Translations under genes and position numbers: made by a program
Shown here: in pieces, positions 1 through 64,000 of the stretch
Position numbering within the stretch: the stretch's first letter is position 1
Layout: every line of letters begins with the position of its first letter
Notes under the pieces: generated by a model
Told to the model about the DNA's origin: nothing
What the model saw: the letters and a program-made list of their open reading frames with translations, nothing else
Database searches by the model: none
IMG/VR virus record: IMGVR_UViG_3300035703_000025
Span: 61,472 to 125,471 of that record
Direction: 5' to 3' (one strand)
Source of the DNA: a virus
DNA length: 64,000 nt

Positions 1-2
1 TT

Positions 3-38
3 GGCGTTGCAGGCGCGTTCTCAGGACCACCAACCTAA
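3..38 (+). CDS. 3' end of an upstream gene (partial)
   Basis: Only the last 11 codons are inside the window, reading GVAGAFSGPPT and then TAA. This frame is preferred because its stop lies just before a transcription terminator, and the other two frames run through that terminator. The Gly/Ala/Pro-rich tail says nothing about function. By position it is probably another virion gene, but that is inference. Confidence 0.4.
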   Translation, partial: GVAGAFSGPPT

Positions 39-61
39 TCTTAGTTTTAGTACTAAAGAAA

Positions 62-88
62 GACCCGACCGAAAGGCCGGGTTTTTTC
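62..88 (+). terminator. Rho-independent terminator
   Basis: The sequence cccgacc-gaaa-ggccggg forms a GC-rich stem with one A.C mismatch and a GNRA-type loop, followed by six T. It separates the gene ending at 38 from the tail operon. Confidence 0.8.
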
Positions 89-99
89 TATACTATACT
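89..99 (+). promoter_or_regulatory. -10-like box before the tail operon
   Basis: TATACT, overlapped by a second TATACT, lies between the terminator and the GTG at 101. The first T is 12 nt before the GTG, close to the 11-nt spacing seen at many starts in this window, and no Shine-Dalgarno sequence is present. No clear -35 element is seen. Confidence 0.35.
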
Positions 100-100
100 A

Positions 101-1138
101 GTGATATCCGACTCCTTGGTTTACTCAATAATATCCGGTGAATTTTGTATTCATTGCGGTGACAAACAATACGTATTTAGACAGCCAGGAATAATTACTT
201 CTTCAAGGATTTATAACTCATCCAATATAAATGAAAACCGCTTCAAGAAAGACGGTTTTTTATCTAGTGAAGAAGAAAAAGAGCTGCTATACAAGCACGG
301 CCTTTGGAGTGATGATTTAGAAAAAGAGTTTGAAAACACAAAAACAATAATAAGAGAAATAACTAAATCACTACCAGAATTTGAGTACAAGACGATAGAA
401 AAAAACATGCTTGTCTCTAGAAAAAAAATGGCAGAGACAAAGCTTAAAGAGCTTCTTGAATTAAAGATGTCTTTCTTTACGCAGACAATAGATTATCAAC
501 TGAAAAAATATCAAGCCTCTTCTATTTTGCCGTATTCAATATACTTTAATGGTGCGCTTTTGTGGAAAGACCAAAAAGAATTTGATGAAGAAATGAGTGC
601 AGATTTAATTAATTGCCTTACTGGCGAAATCCTTAAAGACTTCTACTCAGAGAAAGAAATACGAAAAATTGCTAGATCCGAGCCGTGGAGATCAATATGG
701 AAAACATATAGTAATTCTGGCGGCGATTTATTTGGTAGACCCCTTGCAGACATGGCTAAGTCGCAAAGGGATTTGACTTATTGGTCAAACATATACGATA
801 ATGTATTTGAGAGTCACGAAAGACCAGATTGGTCAGTAATAGACGACGATGAGGCGCTAGACAAGTGGTTTGAAGAACAGTACAACAAAACAAACAAAAA
901 GAAAACGGCATTTACAACAAACCCAAAAATAGCAGCAGCAAAAGAAGTATTTATAGTTGCACAAACGCCCCAGGACGCACAAAAAGTGTATTCATCAATG
1001 AATACCCCTCTTGGTCTCGCTAGTATACAAAGCAGAAACAGGAAATTAGAGACGAAGGGGGCAATAAAGGAACATGAGCTGCCCGATGTGCAGGTTGATA
1101 TTCAAATTCAACAGAACAACTTGAAGGTTAAAAAATGA
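101..1138 (+). CDS. Tail-module protein upstream of tape measure, unknown function
   Basis: Not recognised with certainty. The 345-residue protein is charged and largely helical, with a CxxC (CIHCGD) near residues 17-20 in an N-terminal beta-like segment, Trp-rich stretches around residues 195-255, and a polar C-terminus. It is the first gene after a terminator and ends 4 nt inside the next gene. Position two genes before the tail chaperone-like gene and tape measure suggests a role in tail assembly. The GTG start is chosen because no ATG is available upstream before the terminator; the N-terminus is therefore uncertain. Confidence 0.6.
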   Translation: MISDSLVYSIISGEFCIHCGDKQYVFRQPGIITSSRIYNSSNINENRFKKDGFLSSEEEKELLYKHGLWSDDLEKEFENTKTIIREITKSLPEFEYKTIEKNMLVSRKKMAETKLKELLELKMSFFTQTIDYQLKKYQASSILPYSIYFNGALLWKDQKEFDEEMSADLINCLTGEILKDFYSEKEIRKIARSEPWRSIWKTYSNSGGDLFGRPLADMAKSQRDLTYWSNIYDNVFESHERPDWSVIDDDEALDKWFEEQYNKTNKKKTAFTTNPKIAAAKEVFIVAQTPQDAQKVYSSMNTPLGLASIQSRNRKLETKGAIKEHELPDVQVDIQIQQNNLKVKK

Positions 1139-1512
1139 ATTACAAAGAGGCTCGTGAACGGCTTCGCTTAATACAACAGCAAAAACTCCAAGAGGTAAAC
1201 GAGCAAAAGTGTTCAGAAATACTGCAAAAAATCGCTTGCTCAAGAATGGAAACCGTTTTTGTTGGCGCTGTTTCAAAAATAGAGCATTTCTTTGGTTCTC
1301 TTTGGGGTGAGCTAGAAGGCGTAGACGAATCTAAGATGACATCAGATCAGAAAAAGTGGTTTAATAAATTTCTTGATCTACGAGAGGCAATATTTGACCA
1401 AGGCAACACTGAAAAAAACAGAATAACAAAAGACATTAATAACTTTAAAATTTCTCTAAAAGAAACTAAAATACAACTAGGACAACAAAATGGAAGAAGT
1501 AAGAAAATTTGA
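1135..1512 (+). CDS. Small coiled-coil protein of the tail module
   Basis: A 125-residue, highly charged, helical protein that starts in an ATGA overlap with the preceding stop; AAGG lies just upstream as a weak ribosome site. The N-terminus (MNYKEARERLRLIQQQ) is a basic amphipathic helix and the rest has heptad-like spacing. No family is recognised. Its place between two tail-assembly candidates and its overlap of 23 nt with the next gene suggest co-translation and a chaperone or adaptor role, which is inference only. Confidence 0.6.
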   Translation: MNYKEARERLRLIQQQKLQEVNEQKCSEILQKIACSRMETVFVGAVSKIEHFFGSLWGELEGVDESKMTSDQKKWFNKFLDLREAIFDQGNTEKNRITKDINNFKISLKETKIQLGQQNGRSKKI

Positions 1513-2155
1513 ATTTGAAGGCGCGCATTACAGAATAATTAAGCCCACCAACAAAATAAGAAGAGAAAGCGATGCGATATACGCGAGAGCTTATCGTGAA
1601 GCAATCGCAAACGGTCTTTTTTTAGAGGCAGAAGTTGAAAAAATACTTAAAGAGCGTGGGCTTGACAGATATTCTCGTGAAGGCGAGAGAAAAGAATCCC
1701 AAGCGAAAATAGATAGACTTCTGGATAAGCTTGAAAAAACTGAAAAGAAATCCGATGGAATGAAGATCGTAGAAGAAATACGATCAGAGCGTAAGGCTAT
1801 GGACGAAGTTGACAGCGCAAGATATGAGTTAAACTCACAATCCGCGACACTGTTCGCTGAAAACAGAAGATTTAACTACTATGCTTTTGCCTGCTGCTCT
1901 AGAGAAGACGGCACAAAAATATGGTCATCCTTCAAGGAGTTTGAGGACGATGATTCGCCGCTCGCAAACAGAGCCGCCTCTGAAATAATGTCCTTTATCT
2001 ATGAGGGTACACAAGAAATCCTGAGACAGATTGAAAAGCTTAGACCTGAAAATGAATGGCTAGAAAAACACGGTGAAGAAACACAAAATCCACCAGTTGT
2101 AGATAAGGCCACTAGCGAAGAAAAACCAAAGAAGAAAAAGACCTCAGTAAAATAA
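1490..2155 (+). CDS. Putative tail assembly chaperone-like protein
   Basis: A 221-residue protein starting with a compact beta segment (residues 4-20, FEFEGAHYRIIKPTNKIRRE) and continuing as long charged helices, with a Lys-rich end. The FEFEG-YRI-KPTNKI-READAIYA arrangement resembles proteins found just before tape measure genes in large phages, which act as tail assembly chaperones. No ribosomal slippage site was identified at the overlap with the upstream gene. The function rests mainly on gene order. Confidence 0.5.
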   Translation: MEEVRKFEFEGAHYRIIKPTNKIRRESDAIYARAYREAIANGLFLEAEVEKILKERGLDRYSREGERKESQAKIDRLLDKLEKTEKKSDGMKIVEEIRSERKAMDEVDSARYELNSQSATLFAENRRFNYYAFACCSREDGTKIWSSFKEFEDDDSPLANRAASEIMSFIYEGTQEILRQIEKLRPENEWLEKHGEETQNPPVVDKATSEEKPKKKKTSVK

Positions 2156-2165
2156 GGCGACTCTA

Positions 2166-2176
2166 GTGTATTTAAT
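2166..2176 (+). promoter_or_regulatory. GTGTATTTAAT late-promoter-like box (tape measure)
   Basis: The box starts 11 nt after the preceding stop codon. Its TAT begins 22 nt before the GTG start of the tape measure gene, leaving room for a short leader with an AGAGGA ribosome site. This is the leadered version of the box seen at many late genes here. Confidence 0.5.
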
Positions 2177-2190
2177 CTAGAGGACGCAAA

Positions 2191-5100
2191 GTGGCAGAGG
2201 ACTTCTTTTTAAGGTTTGGCGCGCTTGTCAACACAATTAATGTAAATAAGTCTGCTGTTTCGCAAGCGGCAAAGGCTATACAGAGCGCCCTTAATCAAAG
2301 GGCTGCTGTTGATGTTGCTGTAAATTTTAGCCCAGGAGACGCAACCGAGCTTTTTGGCCAGATATCAAAAGTAGCAGACCAGGCAAGAAAGATCATAAAT
2401 GATCCGAAACTGAAAGTTGGCGCAGCTGGTTCAAGGGACGTAGAGGGTCTTTTCAAATCAGTTAACGCCCTTAAGGGCGCTTCTGCTGGCGCAAGAGAAG
2501 CGATAAGATTAATTCAGCTAAACCCAAAGACCTTCAAGGATTCTCAGGATCTTGTTACTCTTTTTCAGTTTTTAAGCGAAGAAATAAAAGTATTGCAGCG
2601 CGATGCAAAGCGGGCAATAAAGCTTGAGTTTGACACAGAAGCAATAGACAAGGCCTTGGAAAAAACAGAAACCCTAAAAACAAGACTAGCAACTAGACAA
2701 CAGGTTCTTGGTTCTTCAATAGGGCAATTTATTAGAGCGCGCTCTGCTCAGGAAGAGCAGCGCGCACAGCTAGACCCTTCTTATGTCGCAAAAACAAGAC
2801 AGGACATAAGATCTGAAGCTTTAAGCCTATTTGATCCAGGCTCAGTAAACACGCTGCGTGAAGCAAATGATCTGATAAATAAAGTTCGTGGTGAAACGCA
2901 AAAAATATCTGCAGAAAACTTTAACACATCAAAGGCTGTTAAAGACGCAAACGCTGCTTACAAGATAAGAGAGGCGAACGCAAACAAGATTTATAGCGTA
3001 GAGCAGGCCATCAAGAAAACAGTAGATGAGCAGGTCAAAGCAGAAGCGGCTAAGGCTGCAACAGCGGCAAAATCAGGAACATTTTACAAAGCAAGATCTG
3101 CCTCAGAAATAGAGAGAGACATAAGGTCTAGACCAGAAGTCGCAGCATTGCTGTCTGGTGGCGGTAAAATAGCGCCGCTAGACAGAAGGCGGGTTGAAGA
3201 CACAATAAAAGCAGAAGGTGTTGCTGCTAAAAAGGAAGCCAAAGACCTTACAGATAAATTAACAGCAAAAGAAAAAGAACGAAGCAAGGCGATACTTGAC
3301 CAGTTAAGATTTCGTGAATCCCTAAGAGGATTGATCGAAAAAGAAATTGCGCTTGAGCAAAAGCTTGTTGAGCTTGACAAGTTAAAGGGCAGAAGTAGGG
3401 CTTCGAGATCAAGAGCTGATATAGCTGCAAGCGTTGAAGGGCGATTTGGAATTATTGCGCCTGGGGCTGCTCCAGCCACCCAGGCAGACATAATAACGGC
3501 AAACGCGGAAAGAGCAACATTTGCAAGAAGTCAAGCCGAGCGCGAAAAGCTTGTCAGTAAAGAAATTTCACAAAGACAGGCAGTTCTTGAAGAAGAGGCT
3601 AAAAAGAGACAAAAAATAAGAGATCGTGTTCGTGAAACTTACGACGCTCTTGTAAAACTAAACAACGAGGTTGCTAGAAAAGCTGGTCCTGGATACACAA
3701 AATTAAGCAATGCTGAGCTTGCAAAACAAGCGCTTGAGGTAAACAAGCTTACTGGTGTCAATATTTCAAGCCTAACTGGGGCTTCACTTGAGGGTGCGCT
3801 TGGAAGAACCACAAAAGCGTCAAAAGACGCAAAAAACGCGCTTCGTGAATTTAATCAAGCGCTTAGAGATGTTGAGGGTGGAAGACAAAGCGTTCTTCAA
3901 TTCACGGCTAGATTTGGAAACAGCTTTGAGAGACTCGGGGCACAAGTAACAATTGCTACTCAAAGAATTGCAGCCTATGTAATAGGCGCGTCTGGAATAT
4001 ATGGTACAGTTTCTTTCATAAGAAACTCCACTAGTGAATTCTTTAAACTTGAGCAGCAGCTTACTAAAGTACGGCAGGTGCTTGGTGACACGACAGAAAA
4101 TAACGGAAAGATAAAAGAGCTTTCAGGCTTCATAAAGAACCTAGGCACATCTCTTGGAATAGCCCCTAGTGAAATCGCTAGTGGTGTCGCATTGCTTGCT
4201 CAGGCTGGCTTCACAAACGTATCAGAGCTTAAAGGAGCCATAGAAGCAATATCCCAGGCTAGACTTGGCCCATCGTTTGGTTCCCAAGAGCAAACAGTTG
4301 ACGGTCTTATTGCCGTTTATAGGCAATTTAACTTAACGCTTTCGGATACTAAAAACATATTAGATCTTGTAAACCAGTTCTCTAAAGACTATGCAGTAGA
4401 GTCACAAGATCTTTTTGAAATAGTTAAGCGTGGCGGTTCTGCATTTGCTGAGCTTGGCGGAAACTTCCAAGAGTTTCTCGGCATATCCTCTGCGCTTAGG
4501 CAGCAGACTAGAGAATCCGCCTCTGTTATCGGTACATCGCTAAAGACAATAACAACGTCTTTATTCAAGCCAAAGTTTGAAAAATTTATAGGCGGTATCG
4601 ACCCAAAAATACTTCAAGAGCTTAACCCGTCTAGAAGACTTCAGGCAGTGGCAAATCTTTTCCAGACTAGATTTGGAACAGAGTCTGAAAAAGTCTCTGC
4701 TATATCGCAATTTGTAGACGTAAGAAACGCATCAAGGGTGCTTGCTCTTTTTGAGGCTCTAAACTCACAGGCTGAAAACTTAAGACAAACAACAGAGAAA
4801 GCCGCTGGATCAGTTCTTCGTGATGCTCAGACGCAGCTAGAAACTGTTGGAAAGTCGATAGAGAGAGCTAGAATTTCTCTGCAAGAAGCTGCAGTTGGTC
4901 TTGTTGATAACCCGTTTATAAGAGAAGTATTTAAGTCTGGCGCAAATCTAGTTAGCGGAGCAATAGCGCCAACTCTTGGCGCAATAGCGCCTGTTGCTGC
5001 GCCTGCAGGTTTTGCAGTAGCAATTTATGCTCTAGTAAACATCATAAAGTCTTCTATTGTTACGTACCGAGCACTAATCACAAGCAGCCAAAGACTTACA

Positions 5101-7902
5101 ACTGGACTCGATTCGGTTAATAGAACAATTTCCATTCTTAACAACAACATTACAGCGCTTAGCGGAAGAGGCACTTCGATACCAGGAGGACCACCAGGTG
5201 GTGGTGGTGGCGCAGGAGGTGGTAGAGGTGGTGGGTTTTTAAAGAATGCTATATTTTCTCCGCTTGGACAGGGAACTGGTCTTTTCTTAGCCTCTGGCCT
5301 AACTTCAATATTGTCTGATTTTGTTTCTAGGCTTGGTACAAATCAAAGAGAAAGAAATATCGCAGGAGAGGCTTCGTCTGCAATAAATATTTTAGGTGGC
5401 GGACTTGGAGGGGCTGGATTTGCAAGACTTTTAGGGTTTGGTCTTCGTGGCACAGCAGCTGGTGTTATTGCTGGCGCTGGGCTAGAGACTTTTAAAGTAA
5501 TAAATCAAAGAAGAGAAGATCAAAGAATAGCAGAACAGCAAAGACAGCAAGAACAGCTTTCTGCTAGGCAGAACATAACTGCAGAATTTGTATCAAGCGG
5601 AAGAATAGCACAAGGCGGCGTCCCGACACTTGGACCAAACATAGAAAGATTCTTCCTTGATAAAAACGCCTTGCCTCAAAGAATAGACGCTCTTGTTTCT
5701 TTAATTATTAAAAGAGAGGGCAATGTAAAAGGATCGCTAGAAAATCTTGTCAGAAGGTCTGACCCAAATCTGACTTCAGAACAAATAGCTGATGCGGTAA
5801 AGGATCTCACAAGCCCAGAAGGAGGCGGAACGCAAGCGCTTGAGATTCTGAGGCAGTCACTTAAGAGCGCGTTCGTAAGAGCGCAAAATCTTGGTCTTAC
5901 TGGTGCTAAAGCTGATGCATTTGTTAAAAAAGAACTGCAAACCCTTCTGTCAAGACCCTCAGCAGGCGTTGTGGTGCAAGGAAAAGAAATTGAAAAGGTA
6001 TTCAATTCCCTTGTCAAGCAATTCGGTAAAGTTGGAAGAGCATCACTGAGCCTTGATGAGGTTTTAAATGATTACGCTCAAAGTCTTGAACTTTCATCCG
6101 CAAGAATATTTGCGTCGCTTGGAAGAGTCAGCCAAAGCTCGCAGCTAAGACAAAATGTCAGAAATAGAAACGTTTTAGGTGCTGACGCCCTTTCATCTAT
6201 ATTTGGAACAGGAGCGTTCACTCCAAGGACAACAGAGCTTTCGCAGTTTACATCAGAGGCCCAGCTCTTTTCTCGTTTTGGAGCAACGCCATTAATAACG
6301 CCAGATCTTCAGCAGAGAATAAACCAAATAAACACACTTGCCGAACAGTTTAGGTCTGGTTCTTTTTCTGGCGCCCCACCCCTATTCATAGCAAGACAGG
6401 CGGCACAAGCTGCTGCTGGAGAGGACGACAACGAGAGAGACTTGAGAGGCAGAGAGTCAGAAATTCAAAAAAGATTTGAACAGCTAGCTAAATCTGGAGA
6501 GGTAAATGTAGGAGAGGCACTTCTAGGGATCGATAAGCTAAGAGAGGCCAGAATAGCCTCAATTAATGAACTTATTAAAGAGCAAAACGAGTATTTAAAA
6601 GACGCTGTAGCTCTATCTGATTTAGCGACACAGAAGCGATTCCAGCAACTTGACGTTCAAAAACAAATAGTAAGCATACAAGACTCTCTTAGAAGACAGC
6701 TTTTAGAAATAGATCGCGCTAGTGGAAATATAAGTGAGGCGCAATTTAGGAGTGGTGTTGGTGCAATAAAGCCACAGCTTCCAGGTGTCGCAACTGGGCT
6801 ATTGACTGGCGGCGGTGGTGGATTTTCTGGTCTTGGTCGGGCGTTGGCAGATGTTCAAACAAACCTTGCTAGATTTTCTCAAAATATATCTAGGGGTCTT
6901 TATGCGCCAGGAGCTATATCCAGCGCAGCGTCCTCACCAGCAGCATTCGGCTCTTTTATAAATAACATAATACAGTCAAGACAGCTAGCTGTTGGCCAGG
7001 TAAATGTAGCAGAAACAGACCCAAATAAACTCATAGCAGATGTCACTAGAGCCTTCAACGAAACAAAGTCTCTTATACCAAGACTTTTTGATGAGTTTGG
7101 AAATTACCTAGACGCATCAAGACAGGGCGTTCTTGAGCAGATTCAAATTATACAAGGCCAGCTACAAGCAAGCCTAGGTTTTACTAAAGACATTGTAAGC
7201 AAGGCATTTGGCGGGACGCCAGACGAGCAAGCCTTGGCACGTCAAGAAATAGAGAAAAACAGAGATAATCTGCGAAGACTTGCTTCTGAGCTTCAGGCGG
7301 CTGGTTTCAAGCCAGAGGATCTAACCCCTGAAAAAATAGTAAATAGCCCAGCCCTGCAAGCCATAGCAGAAGATTTTGCAAGAAGAATAGGCGCAACTGG
7401 AGATTTCCTTGGTGCTACTGGCCTTGCACAAAGCGCTGGTGGCGCAACACTTCAAGGATTTGGATTTACTGGTACGCAACTAAGCGATCTAATAAATCTA
7501 GGACAGGCAATTGTTCCGAGCTTGACTGGTTTTAACACTGGACTATCAAATAGTTTTAGTGAAATAAATAAGCTTAAAACTGAGCTTGAGGCAATTGCTA
7601 ACACGCAAATACAGCTTCAAAAAGAGTCAAAGGATATAATAGACGCACAAAACTCTTTAGCAACAAAAACGGCAGAAAATTTAGCAAAGGCACTTGAGGG
7701 CTTCCCAGAAACAATTACATTCAAAATAGAGGGACTCCAAGACATAAATCTGAAATTCAATCTTACTTCAGCAGAGGAAGACATACAAAATATTAAAAAC
7801 GAAGTTGCTACGCAAGTGAGTGAATATATTAAAAACGCATTGAACACAGCTGGCTTTAGCATATCTTCATTTACCTTTCCAGTAGGACGACCAACACCAT
7901 AA
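2191..7902 (+). CDS. Phage tail tape measure protein (TP901-type core)
   Basis: At 1,903 residues this is by far the longest protein, as expected of a tape measure, which sets tail length and passes through the tail tube. The first 600 residues are long Ala/Glu/Lys-rich coiled coil. Residues ~600-820 match the TP901 tape-measure core in style (FFKLEQQLTKVRQVLGDT, then APSEIASGVALLAQAGF and an SxxIGTSLKTI segment). A hydrophobic Ala/Pro/Ile segment at ~915-955 could insert in membrane, a Gly-rich linker lies at ~1000-1020, and a second small hydrophobic glycine-rich stretch follows at ~1065-1100. The GTG start is preceded by AGAGGA at good spacing. By the usual ~1.5 A per residue rule the tail would be long, roughly 0.28 micrometre. 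Confidence 0.95.
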   Translation: MAEDFFLRFGALVNTINVNKSAVSQAAKAIQSALNQRAAVDVAVNFSPGDATELFGQISKVADQARKIINDPKLKVGAAGSRDVEGLFKSVNALKGASAGAREAIRLIQLNPKTFKDSQDLVTLFQFLSEEIKVLQRDAKRAIKLEFDTEAIDKALEKTETLKTRLATRQQVLGSSIGQFIRARSAQEEQRAQLDPSYVAKTRQDIRSEALSLFDPGSVNTLREANDLINKVRGETQKISAENFNTSKAVKDANAAYKIREANANKIYSVEQAIKKTVDEQVKAEAAKAATAAKSGTFYKARSASEIERDIRSRPEVAALLSGGGKIAPLDRRRVEDTIKAEGVAAKKEAKDLTDKLTAKEKERSKAILDQLRFRESLRGLIEKEIALEQKLVELDKLKGRSRASRSRADIAASVEGRFGIIAPGAAPATQADIITANAERATFARSQAEREKLVSKEISQRQAVLEEEAKKRQKIRDRVRETYDALVKLNNEVARKAGPGYTKLSNAELAKQALEVNKLTGVNISSLTGASLEGALGRTTKASKDAKNALREFNQALRDVEGGRQSVLQFTARFGNSFERLGAQVTIATQRIAAYVIGASGIYGTVSFIRNSTSEFFKLEQQLTKVRQVLGDTTENNGKIKELSGFIKNLGTSLGIAPSEIASGVALLAQAGFTNVSELKGAIEAISQARLGPSFGSQEQTVDGLIAVYRQFNLTLSDTKNILDLVNQFSKDYAVESQDLFEIVKRGGSAFAELGGNFQEFLGISSALRQQTRESASVIGTSLKTITTSLFKPKFEKFIGGIDPKILQELNPSRRLQAVANLFQTRFGTESEKVSAISQFVDVRNASRVLALFEALNSQAENLRQTTEKAAGSVLRDAQTQLETVGKSIERARISLQEAAVGLVDNPFIREVFKSGANLVSGAIAPTLGAIAPVAAPAGFAVAIYALVNIIKSSIVTYRALITSSQRLTTGLDSVNRTISILNNNITALSGRGTSIPGGPPGGGGGAGGGRGGGFLKNAIFSPLGQGTGLFLASGLTSILSDFVSRLGTNQRERNIAGEASSAINILGGGLGGAGFARLLGFGLRGTAAGVIAGAGLETFKVINQRREDQRIAEQQRQQEQLSARQNITAEFVSSGRIAQGGVPTLGPNIERFFLDKNALPQRIDALVSLIIKREGNVKGSLENLVRRSDPNLTSEQIADAVKDLTSPEGGGTQALEILRQSLKSAFVRAQNLGLTGAKADAFVKKELQTLLSRPSAGVVVQGKEIEKVFNSLVKQFGKVGRASLSLDEVLNDYAQSLELSSARIFASLGRVSQSSQLRQNVRNRNVLGADALSSIFGTGAFTPRTTELSQFTSEAQLFSRFGATPLITPDLQQRINQINTLAEQFRSGSFSGAPPLFIARQAAQAAAGEDDNERDLRGRESEIQKRFEQLAKSGEVNVGEALLGIDKLREARIASINELIKEQNEYLKDAVALSDLATQKRFQQLDVQKQIVSIQDSLRRQLLEIDRASGNISEAQFRSGVGAIKPQLPGVATGLLTGGGGGFSGLGRALADVQTNLARFSQNISRGLYAPGAISSAASSPAAFGSFINNIIQSRQLAVGQVNVAETDPNKLIADVTRAFNETKSLIPRLFDEFGNYLDASRQGVLEQIQIIQGQLQASLGFTKDIVSKAFGGTPDEQALARQEIEKNRDNLRRLASELQAAGFKPEDLTPEKIVNSPALQAIAEDFARRIGATGDFLGATGLAQSAGGATLQGFGFTGTQLSDLINLGQAIVPSLTGFNTGLSNSFSEINKLKTELEAIANTQIQLQKESKDIIDAQNSLATKTAENLAKALEGFPETITFKIEGLQDINLKFNLTSAEEDIQNIKNEVATQVSEYIKNALNTAGFSISSFTFPVGRPTP

Positions 7903-7903
7903 A

Positions 7904-8506
7904 ATGCCATCCCAGTACCAAATAATTAGCAATATTTTGACTTATGGCGCCTACGGCGTCTCAAGTGGTACTGCAACAATATTTGCTACTGGCGCTCCAG
8001 GGCTAACCATAGGCGCTATGCCTATGTACATAGGCACAGTAGAAACTCCAGCTACTAGAACTGTTCCACTTATTTTATCCGCAATGGATCAGTGCGGACA
8101 GTGGGATGTAGGCCTAAAACAAAGATGGCAAACTTATACTAGCAGCGCTCTTGAACAATGGCAAGTAATACCGTCAAGCTGTGTTCAGGGGGCCTACATA
8201 ACAAAGTACACATCTATTTTTATGTCTGGCGCTAGCACTGGAAATTATAATGCGCAAATGCCGCTTTTCCTGTACGCAAGCGGTGATGGTATAATTAATG
8301 GATCAACAACCGCATTTTTGTATGCACAAGCCTTTGAAAGCTCAACAGGCACAATATTTATTAAGGGCTTTGGTTCATCGACAGGAACTACAACAATAGC
8401 AATATCTGGTGCTTATGCATCTTCTACTGGTACGACAACGGCATTTATAGGGGCTTTTGATGTTTCAAGTCTTGAGGTCGAACTTTATATTTCTGGTATA
8501 GAATGA
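7904..8506 (+). CDS. Putative tail/virion surface protein, Ser/Thr/Gly-rich
   Basis: A 200-residue protein beginning 2 nt after the tape measure stop (taaaATG). The second half carries imperfect repeats of the type 'SSTGT-T--I-GA--SSTGTTTAFI', typical of beta-rich phage surface or fibre domains. Two Cys lie mid-protein (residues ~63 and ~88). No named family is recognised. Position directly after the tape measure gene fits a tail tip or baseplate component. Confidence 0.6.
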   Translation: MPSQYQIISNILTYGAYGVSSGTATIFATGAPGLTIGAMPMYIGTVETPATRTVPLILSAMDQCGQWDVGLKQRWQTYTSSALEQWQVIPSSCVQGAYITKYTSIFMSGASTGNYNAQMPLFLYASGDGIINGSTTAFLYAQAFESSTGTIFIKGFGSSTGTTTIAISGAYASSTGTTTAFIGAFDVSSLEVELYISGIE

Positions 8507-8507
8507 G

Positions 8508-8517
8508 GTGTATAAAA
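8508..8517 (+). promoter_or_regulatory. GTGTATAAAA box, leaderless-type
   Basis: The first T of TATAAA is exactly 11 nt before the A of the ATG at 8522. There is no Shine-Dalgarno sequence between box and start. It lies in the 15-nt gap between two tail genes and would be an internal promoter. Confidence 0.5.
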
Positions 8518-8521
8518 CAAT

Positions 8522-9361
8522 ATGGGAACTTCATTTTTAGGACAAACGCCAAGCCAGACATACAAAGATATTTTACAGATATCTAACTCAAATAACGGTA
8601 TGCCAACAACGCTACGTGCTGTTGCTGCTGGAAACGGAACCGATTCTGCTCTTAAAATATGCACAACTGGAGTTGACATAAACGGAGTCCTGTTAATAAG
8701 CGGCACAAGAATTACAGCCACCGCTTCAGAAATTAATAAAATCGACAGGGCTGGCTCTGATGGCGATGTTGAATCAAATAAAGTAATAGTTGCTGGATCT
8801 AATAGAGACATAACTTTTAATGGCGGCGTTATTAGCATGGCTGGTTCTGGATTGTTACAAAACGGAACAATCAGAAACATGGCTATTGAAAGCTTTTCAT
8901 TTGGCGGCTATCAAGTAAGCGCAACTGGATCAACATCAACTGGCGTTTTTGTTATTTACCCAGCTAGCGGAACTACACAAAAAGTAACACTAAATCAGCC
9001 GCTAACACAGGTCTCAATATCTAAATCACCATTTCAAGACCAAGATGCTAGCGGAACCACAGGCCTTCCAGCGACTTACATGAGAGATTATCGTGTGACT
9101 TTTTTTGCAGTTCAAGACGCTGCTGGTAATAGGGAGGTTGATTTCGACAACTCAATTATTTGGCCACGCGAACAATGGGCTAGCGGATACTCAAAGCCAA
9201 GACTAAACTCTCCAGTCACAGCGACTGGCACACAAATAGACGGTTTTGAATTTTACAGTTTTGATTATGGTGTAACTTGGTACGGAAACAGGATAGCCTC
9301 CTCAATTGCTTCTTCAAGCGCTGGCCCGCTTGATTCTATAATTGATGGCGGCACTTATTGA
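8522..9361 (+). CDS. Tail fibre/baseplate-type protein with TATASEIN motif
   Basis: The 279-residue protein contains GTRITATASEINKIDRAG at residues ~60-77. This matches the 'T-TA-EIN-LDG' repeat common in phage tail fibre and collar proteins, so a beta-helical or fibrous structural role is likely. The C-terminal part (residues ~120-279) is a compact Tyr/Trp-containing domain ending in DGGTY. It sits inside the tail operon, and its start has the 11-nt promoter box and no ribosome site. Confidence 0.65.
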   Translation: MGTSFLGQTPSQTYKDILQISNSNNGMPTTLRAVAAGNGTDSALKICTTGVDINGVLLISGTRITATASEINKIDRAGSDGDVESNKVIVAGSNRDITFNGGVISMAGSGLLQNGTIRNMAIESFSFGGYQVSATGSTSTGVFVIYPASGTTQKVTLNQPLTQVSISKSPFQDQDASGTTGLPATYMRDYRVTFFAVQDAAGNREVDFDNSIIWPREQWASGYSKPRLNSPVTATGTQIDGFEFYSFDYGVTWYGNRIASSIASSSAGPLDSIIDGGTY

Positions 9362-9373
9362 TTTGAGGAAAAT

Positions 9374-10957
9374 ATGGCAATAGTACTATATAATGGTAAA
9401 TACATTACCCCAGCACCACTTTACAGCCTTTCTGAAAATTATCTCAGAACGACTGATGGCACAGTTCTATCGTCGCAGTTTGAGCTTACACTAAACGGAA
9501 CACTTCTTCCAGATCGCGGGTCTCCAGGACCAACAGGTCAATTTTTTACAACTTTATCTACAGCAGAATCTGTCGATACATCTATTAACACCGATGATAA
9601 AAAATTTGGATCTCTTTTAAAGAAGCAAAGAGCACTTCGTGATCTTTTTACAATCAATCCAGGAGAGCCGAATACTGGCTCCGCTACAAATAAAGTATCA
9701 ACTGAATATTTACTCGAAATAAAAACAGACGACGGAACAACGAGTGTTCTTAAATGTAAGCCGCAAATTTCTAATATTTCATTTGCAGACGCTATTCACG
9801 TTGTAAAAACAGATTACACAATAACAATACTTACAAATGAAATACTTATTGACGGATACACGCCAGTAAATCCTACTTTTGCGCAATCTGAGTTTGGTGG
9901 TTTTAACTTAAAATCAGCTTCTGACTCAATCACTGTTTCTTCCGATAACGATTTTGAAAATTCTTATACTGTTACAAGATCTGTTTCTGCACAAAGCTAC
10001 AAGGCATTTGCTACTGAATATGCAGCTACTGGAAACTTTAGCCCATTCGTAAAAGCAAGACAGTGGGTTGAAAAAAAGGTATCAGAAACAGGCCTGGTTA
10101 ATCCAATAACAATTTACAGTTTATATGCACCGAAGTCAGGATACGAATACGTCGGACATCAAACTTCTGAACAATCAGATCAATACGCCGGATCTTATTC
10201 TATACAACAGACATGGAAGTTTATTAAAACAACTACAAGCGGAGTTCAAGACGATTTTAACATATCAATGACGTCTAGGGCTAGCGGACCAAACGCAATA
10301 AGCAACACCCACGGTTACGATAAATCTTTTAGAGTTTCTGGTGCCATAAAGGGAATTCAGCCAGGACCAACTGGTTATAAAAAAGCAAAAGATTATTTCA
10401 CTAATATAATAGCTGCCAATAATTTTGGTGTGCTAAAAACAAGAATAACAGAAACTGGATCACTAACAAATCCTTACATAACAGGATCTTCATATATTTA
10501 TGGTCCTTATGGTATGACCATTTCTGAAAATAGAAGATCTGCGACTGTAAATTACGAAGCTGAATTCAAGGAAAAAGCAGTAGATTTAACGGGTACAAAT
10601 TTTATAGATTTTGATGTTAATGTTAGCCAAAACACAAAAGAAAACTTTGTTGCTGAAATACCAGTCCCAGGTAGAACAGCAGGCCCCGTTATTCAGGACA
10701 TAAAAACAACAAACACAACAAAGAGAAACATTTCAGCAAATTTTGTCATAGGAACTGGCCTTAAGGCAGATTTTGGCACTATTGGAACTTACAGAAATAA
10801 CGCAAAAGCAATATTAACGACGATAGATGTCTATCCTACTGGAACACAAGGATCAAATTTTTGGCTTACTTCTTTTAGCGAGTCACTTGATATATTTAAA
10901 GGAAATTATTCTTTTAATGCAACTATACTAACTCCAGGACAGGGTGGTACTTTATAA
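9374..10957 (+). CDS. Virion structural protein, tail/baseplate
   Basis: A 527-residue, beta-rich, Thr/Ser/Asn-rich protein with no signal peptide or membrane segment and almost no Cys. A strong ribosome site (GAGGA, 6 nt before ATG) supports the start. No named family is identified. Location between a fibre-like protein and a hub-like protein, and overlap of its stop with the next ATG (TAATG), indicate a baseplate or distal tail component translated together with its neighbour. Confidence 0.65.
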   Translation: MAIVLYNGKYITPAPLYSLSENYLRTTDGTVLSSQFELTLNGTLLPDRGSPGPTGQFFTTLSTAESVDTSINTDDKKFGSLLKKQRALRDLFTINPGEPNTGSATNKVSTEYLLEIKTDDGTTSVLKCKPQISNISFADAIHVVKTDYTITILTNEILIDGYTPVNPTFAQSEFGGFNLKSASDSITVSSDNDFENSYTVTRSVSAQSYKAFATEYAATGNFSPFVKARQWVEKKVSETGLVNPITIYSLYAPKSGYEYVGHQTSEQSDQYAGSYSIQQTWKFIKTTTSGVQDDFNISMTSRASGPNAISNTHGYDKSFRVSGAIKGIQPGPTGYKKAKDYFTNIIAANNFGVLKTRITETGSLTNPYITGSSYIYGPYGMTISENRRSATVNYEAEFKEKAVDLTGTNFIDFDVNVSQNTKENFVAEIPVPGRTAGPVIQDIKTTNTTKRNISANFVIGTGLKADFGTIGTYRNNAKAILTTIDVYPTGTQGSNFWLTSFSESLDIFKGNYSFNATILTPGQGGTL

Positions 10958-13900
10958 TGCCAGCAGATTCAATAATAGGGTCCCCAATAAAGTTTCTTGG
11001 TTGCTCTGTTGTAAGCTTTAGCTGTAATTTAGGCTTTAATGGCTCACCATCAACCTTAGATGTCCAGCTAGTCGAGGACAACGGAGAAAATTTCACTGGA
11101 CACGGAACTCTTGATTACGCCACAGATGAGCAGGCGCTCATTGCCTCTATAAAAGGCGGCTCTGAGTTTTTAGCTGGAAACCCAGGAAGTTATCATCTTT
11201 TTCAAAATGGTAGTTTTAAGTTTGGTGGCGTTGTTACTAGCTGGCGCCGAACGCATTCGTCTTCTGGAAGGCTAATTAACGTTCAGCTAACTGATCCAAG
11301 AGCAATACTGAAAGACATTCCAGTTATTACAGACCATTGTCCAGCTTTTAGTGGTGGTGCTACTCAATGGGATGGCTACAACGTTGTTACACCACTAAAC
11401 ACATTTGCCAATGCCATTGCAGCAAACTGGACTGCCGATGGAATGATTTGGCGCAACGTTTTAGATACTAGATTGGAGCAACCGACTTATAATTTTTACG
11501 GCAAGCAATACAAAATATCTTTTGACGGAACATTTACATCACGAGTTCCACTTAATTATAGAGTTCAGATACAAAATGCTAGCATCGAAGACTTCATAAA
11601 CAGAGTCGCCAAAGATAATAACATTGACTGGTACGCTGTTTGCGAGTCACTAGAAACAGACAGCACAAAAACCATATCAGTTCGAGGTATTAGCCGCGTA
11701 AATCAGTACGCACTCACCAATGACTCAATAAATACCTTTATAAGCTCTCTATCTAACAAGCTTTCATCATATGAGATTGGTAGAGAATTAAGAACTGATC
11801 CGACAAAAGCAATATTTATTGGTGATAACAAAAGAACATTACACATAAACACAGATCTAACCCAGGTCTACCACATAGACGGTGACGGATATATCTGCGA
11901 TCAGCCATTCATTGATCTTTCATCAATACATTCCGATGATCCATCACTAGTATCTAATTTACCGACTGTCACTCTTGGTGGAATAAGATCGACTAAAACG
12001 GCTGGTGCGGTAAACGCTTCTTCTGTTGGAAACCCAACCACAAATAAAAGCAAATCACAGCTTACTAAGAAGGGCTACATTGCAACAGAAAGAATACTCA
12101 GAGCGGCACTGCACAGCAAAGAAGCTTGGGCCACTGCGATTTGGTATGCTTTTAGAGAGCTTTACGTAAACGGAATAACATATACAACCTACAGTGGTTT
12201 TCATCAAAATAAGTTCATAGCTGGCTCTCATTCTGGATCAACTCAAGCTATAACATTTGGCGCACTAAATGGCATACCGATGAAAATGGGTATATATTCA
12301 CCACCATTCAACCGAGAAAGCCCGTCATTTTCTGATGTTCCAACAACATTTCTAAGTGGATATATTCCAACACCACAGACAGAAGCATTAAAAGAGGCTT
12401 GTTATCAAGCCACTCTTCGTGTCGCACAAGAATATTACGGCAAGGTGTTTGTTGGTTTTATTTTTAACGATCCATCGTTTAGCTCAATAACTGGGGCTGA
12501 TTCTTCCGGCAATAGTGGCTCGTATGTGTACTCTGGTAAAAAAATACCAATGACTTACGAGATAACTGATTCAGCCCCAGATTTAAGCGATCCACAAAAT
12601 GATAGCCTTGTACATAATTTATATGGTCTGCACTTGAATACAGACTCGGGTGCTTTCAGAAGTGAGCAGGGCTTATTTAGGCCGTACTGTGAAATAGACT
12701 TCGGAACCCTTTCTTCAAATAGGCCAGGTACAAGACTAGATAACTTCGACCCAGCCTCTTACTTGAAAGTAAGCAAATCAAATACAACACTTCCATCATC
12801 AAGCTCTGACTGTTACCTTCTTAGATCTGATGTCTCTATAGAACAATATAAATTTGACCCAAGATATTTCGTAGCCACAATAAATGAACCGTTCAATGTT
12901 GGCTTCGATGATATTAGGATCGCGACATATACTGTATACTCATACTCATCTGATCAAAATGCTATAGAATCAGACCCAAGACTTCTTGGTGCAACAAAAA
13001 CAGTTGATGCTGTGACTACAGTTCCAGCGCTTCTCACAACTAAAAAAGACAAAAGCGAGGGCGCTAGAGAGTTTTTATCCTGGATTTACAGCGACTACAG
13101 CATAGTTGCCATAACTGATGATATAGTTCCAGCATCAAAACAAATTTCAGCCAAAAAATACATGGAGATGATAAACAGCTCTTCAAAAATTTGGCAAGAA
13201 AAAATAGGATTAGCAGAGAGAAGATATACTCCCGCAATGGGAGCTGGATTCAAGGTGGCTGTTCCATTAAAGTGGAGGTTTTTAAAATATGGCCCTTTCA
13301 TTGGAAACAATACAAATGTGAACTACAACTTAAGACCAACGCAGGTAATAGACGATACTAGTCTTACGCCATGGAATTATGGAAATGTTGGCAACATGAA
13401 TGTAGCAGGAAATATACTTGCAGATAACTCTTCTGGTCAAGTTTCGACTGTTGGATACGCATCAATAACAGTTGCTGGTCTTCCAGAGTATTCAATAGGA
13501 TACGAAATATCGTCTAATGGCGCGGTGATATCAAATCTTGCAGACATTTCACTTTCTTATGGAACTAGCGGCTTTACTACAACATATAGGTTTAAGACAT
13601 TCTTTGGTCCAACCGGCTTCAGGAGAAAGCAAGAGATAGACTCTGAAAGATCAAATACATTTAGGCTTGCAGACGCAAAGAAAGAGTTCATAAAACTAGA
13701 CTCAATCGTAAAAGATTACGAGCCAGAATCTGGTAAAAAATTCATATACATCGACAGATCACGATCAACACCAGCCACAGTAATAACCTCTGGTCAAGAC
13801 AAAAACACGTCTGTTGACAGCAGCTTCCTGATGTGTAGTACGTCTCCTGGTAGCGAAAAACCAAATGTTTCGATTATTTCGGGCGGTGCAATAAAAGAGA

Positions 13901-14157
13901 TGGTAAACGCTGACGTTTACGGCACTTACACCGCATCTGCATACGCTGGATTGAGTGAAATTTTTACGCCTGTTGGCGGCGCTTATCCAGAAACCCTACG
14001 AGCTTCTGAAACTATAATACCTAGTATACACGGCATACCAATTGGTGGAAGCGTAGCGTTTACTTCAACAGCGGCGCCGGAAGAAACAGAGAGCAAGTAC
14101 ATACCAGTGTTTGAATTGAAGGAATTTGATCAGAAAGTAGCACTGCCGGAAACTTAA
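10957..14157 (+). CDS. Putative baseplate hub / tail tip protein
   Basis: At 1,066 residues it is the second largest tail gene. The N-terminal ~250 residues look like a tail hub (gp27/late-control style): a beta domain with 'KFGGVVTSWRRTHSSSGRLINVQLTDPRAIL' spacing and then an 'ASIEDFINRVAKDNNIDWYAV' segment at ~210-230, both typical of hub modules. The remaining ~800 residues are a large polar beta-rich extension with no recognised enzyme motif. The start overlaps the previous stop by one base. Assignment as hub is from style and order, not from a definite signature. Confidence 0.55.
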   Translation: MPADSIIGSPIKFLGCSVVSFSCNLGFNGSPSTLDVQLVEDNGENFTGHGTLDYATDEQALIASIKGGSEFLAGNPGSYHLFQNGSFKFGGVVTSWRRTHSSSGRLINVQLTDPRAILKDIPVITDHCPAFSGGATQWDGYNVVTPLNTFANAIAANWTADGMIWRNVLDTRLEQPTYNFYGKQYKISFDGTFTSRVPLNYRVQIQNASIEDFINRVAKDNNIDWYAVCESLETDSTKTISVRGISRVNQYALTNDSINTFISSLSNKLSSYEIGRELRTDPTKAIFIGDNKRTLHINTDLTQVYHIDGDGYICDQPFIDLSSIHSDDPSLVSNLPTVTLGGIRSTKTAGAVNASSVGNPTTNKSKSQLTKKGYIATERILRAALHSKEAWATAIWYAFRELYVNGITYTTYSGFHQNKFIAGSHSGSTQAITFGALNGIPMKMGIYSPPFNRESPSFSDVPTTFLSGYIPTPQTEALKEACYQATLRVAQEYYGKVFVGFIFNDPSFSSITGADSSGNSGSYVYSGKKIPMTYEITDSAPDLSDPQNDSLVHNLYGLHLNTDSGAFRSEQGLFRPYCEIDFGTLSSNRPGTRLDNFDPASYLKVSKSNTTLPSSSSDCYLLRSDVSIEQYKFDPRYFVATINEPFNVGFDDIRIATYTVYSYSSDQNAIESDPRLLGATKTVDAVTTVPALLTTKKDKSEGAREFLSWIYSDYSIVAITDDIVPASKQISAKKYMEMINSSSKIWQEKIGLAERRYTPAMGAGFKVAVPLKWRFLKYGPFIGNNTNVNYNLRPTQVIDDTSLTPWNYGNVGNMNVAGNILADNSSGQVSTVGYASITVAGLPEYSIGYEISSNGAVISNLADISLSYGTSGFTTTYRFKTFFGPTGFRRKQEIDSERSNTFRLADAKKEFIKLDSIVKDYEPESGKKFIYIDRSRSTPATVITSGQDKNTSVDSSFLMCSTSPGSEKPNVSIISGGAIKEMVNADVYGTYTASAYAGLSEIFTPVGGAYPETLRASETIIPSIHGIPIGGSVAFTSTAAPEETESKYIPVFELKEFDQKVALPET

Positions 14158-14158
14158 A

Positions 14159-15532
14159 ATGGAAATACCAAAGGACACACACGGTCTAGTACCAGGAGAT
14201 ACGTCTCTTTCAAATTTAAGAAACAGACCAGTTCCACAAGGTGGTGAGCCTGGAACAATAAACCCATTTACAGCAAGATTTATAGGTCTTGCTGGACCAG
14301 TAGCTATTGCTGGTTGGGGATACGATATTTTTGGAAGGCCTGTTCCTGGGGCTGTAAATCTAGCCGAACTTAATGGTATTGAAAGTAGCCCAAAAAACTA
14401 CAGCCAGACAAAGTTTATAACAAAAAACGCAGGAGGCGCAAAGTTTCCGCTCGGTGGAGAGTCTCTTCCAACGCATCATGTAGCTGGAATGCTTGATGTA
14501 AGATACGACCCAAGACACGGGCTTTGGAGAACAAATCATTTTTTCTTAGCAGAGATAACTGGAGTTGTTTCGACAGGCAATAGTGTTTTTTGCAACAGAT
14601 ACGGCTGGAGAGAAATAGAAATACATGAAATCAATCTTCCAGATCCAACAACAAAAAATATGCCAGTAGACACGCTTGACTTTCCATACCCAGCAAGGTC
14701 TTATGTCTCTGGAAATGAAATAAATAACTACGCAATAAATTTAGCCGAATCTTCTGCGAATCAACACGATAGGATTCATCATAAAATACCATCTGGTACA
14801 ATTGTGCAGATGAGATCTATCAATGTTCTTAAATCAAATAACGGTACTGATCCATCTCTTAATGATTATCAGCCGCTTTATATTTTTGAACAGGCTGGAT
14901 ACAATAGTGTCTTTATAAAAATACTAGGGTACGATGGAACTTATCCCGGACCGCTTTCTGAAGGGGATGCGTCTCCGCTTGGTAACGAACCAAACTACAA
15001 TCAGGCGCGAATGCCGACTAGATGGATTTATCAAGGAGTTATAGTTCAGTTTAGCGGTGGTAGAGATCTTCCGCCAGATAGAAGATTCTCAACTCCTTTT
15101 GGTTCTTTTGTTGAAGACGAAACCATACCAATTCAATACAGAAAAGTCCAGTGTGTAAATCTTATAGAGATTGGAAATCCGCCAGGCAGAAGAGGCTTAG
15201 TATGCCCAGGGATTGTTACTGCTACTGGAAACGCAATAACAGCAGCAAACGTTTGGCCGGATGGGGTTCCTGCTGGAATAACGCTTGCTGCTGGAACAAA
15301 GTCCGCATATCCTAAAGGCTTTTCTGTTCAACCAGTTTGTAGTGGTACGATTGTGGAAGCCCGAAGACTCCCCTCACCAAACGGCACAAGCACATACGGA
15401 CCAATATACTATTTTCAAGTAGAAAACGCTCACGATGGCGGGTGCGCAAGCGGAGTTTGGCCTTTCTACGGACACACAACTCAATCACCAATGGAATACG
15501 GATCTGCTAATACTCCAAGACCTGGTGTATAA
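14159..15532 (+). CDS. Baseplate/tail tip-associated protein, unknown
   Basis: A 457-residue protein following the hub-like gene after one base. It is Gly/Pro-rich with many aromatic residues; a HHVAGMLDVRYDPRHGLWR segment lies near residues 102-122 and FCNRYGWREIEIHE near 142-155. No catalytic motif is evident. It may be a spike or a second hub component, inferred from position. Its stop codon is inside the promoter-like box of the next gene. Confidence 0.55.
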   Translation: MEIPKDTHGLVPGDTSLSNLRNRPVPQGGEPGTINPFTARFIGLAGPVAIAGWGYDIFGRPVPGAVNLAELNGIESSPKNYSQTKFITKNAGGAKFPLGGESLPTHHVAGMLDVRYDPRHGLWRTNHFFLAEITGVVSTGNSVFCNRYGWREIEIHEINLPDPTTKNMPVDTLDFPYPARSYVSGNEINNYAINLAESSANQHDRIHHKIPSGTIVQMRSINVLKSNNGTDPSLNDYQPLYIFEQAGYNSVFIKILGYDGTYPGPLSEGDASPLGNEPNYNQARMPTRWIYQGVIVQFSGGRDLPPDRRFSTPFGSFVEDETIPIQYRKVQCVNLIEIGNPPGRRGLVCPGIVTATGNAITAANVWPDGVPAGITLAAGTKSAYPKGFSVQPVCSGTIVEARRLPSPNGTSTYGPIYYFQVENAHDGGCASGVWPFYGHTTQSPMEYGSANTPRPGV

Positions 15533-15533
15533 T
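15525..15533 (+). promoter_or_regulatory. GTGTATAAT box, leaderless-type
   Basis: The box is embedded in the last codons of the preceding gene (ggt-gta-taa). The first T of TATAAT is exactly 11 nt before the A of ATG at 15539 and no ribosome site is present. Confidence 0.5.
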
Positions 15534-15538
15534 ACAGT

Positions 15539-16183
15539 ATGGCAACAGTCACTTTTTACGCTAACGAAGGCATAGGCGCAATAAATAGCGGAAGCCAAAA
15601 TTTAAATGGCTCTGGAATAGGTTTTTTTGGAAATGGTGGCGCTTTTGCTAGCGTCAGGATTGGTGAATACCAAGACAGAACATTTGTGTGCGACGCAAAC
15701 GGCACTGCCGTTGGTGCAGAAATAGATAACGTAAAGTATGTAAATGCGACAGGAGCACTAATAAGCAGAGGTGGCACTACAGACGCATCGCTTCCGCTTG
15801 TAAATATACCAAATTACAAATCTACATTGAACATCAGATTTGACCACGGTTCGGCTGTTCGTACTCAAAACGCCAAAGTTCAAATTTACGACAGGACAAA
15901 CGTTAACAACGCACCATCTGGCGTTGTATGCCAAGTTGCTGAAATTGTTCATCCAGAGGTCTCCCAAGCAGTTGTTGGCTCAGGCGACTCGTCTTGGATT
16001 TCCTGCAGTGGATCAACACCATACGTTGACTTAATAGCAAGCCCAGGAATAAGTGGCATAAGAGTATCTGGATCAAATACAACAGAAGCGCAACACGACT
16101 GGTACGTCTGTATTTCAGCTTCACCAACAGGAATAGGTTCGCACACCCAGTTTGGAATATACTTTACAACAGAGTACCTATAA
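15539..16183 (+). CDS. Virion decoration/tail protein, first of a tandem paralogous pair
   Basis: A 214-residue beta-rich protein. It shares with the next gene a 'RIGEYQDRTFV' motif (residues ~41-51), an 'IDNVKYV' counterpart, and a C-terminal 'SPGISG....QHDWYVCIS' block, so the two arose by tandem duplication. The shared TRHDWY/QHDWY element is probably a buried core strand. It has no ribosome site but has the 11-nt promoter box. The stop overlaps the next ATG (TAATG). Function is inferred as structural from the operon. Confidence 0.6.
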   Translation: MATVTFYANEGIGAINSGSQNLNGSGIGFFGNGGAFASVRIGEYQDRTFVCDANGTAVGAEIDNVKYVNATGALISRGGTTDASLPLVNIPNYKSTLNIRFDHGSAVRTQNAKVQIYDRTNVNNAPSGVVCQVAEIVHPEVSQAVVGSGDSSWISCSGSTPYVDLIASPGISGIRVSGSNTTEAQHDWYVCISASPTGIGSHTQFGIYFTTEYL

Positions 16184-16854
16184 TGCCAATTATTGGTCTT
16201 TATGGACAATTTGGCAGCGCAAAAAATGTACTTATTGGATCGTCAAGCAAGTACTTTTCTTCATTTTCAACGGCTCTTGGTTTTGGCGCAGTTGATGCCA
16301 AAAATTCAATAATTTTCCAAAAAGTTGGAGAGTACCAGGGAAAAACATTTATTTCTCCTGGTGACAAAACGGCTATCGCTGAAGAAATAAATAACTCGGT
16401 GTACGAAACGTCATCAACGGCAGACGTAATAAGCCCAGAGCTTGGTTCGTATAAGGATATAAATGTAAACTATATACCAAATAGAGCGGCGCCACTAAAT
16501 CTAAGGGTTTCTGATTTATCATCCATACGAGTCTCTAGCTGCAGAATGTATATAAATGACGGTTCTTCGACTGGAATATCAACTTCATTTTACGACTTCA
16601 AGTGGTACGAGTGCGTACACACAAGTACCGACGAAACAGCACCAGGGTCTGGAGCAGCTTCTTGGTCTTCAATGCCAGCAGGGTCTACTGGGTCTATAGT
16701 ACTCAGAACAAGCCCAGGAGTAAGTGGTTCAAATCCTACAGGAAGCTTGTCGTATTCAACTAGACATGACTGGTATATTTGCTTGAGTCTTACGCCAGCT
16801 AAAACTTTTCAACAATCAACTATGAGCCTTTCGTGTATTATAGACTACGTGTGA
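16183..16854 (+). CDS. Virion decoration/tail protein, second of the tandem pair
   Basis: 223 residues, paralogous to the preceding protein: KVGEYQGKTFI near residues 46-56 and SPGVSG...STRHDWYICLS near the C-terminus align with it in order and spacing. The central ~90 residues differ more, with an extra WYECVHTS segment. Keeping two diverged copies side by side suggests a heteromeric ring or two rings of the same fold. No catalytic residues are seen. Confidence 0.6.
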   Translation: MPIIGLYGQFGSAKNVLIGSSSKYFSSFSTALGFGAVDAKNSIIFQKVGEYQGKTFISPGDKTAIAEEINNSVYETSSTADVISPELGSYKDINVNYIPNRAAPLNLRVSDLSSIRVSSCRMYINDGSSTGISTSFYDFKWYECVHTSTDETAPGSGAASWSSMPAGSTGSIVLRTSPGVSGSNPTGSLSYSTRHDWYICLSLTPAKTFQQSTMSLSCIIDYV

Positions 16855-16861
16855 GGTTAAA

Positions 16862-17071
16862 ATGGAAGACAGCGGGTGGATGGAGTATCGAAAATTAGTT
16901 TTAAACGAGCTTCAGCGCTCTAATGATCGCCTTACTCGTATAGAAAACGACATAGGTGAAATAAAGGAAAAGCTTGCGGTGCTTCAGACAAAAGTTTATT
17001 TTACATCAAGCACGCTTGCATTTTTGATCTCAACAGTAGTAGCATTTTTTACAACGACAATGAAAGCATAA
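16862..17071 (+). CDS. XhlA/holin-like small membrane protein
   Basis: 69 residues: an N-terminal amphipathic coiled coil (residues ~12-44, RLTRIENDIGEIKEKLAVLQ) followed by a single membrane segment (~46-66, TSSTLAFLISTVVAFFTTT). This is the plan of the XhlA/hemolysin family of phage lysis-associated membrane proteins. GAGG lies 8 nt before the ATG. No endolysin is seen next to it, so a structural membrane-anchor role remains possible. Confidence 0.6.
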   Translation: MEDSGWMEYRKLVLNELQRSNDRLTRIENDIGEIKEKLAVLQTKVYFTSSTLAFLISTVVAFFTTTMKA

Positions 17072-17072
17072 A

Positions 17073-17648
17073 ATGGAATACAGATCTTTAAATAAACTCA
17101 AGTTTGTAATATCCCAATCAGCACCGACACAGGTTACCCCCTCTCCTTCACCGTCTGGACCTATCGGTTTACCCCCAATGAGGCCGATTCTTCCCGGGGT
17201 AAATAAATGCGGATCTCCAGACGCAAACAAGGAATCCTGCTCTGCTTGCAATGAGCTTGCTGGAATAACAGCCTCTCTTGGAAATATATCAGATACAATT
17301 GTACGAGGCAACCTAAGAAAGGCAAAAGATGCAGTTGGTGATCTTTGTGCGCTTATTGGTGGATGCTCAACATCACAAGCTGGAAATATAGCGCCATATC
17401 AAGACGGCACATCGTGTTTGTGTTCTGCATTTATGTCACTTATTGCGTCTTTCAAGGGCACTTTTAATGCCGCTTTGCTGCAGACTACCTGGAACGCTAC
17501 ATCTAGAAATAATTTAGCAGAACAGCTCAAGAAACAAGAAACCGTTGCAAAAATAGCAATGACAGAATGCTATAAGCGATATAGAATATCAGATAACAAA
17601 ACATCAAAAGACAAGATATTAGATATAGTCAAAACATATGCTGATTAA
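17073..17648 (+). CDS. Cys-rich late protein with N-terminal basic tag
   Basis: 191 residues. The first ~14 residues form a short basic hydrophobic segment (SLNKLKFVIS) like those on eight other proteins in this window. It is followed by a Pro/Ser linker and a domain with about nine Cys, including CSAC, GGC and CLC, at residues ~46-125, then a charged helical tail. The Cys spacing could make disulfides or bind metal. Last gene of the tail operon; its stop overlaps that of the convergent gene. Function unknown. Confidence 0.55.
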   Translation: MEYRSLNKLKFVISQSAPTQVTPSPSPSGPIGLPPMRPILPGVNKCGSPDANKESCSACNELAGITASLGNISDTIVRGNLRKAKDAVGDLCALIGGCSTSQAGNIAPYQDGTSCLCSAFMSLIASFKGTFNAALLQTTWNATSRNNLAEQLKKQETVAKIAMTECYKRYRISDNKTSKDKILDIVKTYAD

Positions 17649-18124
17649 TCTCCACAACCAGCAAATGTGCTTGAAATTATATTTTTACAAATTGTCTCAA
17701 TAACAAAAGCTTCCGATACGGTTATTCGGTGACCAGCCCAAAAACGCTGGTCTCCTTTTTTTGAGCTTACCTCAAAAGCAAATCCGTCGTCTAGCTTATA
17801 AAGCTTCAATATAACATTGCCGCTTTTATTTTGATGGAAAAAGCCCTTGCCCTTTCCAGACTCGTCTGCAGCCCCAAGAAACGCCTTTCTCCCCGAAATA
17901 ACACACGCAATCTCAGCAGCTTCTTCTATATCAAGCTTTACTGTTTCCGAGTCCTCTTTCCATGAAAAACGATTGTTGCCATCACCGTCTTTTTGAGCTT
18001 CTTGCTTTGCAACAGTTAGAAAAAAGTTGCATGTCTTGTGGTTCCACTCCCATGAAGACGCGCATCCTTTTGTGTGATCTTTGGTATTTGGTTTATAGAT
18101 ACGATAAGAAGAGTTGTATTGCAT
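17645..18124 (-). CDS. Unknown protein, possible nucleic-acid binding
   Basis: 159 residues with an N-terminal region rich in Lys, Trp and His, and a beta-rich core ending in RFWAGHRITVSEAFVIETICKNII. The pattern of an exposed aromatic/basic sheet (FFHQNKSGNVILKLYKL) is reminiscent of single-strand-binding Whirly/PC4-like folds, but no signature proves it. It begins in a TAATG overlap with the recombination-type gene upstream, so a helper role in DNA recombination is a reasonable inference. Its 3' end carries the tail operon terminator on the opposite strand. Confidence 0.45.
   Translation of the reverse strand: MQYNSSYRIYKPNTKDHTKGCASSWEWNHKTCNFFLTVAKQEAQKDGDGNNRFSWKEDSETVKLDIEEAAEIACVISGRKAFLGAADESGKGKGFFHQNKSGNVILKLYKLDDGFAFEVSSKKGDQRFWAGHRITVSEAFVIETICKNIISSTFAGCGD
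17731..17762 (+). terminator. Rho-independent terminator of the tail operon
   Basis: A perfect 7-bp stem gaccagc/gctggtc with an A-rich 8-nt loop is followed by tcc and seven T. It lies inside the coding sequence of the convergent gene and would stop + strand transcription about 100 nt past the last tail gene. Confidence 0.7.
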
Positions 18125-18945
18125 TAGAAAATCACCTCACCCTTGATTTGATCTGGAACGATCTGACCACCATTTTCAGGACCTCTGCTAAAGCCGTTTA
18201 GAACATTGATTACTTCGTGTGATTCCTTGTAAGTCAAAGCGTGAATGCTTTCAGCTGAAAGACCGCAGAACTTTATAAGCTTATTCTGATCGATCCCCAT
18301 TCTGTTGCACATTGTATTAATTGCAATTTTCGCGCTATCAGAAATTGGCTTATTGTCATCAATCATCATCGGGTCCATCTCATCCTTTGAGGCGCTTTGA
18401 TTTACTTCCTCAAGGGTATAAACCTTTACTAGACCAATCGCTTTACGTAGTGCGCGAGCTTCTGCTTTTGTTGCAGCTGTGGCAACAGCAGCATTGCAGT
18501 AAGGAAATGGTGTGTTGTCTGGATTTACGTCAAATACGTCACTTACGTACTCTGAATTAAAACCGACAACACCGTGTCTGCGGAACGTAATAGAGCATCT
18601 AACAGTAGCTGTTCTATCTGAAATAGTTGGAGACTTAAGAACATCAACATCAACAGAAGTGATTTTACCGACAAGCTTCTTAAAAATTCTGCGAAGACCA
18701 TCACATGTTGGCATTCCATCCTTGCACTCTTTCTCAGTAAGGTGCGACATGACAAAGTCAGACCACTTTGGATCAGTATCATCAATTACACCAGACTCTG
18801 TTTTCAGCTCTTCTGGAATTTTTGTTGGCTCAGCTTCAACTAGCATAGTCTCAAGATCAGAAATCGGCAAATCGGAAATTAGTGCTTCGGCCTTACCAAG
18901 ATCAACCAGTTTTTTAATCAGTGCTTTTTTGCTCTTTCGTGGCAT
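18124..18945 (-). CDS. Putative recombination / strand-annealing protein
   Basis: 273 residues: a basic, acidic-alternating N-terminus, a beta-alpha core at ~65-175 containing AAVATAATKAEARALRKAIG, and a C-terminal helical segment (~200-260). The 'A-ATA-TRAEARALRKAL-L' motif is characteristic of phage proteins related to Rad52/Erf-type annealing or recombination mediators; the C-terminal segment is typical of their tails. Clustered with a possible ssDNA-binding protein and transcribed with SSB and polymerase genes. The exact biochemical class is uncertain. Confidence 0.5.
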   Translation of the reverse strand: MPRKSKKALIKKLVDLGKAEALISDLPISDLETMLVEAEPTKIPEELKTESGVIDDTDPKWSDFVMSHLTEKECKDGMPTCDGLRRIFKKLVGKITSVDVDVLKSPTISDRTATVRCSITFRRHGVVGFNSEYVSDVFDVNPDNTPFPYCNAAVATAATKAEARALRKAIGLVKVYTLEEVNQSASKDEMDPMMIDDNKPISDSAKIAINTMCNRMGIDQNKLIKFCGLSAESIHALTYKESHEVINVLNGFSRGPENGGQIVPDQIKGEVIF

Positions 18946-19447
18946 ATTGTACTATCCTTATGTAATCCTCTGCAGATTGTGGGAGTATGATGGCTGCTTT
19001 TCCATAAGAACCGCCGTATCTTGAATCAAATACATTTTTGATGTATTCGTTTGGGAAAGCAATTAGATCCGCCCGACCAAAATCTACAGTATTGTTAGAC
19101 CAATCTTCAATATCCATTACCATAGCAATAACTGGCTTTGCTAGATTTACGCTTGAAGTAACAGCTGAAAAAGCCTGTGCAGAAAAGCAAAGAGTTGGTC
19201 CATATATTGAAGAAATATACGAAGCAGAAAAAACAGGAAAAGAAGGAACCGATATTGTGGCCGTGTCACCAAGAGTAAATAAATTAAAAGAAACTCTTTT
19301 TGATGTAAATTCTGAAATAAATTTATTTATCTCGTAATATTTTTGTGTCATGCAGCCATCAATAACAAAGTTTAGATTTGCCCGCTTGTAGAGCGAACCT
19401 AGAAAAAATGTGTCATCTATACAGTTTTCATTCATTACTGCTGTCAT
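18914..19447 (-). CDS. Glycosyltransferase-like protein, short
   Basis: 177 residues. The order of secondary-structure-like elements (NLNFVIDGCMTQKYYEIN, then KPVIAMVMDIEDW, then ADLIAFPNEYIKNVF) resembles the N-terminal half of a GT-B glycosyltransferase up to the interdomain region, without the C-terminal nucleotide-sugar domain. It may be a truncated transferase or a partner subunit. GGAG precedes the ATG. It overlaps the next gene by 32 nt and is the last sugar-cassette member before the recombination-type gene. Confidence 0.4.
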   Translation of the reverse strand: MTAVMNENCIDDTFFLGSLYKRANLNFVIDGCMTQKYYEINKFISEFTSKRVSFNLFTLGDTATISVPSFPVFSASYISSIYGPTLCFSAQAFSAVTSSVNLAKPVIAMVMDIEDWSNNTVDFGRADLIAFPNEYIKNVFDSRYGGSYGKAAIILPQSAEDYIRIVQYATKEQKSTD

Positions 19448-19448
19448 T

Positions 19449-20123
19449 TTATCTCCTAAGCATCATGTGCTCTCTAGAAATGTCTTCATTGCTAGATACG
19501 ATTGTTTTATTTTGTCCGTGGACGTAGTACGTAAACAGAGGCATTGGAATCCGCAAACACATGTAATTTGCGGCAGATATCCGCATCCAAAAATCGTAAT
19601 CCTCTATTATTTTTATAGACTCGTTAAAGTAACCAACTGTGGACAGGACCCCTCGTTTAATAAACGAATTTGTTGAAATTATGCAGTCCTGCTTTAAAAT
19701 CTGCGGATCAAAATCTCTTTTAGCCGAATAAAAAAGCCTTGATCCGTGAACCTCAAAATAATCAGAGTACACGAGACCAACCTCTGAACCAAATTCAAGA
19801 TACTTGATGCTCATAGCCGTCTTTTCAGGGGAGTACTCATCATCAGCATCTAGAAATCCTATGTATTCACCGGTTGAGTTTACAAGACCAGCATTTCGTG
19901 CGCTTGCCGTACCACCGTTCTTCTTTTTTACTAGCTTTATATTATGGGATTTATTTTTGGATATAATGTCCTGGGCTATAAGCAATGAGTTGTCTTTGCT
20001 GCCGTCATCAACTATTATAATCTCGTATTCTGATGGGTCTAGTGTTTGTTTTATCGCGCTCTCTACAGAACGCCATAAAAAATGACCCTGGTTGTAATTG
20101 GGTATTATTATCGAGCACTTCAT
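19449..20123 (-). CDS. Family 2 (GT-A) glycosyltransferase
   Basis: 224 residues matching the GT2 catalytic domain: N-terminal SIIIPNYNQGHFL, IIIVDDGSKDNS at ~35-46, NGGTASARNAGL at ~69-80, and the metal/nucleotide-sugar binding DxD as LDADDE with D92-A-D94. It would transfer a sugar from a nucleotide donor to glycan or protein. It is short, ending soon after the acceptor domain, with no membrane helix, so it is cytoplasmic. ATGA-type overlap with its upstream neighbour shows co-expression within the cassette. Confidence 0.9.
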   Translation of the reverse strand: MKCSIIIPNYNQGHFLWRSVESAIKQTLDPSEYEIIIVDDGSKDNSLLIAQDIISKNKSHNIKLVKKKNGGTASARNAGLVNSTGEYIGFLDADDEYSPEKTAMSIKYLEFGSEVGLVYSDYFEVHGSRLFYSAKRDFDPQILKQDCIISTNSFIKRGVLSTVGYFNESIKIIEDYDFWMRISAANYMCLRIPMPLFTYYVHGQNKTIVSSNEDISREHMMLRR

Positions 20124-20647
20124 ACGAACTCTAGCCTTTCTTTTTCACGATTAAAAAGCTCGTCTTCGCTTATATCCTCGTACCTGTAAATGTTAAAAGC
20201 GCCGTATTGAGAAAAACCGTCGTCTTCTGATCTGTATAGAACTGGCTTTGTGTTTTTTAAGGCAGCAGATATAAGATCTGAAATTTTGTGCGAGTATTTT
20301 TCGTTTGACCAAACGCAATAATCAAACCCCGCCTTTTTGTAAGGCATTTTTTGATTTTTCAAATAATCATTCCAAATTAAGAATATGCTAGACTCAAGTC
20401 GCTCTTTTTCAGAAAGCATCTTTGTGTCTTCAAAGAAAGACTCAAGTATCTTTACGAATCTTACATTTTGTAGGCTTCCGTAAATTGATCTCTTGCAGTC
20501 TAGCTCGTCACCAGATATGCCAATGTCAACAAAAATGTATTGGTAATCAGGGTTTATTTCTAGCTCATTTTTGCATTCAGAAGCCGTTCCAAAGAATAAT
20601 GGCCCGTTTCTGTTTTCCATCAAAAATATGCAAATTACTGGCTTCAT
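20120..20647 (-). CDS. Unknown protein in the glycosyltransferase cassette
   Basis: 175 residues with no motif I can name. It begins with hydrophobic strands (VICIFLMENRN) and contains DYQYIFVDIGISGDELD, consistent with an alpha/beta Rossmann-like N-terminal domain, and ends in an acidic helix. It overlaps both neighbours by 4 nt (ATGA), so it is co-translated with a GT2 and a degenerate methyltransferase and probably acts on the same sugar product. Confidence 0.5.
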   Translation of the reverse strand: MKPVICIFLMENRNGPLFFGTASECKNELEINPDYQYIFVDIGISGDELDCKRSIYGSLQNVRFVKILESFFEDTKMLSEKERLESSIFLIWNDYLKNQKMPYKKAGFDYCVWSNEKYSHKISDLISAALKNTKPVLYRSEDDGFSQYGAFNIYRYEDISEDELFNREKERLEFV

Positions 20648-21090
20648 TGCTTTTTAGCCTCTACGTTTAATACCCACTGATGTGGCCCGTACCATGTTTT
20701 CGTTGGTTTAAAACCAGCAGACGAGAGTGCTTGTGTAAATGAATGTCTATCAAAAAACACAAGATAGCCACTAACCATAGAGTTAAACATTTCTGAGTCT
20801 ATTACTTCAGATGATAGGGCGTTTGCAAGAGCCTCAATGTCTATGCATTTTGCTTTTAATGTACATGAACTTGAGGAAAAATTAGCCCAAGACTTTAAAA
20901 TTTCACCGTATCCGGCCTTGCTTTTTTCTAGAGCGCCTGGATGACAAATAATTTCCTGTATAGATTCTGTTCCACTTACGCTGTTTATTACGTAGTCTTC
21001 GACAACGTGATCTGTTTTAAAAGAACCATTTTTTTCAAGATTAACGTAGCCATCAAGATAGTTTTCGTTGTGATTAATATTTAGTTTCAT
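20644..21090 (-). CDS. Degenerate SAM-methyltransferase-like protein
   Basis: 148 residues following the outline of small predicted methyltransferases: LN....NYLDGYVNLEKN at ~3-20, DHVVEDYV, and a C-terminal GYLVFFDRHSFTQALSSAGF. The glycine-rich S-adenosylmethionine loop expected at residues 4-9 (LNIGCG in relatives) reads NINHNE, with no glycine. It is therefore likely catalytically inactive for SAM use or changed in function. Overlaps flanking genes by 4 nt. Confidence 0.5.
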   Translation of the reverse strand: MKLNINHNENYLDGYVNLEKNGSFKTDHVVEDYVINSVSGTESIQEIICHPGALEKSKAGYGEILKSWANFSSSSCTLKAKCIDIEALANALSSEVIDSEMFNSMVSGYLVFFDRHSFTQALSSAGFKPTKTWYGPHQWVLNVEAKKQ

Positions 21091-22109
21091 ATTGTTCCGC
21101 CAATTCTAATTGAATAAGCCCTGTCAAAAATTTCATTCCAAGAGCTGATAAAGTCTTTTATATTGTAGTCTTGAACAATTCTATTGCGACAATGAGAGCC
21201 GATCTTATTGGCATATTCTTTACTGTTACAAATACGAACAATTTGATCGGCTATTTTGTCAATATCATTGGTGCAAATTTCATCGTTGCGCATTATGTTT
21301 GGTATTTCTTGCTTAGCTGTTGAGACGCATGGGGCACCACACGACATCGCCTCCATCAAAGACATTGGCACAGGAGAAAGTCTAGAGGTGTTAATATAGC
21401 AAGCACATTTATTTATTGAAGAAATAAGAGACTTTTCGTTTGCAATTGGTTGACTTATACCCGGATTTTCACCGATCAGCGCAAACTTTATTGACGGATC
21501 GATTTGAAAAACTTTTTCTTTTACTGATAGCCACTCGGTGAATCCGCAAAACTGATCTCGTGACTCAAGACCGTTCACTATGTACAGAACATACTTAACT
21601 TCACCATCAGATGGGCCAGACCACCCAATAAAATCATCCGTTCTTATGCCGTGCTTAACAACACTAGAGTTATCAATTCCCCATGATTTTCTATTATGCT
21701 CTGTTATAAAGACATTTATGTCGGCCTTAAAGGACTTCATGTAATCAAGTTGTTCTTTTGGCCAATTGTTTAATTGTGGCTCTATGTGCTCAAGATGTAT
21801 TATTGGCAAGCGAAGGCTTTTAGAAACCTCTTGAGCAAACTGTATTTGGCCAAAACGCTCTTGCGATAAAATAAAATCAATGTCGTATTCAGTATCTGTT
21901 ATTGAATTGTATACGTGTGTGTTTTTTGGGAGTGGTTTATATTTTGTCTCCCATATTTTTGAGTTACCGCCGCGATTAAAGAGCAAAAATTCGTGCCCAG
22001 TCTCAGCAAGGTTTGTTTGATAAGATTCGTGTGTTGGAAAAGTCAAAATACGATACTTTTCCTTTTTAGGCAAATTTACCCGATTGAGTATTGATACTAT
22101 TGGATTCAT
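21087..22109 (-). CDS. GT-B glycosyltransferase (group 1 type)
   Basis: 340 residues with a two-domain GT-B plan. The C-terminal donor domain has ACYINTSRLSPVPMSLMEAMSCGAPCVS at ~250-280, the E-x7-E-like region that contacts the nucleotide sugar, preceded by KFALIGENPG. The N-terminal acceptor domain has HLEHIEPQ and VFITEHNRKSW. Cytoplasmic, no membrane helix. Placed third in a run of transferases. Confidence 0.8.
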   Translation of the reverse strand: MNPIVSILNRVNLPKKEKYRILTFPTHESYQTNLAETGHEFLLFNRGGNSKIWETKYKPLPKNTHVYNSITDTEYDIDFILSQERFGQIQFAQEVSKSLRLPIIHLEHIEPQLNNWPKEQLDYMKSFKADINVFITEHNRKSWGIDNSSVVKHGIRTDDFIGWSGPSDGEVKYVLYIVNGLESRDQFCGFTEWLSVKEKVFQIDPSIKFALIGENPGISQPIANEKSLISSINKCACYINTSRLSPVPMSLMEAMSCGAPCVSTAKQEIPNIMRNDEICTNDIDKIADQIVRICNSKEYANKIGSHCRNRIVQDYNIKDFISSWNEIFDRAYSIRIGGTI

Positions 22110-22111
22110 TT

Positions 22112-23221
22112 TTATCTCAGCATTGATACTAGCTTGGGACCAACCACTTCATACGAAAAGGTGTTGTGCATGTGTCTTACGTTTTCTTTTGCGATTTTTT
22201 CGTAGTGCCCATTTGCGGCCCTTCTCATCTTGAGCATCATTTCGGAAAGAGACCCCTCCATCCACTCTCCTCTGTGAGAATACAGTCCTGGAACTATCGC
22301 GCCCTTTGACATGGCAAAAACTGGCTTGCTTATCATGTCCTTCACTGTTGGCTCGTAACCTGAAGGAAACATTCTTTTTATACCGTTGAAGTGAGTTGCT
22401 ATTACTGGTTTGCCCATTGCTGCTGCATCAAAAGCTGGAATGCACTCGCCCTCTCCACGAGAAGCACTGACAAAGCAATCACAGCTGCCGTGAATAGCAG
22501 CTAATTCATTTTCAGGCAAAACATCAGTGATAAGGTATATTTTAGGGTGCAATCTTTCTGGTCTTTTAATTTCAGACTTTAGAGATTCTATAGACGCCTT
22601 TACTGCGTCTAGTGATTCCGATGGATTTTTACCGTCAATATATGTTTTTATAACAAGAGAAACGTTATCTCTAGATGTAAACTCAGACAAAAACGCCGCA
22701 ATTGTACCAGAAACATTCTTCCTGTACGAGTAATCTGAAATAGTGTAAAACTTATACGTGTCTTGTATTTCTTCTGGAAGATCTAGCTTTTGGTTACACC
22801 AGTTATTATATTTTGAAAAATCAGCTGGTCTTGTTACCATACCAATCGGAGCAGTAACACCAGAATCTACAGCAGCCTCAATTTGCTCTGGCGTAGTCAT
22901 CCATATCTCGTCCATCAAATTGCAAGAGTACTGCCAGCCAGAGTCAGAAAACGAAGAAGTTTCCCAATAAAAAAGACCGATGTTTTTTACCCCTTCAGTT
23001 CTAACAAATGTGTTTGGAATCGTTTGCTGAATTACAACATCCACGCCATCAAGCGAGCCGCCCTCTTTTATTTGGGCGTCAATAAAGTTTGGTCTTTGAT
23101 TTAAACTAAACCAAATTGGTGTTACGTCTACTCCTTGACCCTGTAGGCACTTAATAAAATCTCTAGACGAGTTTCCATAACCGGTGCCATCACGGTAAAC
23201 AGATATGTATGCTACTCTCAT
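22112..23221 (-). CDS. GT4-family glycosyltransferase
   Basis: 369 residues. N-terminal MRVAYISVYRDGTGYGNSSRDF carries the Gly-rich acceptor loop; the C-terminal domain has DCFVSASRGEGECIPAFDAAAMGKPVIATHFNG at ~250-282, the classical GT4 E-x7-E donor-binding motif. ATGA overlap with the upstream transferase gene. Likely builds the same glycan as its neighbours; acceptor unknown. Confidence 0.9.
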   Translation of the reverse strand: MRVAYISVYRDGTGYGNSSRDFIKCLQGQGVDVTPIWFSLNQRPNFIDAQIKEGGSLDGVDVVIQQTIPNTFVRTEGVKNIGLFYWETSSFSDSGWQYSCNLMDEIWMTTPEQIEAAVDSGVTAPIGMVTRPADFSKYNNWCNQKLDLPEEIQDTYKFYTISDYSYRKNVSGTIAAFLSEFTSRDNVSLVIKTYIDGKNPSESLDAVKASIESLKSEIKRPERLHPKIYLITDVLPENELAAIHGSCDCFVSASRGEGECIPAFDAAAMGKPVIATHFNGIKRMFPSGYEPTVKDMISKPVFAMSKGAIVPGLYSHRGEWMEGSLSEMMLKMRRAANGHYEKIAKENVRHMHNTFSYEVVGPKLVSMLR

Positions 23222-24885
23222 ATTAATTTCACATTCCCTTTATTTTGGACTGCGCTCTTTTTATTAACATTGCTGAAATATCGATTTTGCTCGAAATTGT
23301 TCCTTTCAAAGACTTCCTTATTTGCAATGTTGTTTAGTTTCTCAAGATTTATGTCGTTTCCAGTGAAAGCGGAGTTGTTGTTCATAACATCGGATATTGC
23401 CGCCATTTGAAACGGTGTCCCCTGCATACACCCCCTAGTGAATGCGTGAGAAGCTATAGAACAAGCATTAAAGGCATCATAAGATCCATTACTCTGCAGA
23501 TTAATGTAGCTAGAAATATTCGGCGGTGCAAACCATCTAAACGGGTTTTTTGCTGGTATGGACGAGAATATATCGTCCCATTTTTTAGCAAAACCATCAC
23601 TTGAGTGATAATGCTCAGCTGTCTCTCTAGCAAGAGATTGCATCAGTAGTCTTTTTTCTTCGCCTTCTTGCAGGAAGCTAGTCAATATTTCCTCCAAGTG
23701 CTTATCGTCTGGAACGCCACGAATCTGACTAGTCTCTCTGACAGACTCTTGCTTCCAGCCAGCCATTCTTACCTGTCCGTATCCACCGCCAAGTCTAGCT
23801 AGCTCATACGGAGCTGCGTAATCCACAGAAACTACTGGGACACCACAAGCCTTTGCTTCAATTATTGGAATCTCAAGTGCGCCAGCTACGCTATACTGAA
23901 TATATAGATCAGCAAGGTTGTAGATTTTTGCAAGCTCCTCTCTTGTTGATCCGTTAGATGTATTTGCCATTGCGCAGGCTTTGGCTCTGCACTTTGGGCA
24001 ATACTTTCTATCTCCAGAATAAAAACCAGGAGTGGACTGCTTGCACGTCTGGCAATAATAAGTAACTATTACTCTATTGCCAACACCGTATCTGATTATC
24101 TCTTTTGGGATATCAAATCCGCAATCTGGATTTCCTGTATGCAGATATAGATAGGTCTTATCAGCGATATCTCCAAGCCCAAGCTTGTACAAATTATCAA
24201 GAGCGTTTGCGAAAGCGCTCATAATATTTGGAAAAAGCTTTCTTGGCTGATTTCTCATTACGGTCATTATGATATTTGCGTCTTTTGGTATTCCGTACTC
24301 TTCTCTAATCTTTATTTTGTCCATAGGCTTGAAGACATCTATGTCAACGCCTGGCATAGTATCTATTTGAGATACGTTTAGCTTTCCTCCACCGTATTTT
24401 CTAAGAACATTAAGCCCCCATTGCGTGTACGATGTTAGCAAATCAACAGTTGAAAATGTTGATAGCCATTCATCTCTTGGTGGCTCTGAATCAACACACG
24501 CTGACCATATGTAAGTATAATACGGTCTTGACGGCGATTTTGTTATAAATTCATCATGCCAGTAATCCCGATAGGAAAAAACAATATCTGGCTTAAAATG
24601 ATTTACTGCACTTTCAAATCTTAACGAGCCGAACTGCGAGGTTTGATATTCGCGTTGGAATCTCTCCATCTCGTCTTTTTTCGACTGCGATGGTATTACT
24701 GGATAAACCTTCCAAGGCAACTGATTTATTCTTGGATCGTCATCTGAAACATAAGATGCTAGCTCCGCAACCTCGTACTTTCCGCTCTTATGAAGTCTTG
24801 AAAGGACGTCATATGCCATAACAGAAAAGCCTGTGTTTAGCAGGCTAAATTCACTAACTAGCAGAATTCTTTTTTTATCGCTCAC
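23218..24885 (-). CDS. GT4-family glycosyltransferase with inserted zinc ribbon
   Basis: 555 residues, larger than typical GT4 enzymes (~370). N-terminal LLVSEFSLLNTGFSVMAYDVL is the acceptor loop; the donor motif is VAGALEIPIIEAKACGVPVVSVDY at ~335-360. Between them, at ~285-310, sits a zinc ribbon with paired Cys (YYCQTCK and YCPKCRAKAC), and a ~110-residue Asn-rich C-terminal extension follows. The start is GTG, overlapping the end of the preceding small gene by 11 nt. First and largest transferase of the cassette. Confidence 0.85.
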   Translation of the reverse strand: MSDKKRILLVSEFSLLNTGFSVMAYDVLSRLHKSGKYEVAELASYVSDDDPRINQLPWKVYPVIPSQSKKDEMERFQREYQTSQFGSLRFESAVNHFKPDIVFSYRDYWHDEFITKSPSRPYYTYIWSACVDSEPPRDEWLSTFSTVDLLTSYTQWGLNVLRKYGGGKLNVSQIDTMPGVDIDVFKPMDKIKIREEYGIPKDANIIMTVMRNQPRKLFPNIMSAFANALDNLYKLGLGDIADKTYLYLHTGNPDCGFDIPKEIIRYGVGNRVIVTYYCQTCKQSTPGFYSGDRKYCPKCRAKACAMANTSNGSTREELAKIYNLADLYIQYSVAGALEIPIIEAKACGVPVVSVDYAAPYELARLGGGYGQVRMAGWKQESVRETSQIRGVPDDKHLEEILTSFLQEGEEKRLLMQSLARETAEHYHSSDGFAKKWDDIFSSIPAKNPFRWFAPPNISSYINLQSNGSYDAFNACSIASHAFTRGCMQGTPFQMAAISDVMNNNSAFTGNDINLEKLNNIANKEVFERNNFEQNRYFSNVNKKSAVQNKGNVKLI

Positions 24886-25051
24886 CTGTAGTAAACCCTT
24901 TAAACTTTCCTAAGTTTTTAGTGCTAGCCTTCGATGAAAGGTTAAGCTCTTTTTCAATTTCTTCAGCAAGTAAATCAAGCTGGCCAGGGGCTTTGAGTAA
25001 ACCCCTGGCCTGCAAGATCTCAAGAATTTTGACAATCTTAATTGAAGACAT
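24875..25051 (-). CDS. 58-residue protein downstream of SSB, unknown
   Basis: A small gene: it starts in a TAATG overlap with the SSB stop and ends 11 nt inside the next gene. The product begins MSSIKIVKILEILQARGLL and continues with a charged helix (LAEEIEKELNLSS) and a basic tail. Such a tight fit between two genes supports reality. No family known. Its coding sequence contains a perfect 9-bp inverted repeat. Confidence 0.7.
   Translation of the reverse strand: MSSIKIVKILEILQARGLLKAPGQLDLLAEEIEKELNLSSKASTKNLGKFKGFTTGER
24982..25010 (-). repeat. Perfect 9-bp inverted repeat inside a small gene
   Basis: ggccagggg and cccctggcc flank an 11-nt loop. The stem is strong but is not followed by a T-run on either strand, so it is not a plain terminator. 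It lies between SSB and the glycosyltransferases and could slow ribosomes, protect a processed 3' end or lower expression of the downstream genes. Confidence 0.6.
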
Positions 25052-25479
25052 TAGAATGGGATGTCCTGAAGATCAGACTGCTTTTGAGTAGACTTTTTTG
25101 TGATCTTTTGCGATGGCTTTGATTCGCTTTGCTGTGAATCGCCAGAGCCTCGCTTTGAAAGAAACTCAAAGTCTTCAATGCTAACAAGGATCTTGCTTCT
25201 CTTTTCGCCATCCTTGTTTTCCCAGTTTTCTTGCTTTAGATGTCCCTCTACAAGAATCGGGTCCGACTTCTTTAGATACTCGGAAATTACACCAGCTCTA
25301 GAACCCCACATCTCACAATCAATGTATGTGGTTTCTTCCTTCTTTTCACCAGACTTCGTGGTGTAGCGGCGATTAATTGCCATTCTGAATCGAACAACAC
25401 TGTTGTTATCGCCAATTTCCTTTAGCTCGGGATCACTAACCAAGTTACCTACCAAAACGACTTTGTTAAAATTTGACAT
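25051..25479 (-). CDS. ssb: Single-stranded DNA-binding protein
   Basis: 142 residues with the canonical bacterial SSB OB-fold: NKVVLVGNLVSDPELKEI at ~5-22, RFRMAINRRY, TTYIDCEMWGSRAGVISEYLKKSDPILVEGHLK. A flexible Gln/Ser/Lys linker (~112-135) leads to the acidic tip DLQDIPF, which binds replication partners. It coats ssDNA during phage replication and recombination. It lies directly downstream of the polymerase C-terminal half and exonuclease genes. Confidence 0.97.
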   Translation of the reverse strand: MSNFNKVVLVGNLVSDPELKEIGDNNSVVRFRMAINRRYTTKSGEKKEETTYIDCEMWGSRAGVISEYLKKSDPILVEGHLKQENWENKDGEKRSKILVSIEDFEFLSKRGSGDSQQSESKPSQKITKKSTQKQSDLQDIPF

Positions 25480-25495
25480 GTTGTACCTGTGCCTT

Positions 25496-25522
25496 ATTGT
25501 AGTTATCTAACTCTGTTTTCAA
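25496..25522 (-). promoter_or_regulatory. Sigma70-like promoter candidate for ssb
   Basis: TTGAAA and TACAAT are spaced 15 nt apart upstream of ssb on the minus strand. The spacing is shorter than the ideal 17. The TACAAT is 22 nt before the ATG, leaving a short leader with an AGG-containing stretch. Confidence 0.4.
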
Positions 25523-25529
25523 TATAAAA

Positions 25530-27074
25530 TTAACTTATTTCTGTTAAAGACTCTACTGACCATCCACTTCCGGTTCCTCTTATGGTAAACTCATATTTGC
25601 CGTCCTTTCTAATTTTTGATTTGTGTTTTGCGTATGCATTTGGGAAAATAACGATTCTTATGCTGCCACTTGAGTCAGTAATGTTTATTTGACACATTTC
25701 CTGGCCAGGATTTTCACCCTTCTTCGTGACTGTAAACGTTGTGTCTACAATTGATGCAATAACCCTTTTTGTGATACCTTTGTTGTTTCGCAGCATCCTG
25801 TGGCAATCCTTGCATGTAAAGTCAGCTATATCTTTGTACTCGTCTACTGCGCTGCAAGTCATTGCAATAGACAAAAGTTCTTGTTCACTAGAGGCCTTCC
25901 AGTCAGTTGTGTCCTTTGCGTTTTCATCTATTGCATCAGCCTCAGATTTGACTATTGGCTTTCTCTTTTTAGTACTAATAGTCTCAGAACACTCAATCAT
26001 TTTTTGCTTAATTAATGATACCGAGTTGTTCGGTTCATTTTTACAAATTTCGTCCACAACGTACTTAACCTCTCTTGGTGTTAGTTCGTTCATGGCACCA
26101 ACGACATCAAGCATTGTTTTTCTTCCAATTCCGTACAAATCACAAGCCCCACTTTTTATTAGGGATTCTACACCAAGAGATCGCAAAGAATCATTTTCCC
26201 TATAGGCAAGGTTTATGAATTCAGAAAAGTGCTTTGGTCTATTCGTCTTTATTGTTTCCCAGTCCTTCTCTCCAAACTGCTTGATGTGGCTAAGACCAAA
26301 TATAATACTCTTTGAGTTATTATCGTTGACAATTTTAAAGTCTTTTGACGACTCCGTGATTGTTGGTGGAAGTATTTTTATACCGCAAAGCTTTGCCTCG
26401 TTAATCATATCGTGAAGCTCTTCTCTTGATTTTTGTCTAGCCTTGGAGTATGTTAGGTATGTGCAATAAAACTCATGCGGAAAGTTCGCCTTCATATACG
26501 CAGTTCTGTAAGACCACACTGCATATTTTTTCGCGTGAGCATCATTAAAGGCGTATCTTCCAGCGCTTTCAATCATTGAAAACAGCTGCTCTGCCAAGTC
26601 CTTTGACTTTCCATTTTTTACACAACCAGAAACAAACTTTTCACGAAGATCACTGATTACTTTATAATCCTTCTTTCCAATGCCCTTTCTTAGCTTGTCA
26701 ACAATAACTAGACGGTCAATATAAGGCATTTCCTTCCATGCGATCTCACCACCAAACTTCATTAGCTGTTCCTGGTAAATGAGAACGCCGCTTGTTGGTT
26801 GCAGAATGCGGTCAACGTCCTCGTCACCAAACTTGTGGGCAACATCTAGACCGTTCTTTACTCTCGCGTATTTTTCAGTCATTCCAGACTCAAGACACGC
26901 CGGTCTAATAAGTGCAAGAACCGCGCTAAGTTCATTTATGTTTTTAGGCTTTATCTTGGAGGCCCACTGCTTTCCAAGCTCGCTTTCGAGTTGAAAAACA
27001 CCGCCAGTGTTTCCACTTTGAATTAAGCGCCATGTTTTGTCGTTTTTAAAATTTACTTCTTCGATGTTGAACAT
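25530..27074 (-). CDS. DNA polymerase III alpha, C-terminal half (split gene)
   Basis: 514 residues corresponding to the part of bacterial Pol III alpha after the palm. It opens with NDKTWRLIQSGNTGGVFQLES (~10-30), continues through the fingers (LALIRPACLESGM, SGVLIYQEQLM, YAFNDAHAKKYAVWSYRTAYMKANFPHEFY) and helix-hairpin-helix region, and ends with an OB domain (~435-514). It lacks PHP, PDxDxD and KFDxLG elements, which are on a separate gene at 37404-39287. No intein C-terminal motif precedes residue 1. The two chains must associate to make an active enzyme. Located 3 nt after the proofreading exonuclease gene. Confidence 0.92.
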   Translation of the reverse strand: MFNIEEVNFKNDKTWRLIQSGNTGGVFQLESELGKQWASKIKPKNINELSAVLALIRPACLESGMTEKYARVKNGLDVAHKFGDEDVDRILQPTSGVLIYQEQLMKFGGEIAWKEMPYIDRLVIVDKLRKGIGKKDYKVISDLREKFVSGCVKNGKSKDLAEQLFSMIESAGRYAFNDAHAKKYAVWSYRTAYMKANFPHEFYCTYLTYSKARQKSREELHDMINEAKLCGIKILPPTITESSKDFKIVNDNNSKSIIFGLSHIKQFGEKDWETIKTNRPKHFSEFINLAYRENDSLRSLGVESLIKSGACDLYGIGRKTMLDVVGAMNELTPREVKYVVDEICKNEPNNSVSLIKQKMIECSETISTKKRKPIVKSEADAIDENAKDTTDWKASSEQELLSIAMTCSAVDEYKDIADFTCKDCHRMLRNNKGITKRVIASIVDTTFTVTKKGENPGQEMCQINITDSSGSIRIVIFPNAYAKHKSKIRKDGKYEFTIRGTGSGWSVESLTEIS

Positions 27075-27077
27075 ACT

Positions 27078-27716
27078 TTACTCAGCTGTTATCTTGATCT
27101 TAGGACGTATCTTAAAGTTCATAAACGACATATACCGTTTAAACATTTCCGCCGTAATCTTCACGTCCTCAAGCGCGTCGTGAGTCTCAGATGTCCTTTT
27201 CATACCAAGTAAACCAGCGTAAGTGTCTAGTCTGTTATTTTTAAGGTTATCCCTGCCAAAAATAGAAAACATCATGGGCATCATATCGAGTTTTATGTTT
27301 GACCACGGGCAATCATTTTTGCCATTAATTATCTTGTATTTGCGCATCCAGTATTCAACAAATCTATCGTCAAAATTACAATTGTTATAGCCAACAATTA
27401 TGGGATATTCCCATGGATTTTCAGAAGGGTTTGATATAGAGAGATACTCTTTAAACTTTCTAAGAGCTGTCTTTGGGTGCATTCCATCGGTTTGCGCTTT
27501 TGTCCAAAGATCTTGGCCAATTACTTGTATTGCTTTAGCGTCAGCCTTTTCAGGACTTTGTGGTTGAACGGTAATGCAAAATTCGGGAATTGTTTTTGAT
27601 ATTTCGTAATCCGAGTAATTAAGTGTTACTGCAGCTATTTGAACTATCTCGGCACCGTTTTCATAATCTAGACCAGTGGTTTCAATATCGTAAACAACGA
27701 AATTCCTCTTGTTCAT
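27078..27716 (-). CDS. DnaQ-like 3'-5' exonuclease (proofreading)
   Basis: 212 residues of the DEDDh superfamily: Exo I VVYDIETTGL with D10 and E12, Exo II around NNCNFDDRFVEYW, and Exo III THDALEDVKITAEMF near the C-terminus with the catalytic His and Asp. It probably serves as the epsilon-like proofreader of the split polymerase since it is immediately upstream of the C-terminal half. Start ATG lies exactly 11 nt from the first T of TACAAT and has no ribosome site. Confidence 0.92.
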   Translation of the reverse strand: MNKRNFVVYDIETTGLDYENGAEIVQIAAVTLNYSDYEISKTIPEFCITVQPQSPEKADAKAIQVIGQDLWTKAQTDGMHPKTALRKFKEYLSISNPSENPWEYPIIVGYNNCNFDDRFVEYWMRKYKIINGKNDCPWSNIKLDMMPMMFSIFGRDNLKNNRLDTYAGLLGMKRTSETHDALEDVKITAEMFKRYMSFMNFKIRPKIKITAE

Positions 27717-27721
27717 GTAGG

Positions 27722-27727
27722 ATTGTA
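27722..27727 (-). promoter_or_regulatory. TACAAT box, leaderless-type, for the exonuclease/polymerase unit
   Basis: The first T of TACAAT is 11 nt from the A of the ATG at 27716 and no Shine-Dalgarno sequence intervenes. It lies back to back with the box at 27734-27744 in a 31-nt divergent intergenic space. Confidence 0.45.
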
Positions 27728-27733
27728 GTGTTC

Positions 27734-27744
27734 GTGTATTTAAT
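27734..27744 (+). promoter_or_regulatory. GTGTATTTAAT box, leaderless-type
   Basis: The first T of TATTTA is exactly 11 nt before the ATG at 27748. No ribosome site. It drives the divergent late unit opposite the exonuclease gene. Confidence 0.5.
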
Positions 27745-27747
27745 TTT

Positions 27748-28410
27748 ATGGATCAAATGCGATTGGGCATAATAAAACACATTAACGCGGCAGCTGAGAG
27801 CTTTCCTGCCCGTTTTGACGAACCAAATGTGCCTATAGACGCAACACCAACACACTCTTTGTCAGCCCCATCAAAGTTTGATTTATGGATGTCAAGTATA
27901 CTTGATTCAATAATCCGAAGATTTGGCGGTATAAATAACGCGATAATTTATTTTTTAGTAAACAGGCTTGGATTTACGCAACAATTGGCTGAAATGCTTG
28001 TTGTGCATCTTACGCTTGTTGAAAACATCTTGTGGGATCTGTCTGTATGGTTTTATTTGGGAAGACAAACAGATGTAGTCTCAGAGATTGTCAGGTCAAT
28101 AATATGGAGTTTTGTAAATGCTCTTAATCTTCCACTTGGGTCTGACGCAGAGCAGCTTGTTGCAAGAGTCGCAATTTCTATACAAGATGGCCTAACAGAA
28201 AACTTATGGACACCAACTGTTGTTGGAGAGGTTTGTGCTGCTTTACAACGAGGATGGACTTTGCAGCAGATACTAAGCTGGATGCAGCATCTAAGCCGTG
28301 GTGGTACTTACTATCACTGGCCTGACACGTGGTCTGAAGCTGAACTAGAAATACGGGAAAGAGAAGAAGAAGACAGAGAAAACAGCGAGGCTGGGCTAGA
28401 AAATGAGTAA
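27748..28410 (+). CDS. Late protein with N-terminal basic tag, hydrophobic helices
   Basis: 220 residues. The N-terminal segment MRLGIIKHINAAAESF (from the second Met, codon 4) resembles the basic amphipathic tag of other late proteins here. Hydrophobic helices at ~65-115 (NAIIYFLVNRLGF, LVEN ILWDLSVWFYLG) could contact membrane, and the C-terminus is very acidic. No family is recognised. It overlaps the next, Cys-rich gene by 8 nt. Whether translation starts at the first or the fourth codon is open. Confidence 0.55.
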   Translation: MDQMRLGIIKHINAAAESFPARFDEPNVPIDATPTHSLSAPSKFDLWMSSILDSIIRRFGGINNAIIYFLVNRLGFTQQLAEMLVVHLTLVENILWDLSVWFYLGRQTDVVSEIVRSIIWSFVNALNLPLGSDAEQLVARVAISIQDGLTENLWTPTVVGEVCAALQRGWTLQQILSWMQHLSRGGTYYHWPDTWSEAELEIREREEEDRENSEAGLENE

Positions 28411-28960
28411 ACTAGAAAGATTAATCAAAAAACACATTACGTTGTTTGCGCGTCAAGAAACGCAAATTGCGCCAGGCTCACAATCGCCAACTAGTCTTTC
28501 ATGCAACTGCTGCATAGAAGGCACAGATCAACTAAGCATAACTAAAATATGCGAAGCGGTCAAGCAGCTGTCTAGCTCTGTTGGAAGCCCTGGATCTAAT
28601 CAGTGCGCAAAAGACATTAAGAGAAATAATACTAAGCCGTGTTCGACAAATAAGTTTACTAAGGGTAATGTAATAATTGACAAATGCAAGCTTTATGCTG
28701 GGTCTGTAGTAGCCGCTTTGCCAGCAAGCTCAACAGAGCAGCAAAAATCAGAAGCGTCAAGAAAAGCAGAGTGTGATTGTTTAAATAATGCCATTTACGG
28801 CTCGCCAGACATAAACGGCTTGGGTTTTCCAGGAGCGATAATGGGTCAGCAGGTTTTGGATTTTTATAGAGATGGCTGCTCTTATACTTGGATTAGTACC
28901 GTGTGTGGAGAGAGACAAAAGGTTATCGATAGAAAAGGCTTACAGCATCTTATGTGCTGA
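28403..28960 (+). CDS. Cys-rich late protein with N-terminal basic tag
   Basis: 185 residues: a basic amphipathic helix (KLERLIKKHITLFARQ), then a Pro/Ser linker, then a domain with about 11 Cys, including CNCC, CDC and DKC, ending in LMC. Similar in plan to the Cys-rich protein that closes the tail operon (17073) but not clearly homologous. The high Cys content suggests a disulfide-stabilised virion component or a metal binder. Function unknown. Confidence 0.55.
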   Translation: MSKLERLIKKHITLFARQETQIAPGSQSPTSLSCNCCIEGTDQLSITKICEAVKQLSSSVGSPGSNQCAKDIKRNNTKPCSTNKFTKGNVIIDKCKLYAGSVVAALPASSTEQQKSEASRKAECDCLNNAIYGSPDINGLGFPGAIMGQQVLDFYRDGCSYTWISTVCGERQKVIDRKGLQHLMC

Positions 28961-29588
28961 TGTGTGAAAAAGCAGCCTCTATTTCTTTTGGTACACAATT
29001 AAACCGCCCCTTTAGGGACGGTTTTACTTTATTTATAATCGATCTTTTCCTCTCGAAGGAGTCGCCAATCCATTTACCAGTATTACAAAGAACCCAGTAT
29101 TTGTAAAGCGTTATCGCGGCGGATCTTTTGTAAGCCTCAACGTTTATCGGTAGCCCAAATTTTCTTATAGTTTTAACGGCTCGCCTTTCGCAGTCAAGCT
29201 CGCAGGCAATAGTTTTTTTAGTGTAGACACGGCGTAACCGCTTGTTGTAGTTTGCTTCGCCGTTTTCAAGAAGGGAAAGCTTGTAAGTTGCGTCCTCACC
29301 GCCTTTAAGAAACGTGTTCGTGTAAGCCGGAGATCGCTCTATCCATTGCATCATGTGGCAGTACTCGTGCACAAGAAACCCAAGCCATTCGTGAAGCGGC
29401 CTGTCGCCCCTGGCAACCACTATGGTTTTTTCGTTATCAGAATCTAAAAAGTATCCACAGCAAAGGGTGTTACCAGCAGGCTCCCTGACGTTGTTGCTAT
29501 TTTTTATTTTTACAACTACTCCGTGCTCTTTTGCCACAGCCTTAACGTGAGCGATAAAATCTTTAACCCTGCTTTCATTGCTCCCCAT
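28950..29588 (-). CDS. Putative zinc metallopeptidase (HExxH)
   Basis: 212 residues with the zinc-peptidase helix LVHEYCHMMQW: H74, E75, H78. A downstream ACELDCERRA helix (~128-136) offers E130 or E134 as the third metal ligand, as in gluzincin/SprT-like folds. No signal peptide, so it acts in the cell or is carried in the virion. It is transcribed alone, divergently from the tail fibre gene, from a leaderless-type late box. Possible roles are prohead or tail protein processing, or attack on a host protein. Confidence 0.7.
   Translation of the reverse strand: MGSNESRVKDFIAHVKAVAKEHGVVVKIKNSNNVREPAGNTLCCGYFLDSDNEKTIVVARGDRPLHEWLGFLVHEYCHMMQWIERSPAYTNTFLKGGEDATYKLSLLENGEANYNKRLRRVYTKKTIACELDCERRAVKTIRKFGLPINVEAYKRSAAITLYKYWVLCNTGKWIGDSFERKRSIINKVKPSLKGRFNCVPKEIEAAFSHIST
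29001..29025 (+). terminator. Rho-independent terminator
   Basis: aaaccgcccc-ttta-gggacggttt folds into a stem with one mismatch and a 4-nt loop, followed by a short T-run. It lies 40 nt past the + strand unit and inside the 3' coding end of the convergent metallopeptidase gene. Confidence 0.55.
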
Positions 29589-29591
29589 ATG

Positions 29592-29602
29592 CTATAATAC
29601 AC
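29592..29602 (-). promoter_or_regulatory. GTGTATTATAG box, leaderless-type
   Basis: The first T of TATTAT is exactly 11 nt from the A of the ATG at 29588; only CAT separates box and start. Confidence 0.5.
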
Positions 29603-29646
29603 TTAGACGGATCTTGTAGATCTGTAAAGTGCCCAGCGGTAATTTC

Positions 29647-29659
29647 GTGTATATTTAAT
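29647..29659 (+). promoter_or_regulatory. GTGTATATTTAAT box, leaderless-type
   Basis: TATTTA begins 11 nt before the ATG at 29663 (the GTG part is shifted by 2 nt compared with the other boxes). No ribosome site. Forms a divergent pair with 29592-29602. Confidence 0.5.
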
Positions 29660-29662
29660 GTA

Positions 29663-31777
29663 ATGCCAAGAATAAAGACAAAAAACTCCACAACATCTAC
29701 GTCAACGCCAGCAAGCGGATCTTTGCTGCAGGGAGAGCTTGCGGTAAACATAACAGACAAAAGACTTTTTGTTGGTAACGCGTCAGGAAATCCAGTAGAA
29801 ATCACAAATCAGGGTGTTACCGCTGTATACGGTTCAACAAGCGGTATTTACGTTACACAAGCAACTGGTTCCACAACAATAGGGCTTGATCCAGACGTTT
29901 ACGTAAGCGGATCGATGCACGTAAGTGGCGTTTTGACTAGTAACATAGGGGCGCTTAATCTTTTTGCGTCAGAGGATCCGACAACTGGGTGGAGCCATTG
30001 GATAACAGCACAATCGTACAATGGGTCATATTCACAGATAGCTGGAAACGACGTTGGTGATTTAATTTTCAGAACACAGTCAAACATTTTTGGGATTGAG
30101 CCTACTGGTGCTCTAGCTGTTACGCTTGATTCGTTTACTGCAACAACGGGATTTCTGTATCCATCACCACTAGATATTCGAATTGGCAACACTAATTCTA
30201 CAACAACGTTTCCTGGCGATGTAAACATAACAAAAACACTTACTGTTGACCACATCAATGGTGATCTAGACGGTTCTGTTCTAAAGGCGTGCAAGAACAC
30301 CGACTCTATAACTCTGCGAAAAGGCGACCCTGTTTTTATTGCTGGCGTTGTTGGCTCTACTGATGTGATTGAGGTTCAGCTTGCGAGAAGCGACACCTCA
30401 GCAAAAATGCCAGCTGTTGGATTGTTATCTCAGCAATTAACAGCAAACGCAACAGGATACGTAACAGTAATTGGTACACTTGATGATGTTGACACTTCTG
30501 CATTTACCGTTGGTAATAGTGTGTTTGTTGCTTCTACTGGCTGGCTTACTGCTGTAAGACCAACAGGGGCAAGCATTCTTGTGCAAAACATTGGTCGTGT
30601 TGGCCGGGTAAACTCTAACAACGGCCAAATAGTTGTGCTTGGACCAGGCAGAACAAACGATGTTCCAAACAACATTTTAGCTTCTGGAACGCTTACTCTA
30701 GGAACCCCTGACATAATAACTCCGCTTGTTGGTACAGCAAGCGTGTTTAACACAAACGTTTCAAGAGTAAACATAGGAACTTCGGCAAGCGGTATACAAA
30801 TAGGTCACGCGACTGGTGTTGTCACAGTTGGTGACCTCTCTGTTAATGACGGAACTATAACAACAACCGCAGCATCTGTAACTGTATTTAATACAACAGC
30901 CACAACACTTTCAATGGGCGGCGCTGCCACAACAATGACTATTGGCGGCACCACATCAGCAAGCACTTTAAACATTGGAACTGGCGCAAACGGAGCTGGT
31001 GTAACAAAGACAATAAATATAGGAACTGGCGCTTCTGTTGGTTCAGCAACAACAAACATAACGATAGGTCCAAACATAGCGTCTACTGGCACGGTAACAA
31101 TAAACGGTAGAACAAACGTAATAGGACCAAACGCAACAGGAATAACAATTGGTGGTCTGCAACTAGACACAACCGTTGGTAGCAGTACTGGGTTTATAGA
31201 TATTGGAACAAACTCGGTTTTTGGTGGCCACAAGATAATAAACATTGGAACAAACGGAACTTTTGGTAATAGCCAAATAACAATCGGAAATACTCTAGGT
31301 GGGCTTATCCTTAAAGGGTCTTCGGCAAGCGGGGTTATCCTTGATTCAGGACCATTGAGAGCGTTAGGCCAATCAATAATTACAAGCTCTGATGTTAGAG
31401 CAACAGGATCTGTTGTTGGTTGGGGCAGCGTACAATCTACTGGCCACATGCTTGCCGCAAGCGGATACCGCATAACATCAAACGCAATAAACGCACAAAC
31501 CGCAACGGGTTACACACTACAGGCTTCGGATAACGGAAGAGTAATAACTTTTAACAGCGCAGGAAGCCACACGCTGCGAATACCGACTGGCCTTGACGTT
31601 GGATTCAACGCCACAATAATTCAGCTTGGAACTGGACAAGTAACTTGCACTGGTCTTTCAGGAGCAACACTAAACTGCTACGCATCTGGAAACAAGATAA
31701 GCGGACAGTTTGGAGCAGCAAGCGTAATTTGCTACGCAACAGACACATACAATTTGGCAGGAACACTCACAGTATGA
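29663..31777 (+). CDS. Tail fibre / receptor-binding-type protein
   Basis: 704 residues. The N-terminus PASGSLLQGELAVNITDKRLFVGNASG is the standard opening of many phage fibre proteins (G-L--GE-AVN--D--L-V-N--G). The middle and C-terminal parts hold many 'INIGTGA..G..TTINIG' type strands, expected of a beta-helical shaft. It has the composition of a trimeric extracellular fibre: Gly, Thr, Ser and Asn rich. Followed in ATGA overlap by a leucine-rich-repeat protein that may cap or bind it. Confidence 0.85.
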   Translation: MPRIKTKNSTTSTSTPASGSLLQGELAVNITDKRLFVGNASGNPVEITNQGVTAVYGSTSGIYVTQATGSTTIGLDPDVYVSGSMHVSGVLTSNIGALNLFASEDPTTGWSHWITAQSYNGSYSQIAGNDVGDLIFRTQSNIFGIEPTGALAVTLDSFTATTGFLYPSPLDIRIGNTNSTTTFPGDVNITKTLTVDHINGDLDGSVLKACKNTDSITLRKGDPVFIAGVVGSTDVIEVQLARSDTSAKMPAVGLLSQQLTANATGYVTVIGTLDDVDTSAFTVGNSVFVASTGWLTAVRPTGASILVQNIGRVGRVNSNNGQIVVLGPGRTNDVPNNILASGTLTLGTPDIITPLVGTASVFNTNVSRVNIGTSASGIQIGHATGVVTVGDLSVNDGTITTTAASVTVFNTTATTLSMGGAATTMTIGGTTSASTLNIGTGANGAGVTKTINIGTGASVGSATTNITIGPNIASTGTVTINGRTNVIGPNATGITIGGLQLDTTVGSSTGFIDIGTNSVFGGHKIINIGTNGTFGNSQITIGNTLGGLILKGSSASGVILDSGPLRALGQSIITSSDVRATGSVVGWGSVQSTGHMLAASGYRITSNAINAQTATGYTLQASDNGRVITFNSAGSHTLRIPTGLDVGFNATIIQLGTGQVTCTGLSGATLNCYASGNKISGQFGAASVICYATDTYNLAGTLTV

Positions 31778-32673
31778 TTGTTCTACCTAGCGCTAAATAT
31801 TTTTCTTCGGTGCCTAGTGTTGCGGAAATAGCTAGGTTTAAAACTAATAGAAGCACCGCGACTTTTGGCGGTCTTAATTCATTTTATGTTTTTACAACAA
31901 CAGGATACGCTGCAGTAACATGGTGGGATGGCGTTACAACAATTTATGGAAGCGGTAATCCAAATGCTCAAATTTTCATATCAAAATCTGTTGTGGCCCC
32001 GTATAACACAACAGCAGAAAAAGATTTTTCTGTTTATTCTTGTGATGTTACTAGCAAAATAATTGGATACATCACAAATATAACGTTTAATTCAAGTTCA
32101 AGATCACCAATAACTTTTATTGATCATTATTCCTTATCACAATTAAGCATTTTCTTTTGTGATTCTGGCACGGGATTGACATCTTATAGGCACAACGGTA
32201 GAATAAATTCATTGAGTTTATCAAGTACTGGCTTAACAAGTCTTGATCTTAGCAATGGGCAGAGATTATATTCTGTAAATTTACCTAACAACTTGCCGCT
32301 TACTTCAATCACTGGCGTGTCTTCGCTTCAAAATCTAGAAATTTTTAACGCTAATGGTGCTGGAATAACGTCTATTGATTTTTCTGGTTTACAGAGACTA
32401 TACGACATCGACTTAAGAAGTTCTTATTTGACATCAATACGAGCTGTCGGGTGCTCTTTAGTTTCTGATTCTTACTCAACCTCTAGTTTTTTCGTTGGTG
32501 GTGCAAAATTGCAAAACACTGGTTTAAATTCAACAGCTATAAATCAGTTTTTTACAGACCTTGCTAACGGTGACGGGTATATAAACATAGGCTGTGCAAC
32601 AGGTGCTGGATCAGCAGACTCATCAATAGCGACAGCTAAGGGATATACGGTTCTAGGAAACGTGCCGTGTTAA
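31774..32673 (+). CDS. Leucine-rich-repeat protein, fibre-associated
   Basis: 299 residues from the ATG in the ATGA overlap with the fibre gene; an earlier in-frame ATG lies deep inside the fibre gene and is rejected. Residues ~140-226 are LRR-like (INSLSLSSTGLTSLDLSN, LYSVNLPNN, LYDIDLRSSYLTSI). The end, AINQFFTDLANGDGYINIG...IATAKGYTV, is the usual cap of secreted LRR proteins in phages and Bacteroidota. The N-terminal ~120 residues are an unrelated beta domain. Likely a receptor-binding or host-recognition adhesin. Confidence 0.75.
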   Translation: MIVLPSAKYFSSVPSVAEIARFKTNRSTATFGGLNSFYVFTTTGYAAVTWWDGVTTIYGSGNPNAQIFISKSVVAPYNTTAEKDFSVYSCDVTSKIIGYITNITFNSSSRSPITFIDHYSLSQLSIFFCDSGTGLTSYRHNGRINSLSLSSTGLTSLDLSNGQRLYSVNLPNNLPLTSITGVSSLQNLEIFNANGAGITSIDFSGLQRLYDIDLRSSYLTSIRAVGCSLVSDSYSTSSFFVGGAKLQNTGLNSTAINQFFTDLANGDGYINIGCATGAGSADSSIATAKGYTVLGNVPC

Positions 32674-32676
32674 AAA

Positions 32677-33333
32677 ATGATTTACTTTATAACACCAAAT
32701 TATAGTCTAGCGTTTATACCAAAGTCTGGATGCTCAACCTTATCTAGGTGCGTAATAAAAGCCTTTCAGCCAACTGAGGAGTCTTTAATTGAAAATGCGG
32801 ATTTCCCAGAAGGAAAAAACGCAAACAATTCAATGTGGCAAACATATGTACTAAGGGAAAAATATCCATCAAAACCCATACTTGCAATGATACGGGATCC
32901 AGTAGAAAGATTCCGATCTGCAGTTTCTCAATTTAAAACTAATGACGTTGACTCAATTATTAACTCGTTAATTAATAATACCGCCTTTGATTCTGGTGGA
33001 AAGCGTCGAAAGCAAATAATTGCTAGTAAAAATAGACACTTTATGCCGCAGATCCTTTGGGTTGACGTAAACACAAAGCTTTATAAGTTTCCAGAACACA
33101 TAAACGAGGCGGCTGCTGAGATAGGTTTTATACTGCCGCTTCCTCAAATAAACGCAGCGTCTTATCCAAAGCCAACCCTTACGGCCGAGCAGACAGCTGT
33201 TTTGGAGGAGTATTACGCAGAGGATATTGCGCTATTTGAGTCAATTGTTTCTCCTGGAATAATAACAGGGGTGATTTCGGCAAATCCAGTGAGTCTAGTT
33301 CCTCCAGTTATTCCTGATGATGAGGAGCCTTAA
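32677..33333 (+). CDS. P-loop sulfotransferase
   Basis: 218 residues. FIPKSGCSTLSR (residues 14-24) is the 5'-phosphosulfate loop that grips PAPS, and IRDPVERFRSAV (72-83) the 3'-phosphate site with R73 and S81. These two motifs define the sulfotransferase superfamily. The protein is short and lacks the N-terminal membrane helix of Golgi enzymes; it has a Pro-rich C-terminal tail. It lies 3 nt after the LRR gene within the fibre unit, so sulfation of a virion protein, a virion glycan or a host surface sugar is plausible; the acceptor is unknown. Confidence 0.8.
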   Translation: MIYFITPNYSLAFIPKSGCSTLSRCVIKAFQPTEESLIENADFPEGKNANNSMWQTYVLREKYPSKPILAMIRDPVERFRSAVSQFKTNDVDSIINSLINNTAFDSGGKRRKQIIASKNRHFMPQILWVDVNTKLYKFPEHINEAAAEIGFILPLPQINAASYPKPTLTAEQTAVLEEYYAEDIALFESIVSPGIITGVISANPVSLVPPVIPDDEEP

Positions 33334-33338
33334 AATTT

Positions 33339-33350
33339 GTGTATAATAAT
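33339..33350 (+). promoter_or_regulatory. GTGTATAATAAT box, leaderless-type
   Basis: The first T of TATAAT is exactly 11 nt before the ATG at 33353; no ribosome site; it lies in the 19-nt gap after the sulfotransferase gene. Confidence 0.55.
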
Positions 33351-33352
33351 AC

Positions 33353-33634
33353 ATGGGCTTAGCTAATAACAAGATTAAGAGCGCACTGAGAAAATTGCAA
33401 ATAGCAATGGGGACAGAAATAACCTCGTACAAAGGTATAAAGGTTGGCGATCGCGTAAAAGACGTAAATCAGCAGTGCATGCATTACGGCAGCGTAGGGG
33501 TCGTTACTATGATTGAGGCCCTGCCAGAAAACAGCGGATACCTTATTCATTATACCGTAGAAAATGACGGACCTTCGTATGGCCCAGGAACAGTGCTCAA
33601 AAAGACAGAAGATCAATTGGAAAAACTATCATGA
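33353..33634 (+). CDS. Small KOW/SH3-like protein with N-terminal tag
   Basis: 93 residues. After a basic amphipathic N-terminus (NKIKSALRKLQIAMG) comes a beta-barrel-like domain, GIKVGDRVKDVNQQCMHYGSVGVVTMIE, similar to KOW or SH3-type modules. The next gene encodes a second such domain without the tag, so the pair may be related. Overlaps the next gene by 4 nt. Function unknown. Confidence 0.6.
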   Translation: MGLANNKIKSALRKLQIAMGTEITSYKGIKVGDRVKDVNQQCMHYGSVGVVTMIEALPENSGYLIHYTVENDGPSYGPGTVLKKTEDQLEKLS

Positions 33635-33864
33635 ACGAAGAAGAAAACGATTACGATTACACACCACAGCAGCCAGCGGTTGCTAGCATTTCCGAGGGCG
33701 ACATAGTTAGCTGCGGAAACAAGGACTCGGTTAACTTTGGCGTCTGGGGCGAGGTTTTAGAGGTTAACTCAGGAATTGCAACCATTAAAATAATGAATCC
33801 TGAGTTTCCTCGCAACACTGGCTGGACCATAACGGAGAGTGTTGAGGGTCTGGAGAAGTTATGA
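33631..33864 (+). CDS. Small KOW/SH3-like protein
   Basis: 77 residues: acidic N-terminus followed by SEGDIVSCGNKDSVNFGVWGEVLEVNSGIATIKI, the same 'GD-V------GV-G-V--V' outline as the preceding gene. ATGA overlaps on both sides show co-translation. Probably a small virion or nucleic-acid-associated module; not further assignable. Confidence 0.6.
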   Translation: MNEEENDYDYTPQQPAVASISEGDIVSCGNKDSVNFGVWGEVLEVNSGIATIKIMNPEFPRNTGWTITESVEGLEKL

Positions 33865-34250
33865 ACGATTCGGAACTTGACGTAATTTTTGCTTCAGAGA
33901 AAGCCCAGGCAGTTGAGTATCAGGGTAAAAAAGTAACCCTAAATCAACCAAGACGAATAGGTAAGGGCGATCCTGGCTACGGGAAGAAGAAATTCTACGT
34001 TTACGTCAAGAACGATCGCGGAAATGTTGTCCGCGTAATGTTCGGTGATCCAAACATGGAAATACGACGTGACGACCCAAAGAGAAGAAAAAATTACAGA
34101 TCACGTCACGGGTGCAGTAATCCTGGTCCAAAATGGAAGGCTAACTACTGGTCCTGCAAGATGTGGGAAGCTAAGAAGTCTGTTACTGACTACACAAGCA
34201 GCTCAGTAATTTCTTCTTTTATTAAAGCAATAAACGAAGCTTCTATTTAG
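33861..34250 (+). CDS. Conserved phage protein, SCKMW-type domain
   Basis: 129 residues. The core KKKFYVYVKNDRGNVVRVMFG (~43-62) followed by EIRRDDPKRRKNYRSRHGCSNPGPKWKANYWSCKMW (~67-102) is a very well conserved block seen in many phage genomes, often fused to or next to head-maturation and portal genes; its function is not established. Two Cys and the Arg/Lys-rich run suggest nucleic-acid or metal binding. It closes the + unit; its stop overlaps that of the convergent membrane protein gene. Confidence 0.65.
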   Translation: MNDSELDVIFASEKAQAVEYQGKKVTLNQPRRIGKGDPGYGKKKFYVYVKNDRGNVVRVMFGDPNMEIRRDDPKRRKNYRSRHGCSNPGPKWKANYWSCKMWEAKKSVTDYTSSSVISSFIKAINEASI

Positions 34251-35053
34251 GCTTCCATCCCGCCACCAGCATCTTGCGGGGGATCTTGATTTAGCCAAGC
34301 CAATAGGGCCATAAGTATAACTCCAGTAGCGCCAGACGCAATGCCGACTGGAAGGCCAAGGCCGCTAAGTGCAGCAGCTAGACCTAATAACACAGCAGCA
34401 CCAGCGATTACCCAAAGCACAGTTCTATTTGTTTCTGCCCACGCTGCTATTTCTGCCGCAATACTAGGACTTGAGCCTGGCTGATTTAAAGCCCAAAGAT
34501 AAACGGCTGCTACTGTTGCCGCAGAGGTTCCGTAGTTTACTAGCCATCTCAGGGCGTCGTCCTGATTTTTTTGCATAATGTATTTGCCAATCAAGTCCTC
34601 AATGGTTATAGCCATACCGTCTGAGATTCTTCTAAGCTCGGCAACAAACTCTGGATTTTCCAAAACTCCATCTCTGCAGTTTTTAGGTAATGATTGAAAT
34701 ATTTGCCGGAGAGCCTCTGCCGCCGCAGCAAACTCATTTTGGCTAGCCGCTTCATTTAATTTTTTCATCGCTGCGCTTAAAGACTCAAGAACCCCAGCTA
34801 GTCTTCTTTTGCAGAACGGATCAAGGTATTTCCAAAGAGATCTCAATGCCCAAACTAGAATTGGGGCAAGCGAAAGCCCTGTAATCCATTTTTCCCAGGC
34901 AATTTCGGTTTCCTTGTCTGGTTTTTCTGCTGGTTCGCTAACAGGACCTATGTCTTCAAATGTTTGGGTCTGGCCTGGCGCTAAAACAGTATCGCCTCTT
35001 TTTGCTGCGACTTTTGCTATGTAATTAAAAAGCTTTACGTCTTTACTGTTCAT
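34247..35053 (-). CDS. Virion-type membrane protein with N-terminal tag
   Basis: 268 residues: basic amphipathic N-terminus (DVKLFNYIAKVAAKRGD), then linker ending near residue 45, then hydrophobic helices at ~52-70, ~172-190 and two near the C-terminus (~205-225, ~233-255, glycine-rich). Same architecture as the protein encoded just upstream and overlapping by 4 nt. No enzyme motif. The hydrophobic Gly/Ala-rich helices and late promoter suggest a virion protein that enters or crosses the host membrane during DNA entry. Confidence 0.55.
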   Translation of the reverse strand: MNSKDVKLFNYIAKVAAKRGDTVLAPGQTQTFEDIGPVSEPAEKPDKETEIAWEKWITGLSLAPILVWALRSLWKYLDPFCKRRLAGVLESLSAAMKKLNEAASQNEFAAAAEALRQIFQSLPKNCRDGVLENPEFVAELRRISDGMAITIEDLIGKYIMQKNQDDALRWLVNYGTSAATVAAVYLWALNQPGSSPSIAAEIAAWAETNRTVLWVIAGAAVLLGLAAALSGLGLPVGIASGATGVILMALLAWLNQDPPQDAGGGMEA

Positions 35054-36015
35054 GTGGCTGGCAATACTTGTCTAGCTATTTGCTGAATTATTTCATTTAT
35101 TCTCTGAATAGCTGCTGAACTCAAACCAGCGCCAGCAGCAGCAGTAGATATTATCCCGCTAGCTGTGGAGCTAAGCCAAGCAGCAATACCAGCTACAGTA
35201 CCGCCAGCCAGGAAGAACGCGCTAAGACCAATAAGAACGGCGGTTAGAACACCAACAATTACAGTATAACCAACGCCATACTCTTCTACAAAACCCTGAC
35301 TAAGCACTTCTGCTGCTAGAACAAGCGCTGCCTCTCCTGCTCCAGCACCAAATTGATAGACAGCTGCTGCAATCGCAGCACCAAATGCATACAAATCCCC
35401 ATTGTTTAAAAACGAATCCCAGAAACGCTTAATTGATTCAAGTAGCTCTTTTGGTAGATTCGGGAACTTTGATACAAATGTGGCGTACATTAGATCTTTT
35501 ATGAATTTGTCTAGGGTTCCATCAGCAATGCATCTTCTTAATTGCCGCTTAACGTCCTCAATATTTGGATCAGAAGAATAAAGATTGTCTACTGCCCTAT
35601 TTAAAGTGTCTCTGTAGTTTGATGATTGCCATTTTTGCCAAAGCTCTCTAGCCTTCATCAAGGTATCACCAGTAGATGGATTTCCACTTAAGTAGCTTCC
35701 TATGGTGCCACCAAAAACGCCTTGAACCATTCCGTTTAGTAGTTGAAGGAAAGGGCCTTTGAGATATCTACCGAAAAGCTTAAGGCATTCTTTTTTCTTT
35801 CCTAGATATTTTAAAACTTGGTCAACGATCCAACTTAAGCCAGTAAATACTCCCATTCCGCCCAAAATACTGATGGCCCACCAGTCTGATTCGCCAAGAC
35901 CTAAAAAAGAACCACCTTCTTCAGCCTCGCCAGGAACACCAGTGGCCAGTTGAGTCTGGTCTTCTCTTGCTAAAGCAATTTGATTAAGCGTTTTTATAAA
36001 GCGGAAGCTTTCCAT
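35050..36015 (-). CDS. Virion-type membrane protein with N-terminal tag
   Basis: 321 residues with N-terminal FRFIKTLNQIALARED, a short linker TQLATGVPGEAEEGG parallel to TVLAPGQ in the downstream protein, and hydrophobic helices at ~45-65, ~210-240, ~250-275 and ~278-300. The central ~100 residues are polar (NLYSSDPNIEDVKRQLRRCIADG). The pair looks like a diverged duplication or two subunits of one membrane complex. Start has the 11-nt promoter box and no ribosome site. Confidence 0.55.
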   Translation of the reverse strand: MESFRFIKTLNQIALAREDQTQLATGVPGEAEEGGSFLGLGESDWWAISILGGMGVFTGLSWIVDQVLKYLGKKKECLKLFGRYLKGPFLQLLNGMVQGVFGGTIGSYLSGNPSTGDTLMKARELWQKWQSSNYRDTLNRAVDNLYSSDPNIEDVKRQLRRCIADGTLDKFIKDLMYATFVSKFPNLPKELLESIKRFWDSFLNNGDLYAFGAAIAAAVYQFGAGAGEAALVLAAEVLSQGFVEEYGVGYTVIVGVLTAVLIGLSAFFLAGGTVAGIAAWLSSTASGIISTAAAGAGLSSAAIQRINEIIQQIARQVLPAT

Positions 36016-36020
36016 ATAGC

Positions 36021-36029
36021 GTAATACAC
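36021..36029 (-). promoter_or_regulatory. GTGTATTAC box, leaderless-type
   Basis: The first T of TATTAC is exactly 11 nt from the A of the ATG at 36015, with GCTAT between box and start and no ribosome site. Confidence 0.5.
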
Positions 36030-36030
36030 G

Positions 36031-36237
36031 CTAATCTTTTAGTGTGAAAAACTTTTTCTTGTGATGCGCAAGCTTTGCGTACTTTAATACATCAATAACA
36101 CTGTCTATTTCTTCAATAGAAGATAGGAAAACAGAGCTGCTATCAGACTTAAGCTCTATGCTGTATTCCCTTTCAATTATTTCAATTCCGCGAACTTTAT
36201 GACGTGCTTTTACGGTTCCAAAGTTATTGAAATTCAT
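36031..36237 (-). CDS. Small protein, unknown
   Basis: 68 residues from the ATG that follows AGAGAAAAAA (MNFNNFGTVKARHKV); a longer reading adds 13 residues from an upstream ATG deeper inside the preceding gene. A beta-rich N-terminal half and a helical C-terminus ending KKKFFTLKD. Overlaps its upstream neighbour by 14 nt, indicating co-expression. No family recognised. Confidence 0.55.
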   Translation of the reverse strand: MNFNNFGTVKARHKVRGIEIIEREYSIELKSDSSSVFLSSIEEIDSVIDVLKYAKLAHHKKKFFTLKD

Positions 36238-36421
36238 TTTTTTCTCTAGGGTCACAGTTAATCTCAACCCCATCAACCTTTGTAAATGTCTTTGCGTAAT
36301 CTATGGCTCTAGTCCAAAGCTCGTAGTCCATCTCTTTAGTGTATTCGGCAAACTTAAGACCAAATATTATCATGGCCTTTGCAAGCCTTGGGTCCATATC
36401 GCGCATGTCTATATCATCCAT
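36224..36421 (-). CDS. Small acidic protein, unknown
   Basis: 65 residues, helical, Asp/Glu/Met-rich at the start (MDDIDMRDMDPRLAKAMIIFGLKFAEYTKEMDYELWTRA is the visible order in parts). Begins one base after the methyltransferase stop. No motif recognised; compact fit between two genes supports that it is expressed. Confidence 0.5.
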   Translation of the reverse strand: MDDIDMRDMDPRLAKAMIIFGLKFAEYTKEMDYELWTRAIDYAKTFTKVDGVEINCDPREKNEFQ

Positions 36422-36422
36422 T

Positions 36423-37298
36423 TTAATTAAGTATCCATGTTTGAGGTCTATTATTCCATAGACCAGTATTTAATTGCGAATATCCTAAGTCTTTCATCGC
36501 CCTTGAAAAAAAAGAACCCATAGATGTTGATTTTATTTTAACATTGTTTCTTTTGTAAACATCAAAGTGACCAATTGCTTTTGCGGTAAAAGCATTTGCG
36601 ATAATCATTCTTTTTGGTTTAATTGCTTTAAATATCTCGTTAAGATGATCAATTGGGTCTTCGAAGTGCTCAAAATACTCAGAAGCAAACGCAACATCTA
36701 CATTGGTAGCTATATCTGCAGCGCTTTCAACAAGACCGAAATCATATTCATTTGATAAAAAGCTAGCCACCCTCCATTGATCTGATGCTATGATATTTGT
36801 TCCAATCACAGAAGCGTCTGGAAAGGCTTGTTTAAAGGCTGCGCTTGTTATACCAATCCCATTGCCAAGATCAGCTATAATAGAGCCTTTTTTGATCTCA
36901 CCGAAAATTCCTCTAGGTATACAAACTGTGGGAATTGCAATTTCTTTTATGTACTTTCTTGAGTACACTAACCAACAAGCCCAAACCTCACTTAAATACT
37001 CTTTTTTGCTGTATATCTCATACGCGGGACTACCGCTAGATAAGCGATCGTACCAATCTAGCATAAGAAGCTCTAGTTCTTTTGACTTATTTCTTTTGTC
37101 CTTTGGGTTTTTAAGATGATCAATAGTTTGCTTTGCAATTTTTAAAAGATGGTCTGTGTCATCTATGCCAGAGCATTCTAGTATGCTCCTAAAAAACATT
37201 AGACCCTGTGAAGATGTCATATTCCAAAGCTTATAGCTAGGTTTAGAAAAAGAACACGCTCTTGTTTTTCTCTCAATATTGTTTTGAGTGATCTTCAT
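36423..37298 (-). CDS. SAM-dependent methyltransferase (class I)
   Basis: 291 residues. Motif I is IIADLGNGIGITSAAF at ~140-156, followed by VIGTNIIASDQW as the acidic-loop region and VDVAFASEYFEHFEDPIDHLNEIFKAIKP at ~200-230, the usual post-I to motif IV arrangement of class I methyltransferases. The ~135-residue N-terminal domain is unrelated and may bind substrate. AGGA lies 6 nt before the start, downstream of a terminator, so its transcription may depend on read-through. Target unknown. Confidence 0.75.
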   Translation of the reverse strand: MKITQNNIERKTRACSFSKPSYKLWNMTSSQGLMFFRSILECSGIDDTDHLLKIAKQTIDHLKNPKDKRNKSKELELLMLDWYDRLSSGSPAYEIYSKKEYLSEVWACWLVYSRKYIKEIAIPTVCIPRGIFGEIKKGSIIADLGNGIGITSAAFKQAFPDASVIGTNIIASDQWRVASFLSNEYDFGLVESAADIATNVDVAFASEYFEHFEDPIDHLNEIFKAIKPKRMIIANAFTAKAIGHFDVYKRNNVKIKSTSMGSFFSRAMKDLGYSQLNTGLWNNRPQTWILN

Positions 37299-37305
37299 GT
37301 TGTCC

Positions 37306-37342
37306 TTAAAAAGCCCATCAGAACAGTTACGAACTGATGGGC
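37306..37342 (-). terminator. Strong Rho-independent terminator
   Basis: On the minus strand gcccatcag and ctgatgggc form a perfect 9-bp stem with a 12-nt loop (ttcgtaactgtt), directly followed by five T. It ends transcription coming from the polymerase N-terminal half gene. Confidence 0.8.
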
Positions 37343-37389
37343 AACTACGCGTAACTCAGACGGGCCTAAGATGCCCGAATAGCGTAATC
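37306..37389 (-). ncRNA. Candidate small structured RNA
   Basis: A GTGTATATATA promoter-like box (37393-37403) is followed by ~80 nt without an ORF. This stretch holds a 5-bp hairpin with a 7-nt loop (cgggc-atcttag-gcccg), a short palindrome tacgcgta, and the terminator hairpin. Promoter, structured body and terminator in this order make a small independent transcript plausible. A tRNA was considered and rejected. Confidence 0.35.
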
Positions 37390-37392
37390 ACC

Positions 37393-37403
37393 TATATATA
37401 CAC
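37393..37403 (-). promoter_or_regulatory. GTGTATATATA box after the polymerase gene
   Basis: Identical in type to the boxes at late genes but placed directly after a stop codon with no ORF starting 11 nt away. Any transcript would begin near 37389 and meet the terminator at 37308. Confidence 0.4.
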
Positions 37404-39287
37404 TTAATCGTAGTACGAGTAAGAAAACTCCCCAAACTCAACTTCATCAAGTTTAAAATTAACCATGCGTTGTATTTGAAAAACCTTTTCTAGTGCTGTT
37501 ACGCCAAGTATATCAAATTTAACACCGCCTAAATATTCTATGTCAGCGCCTTCTACGTCTATTACCATAGCATCAAGCTTTTCTGAATAAACCATCGGGA
37601 ATAGGTTGCTCAGAGGCTGATCAGCAATAATGATTCCAGCAGCGTGCACACTTTCATTTCTTGGAACCTCTTCTATTCTTAAGGCGTAATCAAAGACCTC
37701 TTTGAACTGTTCGTAGTACTCAGCAATTGACTTAATGTTATCTATATTCCAACGAATAATTCCGTAAGACGGATCTTCTTTTTGCATTTCAACAAGATCA
37801 TCTGAAATCTTCGCTTCTTCAGCAAACTTTTTTGTGATTTGATTTGAAACATCAAAATAATCTGGTGTCGGTTTTAGAAGCTTAAATACTTCTTTTATTG
37901 CGCCACGGCCTTTAAATCTTGAGTGAGTAATAATGTGACCAACACAATCACTTCCGTATTTTTTGCTAATGTACCCAATAAGTGACTCTCTGAAAGATGG
38001 TGGCACATCCATATCGATATCTGGTAAGGAAACGTTTTCTTTTGTGTTTCTGCCTTCATTGTAAAATCTTTCAAATGGAAGTTCTCTCCCTTGGTCATAG
38101 CCAAGTGTTGGGTCTGGTCGCATCGGATCAACGGAAGAAATACCAATGAGATACGAGATCATGCAGCCAGAAGATGAGCCTCTAATGTCTGCTGGAACCC
38201 CCTTTGATCGAAGACTGTTTATGATATCATGAACAATCAAAAAGTAAGCTGACATGCCAGCTTGCTTGAATACCTCAAGCTCGTGCTGTATTCTTTTAAC
38301 GTAAGCTTCCTTTAGGGATGGATCTTGCTTAAACTCTTGAAGAAGACCGGTTGACTTAAAGCCAGACCTGCAAAGTTCGCGCAGATACTCGTGTGGATCA
38401 ACTATTTTGTGGTCTCCAACTTTAAAGCTTGCAAGAATTGGTCGTTCTTGAATTGAGTAGTCTTCAATAAGATCTAAAAGCTTAAGGGTTTTTTCTCCTC
38501 GCTTAAGCTCCTTTGATAGATATCCACGAGACCATCGCTTGTCAAATATGCGAGAATCGTTCATTGCCTCGCAACAAGACCCGCCATCTTCCTTAGCCTT
38601 TGTTAAAAGCTCGTGAAGCTCAATATCTTCCTTATTAAGGTAATGGATATTATGCGAAGGCAGGGCATCTTCAAAAGATTCGCTTATTCTCTTACCAAGA
38701 ACAAGATGGGCTGGAAGAAGGCTGACGTCATAAAACAAGAATACGTTTTCGTATATCTTCTTATAGTTCTCTAGAACTTTTTCAATACGAGACTTCCAAT
38801 CTTTGTGCAGCAGCGTTTCGCACTCATCAGCGGAGTCACTCAAGTAAGCCATTTCGTGGTTTACAAAAGCGCTTGAATAAATTTGGCTCTTAAGATCCCC
38901 AACAAGACAAATAAGACCAGCTTTATATGGATACAGTGACTCTATTTGTGTTCTAGGCATTCCATTAAGTGAAAGGGCCTCCTTTGTCCGGGCCATAGAC
39001 ACAAGTTTAACTATGTTTTTATAGCCTGTTTTATTCTTTGCAAGAAGGGTTATTCGCCCAACAAAATTATCACCACTGTAGGTGTCAAGCTCTACTCCAA
39101 TTATTGGTTTGATGCCAGAGGCTTTGCATTCTTTGAAGAACGGAACAACACCTTTGATATTGTTGTGGTCTGTCATACATATTGCTGGTATGCCGTACTC
39201 TTTGCTCTTTGCAACAAGAGAATCAATTGTTACAACGCTATCAAGAAGTGACCACGCGGTGTGCACATGAACAGGAATATAGCTCAT
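37404..39287 (-). CDS. DNA polymerase III alpha, N-terminal half (split gene)
   Basis: 627 residues. The PHP domain opens the protein (PVHVHTAWSLLDS, then ICMTDHNNIKG). The palm follows with RGSSSGCMISYLIGISSVDP, the catalytic LPDIDMD near ~421-425 and the third-Asp motif VKFDILGVTALEK near ~590, so all three metal-binding aspartates of a C-family polymerase are here. The chain ends in LDEVEFGEFSYSYYD just where the fingers should begin; those are on a separate gene at 25530-27074. No intein N-terminal sequence is present. ATGA overlap with the nuclease gene upstream. Confidence 0.93.
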   Translation of the reverse strand: MSYIPVHVHTAWSLLDSVVTIDSLVAKSKEYGIPAICMTDHNNIKGVVPFFKECKASGIKPIIGVELDTYSGDNFVGRITLLAKNKTGYKNIVKLVSMARTKEALSLNGMPRTQIESLYPYKAGLICLVGDLKSQIYSSAFVNHEMAYLSDSADECETLLHKDWKSRIEKVLENYKKIYENVFLFYDVSLLPAHLVLGKRISESFEDALPSHNIHYLNKEDIELHELLTKAKEDGGSCCEAMNDSRIFDKRWSRGYLSKELKRGEKTLKLLDLIEDYSIQERPILASFKVGDHKIVDPHEYLRELCRSGFKSTGLLQEFKQDPSLKEAYVKRIQHELEVFKQAGMSAYFLIVHDIINSLRSKGVPADIRGSSSGCMISYLIGISSVDPMRPDPTLGYDQGRELPFERFYNEGRNTKENVSLPDIDMDVPPSFRESLIGYISKKYGSDCVGHIITHSRFKGRGAIKEVFKLLKPTPDYFDVSNQITKKFAEEAKISDDLVEMQKEDPSYGIIRWNIDNIKSIAEYYEQFKEVFDYALRIEEVPRNESVHAAGIIIADQPLSNLFPMVYSEKLDAMVIDVEGADIEYLGGVKFDILGVTALEKVFQIQRMVNFKLDEVEFGEFSYSYYD

Positions 39288-40282
39288 TGGTCGTCTTTAA
39301 AAGTGTTTCTTCTGTCAGATGTTTTAAGGGCCTTTTCCTCGGCCTTCGTCTTACGAACCTCTCCGACTCTAAGTATAGTTTTGTCGATTCCGTTAGCAAC
39401 AAGATAGTTGAAAACATTGTCGCATACACTGCAGCCATTTGAGGTTTTTGTCTTTCCGAAATGGCATGTTGTCTTGCATTTCCACGCCTGTGAACCGTTA
39501 ACCTCTTTAATCCTGGTTGGAAGATGATTGCCCTTTATGGTATTGAAGTGGTCTTTGATAATTGACAAAGTCTCTTTTCTTTGTTCGTCATCAAAACATA
39601 CAGTGAATGGCCCGCCATCGTTTACAAAGTGTATCGTCAAGAGTCTAGTCTTGTACTGTGGGTACAGCATCGAAACGGCCAAATCGTACATTCTTAGCTG
39701 TATATCTTTGCTTGCGAAATAATCATATTCTTTAAGCTCACCTGTCTCCCAAGATTTCCTTGAACCTGTTTTCCAATCAATTATCTCTAGGGTGGTGTCA
39801 TCAAGCTTAGTTATTAGATCAATCGTGCCACGGATTTCGTAGTTTCCAGAAGTGGTTTTCTTGCTGAGCACATCGTAATACTCAAAGGTAAAGCCTGGCA
39901 TTGTTAAAGGTATTCTGAATTGACGCTCCGTGTGCAGAACCTTCAGGTTTCTTGGATCGTACTTCGTGCCTAGAACCTTTTCAATAGACTTAAGGCAAAA
40001 CCTTTTATCGGCACCATCAGCCAAATCAATTCTTCCAGCGTTTTCAGCTTTGTAACGCTTCCAGCATATATCTAGCAAAAGCACGTGATCAAGCAGAAGG
40101 CCATCTTTGTGGCCAAGCTTTGTGGCTTTTGCCATTATTTCAAGTACGTGATGCACAATTGTACCAAGAAGGGCCTTTTTCCCAGACCCGCTTGGTATTT
40201 CAAGTATTGAGTCAAGGAAGAACTGAAACTGACAACCCTCGTAGGTTTTTATTGAAGACGCTCTTAAATACTGGATGTTCAT
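39284..40282 (-). CDS. RecB/Cas4-like PD-(D/E)XK nuclease
   Basis: 332 residues. The catalytic core is RGTIDLITKLDDTTLEIIDWKTG (~150-173), i.e. D...EIIDWK of the PD-(D/E)XK family, followed by QLRMYDLAVSML, the conserved QxxxY helix. C17 in YEGCQFQF plus three C-terminal Cys (CKTTCHFGK...CSVCD) give the four-Cys arrangement that binds an iron-sulfur cluster in Cas4/AddB/RecB nucleases. Probably resects DNA ends for phage recombination or degrades host DNA. Overlaps both neighbours by 4 nt. Confidence 0.85.
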   Translation of the reverse strand: MNIQYLRASSIKTYEGCQFQFFLDSILEIPSGSGKKALLGTIVHHVLEIMAKATKLGHKDGLLLDHVLLLDICWKRYKAENAGRIDLADGADKRFCLKSIEKVLGTKYDPRNLKVLHTERQFRIPLTMPGFTFEYYDVLSKKTTSGNYEIRGTIDLITKLDDTTLEIIDWKTGSRKSWETGELKEYDYFASKDIQLRMYDLAVSMLYPQYKTRLLTIHFVNDGGPFTVCFDDEQRKETLSIIKDHFNTIKGNHLPTRIKEVNGSQAWKCKTTCHFGKTKTSNGCSVCDNVFNYLVANGIDKTILRVGEVRKTKAEEKALKTSDRRNTFKDDQ

Positions 40283-40734
40283 TTCGTGGCCTTTTCAATC
40301 TGATCCTCAACCCTTACAATTGGTTGATTAAATATACGTTCTGAGTTTTTAACAACAACAAGAGTGTTTGCTGTTGACTCTATAAAGTCCTGAGTAGATT
40401 TTATCTTTTTAGGCGAGTAGCCTCCACCGTTTTTTACAAACTTCTGCTTAGAAAGCTTAAGAATCTCCTTGTAGACCTTTTGTATTTGTGGTGGCCATCT
40501 TTCTTCTATGCCTTTAAATGGTATGTAAACTATATACGGTATCTCAGTCTCTTGGCAGGCGTATATAAAATCAAGCTCAAATCCTATTGATGCTCTTGAT
40601 ATACAAATAGAACCATCTACTTCTATAGAGCTGAGCTGCGAGATAATTTGATTTCTAACAAATAGCCTGGCTGGATCGTTAAGATCGTATGCTCCATTAA
40701 AATTTACGGCTTCAGCTTTTATACCAATAATCAT
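40279..40734 (-). CDS. SLOG/DUF1273 (YpsA)-like nucleotide-binding protein
   Basis: 151 residues. ASIGFELDFIYACQETEIPYIVYIPFKGIEERWPP (~47-82) matches the SLOG outline 'G-D--AA-----IP-I--IPF--Q---W'. Family members bind nucleotides or ADP-ribose derivatives; several occur in phages and stress systems. No catalytic residue can be certified. Sits between the nuclease and a dNMP kinase, overlapping each by 4 nt. Confidence 0.55.
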   Translation of the reverse strand: MIIGIKAEAVNFNGAYDLNDPARLFVRNQIISQLSSIEVDGSICISRASIGFELDFIYACQETEIPYIVYIPFKGIEERWPPQIQKVYKEILKLSKQKFVKNGGGYSPKKIKSTQDFIESTANTLVVVKNSERIFNQPIVRVEDQIEKATK

Positions 40735-41369
40735 ATATACTGACTCAGTATTGACTTGATGGATTCGTTTTTCTCATCCATATTCATATCATCGTTTCTG
40801 ATTGTATGAAATTTCTTTATATTGCTAAAGTCATAGTTATCAAGGGCCGTTTCGCTTTCATGCTGGTTGTTCAGTGGGTTTCTTGTAAACTTGATAACTA
40901 TAGGCTCGTAAAAGGTAGCATAGTTAATCTCATTTGGAAATCTCGCGTCTGATATGAGAGCAAAATCTAGACCCTCTTCCTTTATTTTTTTAATTGTCGC
41001 TTGTACCCAGCAGTCTTGGTAAAATCGTCTAAATATATTTGTGCCAAAGACCTGCATGACATCTCTTGCGGTCATGTAATCATCGCATCTTGATCCTGGC
41101 TTGTTTTGCATTATCATTGCTATATCAGTGCTGCACATGGGCAAGTCGCACCACTTGAATCTAGTGTTTGTGTTTTTGTCGGAGTTCTCACCCCAGCATT
41201 GATTATATTCAAGACCCAAAACATTTATGCATACCTGTTTTAGCGCGTCTGCAAATGGATAAACTTTTGATGAATAACCGTGCTCTTTTAGAAAGCCGCG
41301 AACGTAAGAACAAGCAGTGTCTTTTCCGCTCTGCGCTTTGCCCGTCATTATAATTATTTGTGTCTTCAT
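40731..41369 (-). CDS. Deoxynucleoside monophosphate kinase
   Basis: 212 residues from the ATG overlapping the primase stop (ATGA); an upstream in-frame extension of 12 residues is not favoured. Walker A is MTGKAQSGKDTA at ~8-19. MTARDVMQVFGTNIFR and FALISDARFPNEIN match T4 gp1-type dNMP kinases. The enzyme would phosphorylate dNMPs for the phage polymerase and, as in phages with altered bases, could accept a modified dNMP. Confidence 0.85.
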   Translation of the reverse strand: MKTQIIIMTGKAQSGKDTACSYVRGFLKEHGYSSKVYPFADALKQVCINVLGLEYNQCWGENSDKNTNTRFKWCDLPMCSTDIAMIMQNKPGSRCDDYMTARDVMQVFGTNIFRRFYQDCWVQATIKKIKEEGLDFALISDARFPNEINYATFYEPIVIKFTRNPLNNQHESETALDNYDFSNIKKFHTIRNDDMNMDEKNESIKSILSQYI

Positions 41370-42403
41370 TTTGATAGAACTTTTATTTGTGGCAAAACTT
41401 TGCAATTAAATTCTTCCAAAGACAGCATGTCTGGGTCTTTGTTGTCGGTAAGAATTTTAGATATAGAGAATCGTGAATTAAACAAGGATTTTATTTTTGA
41501 GGCAGCTTTTGTTCCAGCTTCGTCAGAATCAAGCATGAGGCCAAGTTTTACAGCGCCAACCGAATGCAGAAGGTCTGCTTGCCTGTTTGACATCGATGAA
41601 CCCATTATACCAACAACGTTTTTTATGCCGTACATGTGCATTCTCCAGCAATCAAAAGGCCCCTCAACAACAACCGCAAATCCAGATGATTTGATTTCGT
41701 CGGCCGCATTGTTTATGTTGTAGATTTCAATCGATTTGTTGAATCCCTTTGGGTAGTGTCTCCATTTTGCGTAAAGTTTTCTATACGTTTCATCTATCGT
41801 ATATTTTTCTGGAAAATACCATCCTAGCTTGTTCTTTTCAAATATTGATCTTCCAGTTATACCAACCAAGTCACCGTTAATATTCCTGATTGGAATCATT
41901 AATCTATGGTGGTAGGTCTTTCCATTTAGGGAGACACCAGCTTCGAAAAACTCGCAAACCTCTTCAGTAAACCCCCTTGATTTGATAAACTGATGACATT
42001 TATCAAGTTTCGAGAGCCTGCCATCTGATATAACTTTGTTGCTGATAATTTCTTGACGGTTTCTAATTATTGAAAAATCATTGAAATCGTCTGACTCTAT
42101 TACTGATTGTATCCACTCTATTGCTTCGGCAAAGCTTATTTGCCTTAGCCCACGAACAAGCCCAATAATATCATTGCCGTATTTTTGATGACATCCATGT
42201 GTAAAGCAAGACCAACAGCACTTACCAAAGTGATAACTAAAAGCCGTTGGGTTGTCTCCACCGTGAACGGGGCATTCTTGTTGGACAGAAGAGTTTCCAT
42301 TGAATTCAAAACCAAGAGCCTGCAAGATTTTGTAGTCATTCTCGCAGGCAATCTTTTTGAAGATTTTTATTTCTTCAGAACTCAATATCGTCTTCGTCGT
42401 CAT
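41366..42403 (-). CDS. DnaG-type DNA primase
   Basis: 345 residues with start at the ATG (MTTKT), preferred over a TTG three codons earlier. N-terminal CHC2 zinc finger: C44-P-V-H47 and C63-W-S-C66, with C71 nearby. TOPRIM: FAVVVEGPFDCWR at ~225-240 holds the conserved Glu, and LGLMLDSDEAG near ~290 the DxD. It lacks the C-terminal helicase-binding domain of long bacterial primases. Makes RNA primers, working with the DnaB-type helicase encoded immediately upstream. Confidence 0.93.
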   Translation of the reverse strand: MTTKTILSSEEIKIFKKIACENDYKILQALGFEFNGNSSVQQECPVHGGDNPTAFSYHFGKCCWSCFTHGCHQKYGNDIIGLVRGLRQISFAEAIEWIQSVIESDDFNDFSIIRNRQEIISNKVISDGRLSKLDKCHQFIKSRGFTEEVCEFFEAGVSLNGKTYHHRLMIPIRNINGDLVGITGRSIFEKNKLGWYFPEKYTIDETYRKLYAKWRHYPKGFNKSIEIYNINNAADEIKSSGFAVVVEGPFDCWRMHMYGIKNVVGIMGSSMSNRQADLLHSVGAVKLGLMLDSDEAGTKAASKIKSLFNSRFSISKILTDNKDPDMLSLEEFNCKVLPQIKVLSK

Positions 42404-43814
42404 TTTGATCAATGTTATTATTCGATTCTAGTATCTCAAAATTAAACTTGCCCTCAATCATTTCGGATCTTTCTAGATTAGATACGATATTTATGTACTC
42501 AGAAGAGGCGTCCATTCCTCCACCGTATCTAGTATCTATTACAATTAGCTTTCTGTCACCGTTTGTCTTGCTGTCTCCAGCAGCGACGTCCTCGTCTGTT
42601 TTCTTTTTCAGGTAAGCGAGGCTTGAGCACAGCCACAAAATTCTATCGCTTCCAGAAACAACGCTGCTATCCTCTTTGCTAATGCCGTCACGGTTAAGCT
42701 GAACCGTAGCAAGAACTGGAACGTCATTTTTAACTGCAAAGTTGTGCAGCTTTGTTATAAAGTCACCTAGGTATTGATACTCTTGGAAATCGCCAACATC
42801 AGCAAGATCCATAGTCTTCAAGTAGTCAAGCATTATTAGGCAGTCTTTGGTGTTTCCGCCTTCGTCACGACCAACAACAGAGGAAATCCAACGCCGAGCT
42901 ATCGACATTATCTCTTCTGGCTTTTTGCCAGCAATGCTAATGTGATAAAACGGCATCTTCTTAATGGAGTCTAGGGCTTGTTCAATGGAAAACTTTAGGT
43001 TCTCCTTTTGGGAAAATTGACCAGTTTCAATTGACCCTTGATCAACACCAGAGTGTAAAGATACCCATTTAACAGACTGGGTTTCTTTTTTCATTTCTGT
43101 ATCAAGATACAAAACTGGTATTCCTTGCTTTGCCATGTTAGCAGCGACGTTCAGGCAGAATGTGCTTTTACCAACCTTTGGTCTAGCACCAACAACATTC
43201 ACTGTTCCTCGTCTATATCCACCGCCAATAGTTTGGTCGTATCGGGGATAACCTGTCGGAATTCCAGCTGACTTTACTGGATTTTCAGCCAGATATTTTA
43301 TATGACCTTCTGCAAATTCACCAATTTGAACAAGGTCGTTTTCACTAGTGACCTCTGGTATAAACTCAAAAACAGAAGACTCAACCGCCGAAGCAACGTC
43401 AACTATGCTTTCTGATCCGCTTAGATCGCCAATTGATTTTATGCCAGACTCTAGCTTCTTTTTTAGTAAACGGCAAAGACTCCAGAACTTTACCTGTCTT
43501 GCAAAGTGTTGATAATCGCCCTTTTCAGATTCAATTGCCTGTATTGCTTGGATTGACTGTGATTCTTTTGATGAAACCTGCCCAGTTTTTGACAGCTCGG
43601 AAACCAAAAGCTGTGGGCTTATTTTGCCTGAGTTTCCAGATTCGGCAAGGGAGGCAATTGCAAAGAAGCATTTCCCCAAAAGGGCGTCACCGAAATCAGA
43701 ATCGGAAATAGCAATATCGCTTGAGTAAATAACATCAGCGCCATTGTTCATGGCGCATGATATCAAGCTTTCTTCACAGACAGACTGGTTGTAAGATTTT
43801 ACTTTGCTCTGCAT
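42375..43814 (-). CDS. DnaB-like replicative helicase
   Basis: 479 residues. N-terminal helical domain (~1-115) as in DnaB, linker, and RecA-like motor: Walker A GARPKVGKST (209-218), H1a LYLDTE, Walker B CLIMLDYLKTM near ~325, and VLATVQLNRDG as the H3 Gln motif. The acidic tail NIDQNDDEDDIEF overlaps the primase start, so both are translated together. Unwinds the fork ahead of the split polymerase. No intein is present in the Walker A, a frequent intein site. Confidence 0.94.
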   Translation of the reverse strand: MQSKVKSYNQSVCEESLISCAMNNGADVIYSSDIAISDSDFGDALLGKCFFAIASLAESGNSGKISPQLLVSELSKTGQVSSKESQSIQAIQAIESEKGDYQHFARQVKFWSLCRLLKKKLESGIKSIGDLSGSESIVDVASAVESSVFEFIPEVTSENDLVQIGEFAEGHIKYLAENPVKSAGIPTGYPRYDQTIGGGYRRGTVNVVGARPKVGKSTFCLNVAANMAKQGIPVLYLDTEMKKETQSVKWVSLHSGVDQGSIETGQFSQKENLKFSIEQALDSIKKMPFYHISIAGKKPEEIMSIARRWISSVVGRDEGGNTKDCLIMLDYLKTMDLADVGDFQEYQYLGDFITKLHNFAVKNDVPVLATVQLNRDGISKEDSSVVSGSDRILWLCSSLAYLKKKTDEDVAAGDSKTNGDRKLIVIDTRYGGGMDASSEYINIVSNLERSEMIEGKFNFEILESNNNIDQNDDEDDIEF

Positions 43815-44290
43815 TTATTGCACTTTATCTTGATTGAGCTGTCAGATTGTAGCATGCCAGCAGGATACTCTTTGTTGAAATCAAATGTTGTCGCACAAAC
43901 CTCGCACTTTTTCATATTTGGTCTATAGGCGTCACGATAATGTTTTTTTCGAGAGCTAAGCTTTTTGACTTCTTCTTGATAGTTTGGTAGCGCGTCTTCG
44001 GGAAGCTCAAACTCTTTGCTTGATATGAATCTTTGGTCTCCAGACTGAGCATCATCTTCATGCTCGTCTTGCTCCTGGGATTGAGTATCATACTCGTAGC
44101 CACGATCCTCAATAACATCTTCGAGAAGTATTTTTTTAATGGCCTCAATTTTTTGAGTGTCAATATTGGCGCCTTGCTGCATAATACTTATCGGGGCTGT
44201 CTCTCCAAATATTGTGGTGTAAAACTCACGAACGGACTCCATATCATTTGTAATGATGGCCTTTTGCAGAAAACCTTTAAGATCTTTCAT
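43799..44290 (-). CDS. Zinc-finger protein linked to helicase gene, unknown
   Basis: 163 residues: helical N-terminus, acidic Gln/Asp/Glu linker (~68-85), basic stretch, and a C-terminal zinc ribbon CEVCATTFDF...IKCNKCRAK. Position directly upstream of the helicase with 16 nt overlap suggests a loader or accessory factor, but no helicase-loader signature is seen. Function unknown. Confidence 0.55.
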   Translation of the reverse strand: MKDLKGFLQKAIITNDMESVREFYTTIFGETAPISIMQQGANIDTQKIEAIKKILLEDVIEDRGYEYDTQSQEQDEHEDDAQSGDQRFISSKEFELPEDALPNYQEEVKKLSSRKKHYRDAYRPNMKKCEVCATTFDFNKEYPAGMLQSDSSIKIKCNKCRAK

Positions 44291-44744
44291 TTGTTATTCC
44301 TCTCTTTTCAAAGCAAAGATTTTTTATAGATGAGGCCATAAACTCAATTTTTTTGTCTATGTCCTCGATTGTTTTTAATTGAACTTCGCAGAGTGTTTTT
44401 ATTGAATCTAGCTGCTTCGCCACTGGATCATTGCGCTTAATTATAAGTGACTTTTCAGCTATACCATAGCCGTTTGTGTTTGGTAGCTCTCGGCCGACAA
44501 TAGAGTTGATGTTTGCGTCGCACCAAGAAATATTCGAACGAAGCCTATTTGCTTCGGTTTTAATGTAAAGGCCGTATTGAGAAAGTCGTATACAGTCAAT
44601 AGCAAGATCTTCTCTGTTTGCAGACTTTAAATAATCCCTTGTCATACCAAGAAGCCTATCGACTTCTGGTGGAACCATAATAGCCGCAAACTTAAAGTGG
44701 TCACGAAACTCAGCCATCTTCTTTTGAATTTCAGACCGATCCAT
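44277..44744 (-). CDS. Helical recombination-module protein, unknown
   Basis: 155 residues from the ATG (MDRSEIQKKM); a TTG six codons earlier is less likely. Almost entirely helical with RLSQYGLYIKTEANRLRSNISWCDANI and a long C-terminal coiled coil (DSIKTLCEVQLKTIEDIDKKIEFMASSI). Size, coiled-coil plan and vicinity of RecA recall UvsY-type recombination mediators, without a diagnostic motif. Overlaps neighbours by 14 nt each side. Confidence 0.45.
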   Translation of the reverse strand: MDRSEIQKKMAEFRDHFKFAAIMVPPEVDRLLGMTRDYLKSANREDLAIDCIRLSQYGLYIKTEANRLRSNISWCDANINSIVGRELPNTNGYGIAEKSLIIKRNDPVAKQLDSIKTLCEVQLKTIEDIDKKIEFMASSIKNLCFEKRGITNERS

Positions 44745-45150
44745 CAGATTTTGTGATTCCAAAATATTTCTCCGCTTCTTTGATTGAGTGTAGCTTGATC
44801 AGTCTTATGTTATTAAGTTCGCAAAAAAGTTCTTTCATTTCATCACGCTGCTTTTGATTTTCAAAGTCAGCGATGCTGTCATGAAAAAAGGGGTTCATTT
44901 CACTGTGCTGCTCGCCCTGTATCTCAAAGGCAATTTTGCGCTGAGGCAGATAAAAATCAAGAGATAGCCTAGTGTCTGGTATTGTTATGTCCTCTAGGAT
45001 CGGATCAAGAGGATATTTTTTTGATATCATTTGCCCAATACTGTGCTGTATTTTTGATCTGCAAGTCGCCTTGCTTTTCATTGGCCAAGTCGTCGGGCGT
45101 AAATCCCATGCAATTCTTTTTGATGGATTATTTATTGAAATTACTTGCAT
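44731..45150 (-). CDS. Restriction-endonuclease-fold nuclease (DUF559/Vsr-like)
   Basis: 139 residues. LSLDFYLPQRKIAFEIQGEQHSEM at ~63-86 contains the D...(E)xQGEQH core of small restriction-fold nucleases; KQRDEMKELFCELNNIRLIKLHSI follows as their usual C-terminal strand and helix. Because it sits between RecA and its helper, a recombination or branch-processing role is more likely than a homing role, though homing enzymes of this fold are known in phages. Confidence 0.7.
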   Translation of the reverse strand: MQVISINNPSKRIAWDLRPTTWPMKSKATCRSKIQHSIGQMISKKYPLDPILEDITIPDTRLSLDFYLPQRKIAFEIQGEQHSEMNPFFHDSIADFENQKQRDEMKELFCELNNIRLIKLHSIKEAEKYFGITKSDGSV

Positions 45151-46121
45151 GGCATAGCCATTTGCTCTACCTGAGATAGAAGAGAAGAGTAAAGCTTTTC
45201 GTCTTTTCTTAGCAGTTCAACAACAGCTAGTTGGCCTTGAATTTTTTCTTTTGCGCCACCAATGCTATACCAGGCCCCAGCTTTTTGAATAAGACCAAGT
45301 TCGCAGCAAATATTGAACAAATCCATATGCTCATCAACGCCTCTTCCGTAAATTATTGGCACTGTTACTTCTGCGCCAGGGGCGCCAAGCGCTGAAGCAA
45401 TAACATTGAAGTGTGCGTTCTGACCAATAGTCTTGTTAGCGGAGTCATTAATGTCCTGCTTCCATGCAGCCTCTAGCCAAACAGATGCTCCGTACTGAGG
45501 AGCATTGCCACCAACCGCATAGCTCTTCTTTCCAGGCCCTGGGTTTGGATTTGCAATCATGTGAGTCAAGGCAATAAATGTGCTATGCGTAACCGGCAGG
45601 ATCTGGCTGACTCTCTTAAATATCTTGTACATAAGCGTGGCGGTTCCAGCCATTTTAACAGAGTCGCCAATATTAGAAGACAGCTCACCCTCCGGGCAAA
45701 GCGCAGCAATGGAGTCAAGAATGCATATTGAGTGCTCATTATCTTTTAGAGTTTGAAATATAAGATTTAGATAGTCTTCAGCGCTCAATATTTTTGTGCT
45801 GTTAGATCTAACGATGTTTAGATTCTCTTTATTTATATCTGGAAAGCAGTCAACTAGCTCAGTGCGCAAACGGCCCTCTACGTCAAAAAAGAAAGCCTTT
45901 TTAGAGGGGTCTTTTCTGTGGCATTGCTGCACATAGTGCAGTGCTAGAGTTGTTTTACCGATTTTTGGCTTACCGCTTAGAAGAACGCTAGTTCCTTCTG
46001 GAATACCACCAGACAGAGCAATGTCCATTGATATGGTTGTTCTGAATACGCGGCCTTCTTCTTCACGAAGCAGATTTGCTGGAATTAAAAAATCTTCGAC
46101 AACTAGCGGTTTTGTGCTCAT
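45141..46121 (-). CDS. RecA/UvsX-type recombinase
   Basis: 326 residues. Walker A GKPKIGKTT (50-58), FFFDVEGRL, Walker B HSICILDSIAAL near ~125-137, then FIALTHMIANPNPGPGKKSYAVGGNAPQYGASVWLEA, which matches RecA loop L1/L2 order. The N-terminus SMDIALSGGIPEGTSVLLSG is the RecA core start. It lacks the long bacterial C-terminal domain. Drives strand exchange for phage recombination-dependent replication and repair. Confidence 0.92.
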   Translation of the reverse strand: MSTKPLVVEDFLIPANLLREEEGRVFRTTISMDIALSGGIPEGTSVLLSGKPKIGKTTLALHYVQQCHRKDPSKKAFFFDVEGRLRTELVDCFPDINKENLNIVRSNSTKILSAEDYLNLIFQTLKDNEHSICILDSIAALCPEGELSSNIGDSVKMAGTATLMYKIFKRVSQILPVTHSTFIALTHMIANPNPGPGKKSYAVGGNAPQYGASVWLEAAWKQDINDSANKTIGQNAHFNVIASALGAPGAEVTVPIIYGRGVDEHMDLFNICCELGLIQKAGAWYSIGGAKEKIQGQLAVVELLRKDEKLYSSLLSQVEQMAMPCK

Positions 46122-46576
46122 ACAAGTCCTTTACGTAGTTTAGGAGCGCGACGAGTGTCTTCAACGGTTATAATGGTCTCATCAAATTTGTTTTTCTTGT
46201 TTTCAGCTTTTGCTTTTTCAAAATCAACCTGCTCATTAAAAAGATTAAAGACCATGGCTTTTTGCTTGTCTGAAGTAAGAAACCTTATCGTTATAATACC
46301 GCGCTCTTTAATATACTTTATTAAGACCGGGGCGCTAAAAACATGAAGCAGATTTTTTACATAGCTAAGCTCAAGTCTAAACTTCTCTGCAAGTGTTTTA
46401 AGCTCTGGCGTAGTTTGCGCGTTTTTTCTCCAAAACGGAGAAATTGGCTTTGAAGCCAAAATACCTTTTTTAATCTTCCACTCTATGTCGTTTAGTATAA
46501 TCAGCTCAGTGATATAAGCTGATGTTTTAATTTTTAAGCCTGAGACGAAATTGCTGTCGTGTTCTTGTTCTTGCAT
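46118..46576 (-). CDS. Unknown protein upstream of recA
   Basis: 152 residues if started at the second Met (MQEQEHDS); a start seven codons earlier is possible. Helical, basic, with an 'ITELIILNDIEWKIKKGI' segment and a winged-helix-like middle (TLAEKFRLELSYVKNLLHVF). ATGA overlap with recA. It could bind DNA, but no signature was recognised. Confidence 0.5.
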   Translation of the reverse strand: MQEQEHDSNFVSGLKIKTSAYITELIILNDIEWKIKKGILASKPISPFWRKNAQTTPELKTLAEKFRLELSYVKNLLHVFSAPVLIKYIKERGIITIRFLTSDKQKAMVFNLFNEQVDFEKAKAENKKNKFDETIITVEDTRRAPKLRKGLV

Positions 46577-46974
46577 CTTATAAGAGAGAATCCGCATTCT
46601 TGCGGAGAGCGCTCCTCAAACATAGTAGCTTCGAGTAAATTGTTATACCAAGTAATTTTCACGATATCATTTTCAAGATATCCAGCGCCGATAAACTCTT
46701 GGGCGTTGCCGTCACCAAAAGTAATTGATGCGCGCTTTCCAAAAAAGTAACCGTCTTTATTCTGAGCGACTGGAACAGAGGTTATATGTGGCTCTGGAAA
46801 CTTTTTGTGAACCCAAAGAGCCATTGATTGTATTTCTTCTGCTCCAGATTCTATTGCGTCTGAAAGCTTAAACCACTCAGCGCCATCATCATTTAGCTTA
46901 TCAAGCCATGTCTTTTCTGATTTAAGATTTACTGACCAGAAAATGTTTAGCTTTGGATCAATAGAGGTGTTCAT
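46534..46974 (-). CDS. Unknown protein in the recombination operon
   Basis: 146 residues, with alternating acidic helices (~18-60) and beta strands (GYFFGKRASITFGDGNAQEFIGAGYLE). No motif recognised. Starts 2 nt after the next upstream gene and overlaps the downstream gene by 43 nt (64 nt if that gene's longer form is used). Confidence 0.5.
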   Translation of the reverse strand: MNTSIDPKLNIFWSVNLKSEKTWLDKLNDDGAEWFKLSDAIESGAEEIQSMALWVHKKFPEPHITSVPVAQNKDGYFFGKRASITFGDGNAQEFIGAGYLENDIVKITWYNNLLEATMFEERSPQECGFSLIRCKNKNTTAISSQA

Positions 46975-46976
46975 TT

Positions 46977-47264
46977 TTATCTACCGTTCATTTGATCAAA
47001 TTTTTCTGATGCTGACTTAGTATGAACATACGCGCCTCTTTCATCTGAAGTAGCACCTGTCTTAAAAACATGAGACTTGATTGGTGCTGGTTTTTCTAGA
47101 TCGGCGTTTTCCTTGTTGGTTTCGCCCTCTATTTTTCTTGAAATAAGAGCGATTACTTCTTCCATCTGATCTTTACTAAGCCTAGCCGCTTCAGCATCAT
47201 CAAAGATTGTGTTTATTGATTTCTTGCATTGGCTAAGAATGGATTTTACTTTTGCCTTGTTCAT
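46977..47264 (-). CDS. Small charged protein, unknown
   Basis: 95 residues from the ATG in the ATGA overlap; the TTG four codons earlier is less likely. Helical N-terminus (MNKAKVKSILSQCKKSI) and polar, disordered C-terminal half. No family known. Confidence 0.5.
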   Translation of the reverse strand: MNKAKVKSILSQCKKSINTIFDDAEAARLSKDQMEEVIALISRKIEGETNKENADLEKPAPIKSHVFKTGATSDERGAYVHTKSASEKFDQMNGR

Positions 47265-47596
47265 CTTTTTACGCAAATCTCCGCTTTTTTAAGCATTAAA
47301 GGATTTTTTGTTTTTAGATAATCCGCGTAGGCGTCGAATGCTTCTTTTGAGCATTCAGTCAGTTTAAACTCATGCTCTGACCTGCCAGGAAGCTTTTTGT
47401 GAAAATCGTCAATTATTGGGTTAAATATCTTTCTTTGGGCGTTGCTTTGTAGTATGTAGTATCTAGTTCCAGTGTCTGACGACTGCACTTTTGCGCAGGC
47501 TCTAGACTCTTCACTAGCATTACCGTATTCGTTTAGATACTCATTAGAGTATTTCTTTTCGCCACCAAGCTGATCTATTGAGTTTATAAATTTCAT
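47261..47596 (-). CDS. Small protein, unknown
   Basis: 111 residues, starts and ends in ATGA overlaps. Polar and Tyr/Asn-rich at the start, helical at the end (SKEAFDAYADYLKTKN). No signature. Confidence 0.5.
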   Translation of the reverse strand: MKFINSIDQLGGEKKYSNEYLNEYGNASEESRACAKVQSSDTGTRYYILQSNAQRKIFNPIIDDFHKKLPGRSEHEFKLTECSKEAFDAYADYLKTKNPLMLKKAEICVKR

Positions 47597-47892
47597 TTTT
47601 GTTTTACAAAAGCCGTTAGCTTTACGTCTCCAGATATTTCGTCAGTCATAAAATCAACTATTTCTGTGTTAAATCTTGAGTCATCAATTGGTGTACAAGA
47701 CAAAACGCCTTCTATTTCAAACGGTCCAGAACCAGCATAGCCACTGCTAAACCACTTTGCCTCAACTGTTTGAACTGGCGTTTTACCCCCAATTGATCTA
47801 GACCAAACATTTAGCATTCTTTTGCCGGTGTCGTTGCAAATAAATGTGTAACACGAAAGCTCATCATCTATTTTTTTTATTTCAACGCTCAT
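47593..47892 (-). CDS. Small beta-rich protein, unknown
   Basis: 99 residues with predicted strands throughout (CYTFICNDTGKRMLNVW, GDVKLTAFVKQK) and three Cys. ATGA overlaps on both sides. No signature. Confidence 0.5.
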   Translation of the reverse strand: MSVEIKKIDDELSCYTFICNDTGKRMLNVWSRSIGGKTPVQTVEAKWFSSGYAGSGPFEIEGVLSCTPIDDSRFNTEIVDFMTDEISGDVKLTAFVKQK

Positions 47893-48239
47893 GGCATTTT
47901 ACCAGTCATAATATAGTCTGTTTTTTGCTGCTGTGTCATTTCTGATATTTTCTTTGCTTTATTTTTTACTTCTCGCTTTTTCTTTCTGTTTGACTCCCAG
48001 TCAAGAGCGCTCTTTGGAAGCTCACCTCTTTTAACCGCATCTTCTGTGTTTTTGTTCGCAAGATCACCTATTGTCTTCGGCTGATTGGAGTCCACAACAG
48101 CATTTATACCAGAAAAATCACGTGACAAGCAATCGTTACACCCACAAGAAGGACACTGTGTTGGTCTTTCATCTGACATCTTAAGCCAGATCTCAAAATG
48201 GTGCTGACATGTTTGGCAATCAAATGGGTATATAGGCAT
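47889..48239 (-). CDS. FmdB-type zinc ribbon protein
   Basis: 116 residues. N-terminal MPIYPFDCQTCQHHFEIWLKMSDERPTQCPSCG is the FmdB-like zinc ribbon (CxxC ... CxxC), commonly encoded by phages. A Lys-rich tail (KKKREVKNKAKK) follows. Likely binds nucleic acid or protein; no enzymatic role known. Confidence 0.75.
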   Translation of the reverse strand: MPIYPFDCQTCQHHFEIWLKMSDERPTQCPSCGCNDCLSRDFSGINAVVDSNQPKTIGDLANKNTEDAVKRGELPKSALDWESNRKKKREVKNKAKKISEMTQQQKTDYIMTGKMP

Positions 48240-48607
48240 TACTTGCCCTTGACGTATTTCTTAAACTTGGGAATTATTTTAAAATCCCAACCAATTGTAG
48301 CTTCGTACATGTCTCCAGTCCTTGTTAATTTACCAGCTTTTACAAATTCTTCGCAAAGAACAATACTGTAAAGCTCTTCTACAATTTGGCTGTCTTTTGG
48401 TTTTAAAAAAGCAAGATTGATTGGAAAATCAACCTCGCCATTTAAGTACTTGTGCACAACTACAGTTTTTCTACAAATTTCTTTTTTTACTTTGTCATCA
48501 ATTCTTTTCTCAAACACTTCGCAGGAAAGCTCTTCTGCAGTCAACACTTGTGAGTATATTGAAAGTAGTGAGCTACGATTTTCGTTTACATATTTCTCTG
48601 CGCTCAT
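48239..48607 (-). CDS. Small protein, unknown
   Basis: 122 residues from the ATG; the annotated TTG one codon earlier is less likely. Mostly helical N-terminal half, beta-rich C-terminus ending GWDFKIIPKFKKYVKGK. Preceded by a GTGTATTTATG box whose T lies 12 nt before the start. Stop overlaps next start (TAATG). Confidence 0.5.
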   Translation of the reverse strand: MSAEKYVNENRSSLLSIYSQVLTAEELSCEVFEKRIDDKVKKEICRKTVVVHKYLNGEVDFPINLAFLKPKDSQIVEELYSIVLCEEFVKAGKLTRTGDMYEATIGWDFKIIPKFKKYVKGK

Positions 48608-48611
48608 CAAT

Positions 48612-48622
48612 CATAAATACAC
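48612..48622 (-). promoter_or_regulatory. GTGTATTTATG box
   Basis: Begins in the dUTPase stop codon; the first T of TATTTA lies 12 nt before the ATG at 48607. One nucleotide off the 11-nt rule, so weaker evidence. Confidence 0.35.
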
Positions 48623-49050
48623 TAAACACCAGTGTGCCCAAACCCACCATCGCCTCTAGATGTAAGGGAAAGGTCTGAGGACTCTGAGAAATCAGGCTTG
48701 ATAACTTTTGCAAACACCATCTGGGCGATCCTATCACCAACTTTTACATCGAAGGCGTTGTCACTAAAATTCGCCAAGATTACACCAACGTCACCGCGAT
48801 AGTCAGAGTCAATGGTTCCAGGTGCGTTTAAAACAAAAATTCCATTCTTAAAAGCAAGGCCGCTTCTTGACCTTATTTGAGCTTCAATGTTTGGTGGCAT
48901 CTCAATAGAGATGTTTGTTTTTACAAGAGCTATTTTACCTGGTTCTATCGTAGTGGAAATAGCAGAGCACAAATCTACACCAGCAGATCCAGGGGTAGCA
49001 TATTCTGGAGTCTTTGCGTTATCAGAAAGCTTTTTAATTTTTACTATCAT
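48622..49050 (-). CDS. dut: dUTPase (trimeric)
   Basis: 142 residues with all five dUTPase motifs in order: PGSAGVDL, RSRSGLA, GTIDSDYRGDV, RIAQMVF and the C-terminal Gly-rich arm RGDGGFGHTG. It hydrolyses dUTP to dUMP, keeping uracil out of DNA and supplying dUMP to ThyX, which is encoded elsewhere in the window. Confidence 0.97.
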   Translation of the reverse strand: MIVKIKKLSDNAKTPEYATPGSAGVDLCSAISTTIEPGKIALVKTNISIEMPPNIEAQIRSRSGLAFKNGIFVLNAPGTIDSDYRGDVGVILANFSDNAFDVKVGDRIAQMVFAKVIKPDFSESSDLSLTSRGDGGFGHTGV

Positions 49051-49294
49051 TGGTTTCGATCTTATTATAGTTCTTCATATAAATTTCTCTAAGCTTTGTT
49101 ATTTCTTCATCCGACAAACCACCTTTTATTTGCTGACACTGCTGGTGTTTTTTAGAAAACAGATCCCTTATTGATCCTAAAAAAAGACCGTAGACAAAAA
49201 AGGGAACGAGAAAGAAAACACAAAGACCAACGACGATAGGATCGTGCCACTTAGATTGTCGATAGTGCGCTTCTTTAATTTCAATTTGTTGCAT
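49034..49294 (-). CDS. Small single-span membrane protein
   Basis: 86 residues from the ATG; a TTG three codons earlier gives a longer form. One strong membrane segment at ~18-40 (IVVGLCVFFLVPFFVYGLFLG), the rest polar and charged. Overlaps both the phosphoesterase and dUTPase genes. Could anchor a complex to the membrane or act as a superinfection protein; unproved. Confidence 0.55.
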   Translation of the reverse strand: MQQIEIKEAHYRQSKWHDPIVVGLCVFFLVPFFVYGLFLGSIRDLFSKKHQQCQQIKGGLSDEEITKLREIYMKNYNKIETNDSKN

Positions 49295-50039
49295 ATGTTC
49301 CAATTTTTAAATTACCAAGATCGTCTTCATAGAGGAAGGTGCAGTTATCCTTTTCGGTCCAGCATCCGCAATTTGCGTATAGCAGACCGTTGACCTCAGT
49401 AATCTTCGGGTTGTGAAGATGGCCGCACACTACTCCATCGTAGCCTTTTTCTTTTGCGTATCTGCATATCACATCTTCAAAGCTTTCAATAAACTGAGCA
49501 GCTCTCTTGACCTTAATTTTTACGTACTTAGATAAAGACCAGTAACGCATACCAAGTATTCTGCGGCACCAATTAAAGACATCATTTAAGTCAAGCATTA
49601 TCTCGTATCCAACATCTCCTAGTTTGTACAGATAAGAACTAATCGGGTACTTGGTCAATAGGTCAAATTGATGACCATGAAGGACTAAAAACTTCTTACC
49701 GTTCTTTGTTGTGTAATCCATTCTTTCGTAAAGAGAAATGTTGCCGAATATTTCATGGCCTATAAACTTTGCCATAAACTCATCATGATTTCCGTAGATG
49801 TAATGAATCCTAGCTCCCTTACGGGAAAGCTTCAAAAGTCTTTCCACGACTTCGACTTGTCCAATCTGCTTCTCATGGCGCATTGAGAAAGCGTCTTTAA
49901 ATCTCCAAATATCAATGATGTCACCAACCAAATAGATGTTATCAAAGGTATTAGATTTTAAAAATTCAGTCAATGGCTTATGTTTTGCCTTTTTTGAAGC
50001 AAGGTGGAAGTCTGAAAGAAAGACAGTTTTGTAATGCAT
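49281..50039 (-). CDS. Metallophosphoesterase (LpxH-like)
   Basis: 252 residues of the calcineurin-like fold: LSDFHLAS (D10, H12), LVGDIIDIWR, IYGNHDEF, LHGHQFD and VCGHLHNPKI, i.e. all metal-binding motifs in order. The motif set and length recall UDP-2,3-diacylglucosamine hydrolases, but phage homologues often have other or unknown phosphoester substrates. TAATG overlap with the reductase gene suggests a link to nucleotide metabolism. Confidence 0.85.
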   Translation of the reverse strand: MHYKTVFLSDFHLASKKAKHKPLTEFLKSNTFDNIYLVGDIIDIWRFKDAFSMRHEKQIGQVEVVERLLKLSRKGARIHYIYGNHDEFMAKFIGHEIFGNISLYERMDYTTKNGKKFLVLHGHQFDLLTKYPISSYLYKLGDVGYEIMLDLNDVFNWCRRILGMRYWSLSKYVKIKVKRAAQFIESFEDVICRYAKEKGYDGVVCGHLHNPKITEVNGLLYANCGCWTEKDNCTFLYEDDLGNLKIGTYATN

Positions 50040-51955
50040 TAAGTTATATCTACAAGCTCACATTTATCGCCGCTGCACGCAAAAGTCTGCGTTCCTACAG
50101 TTGAATCAGTCTTTTCGTAATCCTTTAGCAATGACCAATCAAAATTGCTTGGCATTGACTTACTTAGCTTTTCGTATTCTTCTTTTGTGCAGTCTTGATA
50201 TGGCGCCTGTCTGTAAGAGTGATCAGAGTGTGGCAGGAAGGAAATGCCGCTGATTTCATCGAAGTGTGCATATACCCAAGCGCCGACATCCATCCACTCG
50301 TTTTCCCTAACAGTCACAGTAATTGACGGTTTGTGCTCACACCAATATCTTTGATACATTAGCCAAACCTCAAGATGCTTGATTGCTGAAAGCGAGTTTC
50401 TAGTCAAAGATCCTTCGGCCCTCACTGGGAACGAGAAAACCATTGTTGAATCTGGCTTCATGACACAAGGCTCGTGTGGAAAGCCATGATCAATCATTAG
50501 CTTACAAAGTGGATCTTTTCTGTCAGCGCGAACTGTTCTGATGTAGTAGTTGTTGTGTCTTGGGTGAATTCCAGAAGCGGCATCAACTAGCTGCGAAACA
50601 GTGCCGCTTGGTTTTACACAAGTGATTGCTGCTGCTGGCTTTATGCCAATGCTGTTTGCGTATTTTTTATTTGTGTCTATAGCTACTTTCTTAAGTCTAG
50701 TTAACATCATTTCTGTTTCTTTGCAGGCAGTTGCTGTAGAAGGATTGTCCATTATGCCAGTCAAAGAAACGCCCAACAGAGCCTCTTCTTCACAATTGTT
50801 TTTCCATTCAGATGAAAGATACGGAAAGTGAGTCAAAGACGCCTGGAAAGTTCCAAGAATCGTTGCAAGTCTAACCTTTCTCTCAAGAGACTCTTCTGTG
50901 TCGTTGTTCCGAACAACAACCTCAGTTAGATTACAGAACTCGCGGTCTCGCAGAATAATTTCAGAACATGGGTTTGTTCCAAACTCATATGAAGCATCTC
51001 TTCTTTCGCCTAGCTTTTCCACAGTTTTTTTGCACGCCTCACGATTAAAGATGCCGCGTTCGCCGCTTTTACTCTTGTAAAGCGAAACCCACTCTTCCAT
51101 GAAGATACCAATGTCTGGTCTTTCTTTATAGGCGACGGAGTTGTTTGCAAGACCGCGTTGGGGATTTTCGTTCCACCAAGCTCCTGATTTTGCATCCCGC
51201 ATTCTTTCATCAGTGAGATTGCTGAGCGATATAAGTGCAGATCTTCGCACACCTCCAACCACGACAACTTCTGCAATTTTACAGACCACATCATGGCATT
51301 CGATTGAAGTGAGTTTTCTTCCTGCAGCCTTTTTAAAAGTATCAATAGTGAATCTAAAGAGATCCTCCAATGGCCCCGGACCAGACGCACGCCCACCAAA
51401 TGTCTTGAGTCTTGCGCCAGCAGGACGAACCTTTGAGACGTCCCATTTTGGAATTTGGCCTCCAATAAGTAAGGACACCAGCTCTCTGTATGCCTTAGCC
51501 CAGCCAGCCTTGCTATCTTGAACGACAATAGTAGTTTCGCTGTTTGTAAACTCTTCAGCGATAGTTGGTAGCTTTTCGACGTATTGTCGCTCAACAGAGA
51601 ATCCAACTCCTGTGCCGCACAGGAGAACGTATAGTATTTCATCAAACGCGCGGACTCTGCTGACTGTGACATAAGAACAATTATACCCTGCAACGTTGTC
51701 TCTCTGCAAAGCTTCGCCAGCAGTCATTAGAGCGCGCATGCTTGGCATGATTTCAAGATTAAGAACTGCAGATTTTAGTTCGGATAAAAGCTGCTTGTCA
51801 AGATTAAAAGAGCAGTTTGTCTTTAGGTGGTTTGAAAAGAACTCAAAGTATCTGTTAACAGTTTCGTCCCAAGACTCACGCCGACCAATTGCGTCTTGAA
51901 ATCTTGAGTATCGTGACAAATGAATAAACTGCTGGTACTGTGTTGGTAGACTCAT
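50039..51955 (-). CDS. nrdJ: B12-dependent ribonucleotide reductase, monomeric class II
   Basis: 638 residues, shorter than L. leichmannii RTPR (739). The substrate-reducing Cys pair and radical Cys are C93 (GYNCSY), C330 (GTNPCSEI) and C341 (FCNLTEV); the 11-residue spacing of C330/C341 equals that of the Lactobacillus enzyme's 408/419. The C-terminal pair CSGDKC has the 5-residue spacing of the electron-shuttling cysteines. No ATP cone is seen. Makes dNTP precursors from NTPs without oxygen dependence. First gene of the nucleotide/replication operon. Confidence 0.95.
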   Translation of the reverse strand: MSLPTQYQQFIHLSRYSRFQDAIGRRESWDETVNRYFEFFSNHLKTNCSFNLDKQLLSELKSAVLNLEIMPSMRALMTAGEALQRDNVAGYNCSYVTVSRVRAFDEILYVLLCGTGVGFSVERQYVEKLPTIAEEFTNSETTIVVQDSKAGWAKAYRELVSLLIGGQIPKWDVSKVRPAGARLKTFGGRASGPGPLEDLFRFTIDTFKKAAGRKLTSIECHDVVCKIAEVVVVGGVRRSALISLSNLTDERMRDAKSGAWWNENPQRGLANNSVAYKERPDIGIFMEEWVSLYKSKSGERGIFNREACKKTVEKLGERRDASYEFGTNPCSEIILRDREFCNLTEVVVRNNDTEESLERKVRLATILGTFQASLTHFPYLSSEWKNNCEEEALLGVSLTGIMDNPSTATACKETEMMLTRLKKVAIDTNKKYANSIGIKPAAAITCVKPSGTVSQLVDAASGIHPRHNNYYIRTVRADRKDPLCKLMIDHGFPHEPCVMKPDSTMVFSFPVRAEGSLTRNSLSAIKHLEVWLMYQRYWCEHKPSITVTVRENEWMDVGAWVYAHFDEISGISFLPHSDHSYRQAPYQDCTKEEYEKLSKSMPSNFDWSLLKDYEKTDSTVGTQTFACSGDKCELVDIT

Positions 51956-52006
51956 ATTGGTTTTTATTGTAGGATTAGTAGCTTCGCATACACATGGCTT
52001 TTAGAT

Positions 52007-52984
52007 TCAGTTACGGTATTCTTGTTCGATTTTTTGGGCGTAAATGTCCACACCGTACTTCTTGTAGAGATCGAAATTCTTCATGCCAATAGTTTGTCGA
52101 TCTTGCGCCGAAGTGCTAGCCATCTTTTTTGTCAATTCTAACAAAGATTCAAAGTCGTCACACAGCCATTCGTCTGTCTCAAGCATTTCTGGTATAGCGG
52201 AGTTTCTGTATGAGATGACTGGTTTTCCGCAAGAAAAAGCCTCAAGTATTGAAAAACAAAAGGCCTCGTTAGAAGATGGATAATGATAGACATCACAGGA
52301 GTTAATAATCTCCTGCTTTTGTTCATCGCTCACATTGGCAAATATATTAGTATTTTTCGCGCCTGTGTAATTTAGGTAGGCTGTAATACCATCAAAATAC
52401 TGTCGATCAAGAATCTCGCCGCCAATTATAAAATTATTGTTTGGCATGCGCGCAGAACAATAAATTGTGTCATGAATCATTTTTGATGGGCAGAAGCTTG
52501 AAACGCGGCCAAAAACAGGCACTTCTCGTTGCTGAGTTATTGACTCTGTGGAGCAAAGACCATACTTAACAATTTCAAAATTGCTAACGTTGGGGCTGAG
52601 TGAGCGCTGATACTCAGAGCTGAAAAAAATCTTGTTAAATTTCGATGTATCAAAACCGACAGTCTGCCCACATAAAACACTTGCGAAAAGCTTGCACTTT
52701 GGTAATGCGTCAATGAAAGACAGCTGTTGTGAGCCAGGCACAAATATGTGGATAACATCTGGGGAAAACCTGTTTAGATGATCCGTAAGATTTTGATCGT
52801 ACTCAAAGTTATTATTTGCAAACAGATACGTTTGCCCAAGCTTAGAGAACTTTTCCCTAAAAGGACCGTCAACACATCCAGCAAACATCATTTCGTGGTT
52901 TTTTGAAAGTGTCTGGGCTAAATTAAAAGACGCAAGAGACGATCCTCCTGCGTTAAAGAAGTTGTTTATAAAAGCTATTCGCAT
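52007..52984 (-). CDS. GT-B glycosyltransferase
   Basis: 325 residues from MRIAFINNFFNAGGSS, preferred over an upstream start by the Gly-rich GT-B acceptor loop and an 11-nt TATACT box. The donor domain has VYHYPSSNEAFCFSILEAFSCGKPVISY at ~245-272 with the GT4 E-x7-E pattern. Transcribed alone, divergent from the Cys-rich late unit. It may modify a phage glycan or host surface. Confidence 0.85.
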   Translation of the reverse strand: MRIAFINNFFNAGGSSLASFNLAQTLSKNHEMMFAGCVDGPFREKFSKLGQTYLFANNNFEYDQNLTDHLNRFSPDVIHIFVPGSQQLSFIDALPKCKLFASVLCGQTVGFDTSKFNKIFFSSEYQRSLSPNVSNFEIVKYGLCSTESITQQREVPVFGRVSSFCPSKMIHDTIYCSARMPNNNFIIGGEILDRQYFDGITAYLNYTGAKNTNIFANVSDEQKQEIINSCDVYHYPSSNEAFCFSILEAFSCGKPVISYRNSAIPEMLETDEWLCDDFESLLELTKKMASTSAQDRQTIGMKNFDLYKKYGVDIYAQKIEQEYRN

Positions 52985-52989
52985 AATTA

Positions 52990-52995
52990 AGTATA
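52990..52995 (-). promoter_or_regulatory. TATACT box, leaderless-type
   Basis: The first T is exactly 11 nt from the A of ATG at 52984 (TATACTTAATTATG); no ribosome site. Back to back with the + strand box at 52997. Confidence 0.5.
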
Positions 52996-52996
52996 G

Positions 52997-53007
52997 GTGT
53001 ATAAATA
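52997..53007 (+). promoter_or_regulatory. GTGTATAAATA box, T4-late-like
   Basis: Contains TATAAATA, the exact T4 late promoter core, 19 nt before the ATG at 53019. A leader of a few nucleotides is possible; no strong ribosome site. Confidence 0.55.
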
Positions 53008-53018
53008 AAAGTACAGTT

Positions 53019-53621
53019 ATGGATACCAAAGAACCAGATTATATTTTTACAACTCGTGAGGCCGCAGAAAACATGGCTAAAAAACTAGGCTGTGGCGGAA
53101 CACAAGAGTTTTATAATATAGATGGAAAACAGGCTGGATTAAAGGCCGATACTACTTATTATTTGCCCTGTTCTTCGCGTGAAGCCCTGCACAACAATCT
53201 TTCCAAGTATAAGAAAAAGATGGCTAAGGCTGAAGATCTAAATATAGAAGATATCGATTTTCTAGAGTGCGAAGGCCCAGTTTCTTTTGATGCTTTTTTA
53301 AGATCGTACTTTACTCAAGGCGGTGACTACGTTAGCGATTCTGTTCGCAGCACGCTAAAGAAAAAAGCTGACGACTACAATAAAAAAGGAAAGCATAAGA
53401 TACGGGTCTCTACTTTAATCACTGTTTTCAGAAGAGGCATTGGTGCTTACAAAACAAATCCGCAAAGCGTAAGACCAAATGTCAGAAGCGCAGACCAGTG
53501 GGGATACGGAAGGGTTAACGGTTTTTTACACGCACTTAGAACCGGGTCTTTCAAGAGAAAACCGTTTGACACAGATCTACTACCAGGAACGCACAGGCTT
53601 TCTAGCAAGGGGAAAAAGTGA
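53019..53621 (+). CDS. Conserved phage protein, DUF5824-like
   Basis: 200 residues from the ATG (MDTKEPD); a longer reading would start inside the divergent promoter. The end, VFRRGIGAYKTNPQSVRPNVRSADQWGYGRVNGFLHALRTG, followed by DTDLLPGTH, matches a short conserved domain found in many phage proteins of unknown function (GRVNxF...DLLP). N-terminal half carries a helix-turn-like segment. GTGA overlap with the Cys-rich gene downstream. Confidence 0.65.
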   Translation: MDTKEPDYIFTTREAAENMAKKLGCGGTQEFYNIDGKQAGLKADTTYYLPCSSREALHNNLSKYKKKMAKAEDLNIEDIDFLECEGPVSFDAFLRSYFTQGGDYVSDSVRSTLKKKADDYNKKGKHKIRVSTLITVFRRGIGAYKTNPQSVRPNVRSADQWGYGRVNGFLHALRTGSFKRKPFDTDLLPGTHRLSSKGKK

Positions 53622-54559
53622 ATAACAAATTAGAACAAAAAATAAAACGTCTTTTGGTTGCAAACAAAGCCACCGCCGCTGATTGTCGGAGGCCAGAGGG
53701 TCGATTTCAGGTTGTAGCAAATCCAACAACTAAAACCGAGGACGAGCGCGGAAATCCTATAGAAGTTGCAACAGATCCTTTGAATTACGTGTACAGAGAC
53801 GCTACGGCAAAAGATCTGTGTCCAACATGCACTTCAGCCTCATCATCACAGGTATGCCAGTGCCTAGACGCTTATTTGCAGTACGATTATTACAATTTTT
53901 ATTGCTCTAGTGGCGGTGGGTTTGGTGACGTACACGAGCCGGCACCAAGACAGCTTCCAGCTGGATGTCCGTCTTTTGCAAGCCTTGGAATGGCTGGTGT
54001 GATTAGTAATTATGCTGGATCAGTAGATAATCCGCTTGAGGCGGTCCCTAGAACATACAGAATGCTTATTGAGTATCTTACTGGTCGATACCCAGGGGAT
54101 ACGACGATCCCAGGAAACTGGGTAAACGTATTCGGGCCAACGCGATTAACAGAGCCTGACATGCAGGCTCCGACAACCCCAGCCATATGGCAGCAGTTTT
54201 GGGATGGTACTCACCCGTACTCACGCTCTATTACATCTAGCCCGTTCTTTACGCCTGGAGGGCTGCAGCTCGCAAAAATGATGTTTGATGCTAGATGCGG
54301 TATACGAGCAGAAGCGACATCTGGGGCCTGCTGTTCTGTAGCTGGAGATTTCGGGGGGTTCTCGTGTGCGGAGGTTGGAGGGCCAGGAGAATGTCAAAAC
54401 GGAACGTTTTATTCTGGAAAAACCTGCGAACAAATCGGAGGCGACAACTGCGGGAAAAGCAAAATTAGCGTAATAGCTCCGCAAAAAAGGGAAAACATAC
54501 AGCTTGGTACGGCTTCGATAACTGATATGATCATCAGAGCACTAAAAGGTAGTGTATAA
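53618..54559 (+). CDS. Cys-rich late protein with N-terminal tag and GACC-type module
   Basis: 313 residues, GTG start overlapping the previous stop with AAGGGG upstream. Basic amphipathic N-terminus (KLEQKIKRLLVANKATA), a middle region with CPTC and VCQC, and a C-terminal module ACCSVAGDFGGFSC...GECQNGTFYSGKTC...GDNCG. This module is a variant of the 'GACC--C---C-G-F-G--C' repeats seen in secreted proteins. The next gene has the same module, so both are paralogous in part. Role unknown, probably virion surface. Confidence 0.6.
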   Translation: MNNKLEQKIKRLLVANKATAADCRRPEGRFQVVANPTTKTEDERGNPIEVATDPLNYVYRDATAKDLCPTCTSASSSQVCQCLDAYLQYDYYNFYCSSGGGFGDVHEPAPRQLPAGCPSFASLGMAGVISNYAGSVDNPLEAVPRTYRMLIEYLTGRYPGDTTIPGNWVNVFGPTRLTEPDMQAPTTPAIWQQFWDGTHPYSRSITSSPFFTPGGLQLAKMMFDARCGIRAEATSGACCSVAGDFGGFSCAEVGGPGECQNGTFYSGKTCEQIGGDNCGKSKISVIAPQKRENIQLGTASITDMIIRALKGSV

Positions 54560-54568
54560 GGTATTATA

Positions 54569-55351
54569 ATGAAAAAGTCAATAGAAGAAAAAATTAGATT
54601 AACGGCACTAAAACAAACACCACCACCGCCAACGCTTTTAAAAAAGCCTGAAGGTGTAAATGAAGATCTTATGGGTGGTGGAGGCGGTGAAACGGTTGAT
54701 ATCTGTGGAGTGCGTATCCCAGCACAGATTCCGTATCCTTACACAATCACTATAGCGTACGATTGGATTATTACTAGCATGTACTGTCAGCCGAACCCAC
54801 TAGGCCTTGAATACGGGTGCACCCCAGTACATGCTGGTCCGCCACTTGGCTCTATTGTCGGGATTGGCCAGGTTACCGATAGAGATGAGCCATTAACTTG
54901 GATTAGGAGTCACCCTGAGTTTAATCCAACAGATCCCGCAACATGGGGTTCTGTGTGGGGTCCAGGTGGTCTAGCTGAAAGATTCGTAAGATACCTTAAT
55001 TGCCAAATGGGTGAGGACGGTGTGTACGGAACCGGACCGTGCCCAGGTATTACCGATGCGCAAATTAACGAAATGGTTGACCTACTCAAGCAGCTGTGGC
55101 TTCGCAAATGTGGTTTTGCTGTATCTCAAGCTGGTGCTTGCTGCTCTGTAGTTGGAGACTTCGGCGGATTTGCGTGCACAGAAGTTGCTGGAACAGCTAA
55201 TTGCCAAGGAACTTTTTACCCAGGACAAAGCTGCCAGCAGATAGGTGGCGACAATTGCGGTTTAGCACCAAATCCACTTCAGAAAAACAACCAAGCGAAA
55301 AAACAAAAAGAGGTAATGGAAGCGGTAATGTCAATTCTTAAGGTTAGATAA
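54569..55351 (+). CDS. Cys-rich late protein with N-terminal tag and GACC-type module
   Basis: 260 residues: basic tag (KSIEEKIRLTALKQ), Pro/Gly linker, a domain with CQPN and CTPV, and a C-terminal module ACCSVVGDFGGFACTEVAG...NCQGTFYPGQSCQQIGGDNCG that aligns with the previous protein. Spacing of the six Cys is conserved between the two. Possible disulfide-rich virion component; unusual for proteins made in the cytoplasm. Confidence 0.6.
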   Translation: MKKSIEEKIRLTALKQTPPPPTLLKKPEGVNEDLMGGGGGETVDICGVRIPAQIPYPYTITIAYDWIITSMYCQPNPLGLEYGCTPVHAGPPLGSIVGIGQVTDRDEPLTWIRSHPEFNPTDPATWGSVWGPGGLAERFVRYLNCQMGEDGVYGTGPCPGITDAQINEMVDLLKQLWLRKCGFAVSQAGACCSVVGDFGGFACTEVAGTANCQGTFYPGQSCQQIGGDNCGLAPNPLQKNNQAKKQKEVMEAVMSILKVR

Positions 55352-55832
55352 AAAAACACTCTTTAATCTTTTCTACGGGCTTGAGCGCAGACTGCTCAAG
55401 TCCGTATGTTTTTCCGTAACCAAGATCTAAAAGATTGCTGTCTTTAATAAGATCTGATCCTGTGCACCAACCAGCTATTTTATATGAAGGGCACTGACCA
55501 ACAACTAAAACGTAAATCTCAGAAGGTGTCTCGTTCTTTGACTGTCTAGCTAGCAGCTTACCAGTTTTGTATTTTGTCGTTTTAACGTCTATTGTTTTGC
55601 CAAACGCAAATACATCATGCGAGCCTTTTCTCGGACTTATGGACATATCTGGGTATAAATTAAGGGCTTTGCAAAAAGCAAACTCACCACAAATTCCTTC
55701 AAGATCGGTTTCTTCGCAGGACTGTGGTCCGATTTTCCCATCTGCAACACCACCACTCCTATTTGAAGAGTGGCGCTGTTTTGCAAGCCATTGGCAGATA
55801 CGAACTTCTGATTCAGTTAGTTTTATTAGCAA
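55344..55832 (-). CDS. Restriction-fold nuclease-like protein
   Basis: 162 residues from a TTG overlapping the previous stop by 20 nt. GICGEFAFCKALN provides the N-terminal Glu, and HDVFAFGKTIDVKTTK (~72-87) the D...DxK catalytic core of a PD-(D/E)XK nuclease. The Cys-rich N-terminal part (QSCEETDLEGIC) may bind metal. No target can be named; its 3' end also carries the + strand terminator. Confidence 0.6.
   Translation of the reverse strand: MLIKLTESEVRICQWLAKQRHSSNRSGGVADGKIGPQSCEETDLEGICGEFAFCKALNLYPDMSISPRKGSHDVFAFGKTIDVKTTKYKTGKLLARQSKNETPSEIYVLVVGQCPSYKIAGWCTGSDLIKDSNLLDLGYGKTYGLEQSALKPVEKIKECFFI
55375..55413 (+). terminator. Strong Rho-independent terminator
   Basis: A 12-bp stem acgggcttgagc/gctcaagtccgt (one G.T) with a 7-nt loop is followed by atg and five T. 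It lies inside the 3' coding end of the convergent nuclease gene. Confidence 0.75.
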
Positions 55833-56997
55833 TCGCTGGTACTTTCATTATACAAAGATTTTCGTTAGTATTTTCATTTACTACTGGGCATCTTCCTTTT
55901 ATCTTTGCAATATCGTAAAACCCAACAACTGCAGCGTGTATATTATCCCATTTAAAGTCATCAACAATTACTAGTATTTCACCATTAAAAAGCAAGCAGT
56001 TCTTCAGATCTCCTAGCACAGTTTCAAAAGAATGACCGCCGTCTATAAAAATAAGAAGCTTTTCGTCAAATGAGTTTATCTTGTTTATCACACTTGGCAG
56101 TGTTGCAGAAGAAAGCCCAGCGACTACAAAAACTTGTGAATTAAAAATTGCCCCGCAATCATTAAGTATGCTTTTTGCTTCATCGAAAGTTAACGGTGCG
56201 TCTTCTGGGGCACCTTCATAAGTTGGGGCTGTATCAAAAAGATCAAGCAAAAAATGCGCTTTTGCATAAGATCGAGGTATAACCTCAAGAGATGTGCCAA
56301 GCCTGTAACAACCGACCTCAATGTAATAATGTGGATCAAACCAGACAAGGCTAGCCAATATGTCACTAATCTTTTCGCCAACTATGTTTCTTACTTTTTT
56401 GGCGTTTTCATTTTTTTTAAATAAAACGTCTATTTGAACCGTTTCATTATTGAGCTTGTTTTCATTTACTATACATGTAGGTAAAAAACCAATGGTCATC
56501 ATTTTTTTAATAACATCTGTTGCTTTTGCAGAGCCTGCATTGTATTCAACAATAGGAAGCTCAACAAGAACCCAGTTTGCTTTTTGAATTACACATTCGC
56601 CACCTCTGATAATTGACATCTCAGCACCTTGAGTATCAATTTTGATAAAATCAAAAGCGCAATCAGCCAATAGATCGTCAAGACGAATAGTCTCTAGGCT
56701 AATTGTGTTGTAATTGCCTTCGCTGTAAAACTCAGTATTTTCTTTAAATGAAGAAGCCCCCTGGCAAGTTGGTTCGTTTTTGTTTATAAAAAACTCAACT
56801 GTCTTTTTTTCATCACCAAGTGCGCAAATCATATAATCCGCGCCGCACTCTATGAGTGCGTCTTCACAGGCTGGATTAGCTTCTATTGAGAGAATTTTTG
56901 CTTCTGGATTTAATCCCTTGAATTTTAAAAACGACTGGCCGACATTTGCCCCAATGTCAAGTATTTTCTTAGAGTCTTTTATAATCTGCTCAAGCAT
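55813..56997 (-). CDS. FkbM-type methyltransferase fused to a second methyltransferase
   Basis: 394 residues. Residues 1-195 are an FkbM domain: ILDIGANVGQSF (motif I), VEFFINKNEPTCQGASSF and FIKIDTQGAEMSIIRGG, the signature FkbM sequence. Residues ~220-394 are a second Rossmann methyltransferase domain of the class with LIFIDGGHSFETVLGDL and ILVIVDDFKWDN. FkbM enzymes O-methylate sugars or antibiotics, so the fusion fits the nearby glycosyltransferases. Overlaps the downstream nuclease gene by 20 nt. Confidence 0.8.
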   Translation of the reverse strand: MLEQIIKDSKKILDIGANVGQSFLKFKGLNPEAKILSIEANPACEDALIECGADYMICALGDEKKTVEFFINKNEPTCQGASSFKENTEFYSEGNYNTISLETIRLDDLLADCAFDFIKIDTQGAEMSIIRGGECVIQKANWVLVELPIVEYNAGSAKATDVIKKMMTIGFLPTCIVNENKLNNETVQIDVLFKKNENAKKVRNIVGEKISDILASLVWFDPHYYIEVGCYRLGTSLEVIPRSYAKAHFLLDLFDTAPTYEGAPEDAPLTFDEAKSILNDCGAIFNSQVFVVAGLSSATLPSVINKINSFDEKLLIFIDGGHSFETVLGDLKNCLLFNGEILVIVDDFKWDNIHAAVVGFYDIAKIKGRCPVVNENTNENLCIMKVPAIANKTN

Positions 56998-57889
56998 TTA
57001 TTTTTCTTTCTTTAAGAATAGACTTCATCTGATTATACGAGTTTATTCCGTGGCTTGGATCTGAAATGTCTGCGTAGCCAAAACTACAGGCGCCAACGTT
57101 CTCATTAACTAAAAGCCTGCATCCACACATAGCAGCTTCAACTACTGTTCGCGCAGACGCCTCTTTCCAGTTTGGTGTGTGTATAAAGAACGTAGCCTTA
57201 TTCATAACTTCTGCTATTTCTTGCGGAGTTCCAGTCCCTAAATAGTTTTGTTGATCTATGAGATCTAGATTTCCTCGCCCAATAAACTTTATGTTGTTTC
57301 CAAACATATACTGGGCTTCAACAACGCCCTTGGCTTCTGTTATTGCCCCGACATATAGAACGTTAATTGGTCTTTCGTATCCTTTATTATGGAATATATT
57401 AGCGTCTATTTTTTGGAAATAGCAGAATGAGTTTGGAATTTGATTACCAATAAACTTGCACCACTCGTTATAATGAAGTGGGCTTAAAAATATATTAACA
57501 AAGCTGTTGGCCATCAACCCAGCCATAAATGTCTTTATTGCGTTTGGTTGGTATCTAACATCTGGTTGTATCATCCAGCCGCCGTATTCTTCTGGGGTTG
57601 CTCCAGTATACGCGCATTCAAAAACAACAGTTGGTTTTTTAGTATTTAAAAACTGTCTTTGCTCAGCAGGACCAAACCATTTTGATCCGCCTGGATCATT
57701 GAATAAATCAAAAAACACACAAAGATCTGCACTGTCTGGTGCCTGAAAAAGATCATTTGGTGTTATAACGTTTACAAAATACCCAGCCTCTTTCAAAGCA
57801 TTAATAAGATCTCTGCCAGTGGTATGGCCACCGCTTAAATAGTAATCGTCGCATAGAGGGCTTATAATTGTATAAATATTTGCTATCAC
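56990..57889 (-). CDS. GT-B glycosyltransferase
   Basis: 299 residues from a GTG start (MIANIYTI), chosen because an 11-nt TATACT box precedes it. SGGHTTGRDLINALKEAGY near the N-terminus is the acceptor loop; RPINVLYVGAITEAKG and ATFFIHTPNWKEASARTVVEAAMCGCRLLV hold the donor domain. Overlaps the FkbM gene by 8 nt. Likely acts on the same sugar structure as the methyltransferase. Confidence 0.8.
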   Translation of the reverse strand: MIANIYTIISPLCDDYYLSGGHTTGRDLINALKEAGYFVNVITPNDLFQAPDSADLCVFFDLFNDPGGSKWFGPAEQRQFLNTKKPTVVFECAYTGATPEEYGGWMIQPDVRYQPNAIKTFMAGLMANSFVNIFLSPLHYNEWCKFIGNQIPNSFCYFQKIDANIFHNKGYERPINVLYVGAITEAKGVVEAQYMFGNNIKFIGRGNLDLIDQQNYLGTGTPQEIAEVMNKATFFIHTPNWKEASARTVVEAAMCGCRLLVNENVGACSFGYADISDPSHGINSYNQMKSILKERKINA

Positions 57890-57894
57890 ATTTA

Positions 57895-57900
57895 AGTATA
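57895..57900 (-). promoter_or_regulatory. TATACT box, leaderless-type
   Basis: TATACTTAAATGTG places the first T exactly 11 nt before the GTG at 57889; no ribosome site. Confidence 0.5.
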
Positions 57901-57902
57901 GC

Positions 57903-57925
57903 AAAAACCGGCATTGCTGCCGGTT
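57903..57925 (-). terminator. Rho-independent terminator
   Basis: On the minus strand aaccggca-gcaa-tgccggtt is a perfect 8-bp stem with a GNRA loop, followed by T-run (ttttt). Ends the virion-type unit and precedes the promoter of the glycosyltransferase gene. Confidence 0.8.
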
Positions 57926-57950
57926 CTTACTTTTGCGTTGTTTTATTTAT

Positions 57951-58334
57951 TTACTTATCACCAACAAAATTATCACGAACTGCAGAGATATAATCTGCGG
58001 CTAATGTTATTTTGCCAAGCATCCAAGCTTCAATTTCTTTGCCTTTAGAAACGTGATTAGCAATATCGCCAGCGTTTGCAATAAGAGCATTGATGTCGCT
58101 CATGAACATTTCTTTGGTTTCTTCATCAACCTCAGAGGTATCCATCTCTTCCATTTCTGGCTCTTCTTCGCTCATCATTTCCATCTCTGGCATTTCGGGC
58201 ATTTCGGCAGGAGCTGATTGCATACCACCACCCATCTCTGGCTGCTGCATCATCATTGGCATCTGAGTCATACCCATTTCGTCTTGGCCAACAGCCTTTT
58301 GTAGTTTCGATAATAAATTCTTAATGTTTGACAT
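57951..58334 (-). CDS. Met/Glu-rich virion-type protein with N-terminal tag
   Basis: 127 residues: basic amphipathic start (NIKNLLSKLQKAVGQ), a Met/Pro/Glu-rich middle (~20-65) and a conserved C-terminus EAWMLGKITLAADYISAVRDN that is common at the end of small phage virion proteins ('E-W---KIT-AADYI--V-D'). AAGGAT precedes the start. The rich Met/Glu segment suggests disorder. Last gene of the virion-type minus unit, followed by a terminator. Confidence 0.65.
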   Translation of the reverse strand: MSNIKNLLSKLQKAVGQDEMGMTQMPMMMQQPEMGGGMQSAPAEMPEMPEMEMMSEEEPEMEEMDTSEVDEETKEMFMSDINALIANAGDIANHVSKGKEIEAWMLGKITLAADYISAVRDNFVGDK

Positions 58335-58342
58335 TTTTATCC

Positions 58343-58951
58343 TTATTCTAGGTAGTTGTCGAATCTTGTTCCTGGGATTACGCGTCTAGCCTTGACGCTA
58401 AAAAGTACGCCAGAAGCCTGATCGGGTGTGCCGGTAAATACTAGACCAACAGATTGTCCCCTTGCTACAGTTCTAGCAGTATCTGATACCAACGCACCAG
58501 TTGCAACGGTGTGAGCCGCTGTTGTTAAGTCCATTGCTGCAGTAATGGCTGTACCGGAAGAAAAAGCGGTTCCGCTATTTGATTTAAAGAGTGTTGCTGT
58601 AAGGGCGCCAACGTTTGGGCTGCTTGATCTAAATTTTATGCTGTCAATGATAAAGTCGTGCTCTGATATAAACATTCCACCATTACCAGTAACGCATTCT
58701 GATGGAGAGTTAAACTTAATGGCAATAGTTTGATCATCATCATCAATCTGCATTGCTCTAACATTGAATACTTCTGTGGTGCCAGCTGAAATTTGCAGTT
58801 GTTTTGGGCCTCTAAATGTGGTGAATTGGTTATTTGGTTGGGTTGGTCTTATGTCGTTGTGCTGAATATCACCAGCGGCTGGACCAACGTCTCTTCCGCC
58901 ACCCTTGAAGACGCTTTTATTGTTATTTAATGTGGTTATGTTTGTTGACAT
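58343..58951 (-). CDS. Virion structural protein, beta-rich
   Basis: 202 residues, Thr/Ser/Gly/Ala-rich with beta strand-like runs (TIAIKFNSPSEC, VGALTATLFKSNSG). No membrane segment. AAGG lies before the start, and the next virion gene begins 8 nt after its stop. A decoration or head-tail joining role is possible; not recognised. Confidence 0.55.
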   Translation of the reverse strand: MSTNITTLNNNKSVFKGGGRDVGPAAGDIQHNDIRPTQPNNQFTTFRGPKQLQISAGTTEVFNVRAMQIDDDDQTIAIKFNSPSECVTGNGGMFISEHDFIIDSIKFRSSSPNVGALTATLFKSNSGTAFSSGTAITAAMDLTTAAHTVATGALVSDTARTVARGQSVGLVFTGTPDQASGVLFSVKARRVIPGTRFDNYLE

Positions 58952-58966
58952 TTTTAAAGCCTTTTA

Positions 58967-59578
58967 TTATTTACCAACGTCGTATTTGTCGCCGCCACCT
59001 GGACCCTTGAATCCACCAGTCATTTTTGTGTAATAAGTAACCCCTTTGTTCTTGTCGTAGGTTTCGTTTCCAGGGGCTTTGTCTGCTGCAAAAGTTGTGC
59101 TAGTGATTTCTGCGTTAGCGGCTTTATCGTTGAGAATCGCTATATTTGAACCGTTTACCTCAAGAACACGACCGTAAAGGTCCATCCATTTTGTTGCTTC
59201 GCCACCTTGCTGGGTTTCTTTGAGGTCGTAGTTCTTAATTAGAGAATAAGTTCTTAACCCACCATCTGCAACCCTTGCCGCAATACCAGCTAGGGCTTGG
59301 GCGGAAGCGAGGGTGGTGTCTCCAGGATCTCTTCTGAATTGTGATTGGGCAAAGCCTGCGACTCTCGCTGTGAAAGCCCCTGCCGCAAATGTAGTCTCTA
59401 CATAGCTTGGTACAGAGACATCAGCCTTAGAAAGGTTAGAAAAATTACCAAGCTTATCAAAAGTTGTGCTAGGTGGAGTGTCTTGATTTCTTCTGATACC
59501 AAGACCGCGAGCAGTCTGAGCGTAGTTTGATTCAGCTGTTGTATATGTGGTTGCACTAGAAGTTGATTTGGTTGCCAT
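58967..59578 (-). CDS. Virion-type protein, unknown
   Basis: 203 residues, polar and Ala/Thr-rich start (MATKSTSSATTYTTAESN), middle with WMDLYGRVLEVNG and a Gly-rich C-terminus (GGFKGPGGGDKYDVGK). First gene of the virion-type unit, preceded by the GTGTATTTTAAA box and an AGAGGA ribosome site 8-14 nt upstream. No family is recognised. Confidence 0.55.
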   Translation of the reverse strand: MATKSTSSATTYTTAESNYAQTARGLGIRRNQDTPPSTTFDKLGNFSNLSKADVSVPSYVETTFAAGAFTARVAGFAQSQFRRDPGDTTLASAQALAGIAARVADGGLRTYSLIKNYDLKETQQGGEATKWMDLYGRVLEVNGSNIAILNDKAANAEITSTTFAADKAPGNETYDKNKGVTYYTKMTGGFKGPGGGDKYDVGK

Positions 59579-59592
59579 GTATATCCTCTTGT

Positions 59593-59604
59593 TTTAAAAT
59601 ACAC
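59593..59604 (-). promoter_or_regulatory. GTGTATTTTAAA late-promoter-like box (leadered)
   Basis: T of TATTTT is 23 nt before the ATG at 59578, leaving a leader with AGAGGA, as at the tape measure gene. Confidence 0.5.
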
Positions 59605-59625
59605 TAGTTTGTTTTTTAATACCAA

Positions 59626-60303
59626 TCATAATTTATCTAGCAAAAGCTTTGGAATTGCCTGTGATGGCGTACCAACTAGCTTGTAACCCATATCGAATAT
59701 TGAGAATATGTTGGATATCTTGTTTGGAACAGAACCAAAGTACTCGTAATTTTCAAAGCCAGACACCTTGCATATTTTCGCTGCTTGTTTAAGCTCTCTA
59801 AGGTCTTTTGGGTTTGATAGAAATCCAGAAAAAACTAAACGGATCTCATCATATGGCGCAACAACGCTAAGCAATTTTGATAAATGCTCATCAGACTTTA
59901 TCCATGAAAACTCAACGGCAACCCGTTTCTCTACTGCCGAAAGCTCAGAAAGCTCCAGCAAAAACTCTCGCATCTTTTCGTAGTTACCAGACTCAACATC
60001 TCCTTTGTCTAGGCTTGTTATTACACCCATACAAGAACTGTTCATAATAGAAAAGGTCTTAACAAGGCAGTCAAGCGCACTGTCCTTGCTAAGACCCTGA
60101 TACGGGTAGTTTATGGCAGATATTAGTCTATTATTCTGCGGCAACCCTGGCTCAAAAAGATCCAAAGAAGCCGTATCAATAACACAACCGTAAAAACCGT
60201 GCTCATTTACAAAGGCGTAGTCGTATACAATTTTATTGCTGTTCGACTTTAGAGACAGGCTTGTTATGATTATTTTCTCTAGCAGTTCCTGACGTTTTGA
60301 CAT
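59626..60303 (-). CDS. Aldolase-like (DeoC/FbaB-type TIM barrel) protein
   Basis: 225 residues. The order CVIDTASLDLFEP, ISAINYPYQGLSKDSALDCL, VITSLDKGDVESGNYEKMREFL, RVAVEFSW and GTPSQAI follows the sequence of strands in deoxyribose-phosphate aldolase-type barrels, where the Lys pair would be catalytic. Length matches DeoC (~220-250). The catalytic lysines cannot be placed with certainty. It overlaps thyX by 71 nt. A role in deoxyribose salvage or modified-nucleotide supply is inferred. Confidence 0.4.
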   Translation of the reverse strand: MSKRQELLEKIIITSLSLKSNSNKIVYDYAFVNEHGFYGCVIDTASLDLFEPGLPQNNRLISAINYPYQGLSKDSALDCLVKTFSIMNSSCMGVITSLDKGDVESGNYEKMREFLLELSELSAVEKRVAVEFSWIKSDEHLSKLLSVVAPYDEIRLVFSGFLSNPKDLRELKQAAKICKVSGFENYEYFGSVPNKISNIFSIFDMGYKLVGTPSQAIPKLLLDKL

Positions 60304-61012
60304 TTGTTAAGCACTCCCAAGAAACCGGAAAAAGCGGCCCGATTATCTTGTCAAAAGCGTCAGCGTACTGTCTAACTTCCCATTGCGCGTGAGGGTCCGA
60401 TCTTTGTGAATACACGCGAGCGTATGCTGCAAGAGATCCTGTCCACCACCATTCTGTGTAGGCTCCCTGTGGCAGAATAGAGCGAGCCTGCTCTGGAGCA
60501 ACGCCTTTTTCAAGAAGGGTTTTATAAACTGTCATCGCCTCCTCAACAGCCATTGAATATGAGCGATTGATGTAATTATAATCATCGTTTATTTCTATAA
60601 AGTCCTCTGAACCCTGCTTGGCTCCATTTGTGGGCTTTGCTCGCCATCTTGGATGGTAAATATCAGGATCTTCTTGGACGTATCGTCTAGAAACTTCATT
60701 TTCGGTGAACCCAACTTTATGCTTAAAGAGTTGAGTGCGCACAAATATCGGAGCCTTGATCCTCAAAGTAATCTGTGGATGAGAAAATGGAGTCCAGTGC
60801 TTGTGCTCGGCTAGATATTTAATTAGCGCCCTGTCTTTTTGAGAAAGCGTTTTAACTGGACTTTCATCGCTTTCACCAAAAGGATAGTCCATTGTCCATG
60901 AGCTTTCCTTGTTGAATGAAACACGAGCAGAATTAACGACCGTCAGATCGTTTCCCATATGATCAACAAGCTCAACGTGTCCGTAATCAAGAACTCTGAT
61001 TCTCATTTTCAT
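60233..61012 (-). CDS. thyX: Flavin-dependent thymidylate synthase
   Basis: 259 residues. LFKHKVGFTENEVSRRYVQ (~95-113) corresponds to the ThyX motif RHRxxSxNExSxRY, with KHK and Phe/Thr instead of RHR and Ser, a variant seen in phage enzymes. QARSILPQGAYTEWWWTGSLAAYARVYSQRSDPHAQWEVR is the conserved C-terminal signature. Makes dTMP from dUMP using methylene-tetrahydrofolate and FAD. It replaces thymidylate synthase ThyA in this phage; dUMP comes from the dUTPase. Confidence 0.95.
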   Translation of the reverse strand: MKMRIRVLDYGHVELVDHMGNDLTVVNSARVSFNKESSWTMDYPFGESDESPVKTLSQKDRALIKYLAEHKHWTPFSHPQITLRIKAPIFVRTQLFKHKVGFTENEVSRRYVQEDPDIYHPRWRAKPTNGAKQGSEDFIEINDDYNYINRSYSMAVEEAMTVYKTLLEKGVAPEQARSILPQGAYTEWWWTGSLAAYARVYSQRSDPHAQWEVRQYADAFDKIIGPLFPVSWECLTNVKTSGTARENNHNKPVSKVEQQ

Positions 61013-61430
61013 TTGCCTTTTCTAGAACGTGATCTCTGTAGCATTTGTTAAAGTATTGTTTTATTTGTGGTTCGTCAAATTGTTCAGCGATAGTTACAAA
61101 CATTCTGTATGGCGACTTAACTATTATTTTTTCAACGCCATCAATAGATCCTAGCGCGTCAGCCATATCGTATGTTATAGGAAAGTTTACAAACACGAGA
61201 AATTCATTACTTTTTCTAAAAGCACACTGTGGACTAAACAGCGGTAGTATATCACCGTTTATTTCAATTGTTTTTGGAAATGGCGCGTCCTCGTCTGAGG
61301 AATCAAATATTCGCTTTGAGTTTGGGTCATGGCATTTGCTCATTTCTCCAGTTGGCTCATTGCAAATTGGACATAGGCGCTTTTCCCAGCGTATCTCTGG
61401 TTTTTTGGTCCAGTCAACTTTTTTCTTCAC
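60987..61430 (-). CDS. Zinc-binding protein upstream of thyX, unknown
   Basis: 147 residues: an N-terminal zinc motif LCPICNEPTGEMSKCHD (~19-34), a beta segment with SPQCAFRKSNEF, and a C-terminal half with ADALGSIDGVEKIIVKSPYRMFVTIAEQFDE, which resembles a scaffold-like fold of unknown function seen in phages. Overlaps thyX by 26 nt and the TAGT gene by 17 nt; co-translated with both. Confidence 0.55.
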   Translation of the reverse strand: MKKKVDWTKKPEIRWEKRLCPICNEPTGEMSKCHDPNSKRIFDSSDEDAPFPKTIEINGDILPLFSPQCAFRKSNEFLVFVNFPITYDMADALGSIDGVEKIIVKSPYRMFVTIAEQFDEPQIKQYFNKCYRDHVLEKANENENQSS

Positions 61431-62589
61431 TGTTTGTCTTTCTTCTGTATAATCTCATGCCGTATTCATTATCGGTCGAAGACGGTACAACACCTTCTTT
61501 AAAAATAGGAGTATTGTTTTTAAAAGGAGAGTAGTCAACTTGGTGATGCCATCTTCCAAATTTCCAAATAACATCAACAACATCTGGGTGTTGCTCTTTT
61601 AGAGAGTTAGCAAATGACCATCTGTTATCTCCAGTATTATAGACATTGTCTGTATTTCCGCCGCTCATAGCCTTTTTGCCTTTTGATCCAAAGGTCGCGC
61701 CCTTTTGCATCATTAGCGAACAAAATACAGCTGTACAGTATCCGTCTTTTAATAGTCTCAAAGACAGGTCTGTGTCTTCATTGTATCTCCCTCTCCACTG
61801 ATACGGCACGTTTGTGTCAAGGAGTATGCAGGAATATACTCTAGTATTAAAAAGCACCGGGGAATGTGCTGTCCATCCAACTTTTACAAAGCCAGAGTGG
61901 TGTGGCCCAGCCATGGCAATATTTTCATATCTGTCAACAAAATCCTCCATAGCATTAAAAAATCCACCACCGCCAACCTGTATTCTTCTTGTTAGGTTAG
62001 CTCTGTAAAAATGATAAATATTATCATCAACAACCCAGTGTCTTTTATGCTCTCTCTCTTTTGCCCAATTCCATATAAAATTACGAGCTGGTATTGATCC
62101 TTTTCCAAGGTCGTGGAAAGGCATTACAACAACCCGATCTTCGCCAAGTGCTTCTTTGTATTGATCTTCTTCTGTTTCTTCAACAAAAAACTTATAGTCA
62201 ACACCAAGCCCGTCTAGCGTTTTTCCAGTTACCTGTAACGCAGCCCTTCCTTTGCTAGGTATGCAGACTGGATATCTAGAGTTTGTCTTTGGCCCAAGAT
62301 ATTTGTACTCGCCAGGATCTGGTCCTGTCTGCTGTGGAAACCAAATTGATTTTTGTTTTGATCCACCAGAAAGGCCAAGCTTTTTGTAAAAAGCGCGCCT
62401 GTCTTCTGCTGTCAAAAAACTGACCGTTATCTGAGAATACGGCTTAATATTTTCATTATTAAATGCTGGCATTCCCCACCAATGGGACTTCCAGTTTGGT
62501 CCGACATTAAACAAAGAACCATCATCTTTTTTGATTGATTTTCTAGACAGCTTTTCTAAATCATCACTATTGGCTTCAAAAAATTCCAT
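61414..62589 (-). CDS. GREB1/TAGT-type glycosyltransferase
   Basis: 391 residues. N-terminal domain (~20-100) with HWWGMPAF, ITVSFLTAEDRRAFYKKLG and KSIWFPQQT is the phage domain usually fused to these enzymes. The catalytic part shows PVCIPSKGRA, RHWVVDDNIYHFYR (DDN in place of DxD) and WRGRYNEDTDLSLRLLKDGYCT. This set matches TET/JBP-associated glycosyltransferases predicted to glucosylate hydroxymethyl-pyrimidine bases in phage DNA. No TET/JBP oxidase or hydroxymethylase is visible in the window. First gene of a unit that continues into thyX. Confidence 0.75.
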   Translation of the reverse strand: MEFFEANSDDLEKLSRKSIKKDDGSLFNVGPNWKSHWWGMPAFNNENIKPYSQITVSFLTAEDRRAFYKKLGLSGGSKQKSIWFPQQTGPDPGEYKYLGPKTNSRYPVCIPSKGRAALQVTGKTLDGLGVDYKFFVEETEEDQYKEALGEDRVVVMPFHDLGKGSIPARNFIWNWAKEREHKRHWVVDDNIYHFYRANLTRRIQVGGGGFFNAMEDFVDRYENIAMAGPHHSGFVKVGWTAHSPVLFNTRVYSCILLDTNVPYQWRGRYNEDTDLSLRLLKDGYCTAVFCSLMMQKGATFGSKGKKAMSGGNTDNVYNTGDNRWSFANSLKEQHPDVVDVIWKFGRWHHQVDYSPFKNNTPIFKEGVVPSSTDNEYGMRLYRRKTNSEEKS

Positions 62590-62649
62590 TTAACGCTTTC
62601 TTGATTTGCTTTATTATTTAATCATGTACATTGTAGGCGTCTTTTGTTT

Positions 62650-62874
62650 TCAAAAACCAAGTTCTTCATCAAGTTCTGCGAGTCTATCCATAGCCTTTTG
62701 CTGTTCCGTCTTTGGCTTCTCAAAGCAATCCCATCCACGGATCTTGGCAACTTCTTCTGACTTCTGTCCTGTGTCTAGTCCTTGCCAAAGGCAGACTTCT
62801 CTCCGGGCTTCGTCACGCTCGGCAATACAGAACTCTAGCTCTTGAACTAGTCGTGAAAATGGATCGTCACTCAT
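62650..62874 (-). CDS. Small ERDEAR/GWDC-type protein
   Basis: 74 residues: IAERDEARREVCLWQG coiled coil followed by EEVAKIRGWDCFEKPK and a charged helix. Shares the ERDEAR core and GWDC tail with the protein at 63643-63867, and the GWDC tail with the truncated reductase at the window edge. ATG in overlap with the previous stop. Function unknown. Confidence 0.6.
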   Translation of the reverse strand: MSDDPFSRLVQELEFCIAERDEARREVCLWQGLDTGQKSEEVAKIRGWDCFEKPKTEQQKAMDRLAELDEELGF

Positions 62875-63136
62875 CTGTCATCTCACCCATGAAAAAGTTT
62901 TTCTGATTAATTTCTTCAGACCGCTTATCAAGTTCCTCTTGCAACTTCTTGCCAGCATCAGACTGCTTCCACGCTTCGATGGCGGGGTGATCGCAGGAGC
63001 AGACAAGAGCCTCGTCCGTATCGGGTCCAACGAGCATCCCGTCCCACTCGTTGCACCAATGCCATCCGGCTTCCCACTCCTCTTTGGTGGGTCCTTGTCC
63101 GGTGCGGTCAAGTTCCATGTAGCGTTCACGATTCAT
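62867..63136 (-). CDS. Small Cys/Trp-rich protein
   Basis: 89 residues, higher in G+C than most of the window. GWHWCNEWDGMLVGPDTDEALVCSCDHPAIEAW contains CxxxW, CSC and a HP motif, like a small zinc site, followed by a charged helix. Overlaps neighbours by 8 and 11 nt. No family recognised. Confidence 0.55.
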   Translation of the reverse strand: MNRERYMELDRTGQGPTKEEWEAGWHWCNEWDGMLVGPDTDEALVCSCDHPAIEAWKQSDAGKKLQEELDKRSEEINQKNFFMGEMTDE

Positions 63137-63455
63137 TTGAGTCTTCCTTCGGCGTGTTATAGTAGCTCATGTATGGAGAAAAGTCAATATTATTTTTCTT
63201 GAGTGTTTCCTCAAGATGTAATATGTGCATAGACATCCTAAACACAAATTCACGAATCTCTTCCTCTTTCCACTTTCCCCGAATCCTATCTGCCGCATCC
63301 AAAATTACATCACACATACGAGGTGAGCAGTTGCGTTGATCGTGCCGTTCGTAGATCATCTTGTCGATGATCTCAGGCTGACCGATCCCTCGCTTGATCT
63401 TATAGTATTCGTCAAGGAACGGATCATTGGTCACATTGTCGTACTCATCTATCAC
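63126..63455 (-). CDS. Small protein, unknown
   Basis: 109 residues from GTG in a GTGA overlap. Polar start MIDEYDNVTNDPFLDEYYKIKRG, then helical (ILDAADRIRGKWKEEEIREFVFRM). No motif. Confidence 0.55.
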   Translation of the reverse strand: MIDEYDNVTNDPFLDEYYKIKRGIGQPEIIDKMIYERHDQRNCSPRMCDVILDAADRIRGKWKEEEIREFVFRMSMHILHLEETLKKNNIDFSPYMSYYNTPKEDSNES

Positions 63456-63646
63456 TTGCCATCCTCCTCGTACTCGCCACGCATGATCTCTTCAAGTTCA
63501 AAGATTCGTTCCACCAGCCGATCACCAGTTTGGACAAGTTCGTATTCTATTTTCCGATACTCTTTACAGGACTTGTAAAACAACTCAATCTGTTTTTTGA
63601 TTCGCTGTTCCTTCGTGATCTTGGTCTTGCGCTTCTTCTTGCTCAC
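63452..63646 (-). CDS. Small basic protein, unknown
   Basis: 64 residues from GTG in a GTGA overlap, with an AAGGAGG ribosome site supplied by the coding end of the upstream gene. Very basic N-terminus (MSKKKRKTKITKEQRIKKQ) suggests nucleic-acid binding; acidic tail. Confidence 0.6.
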   Translation of the reverse strand: MSKKKRKTKITKEQRIKKQIELFYKSCKEYRKIEYELVQTGDRLVERIFELEEIMRGEYEEDGK

Positions 63647-63867
63647 TTGCAGTCCTCCTTATAGCAGTCCAGCACCCTCGCTACTCCGTTGCCTTCCTGA
63701 ATGATGGACAGCATTTGTGTTTCATTGCGTTGAATAATGTCTCTCACTTGCTGCCTTGCCTCGTCACGCTCCTTGATTAGCCGCTCAATCACTTCTGCGA
63801 TCTCATCGGCACAGTTGATGCTGTGAGACAGTCTCTTGATCCTTGCGATGGCATCGTGTTCGTTCAC
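63643..63867 (-). CDS. Small ERDEAR-type coiled-coil protein
   Basis: 74 residues from the GTG at 63867 (GTGAACGAACAC), supported by AAGGAGG 7 nt upstream; a longer reading from 63888 uses an ATG but lacks that site. LIKERDEARQQVRDII and VARVLDCYKEDCK align with the paralogue at 62650. Its last codons encode the ribosome site of the next gene. Confidence 0.65.
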   Translation of the reverse strand: MNEHDAIARIKRLSHSINCADEIAEVIERLIKERDEARQQVRDIIQRNETQMLSIIQEGNGVARVLDCYKEDCK

Positions 63868-64000
63868 TTGGTTTCCTCCTTGTAACAATCCCAGCCCTTT
63901 CGCTTTGCGATCTCTTTAGGATCTCTTGCAAGAGGATAGTCTGGCAGAATAATCTCTGAGCACGGATTCGTACCAAAGTTATTTGATGTATCACGACGAT
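63864..64000 (-). CDS. Truncated ribonucleotide reductase fused to a GWDC tail (partial)
   Basis: Open to the window edge. The 44 visible residues start RRDTSNNFGTNPCSEIIL, the reductase active-site motif (radical Cys at C13), like RRDASYEFGTNPCSEIIL in nrdJ. After IILPD homology stops and PLARDPKEIAKRKGWDCYKEETK follows, then TGA. The second substrate Cys expected 11 residues after C13 is Ala24. The tail resembles the GWDC end of the 62650 gene. The gene is probably a recombinant or broken reductase; N-terminal part unseen. Confidence 0.75.
   Translation of the reverse strand, partial: RRDTSNNFGTNPCSEIILPDYPLARDPKEIAKRKGWDCYKEETK

Follow-up and report, generated by a model that had tools for sequence, protein, structure and literature searches.

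A GTGTAT or C-TATAAT word lies exactly 11 bases before many start codons in a phage lineage

Genome content and boxes in the window

The window, the whole stretch of DNA analyzed here, spans 64 kb and corresponds to bases 61472-125471, about half, of the uncultured virus record G000 (125,471 bases). G000 is a tailed phage. The window encodes a tape measure protein (2191-7902; PhageMin_Tail match 1.7e-19), a ribonucleotide reductase and several glycosyltransferases; the terminase (G000 47779) and portal (G000 49781) genes lie beyond it. One of the glycosyltransferases, at 61414-62589 (-), is of the TET-associated type (TAGT, 4.8e-40), a hint that the DNA of this phage carries modified bases. 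DNA polymerase III alpha is carried by two genes about 10 kb apart, one (25530-27074, -) comprising the finger and HHH part and the other (37404-39287, -) the PHP and NTPase part. Coordinates refer to the window unless G000 or another record is named.

Comparisons were made with three near relatives, G003, G005 and G006 (mean protein identity over matched genes 88%, 75% and 62%), and with a more distant clade, L063-L072, whose DnaE proteins are 50-61% identical. Among cultured phages only distant relatives were found for DnaE, the terminase and the first sigma factor described below, and searches with the second sigma candidate and with the 1066-aa protein at 10957 gave no close ones. A scan of genome contigs returned a single distant DnaE fragment and nothing else.

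Two short words recur upstream of genes in the window. Distances for GTGTAT are counted from its second T, which is the first T of TAT, to the start codon. The GTGTAT sites are as follows.

8508..8524 (+): GTGTAT and start, distance 11; tail-fibre-like gene 8522-9361; kept in G003, G005 and G006
15525..15541 (+): GTGTAT and start, distance 11; gene 15539-16183; kept in G003, G005 and G006
27734..27750 (+): GTGTAT and start, distance 11; gene 27748-28410; relatives at 11-12
33339..33355 (+): GTGTAT and start, distance 11; gene 33353-33634; 11 in G003 and G005
29586..29602 (-): GTGTAT and start, distance 11; gene 28950-29588
36013..36029 (-): GTGTAT and start, distance 11; gene 35050-36015
48605..48622 (-): GTGTAT and start, distance 12; gene 48239-48607; kept in G003, G005 and G006
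29647..29665 (+): GTGTAT and start, distance 13, not 11; Mtd_N-like gene 29663-31777
54552..54571 (+): GTGTAT and start, distance 14; gene 54569-55351; box missing from G003
2166..2193 (+): GTGTAT, Shine-Dalgarno (SD) sequence AGAGGA and GTG start, distance 22; tape measure gene 2191-7902; kept in G003, G005 and G006
59576..59604 (-): GTGTAT, SD GAGGA and start, distance 23; gene 58967-59578
16833..16864 (+): GTGTAT, SD GAGGT and start, distance 26; gene 16862-17071

The second word is C-TAYAMT.

27714..27728 (-): C-TACAAT and start, distance 11; exonuclease (RNase_T) gene 27078-27716; kept in G003, G005 and G006
52982..52996 (-): C-TATACT and start, distance 11; glycosyltransferase gene 52007-52984; kept in G003, G005 and G006
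57887..57901 (-): C-TATACT and GTG start, distance 11; glycosyltransferase-like gene 56990-57889, directly past a terminator-like hairpin

A sequence-only reading of the window had described ten starts at which a -10-like box begins exactly 11 nt upstream. Nine of these stand: six starts carry GTGTATNNN with the first T of TAT at exactly 11 (8522+, 15539+, 27748+, 33353+, 29588- and 36015-) and three carry TACAAT or TATACT. The tenth does not, as GTGTAT precedes 29663 at 13 and the TATTTA listed for it is two bases out of register. Treating all ten as one class also mixed two, since the boxes of 27716-, 52984- and 57889- lack GTG and are preceded by C. The same reading saw no SD sequence at the ten starts, and indeed none lies at a usable distance; at 8522 a GAGGT at -17 to -13 overlaps the box and is too distant for a usable SD. 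It was likewise right that 2191 and 59578(-) are SD-led: AGAGGA or GAGGA lies between the start and a GTGTAT at 22 and 23 nt, respectively.

The genes behind GTGTAT include those for the portal, the tape measure, and tail-fibre-like, Mtd_N-like and lysozyme-like proteins, together with a 640-aa ORF at G000 53152 and an in-frame ORF nested within it. This set is consistent with late genes, many targets having no known function. The 640-aa ORF (L025:13352-15274, +; G000 53152-55074) has a GTGTAT start and is putatively leaderless. The nested in-frame start (L025:14777; G000 54577) opens a 165-aa frame with its own GTGTAT and a GAGGA SD; it is kept in G003 and G005, and the arrangement is reminiscent of lambda, where protease and scaffold genes are nested.

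Position and form of GTGTAT

Every hexamer was scored at every upstream position, with none picked beforehand. GTGTAT at -14, which places its second T at -11, was the top-ranked hexamer-position pair in G000, G003, G005 and G006. In G000 it occupies this position in 9 of the 181 genes selected from the full record, with 0.8 expected from the upstream-only background. The sequence-only reading had proposed counting box-to-start distances over the whole genome and comparing them with shuffled upstream regions. That count peaks at 11, and the 9 genes compare with a mean of 0.13 at -14 after shuffling; no position rose above 3 in 60 shuffles. The other 59 permutations of the letters of GTGTAT exceeded 3 at no single position, and reversed words gave no comparable peak. 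Intergenic sequence, which makes up 6% of the genome, holds 26 of the 47 GTGTAT copies (3 expected), and in 4 of 4 near genomes no other hexamer is as strongly enriched between genes. The distant clade again ranks GTGTAT at -14 first (14 genes, 0.57 expected, p 3e-15; note that related sequences enter such counts repeatedly, so that p values overstate independence). An outgroup with DnaE identity of 30-34% has SD words in place of GTGTAT. The spacing of GTGTAT is real and far above chance.

These distances are not an artefact of start choice, because 8 of the 10 starts in the sequence-only reading are the first start codon past an in-frame stop and because the N-termini mostly align from residue 1 among relatives. 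Orthologous starts keep the same or nearly the same box distance although the flanks change. At G000 94824 (window 33353) and 38448, for example, the flanks are unrelated in relatives and GTGTAT is still found at 11. Boxes at G000 7142, 46916 and 52486 overlap upstream coding sequence, and these could also be conserved by protein constraint.

Thirty sites, selected for GTGTAT, were aligned. Sequence after the word is AT-rich, the last three hexamer positions vary, and T is commoner than A as the base after TGTAT in G000. No fixed final T, no -35 signal and no other promoter word upstream was seen in the 30 aligned sites. The housekeeping -10 element TANNNT was therefore rejected for this class because its final T is not conserved. 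Four distant records (L063:16151-16182 and the corresponding sites of L064, L065 and L068) have divergent genes with a common palindromic box, GTGTATACAC, from which one start lies at 11 (putatively leaderless) and the opposite one at 22-23.

With mechanically assigned starts, G000 has 18 GTGTAT sites at 10-14 (9 exactly at 11), 1 at 19, 8 at 20-29 and 1 at 35; distances 15-18 are unoccupied. In six distant records, 18 sites lie at 11, six at 12-14 and the others at 18-26. An SD sequence between box and start was found at 0 of 18 short-group starts in G000 and 0 of 24 in the six distant records, an absence that is partly automatic since the short group leaves hardly any room for one. All 11 of the curated long sites have an SD-like match of 4-5 bases, the one at G000 49781 being weak; an SD is present at 10 of 15 long sites in the distant records. 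Hand curation dropped G000 114490 (19, no SD), G000 113426 (35, no box in G006) and G000 84877 (a small ORF within a gene). The first of these, a GTGTATAAATA box at window 53000-53019 (+), lies 19 nt from the ATG of a 200-aa ORF and is kept in G003 and G005; it is the sole site in the otherwise avoided gap and counts against the model given below.

The base before the start codon was also compared. Distance-11 ATG starts have T or C at -1 in 10 of 10 cases in G000 and 17 of 18 in the distant clade (27 of 28 together), versus 32 of 94 (34%) other ATG genes; the p value of 1e-9 should be considered indicative only, due to the recounting of related sequences. Bacterial transcription commonly starts on a purine (+1) preceded by a pyrimidine (-1). 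A pyrimidine before the ATG is thus as expected if transcription were to start on the A of the ATG. In M. smegmatis, A or G is favoured at +1 and C is abundant at -1 (PMC6448022).

The second box and the sigma candidates

C-TAYAMT also occurs at 11 beyond the window, before G000 5370, 37748, 44515 and 53102. Its targets include the exonuclease, the glycosyltransferases and a sigma-like ORF (G000 44515-45111). An in-frame TTG lies upstream of starts 52984 and 57889, whose box spacing of 11 (once 12) recurs in relatives. None of 180 copies of TAYAMT lacking the preceding C or GTG lies at 11 in this phage, which argues that base context matters. The C-TAYAMT class fits TANNNT. Its sites in the distant clade are mostly leadered, and the relative of the 44515 gene there retains CTATAAT at 11. 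The ribonucleotide reductase start (window 51955-51971, -) has C-TAYAAT at 16 and no SD, an arrangement also present in G005 and G006. The left end of the record holds a few sites that resemble host promoters, TTGACA-N17-TATACT or TACACT, with AAGGAG leaders.

Two ORFs could encode sigma factors that read the boxes. The first (G000 7142-7696, 184 aa) is a clear sigma factor with regions 2 and 4 of the sigma-70 family, and is conserved in both clades. Scores in bits, with cut-offs in parentheses, are 35.4 (24) for Sigma70_r2, 33.4 (25.7) for Sigma70_r4_2 and 65.3 (42.9) for TIGR02937. Residues ∼77-91, the expected site of regions 2.3-2.4, are among the most invariant parts of the protein. In three records of the distant clade (L132:1504, L133 and L134) the ATG of the sigma gene directly follows the 3' end of an apparent tRNA gene.

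The second candidate (G000 44515-45111, 198 aa), encoded upstream of the terminase gene, is a possible, weakly sigma-like protein with a region-2-like part only. It falls below cut-offs (TIGR02937 21.7 bits, cut-off 42.9; Sigma70_r2 17.5 bits, cut-off 24), and is conserved in one distant record (2.9e-59). The proven sigma factor gp36 of phiEco32 is also under the cut-offs of sigma models, and the ORF scores at a similar level. Comparison of the two candidates with hhalign gave no homology, and a profile search detected none between phiEco32 gp36 and either of them. Structure models of both are of low confidence (mean pLDDT 54 and 61) and have no significant fold match, with sigma factors heading both lists. 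A motif search for a phage multisubunit RNA polymerase found none. By its likeness to the phiEco32 protein, the region-2-only ORF may be the better candidate reader of GTGTAT.

A promoter model, its rivals and known systems

Both words are probably promoters without a -35 element. We consider it likely that GTGTAT is the core of a -35-less phage promoter whose transcripts start about 11 nt on, leaving the mRNA leaderless or SD-led according to distance, and that C-TAYAMT similarly gives leaderless mRNAs. RNA polymerase with a GTGTAT-reading sigma factor, most likely phage-encoded, would begin ∼11 nt past the second T of GTGTAT. For many genes this would place the transcription start on the A of the start codon, and the resulting mRNA, leaderless or nearly so, would be translated without SD pairing. 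A start codon 20-29 nt from the box would instead leave a leader of ∼9-18 nt bearing an SD. Both distance groups would be explained by one promoter with transcripts beginning ∼11 nt past the box: the start codon would lie either on the transcription start or far enough away for an SD, and the gap between would be avoided. C-TAYAMT at 11, likewise without a -35, would drive other leaderless genes, including that for the putative second sigma factor. Initiation at distance-11 starts is probably leaderless. That the boxes are promoters, where exactly transcription starts, which sigma pairs with which box and the late timing are all points that we infer.

The sequence-only reading had also divided the genes into leaderless ones at 11 and leadered ones using ribosome sites. 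Comparative evidence supports both modes; what changes is that the same GTGTAT stands before the SD-led 2191, 16862 and 59578. Comparative evidence also favours its suggestion of a dedicated, mostly late promoter, the late part being limited by the many genes without a family match. Two further points weigh against the model. A spacing of 11 leaves 5 nt from TATNNN to the start, at the short end of the usual spacing, and a sigma factor with region 4 would be expected to need a -35, yet none is present. It is possible, though doubtful, that the two -35-less words are each read by one phage sigma and that both start transcription on the start codon. If so, leaderless initiation would be a standard mode of expression, with SD leaders on the same promoter for genes such as those for the portal and tape measure.

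The boxes could be ordinary promoters of the host housekeeping sigma, in which case the phage would mirror a host rich in leaderless genes. Many bacteria do have leaderless genes with a -10 word near such a distance (PMC3160421, PMC12340547), and C-TAYAMT is like a normal -10 hexamer. As an account of all the boxes this is unlikely: GTGTAT lacks both the conserved final T of TANNNT and a -35, none of the 180 TAYAMT copies in other contexts lies at 11 in this phage, the phage has a sigma gene of its own, and host-like TTGACA-N17 sites with SD leaders occur separately. For C-TAYAMT alone, host promoters are quite possible. A fixed distance from starts, in place of an SD, is also what one would see if GTGTAT were no promoter but acted in translation, as a ribosome-binding word of non-SD type on the mRNA. 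We regard this as very improbable, as GTGTAT is also found 20-29 nt upstream with an ordinary SD intervening and precedes single genes at divergent junctions, which need a promoter; moreover, divergent starts in the distant records share one GTGTATACAC at 11 and 22-23.

An exact short word with a palindromic form in relatives might suggest the operator of a phage or host regulator, with the true promoter elsewhere. An operator has no need for a fixed 11-nt spacing, a pyrimidine at -1 or two distance groups, and no alternative promoter word was seen upstream of the GTGTAT sites; we give this reading hardly any weight. Chance in an AT-rich genome was a natural concern with a list that had admitted seven different hexamers, and is now scarcely credible: shuffles, permuted or reversed words and TAYAMT in other contexts give no such peak, and the distant clade has the same outcome. 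We retain the -35-less phage promoter as the preferred reading. The sites so understood would form a natural set for studying competition between leaderless and SD-led mRNAs with the promoter held constant, and the spacing rule (11 for leaderless, 20-29 for SD) would aid the placement of starts in uncultured phage genomes.

Leaderless mRNAs are known in bacteria and archaea, and -35-less phage sigma promoters are known too. The late promoters of T4 (TATAAATA, read with gp55 and the sliding clamp) consist of a single -10 element without a -35 and drive late genes, which are SD-led. They share with GTGTAT the single -35-less element and differ from it in sequence. The suggestion of a T4-like late -10 thus fails: identity with TATAAATA was rejected, as the shared core is GTGTAT and the last three positions, including the canonical final T, vary. 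In the open-access literature we found no report of a phage lineage that joins a start-codon promoter of this -35-less kind with the same box before a short SD leader in other genes.

Short phage-specific late elements are likewise found in phiKZ and AR9, where they are read by phage multisubunit RNA polymerases (PMC5312081). Leaders in AR9 are 26-491 nt long, and the AR9 paper calls phage transcripts often leaderless, so that leaderless genes by themselves have precedent in phages (PMC5312081). Leaderless genes of bacteria are marked by a promoter-like word ∼12 bp upstream of the start (PMC3160421). The TA-led genes of Actinobacteria and Deinococcus-Thermus resemble those described here in having a -10-like word ∼11-12 nt upstream and no SD, and their genomes likewise also contain SD-led genes (PMC3160421, PMC12340547); there the word is the housekeeping TANNNT, whereas in this phage it is GTGTAT or C-TAYAMT.

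The nearest known type in form is the promoter of the phiEco32 sigma factor gp36, which has a single element, tAATGTAtA, and no -35, and from which transcription starts 6-8 bp downstream; gp36 lacks region 4 (PMC8948821). These promoters serve middle and late genes in Kuravirus (PMC8948821, PMC4331800), and the elements lie mostly 37-63 nt before SD-led genes. Alignment of TGTATA to this geometry would put the start ∼9-12 nt past the second T of GTGTAT, that is, at the start codon. The two systems have in common TGTAT in a -35-less element and a phage-encoded sigma factor; the base after TGTAT, A in phiEco32, is more often T than A in G000, phiEco32 has AAT where GTG is found here, and many boxes of the present lineage are placed on the start codon.

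What the first reader, a model, noticed from the sequence alone, without database searches (positions are those of the whole stretch)
25530..39287. DNA polymerase III alpha split into two distant genes with no intein
Seen: the N-terminal half (37404-39287) holds PHP, PDIDMD and KFDILG, so all catalytic Asp; the C-terminal half (25530-27074) begins just before GVFQLES and holds fingers and OB domain. They are >10 kb apart, in different transcription units. The junction lies upstream of the FNKSHS-like site where cyanobacterial DnaE is split by an intein, and neither break end has intein N or C motifs. Inference: a heterodimeric replicase joined without splicing, giving separate control of the two halves.
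Basis: partly seen in the sequence, partly recalled or inferred. Interest (0 to 1): 0.75.

Follow-up and report, generated by a model that had tools for sequence, protein, structure and literature searches.

The report
Ancient two-gene phage DNA polymerase
A virus of bacteria makes its main DNA-copying enzyme as two separate proteins instead of one, and more than a hundred related viral sequences share the same break with a proofreading gene between the halves, so the split probably happened once, long ago, and is kept by selection.

Summary
In a 125 kb phage record, DNA polymerase III alpha is encoded as αN (37404-39287, PHP + palm, all catalytic Asp) and αC (25530-27074, fingers + HhH + OB), 10.3 kb apart, with no intein, no Rfam intron, and no other PolA, PolB or Pol III alpha in the record. 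It is not specific to this phage: of 134 viral loci holding both parts, 131 have separate genes for the halves, and all 131 have a DnaQ-type exonuclease gene between them. The split forms one clade whose unsplit sisters (L045, L012) share its gene order: one ancient in-place fission. The 10 kb distance is secondary. Relatives L108 and L114 keep αN-exo-αC within 664 bp; the window lineage later gained tail-fibre and other genes there. Both halves are under strong purifying selection (dN/dS 0.01-0.04), and one nested relative (L092) has palm and fingers fused again. Best reading: a non-covalent αN·αC replicase with a separate proofreader; separate control of the halves is not supported as its reason. 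A minimal split Pol III alpha of jumbo phages was published in 2021, so this is a new variant of a known kind.

The parts
37404..39287 (-). αN: PHP + palm half of DNA polymerase III alpha, 627 aa; D423, D425, D592 catalytic
   Evidence: Pfam PHP and DNA_pol3_alpha; residues; model pLDDT 89.4, best PDB matches E. coli alpha 4jom/2hnh
25530..27074 (-). αC: fingers + HhH + OB half, 514 aa
   Evidence: Pfam DNA_pol3_finger, HHH_6; model pLDDT 92.9, best PDB match M. tuberculosis DNA polymerase 7pu7
27078..27716 (-). DnaQ/RNase_T-type 3'-5' exonuclease, 212 aa, ends 3 bases before αC
   Evidence: Pfam RNase_T 6.4e-18; lies between the halves in 131 of 131 loci
37407..37457 (-). C-terminal tail of αN past the palm helix, ...EFGEFSYSYYD; pLDDT below 50
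   Evidence: tail kept in L005 and shorter in other relatives; low confidence 618-627
26532..26549 (-). FNDAHA, equivalent of the FNKSHS site where cyanobacterial DnaE is split by an intein; inside αC
   Evidence: alignment
27748..37298 (.). secondary block between αN and the exonuclease: tail-fibre-like gene (29663-31777), other + strand and - strand genes
   Evidence: absent between the halves in L108/L114 (gap 664 bp); 5-7 kb in L105-L107, L110, L111
25051..25479 (-). SSB, next gene after αC
   Evidence: Pfam SSB 5.5e-30; order kept in many relatives
39284..40282 (-). PD-(D/E)XK nuclease, overlaps the start of αN
   Evidence: Pfam 4e-21; syntenic in split and unsplit relatives
40731..46121 (-). 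dNMP kinase, primase, DnaB-like helicase, RecA of the same replication block
   Evidence: Pfam; conserved order
23218..24885 (-). glycosyltransferase gene that closes the conserved order after SSB
   Evidence: Pfam; conserved order

Best explanation
The two genes encode the two halves of one C-family replicative polymerase. αN carries PHP, palm and all catalytic Asp; αC carries fingers, the helix-hairpin-helix part and an OB fold. They are proposed to fold separately and dock non-covalently at the palm/fingers interface to rebuild an alpha subunit, with the neighbouring DnaQ-type exonuclease as proofreader in trans. The split arose once, in place, in the ancestor of a large clade of tailed phages: an intact polymerase gene became αN-exonuclease-αC. 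The window's 10 kb gap came later, when a block of tail-fibre and other genes entered between αN and the exonuclease. Shown: break site, single clade, shared gene order with unsplit sisters, purifying selection, no other polymerase in the record, no splicing element. Inferred: assembly, activity, and the exonuclease's role.
For: Domains and residues of an intact alpha subunit divide cleanly between the halves; both fold with high confidence to their parts of known alpha chains. dN/dS against close relatives is 0.023-0.036 for αN and 0.012-0.027 for αC. 131 loci have both halves with an exonuclease between. The split clade has SH-aLRT 99 with unsplit sisters L045/L012 next (97) (FastTree 1.0 and 0.998 with L045). 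Sisters and split members share the helicase-primase-dNMPK-PDDEXK-polymerase order. L092, nested in the split clade, has palm and fingers in one ORF. One palm match, no PolA and no PolB in G000; other clade records up to 244 kb also lack a second intact palm gene. Four of the usual PHP metal positions are changed in αN (positions from my own knowledge), which fits a separate proofreader.
Against: No experiment shows that the halves bind or polymerise. A complex model could not be run. The record is linear and may be incomplete, so another polymerase cannot be excluded. No obvious clamp-binding motif was seen in αC (not tested systematically).
Confidence: 0.87

Rival explanations
1. The halves are joined after translation or transcription by a split intein or a trans-spliced intron.
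For: Cyanobacterial DnaE is joined by a split intein; a group II intron-type gene does interrupt one bacterial dnaE seen here (L225).
Against: Only about 25 residues lie outside the alpha-like parts; no Rfam intron in 25000-40500; each half has its own start and stop, kept in relatives; in 92 loci the gap is under 1 kb and holds an exonuclease.
Confidence: 0.02
2. The halves are remnants, and the phage uses the host's polymerase.
For: Phages can use host replicases; the host is unknown.
Against: dN/dS 0.01-0.04 in both halves; intact frames and catalytic residues over a clade down to about 30% identity.
Confidence: 0.03
3. The halves work apart: αN as a PHP/palm enzyme, αC as a DNA-binding accessory.
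For: They are separate genes, here probably in separate transcription units.
Against: Family C polymerases need palm and fingers together (established knowledge of the family); both halves occur in the longer contigs; re-fusion in L092.
Confidence: 0.05
4. The split exists to give separate control of the halves.
For: In the window lineage opposite-strand genes lie between the halves.
Against: The commonest and probably ancestral state is one operon with a gap under 1 kb; the distance is a late insertion.
Confidence: 0.05

Closest known systems
Split minimal DNA Pol III alpha of group 2.2 jumbo phages (Viruses 2021, 13:63, PMC7824862)
   Same: Family C catalytic alpha in two standalone proteins from distant phage genes, proposed to reconstitute an enzyme
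   Different: That form is minimal, lacks the other Pol III domains and comes beside a family B polymerase; this one keeps PHP, HhH and OB, and no PolA or PolB was found
T4-related phage gp43A/gp43B (Aeromonas phages 25 and 44RR) and Aeh1 NrdA (PMC2988022)
   Same: A phage enzyme split into two polypeptides that reassemble; gp43A/B of phage 25 co-purify and polymerise
   Different: Family B polymerase or reductase; linked to a homing endonuclease or spacer, not an exonuclease; a few phages rather than a deep clade
Cyanobacterial DnaE split by a trans-splicing intein
   Same: Pol III alpha from two distant genes
   Different: Break site differs (FNKSHS, whose equivalent is inside αC here) and no intein is present
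Rossellomorea phage phiT1 two-gene Pol III alpha (PV767480)
   Same: Break at the same linker
   Different: Independent origin: holding it with the split clade is rejected, AU p 0.0005; no exonuclease between
Bacillus phage vB_BauM_KLEB27-3 two-gene Pol III alpha (OM634661)
   Same: Two genes for Pol III alpha
   Different: Break further downstream, with an HNH endonuclease between; lies outside the split clade

Membership tests
C-family DNA polymerase III alpha (DnaE type) | PHP domain at the N terminus | tested here: met
   PF02811 6.5e-36 in αN; metal site partly degenerate
C-family DNA polymerase III alpha (DnaE type) | palm with three catalytic Asp | tested here: met
   D423, D425, D592; PF07733 2.5e-58
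C-family DNA polymerase III alpha (DnaE type) | fingers, HhH and OB domains | tested here: met
   PF17657 and PF14579 above cut-off; OB sub-threshold by Pfam but covered in the fold comparison
C-family DNA polymerase III alpha (DnaE type) | one polypeptide (usual, not strictly required) | tested here: not met
   two genes in the window and in 131 loci in all
C-family DNA polymerase III alpha (DnaE type) | polymerase activity | not testable with these tools
   needs purified proteins
Split DnaE joined by an intein (cyanobacterial type) | intein N and C parts at the break | tested here: not met
   no room and no motif at either end
Split DnaE joined by an intein (cyanobacterial type) | break at the FNKSHS site | tested here: not met
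   FNDAHA is αC residues 176-181
Split minimal Pol III alpha of jumbo phages | only the core catalytic and template-binding parts, beside a PolB | tested here: not met
   PHP, HhH and OB present; no PolB in 12 records
DnaQ-type exonuclease (27078-27716) | RNase_T fold with DEDDh motifs | tested here: met
   PF00929 6.4e-18; DIET, NFDDRF, HDALEDV in the alignment

The most novel reading that the evidence does not exclude
A three-protein replicase core, αN-exonuclease-αC, in which the proofreader encoded between the halves also helps to hold them together, and in part of the clade a metal-binding CGC...Cys head on αC stands in for the lost covalent linker.
Probability: 0.25. Interest if true: 0.75.

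Novelty: new variant of a known kind. Interest (0 to 1): 0.56.

Why it matters
Family C replicases are usually one chain. A deep, broad clade of uncultured phages has kept a two-chain form since one fission, with unsplit sisters, independent splits at the same linker and a natural re-fusion to compare. That makes it possible to test which interface holds a family C polymerase together and what a free proofreader does, and it offers a natural break site for split-polymerase tools. It also warns that annotation will report two partial or truncated polymerases in such genomes.

Tried and rejected
Intein or intron joining: rejected by end lengths and an empty Rfam scan. Assembly artefact: rejected, the same break is in many independent metagenome contigs. 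Pseudogene: rejected by dN/dS. A second polymerase in the record: none found. Common origin with the phiT1 break: rejected. Homing endonuclease as the cause of this break: the gene always in the gap is an exonuclease; LAGLIDADG genes sit at a second break in L102-L104 and L092, and no Rfam intron was found in L102 or L092. Promoter-like matches were no more than chance (27 found, 32.3 expected), so transcription units rest on gene order only. Literature searches gave no account of this clade's αN-exo-αC order in the held library; most subscription papers and all bioRxiv preprints are not held.

Full report
What is there. The window is part of a 125,471-base virus record classed as linear. On the minus strand, 37404-39287 encodes αN (627 aa) with PHP and the full DNA_pol3_alpha domain, and 25530-27074 encodes αC (514 aa) with the finger and HhH domains and an OB fold. 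E. coli alpha residues 6-573 match αN and 590-904 match αC. All three catalytic Asp lie in αN (D423, D425, D592). The break falls in the palm/fingers linker, upstream of the cyanobacterial intein site, whose equivalent FNDAHA is inside αC. AlphaFold2 models built from clade alignments are confident (pLDDT 89.4 and 92.9), and their best solved matches are bacterial DNA polymerase III alpha chains.

No joining device. Past the alpha-like parts about 17 residues remain on αN and about 8 on αC, far too short for an intein. An Rfam scan of 25000-40500 at E 0.1 is empty. There is one palm match and one fingers match in the record, and no PolA or PolB in it or in 11 related records.

Not confined to this phage. 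Close relatives (70-100% identity) have the same two genes. Profile searches of viral contigs brought many more at about 30-60% identity. Over all viral loci fetched, 131 hold both halves as separate genes, two hold one ORF (L045, L012) and one (L092) has a PHP-side piece plus a fused palm-fingers ORF; 28 more hold only one half. Three contigs are counted twice among the 131. In all 131 a DnaQ-type exonuclease lies between the halves. By contrast, nearly all bacterial dnaE genes fetched by the same kind of search are single; the exception outside what look like misbinned phage contigs is L225, interrupted by a group II intron-type reverse transcriptase gene.

One fission in place. The split sequences form one clade, SH-aLRT 99, with the unsplit L045 and L012 as sisters at 97; FastTree agrees with 1.0 and 0.998 (L045 only). 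The gene order RecA-helicase-primase-dNMP kinase-PDDEXK-αN-exo-αC-(SSB)-glycosyltransferase recurs across the clade, and L045 and L012 have helicase-primase-kinase-PDDEXK followed by one polymerase gene. The split therefore most likely happened at this locus. The trees are midpoint rooted, so fission rather than fusion rests on the unsplit state of the sisters, of most other phages and of bacteria.

The distance is secondary. In L108 and L114 (53-58% identity) the halves are 664 bp apart with only the exonuclease between. In L105-L107, L110 and L111 the gap is 5-7 kb, and in the window group 9-10 kb, where the homologous block includes tail-fibre-like genes on the opposite strand.

Function. 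dN/dS of the window against close relatives is 0.012-0.036 over the two halves. αN of the window lacks several usual PHP metal ligands, which fits proofreading by the separate exonuclease, whose DEDDh motifs are intact. L092 lies well inside the split clade yet has palm and fingers in one ORF: a natural re-fusion, which argues that the halves act as one enzyme. The proposed heterodimer is an inference until the proteins are tested.

Other observations. In 31 of 57 αC sequences an N-terminal CxC occurs, and a third Cys at the start of the fingers is present in all 31 but in 8% of the rest, which suggests a metal-bound head; the window group lacks it. phiT1 has an independent break at the same linker (AU p 0.0005 against one clade). 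KLEB27-3, Jayan and Larrie are further splits outside the clade and at other places in the gene.

Known background. A split minimal Pol III alpha in jumbo phages is published (PMC7824862), and the split family B polymerase of a T4-like phage is reported to co-purify and work (PMC2988022). The present case keeps more of the enzyme, has no companion polymerase in the records searched, and marks a large clade. I call it a new variant of a known kind.

Noticed in passing
L102-L104 6033-9026, L188, L092 7119-9143: A second break just before the PDID motif, with a free-standing LAGLIDADG endonuclease gene between in L102 and L092; the palm piece has a conserved new N-terminal part of about 90 residues.
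   Followed up: partly
L092 9143-11593: Palm and fingers fused in one ORF deep inside the split clade, exonuclease moved downstream.
   Followed up: partly
αC N termini, for example L169 12736-14358: CGC motif plus a third Cys, present together in 31 of 57 sequences; possible metal site made after the split.
   Followed up: partly
L225 1386-7968: Clostridiales dnaE interrupted by a group II intron-type reverse transcriptase/HNH gene right after the KMD palm motif.
   Followed up: partly
L186, L187, L188: Contigs binned as Lokiarchaeota and Alphaproteobacteria carry this phage polymerase arrangement; probably misbinned phage.
   Followed up: no
window 25530-39287 against L002/L018: dS is 0.29 for αN but 0.07 for αC against the same contig, so the halves may recombine separately.
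   Followed up: no
window 60233-62589: Thymidylate synthase-like gene near a match to beta-glucosyl-HMC-alpha-glucosyltransferase; hints at modified DNA bases.
   Followed up: no
window 29663-31777: Tail-fibre-like protein with a weak Mtd_N (major tropism determinant) match.
   Followed up: no

Follow-up and report, generated by a model that had tools for sequence, protein, structure and literature searches.

The window analysed here, a stretch of 64,000 nucleotides, corresponds to bases 61472-125471 of a virus record with a length of 125,471 bp. Four overlapping genes on its minus strand make up the locus of interest: the gene of a 391-aa glycosyltransferase of the TAGT family (61414-62589; PF20691, phrog_842), the gene of a 147-aa cysteine-rich protein (60987-61430), the gene of the flavin-dependent thymidylate synthase ThyX (60233-61012; PF02511, E-value 2.7e-45) and the gene of a 225-aa protein with weak fold matches, DERA-like and TIM-barrel-like (59626-60303). 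The overlaps were 17 bp (TAGT and the cysteine-rich gene), 26 bp (the cysteine-rich gene and ThyX) and 71 bp (ThyX and the 225-aa ORF). Elsewhere in the window we found genes of a dNMP kinase (40731-41405; PF21448, 3.4e-10), a dUTPase (48622-49050; PF00692, 1.4e-34) and, on the minus strand, a 291-aa class I methyltransferase (g137, 36423-37298) from a TAGT-associated family, a candidate for a second step of the modification. The TAGT-type enzyme, ThyX, the dNMP kinase and the dUTPase had all been named in the original prediction, and all of them are indeed encoded.

The same prediction supposed that an oxidase or a hydroxymethylase would lie outside the window. We observed that in two other records, L006 and L007, genes of the left end of the present record run directly into genes of its right end. 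The record is therefore nearly closed, and thus this idea could be tested in the remaining 61 kb. Two related genomes, G048 and G049, have lengths of 122.0 kb and 122.6 kb, respectively.

The 391-aa protein was confirmed to be a true GT-A glycosyltransferase of the TAGT family. It matched PF20691 with an E-value of 4.8e-40 and 138.1 bits (the curated Pfam cut-off is 27.5) and phrog_842 with 5.9e-40; the latter is the family of the T6 'beta-glucosyl-HMC-alpha-glucosyltransferase'. The T6 protein scored 37 bits on the PF20691 model, also above the cut-off. A direct comparison by hhalign of the TAGT profile with the T6 protein was weak (probability 7.6, E-value 0.0046); both nonetheless pass the Pfam model. 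The AlphaFold2 model of TAGT (pLDDT 81) had metal-dependent GT-A UDP-sugar transferases as its best fold matches, with Z of 12-14, while a sequence search of solved structures gave no meaningful match. The PF20691 match, the alignments and the fold placed the catalytic domain at residues 106-302 (61684-62274, minus strand). The motifs S-x-x-R, GxxxARN, W-x-x-DDN, N-x-R-x-Y and E-D were conserved in 34 relatives and several of them also in T6; RW(HH) was among the conserved motifs of the alignments as well. The DxD-like acidic motif is DDN at residues 188-190 (window positions 62020-62028), invariant or nearly so in the alignments.

Residues ~37-85 of the protein (WWGMPAF...KQKSIWFP; 62335-62481, minus strand) were assigned by HMM to an N-terminal accessory domain. 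This piece was recognised because the matches of relatives to TAGT began either at residue ~30 or at ~103. The domain HMM was built from residues 37-85 and relatives; a strict regular expression missed true members. In the 123 loci collected with TAGT alone, the HMM detected the domain, fused or adjacent to TAGT, in 112, and 8 of the 11 loci without it begin at a contig end. When virus contigs were searched with the domain alone, 79 of 80 loci contained TAGT; the single exception ended 2 bases past the domain ORF. All the phage records matched by the domain were TAGT records. The domain is dedicated to TAGT and was hitherto undescribed; its stand-alone copies matched no Pfam or PHROG family.

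Three arrangements of this partner domain were observed: fusion to TAGT, as in the clade of the present phage, a separate small ORF just upstream, and the C-terminal portion of a longer protein encoded upstream. The last arrangement occurred in 48 TAGT loci, with the longer protein being mostly ParB-like (judged by eye; PF02195 was found). On a quick tree, with loci that include sets picked by the domain or by the methyltransferase, a minimum of 25 switches between arrangements was counted; therefore, TAGT and the domain have stayed linked although they fused and split again and again. In L230 and L232, two complete TAGTs, each fused to the partner domain, stood in tandem. A protein resembling a distant TAGT, with IPT..R and IDDD motifs, was located between the partner domain and TAGT in L234 and L257.

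The family of the g137 methyltransferase adjoined TAGT in 17 of 202 TAGT loci. The reverse scan, made with the methyltransferase family, found TAGT within 4 kb in 50 of 80 loci. Among the close relatives, G000 and G001 have both genes, and G046, G048 and G049 have neither. The methyltransferase is thus linked to TAGT. A strict requirement of TAGT for it was ruled out by G003, where TAGT is present without g137. The Pfam matches of g137 were generic class I methyltransferases, and that it methylates the added sugar is therefore a guess.

Close relatives were gathered by a scan with the 225-aa neighbour protein. Comparison of whole records showed that TAGT is present in G000-G003 and absent from G046, G048, G049 and G050; the TAGT-less relatives include two near-complete records. 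Against G049, the difference was a clean insertion of ~1.2 kb containing TAGT alone. In one TAGT-less locus (L110) the small upstream gene and the cysteine-rich gene lie immediately side by side, with no TAGT between them, and in three others (L107-L109) a metallophosphatase gene takes the place of TAGT; all four retain, at ~80-96% identity, the cysteine-rich gene, ThyX and the 225-aa gene. Among the genes compared, the pattern of presence and absence of TAGT was matched only by a small adjoining ORF, g175 (109 aa). TAGT is an optional (accessory) cassette. The four genes had been predicted to form one unit. The ORFs do overlap, but they are not one functional unit, since close relatives without TAGT keep the other three. 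Where present, TAGT is under purifying selection: between G000 and G003 its pS of 0.69 was as in the neighbours, and its pN of 0.109, compared to 0.19-0.27, was the lowest of the unit. The TAGT-less genome G049 carries genes, both identified by eye, of a ParB-like protein (21414-22784; L135:1414-2784) and a PAPS-reductase-like protein (48956-49897; L136:8956-9897); they are missing from the present phage and may belong to another DNA-modification set.

Both the cysteine-rich and the 225-aa proteins are neighbours outside the cassette. The former was 72-95% conserved in the TAGT-less relatives. Its earlier description as a zinc protein holds as far as the cysteines are concerned and finds no backing in Pfam, where no match exceeded the cut-off (PHD-like, E-value 0.056). 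The latter, found in the present phage group only, had no Pfam match, and a sequence search of solved structures gave nothing meaningful; its low-confidence model (pLDDT 62) was similar to a portion of a TIM barrel, and the weak matches (TM ~0.43) included several deoxyribose-phosphate aldolases. Searches of the phage records with the two proteins produced no meaningful relatives.

With respect to enzymes that could make the acceptor, genes were called in the remaining 61 kb and most of them were scanned; the results on families refer to the matches listed, which for two gene sets comprised 25 families. In the whole record there was no match to PF12851 (TET/JBP), while the same search found one in G015. 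The 125-kb record had no match at E <= 10 to PF00303 (ThyA-type hydroxymethylase), and none in its whole length to PF11440 or PF09198 (T4 alpha-GT and beta-GT). Thus, what remains of the nearly complete record yielded no known oxidase or hydroxymethylase of the kind predicted to lie outside the window. Among 45 TAGT records, many of which are fragments, TET was present in one (G015) and a ThyA fragment in one. The phages phiAS5, Kuja, henriette, 1.076.O and 1.124.O had one ThyA or none; phiAS5, Kuja and henriette had a single one each, and neither a hydroxymethylase nor TET was detected in 1.076.O and 1.124.O. Among the few pairs of TET and TAGT seen was that of L190, a contig from a Winogradskyella MAG in which the gene of a TET/JBP-like protein lies close to a fused TAGT. 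The present genome does have a C5-methyltransferase-like protein, g035 (L002:15514-16122, minus strand; phrog_757, PPCTHL motif). Its distribution was patchy: it was found in G001 and G048 and was missing from G003 and G049. As a maker of the acceptor it was rejected, being missing from TAGT-carrying G003 and present in TAGT-less G048.

The genome also has sugar genes of other families. A variable sugar locus at 52007-57904, 4-10 kb from TAGT and beside structural genes, includes two GT1 genes (52007-53029 and 56990-57904), a gene of an FkbM methyltransferase (55813-56997) and a DUF5843-like gene. It differed strongly among close relatives, including G046 and G048; G046 has there a UDP-galactopyranose mutase-like gene and other sugar genes instead. 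A larger glycosyltransferase cluster (19449-24885) of three GT1-type genes and one GT2-type gene adjoins tail genes and was conserved in the relatives covering it. A GDP-mannose dehydratase is encoded as well.

In divergent phages the neighbours of TAGT were ParB-like proteins, terminases, DnaB helicases and nucleotide-sugar epimerases, as well as a sliding clamp (by reading). Near TAGT in L009, L012 and L081 there was a nucleotide-sugar epimerase/dehydratase, UDP-xylose synthase-like by eye, which hints at the sugar donor. The characterised member of the TAGT family, that of T6, glucosylates DNA (PMC13216743, PMC13390438). The genomic neighbours and the T6 biochemistry favour DNA as the substrate, at slightly better than even odds. 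We interpret the locus, with a probability of roughly 0.55, as an accessory DNA-glycosylation cassette of the 'solitary TAGT' kind, consisting of TAGT with its dedicated domain and a candidate modifying methyltransferase. On the other hand, since the genome is rich in sugar genes (GT1, GT2, GDP-mannose dehydratase, FkbM), TAGT could work with them on a protein of the virion or a glycan of the cell surface rather than on DNA. The sugar locus and the larger cluster described above are consistent with such a role, as are the protein glycosyltransferases among the GT-A fold matches of the TAGT model and the lack of a detected acceptor-making enzyme for DNA in the genome. TAGT differs, however, in family from the other sugar genes, its partner domain frequently occurs joined to a ParB-like domain, the genes next to TAGT are those of packaging and replication, and the T6 enzyme acts on DNA (PMC13216743). 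We consider the role in protein or glycan modification unlikely, at about half the weight of DNA glycosylation. That TAGT could be a decaying or silent passenger gene might be suggested by the several close relatives lacking it; the low pN at an ordinary pS makes this hardly credible.

If DNA is the substrate, the acceptor has to be accounted for. One proposed route would have ThyX or a variant of it make 5-hydroxymethyl-dUMP, the dNMP kinase phosphorylate it, and TAGT glycosylate the hydroxymethyluracil in DNA. ThyX adjoins TAGT here and, independently, in L083, the dNMP kinase is present, and the T6 TAGT overlaps a ThyA-like gene annotated as thymidylate synthase (by position gene 42). The signature of the present ThyX reads KHKVGFTENEVSRRY, not RHRx7S. 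Within KHK...NEVSRRY, the KHK and NExSRRY parts are common to ThyX of Lau218, LUZ100, Vibrio phage 1.026.O and Rheinheimera phage Barba3A, none of which was among the TAGT matches. We rejected the idea of an altered enzyme, as the motif variant is ordinary among phage ThyX. Moreover, of 250 TAGT loci only 5 had ThyX nearby, three of these representing a single lineage, and in the TAGT-less relatives ThyX, the dNMP kinase and the dUTPase were kept at 78-96% identity. The route through ThyX is therefore improbable, and the predicted modification pathway made of these three genes is not supported. Because the motif is shared with phages without a TAGT match and so few TAGT loci are near ThyX, we regard ThyX as ordinary; the three enzymes are taken to serve the usual dTMP/dTTP supply, judging from sequence. 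A less remote option, to which we would assign about one chance in three, is that the hydroxyl comes from an unrecognised phage enzyme or from the host (e.g., one of its methylases or oxidases). A large number of the encoded proteins had no assignment among the Pfam matches listed, and g035 is present. This option is weakened by the absence of g035 from TAGT-carrying G003 and by the fact that, among the genes compared, TAGT alone was clearly in the relatives having it and out of the others. With no other compared gene clearly tracking TAGT, such an acceptor-making enzyme would have to belong to the core that these genomes share. With regard to the predicted sugar-modified pyrimidine, the true TAGT and the DNA context in other phages speak for it, while its ThyX route is not supported and no known acceptor-making enzyme was found; hypermodified DNA is plausible and unproven.

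Among known systems, phage ParB-methyltransferase DNA-modification proteins have a ParB-like domain beside a DNA-modifying enzyme. Here, in contrast, the enzyme is a glycosyltransferase and the connection is made via a separate small domain. TET/JBP-TAGT hypermodification systems were reportedly described by Iyer et al. in 2013; they share the glycosyltransferase family, but the present record has no TET/JBP, and we saw TET with TAGT only in G015 and L190. With the T2/T6 beta-glucosyl-HMC-alpha-glucosyltransferase the present protein shares the Pfam and PHROG families and common GT-A motif residues; the identity with the T6 enzyme is ~20% and the accessory domain is missing from the latter. 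The T6 TAGT acts after a hydroxymethylase and an alpha-GT; searches of the present genome gave neither. Solitary TAGTs, present without alpha-GT or beta-GT as here, were counted in 288 of 753 phage genomes, with their function left open; the accessible part of that article makes no mention of a partner domain, a ParB-like link or a methyltransferase (PMC13216743). Our literature search for TAGT together with ParB found no report. As far as checked, the dedicated partner domain, the ParB-like fusions, the linked methyltransferase and the optional cassette are new.

In the mechanism that we propose, the GT-A domain would use a nucleotide sugar and, with the partner domain, place its sugar on a base of phage DNA, either while the DNA is being replicated or afterwards. 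The partner domain may bring the transferase to DNA, a role suggested by its occurrence elsewhere as a separate small protein or as the tail of a ParB-like protein. A methyltransferase of the g137 type may then methylate the glycosylated product. The likely benefit would be protection from host nucleases. A broader proposal, which we put forward tentatively and hold to be rather doubtful, is that TAGTs with the partner domain constitute a widespread, self-contained DNA glycosylation without TET or hydroxymethylase: the base would be either unmodified or activated by a novel enzyme, the targeting domain would be dedicated and often ParB-linked, and a methyltransferase would finish the product in some phages.

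The clean insertion or deletion of TAGT in close relatives means that the modification, should there be one, is optional and swappable. Hundreds of phages with 'solitary' TAGTs gain a handle in the near-universal partner domain, the recurrent ParB-like fusion and the linked methyltransferase family; cultured members are Vibrio phages 1.124.O and 1.076.O, henriette 12B8, Kuja and Aeromonas phage phiAS5. Modification of the DNA of such phages in the absence of any known hydroxylase would, if real, imply a new chemistry of DNA protection.
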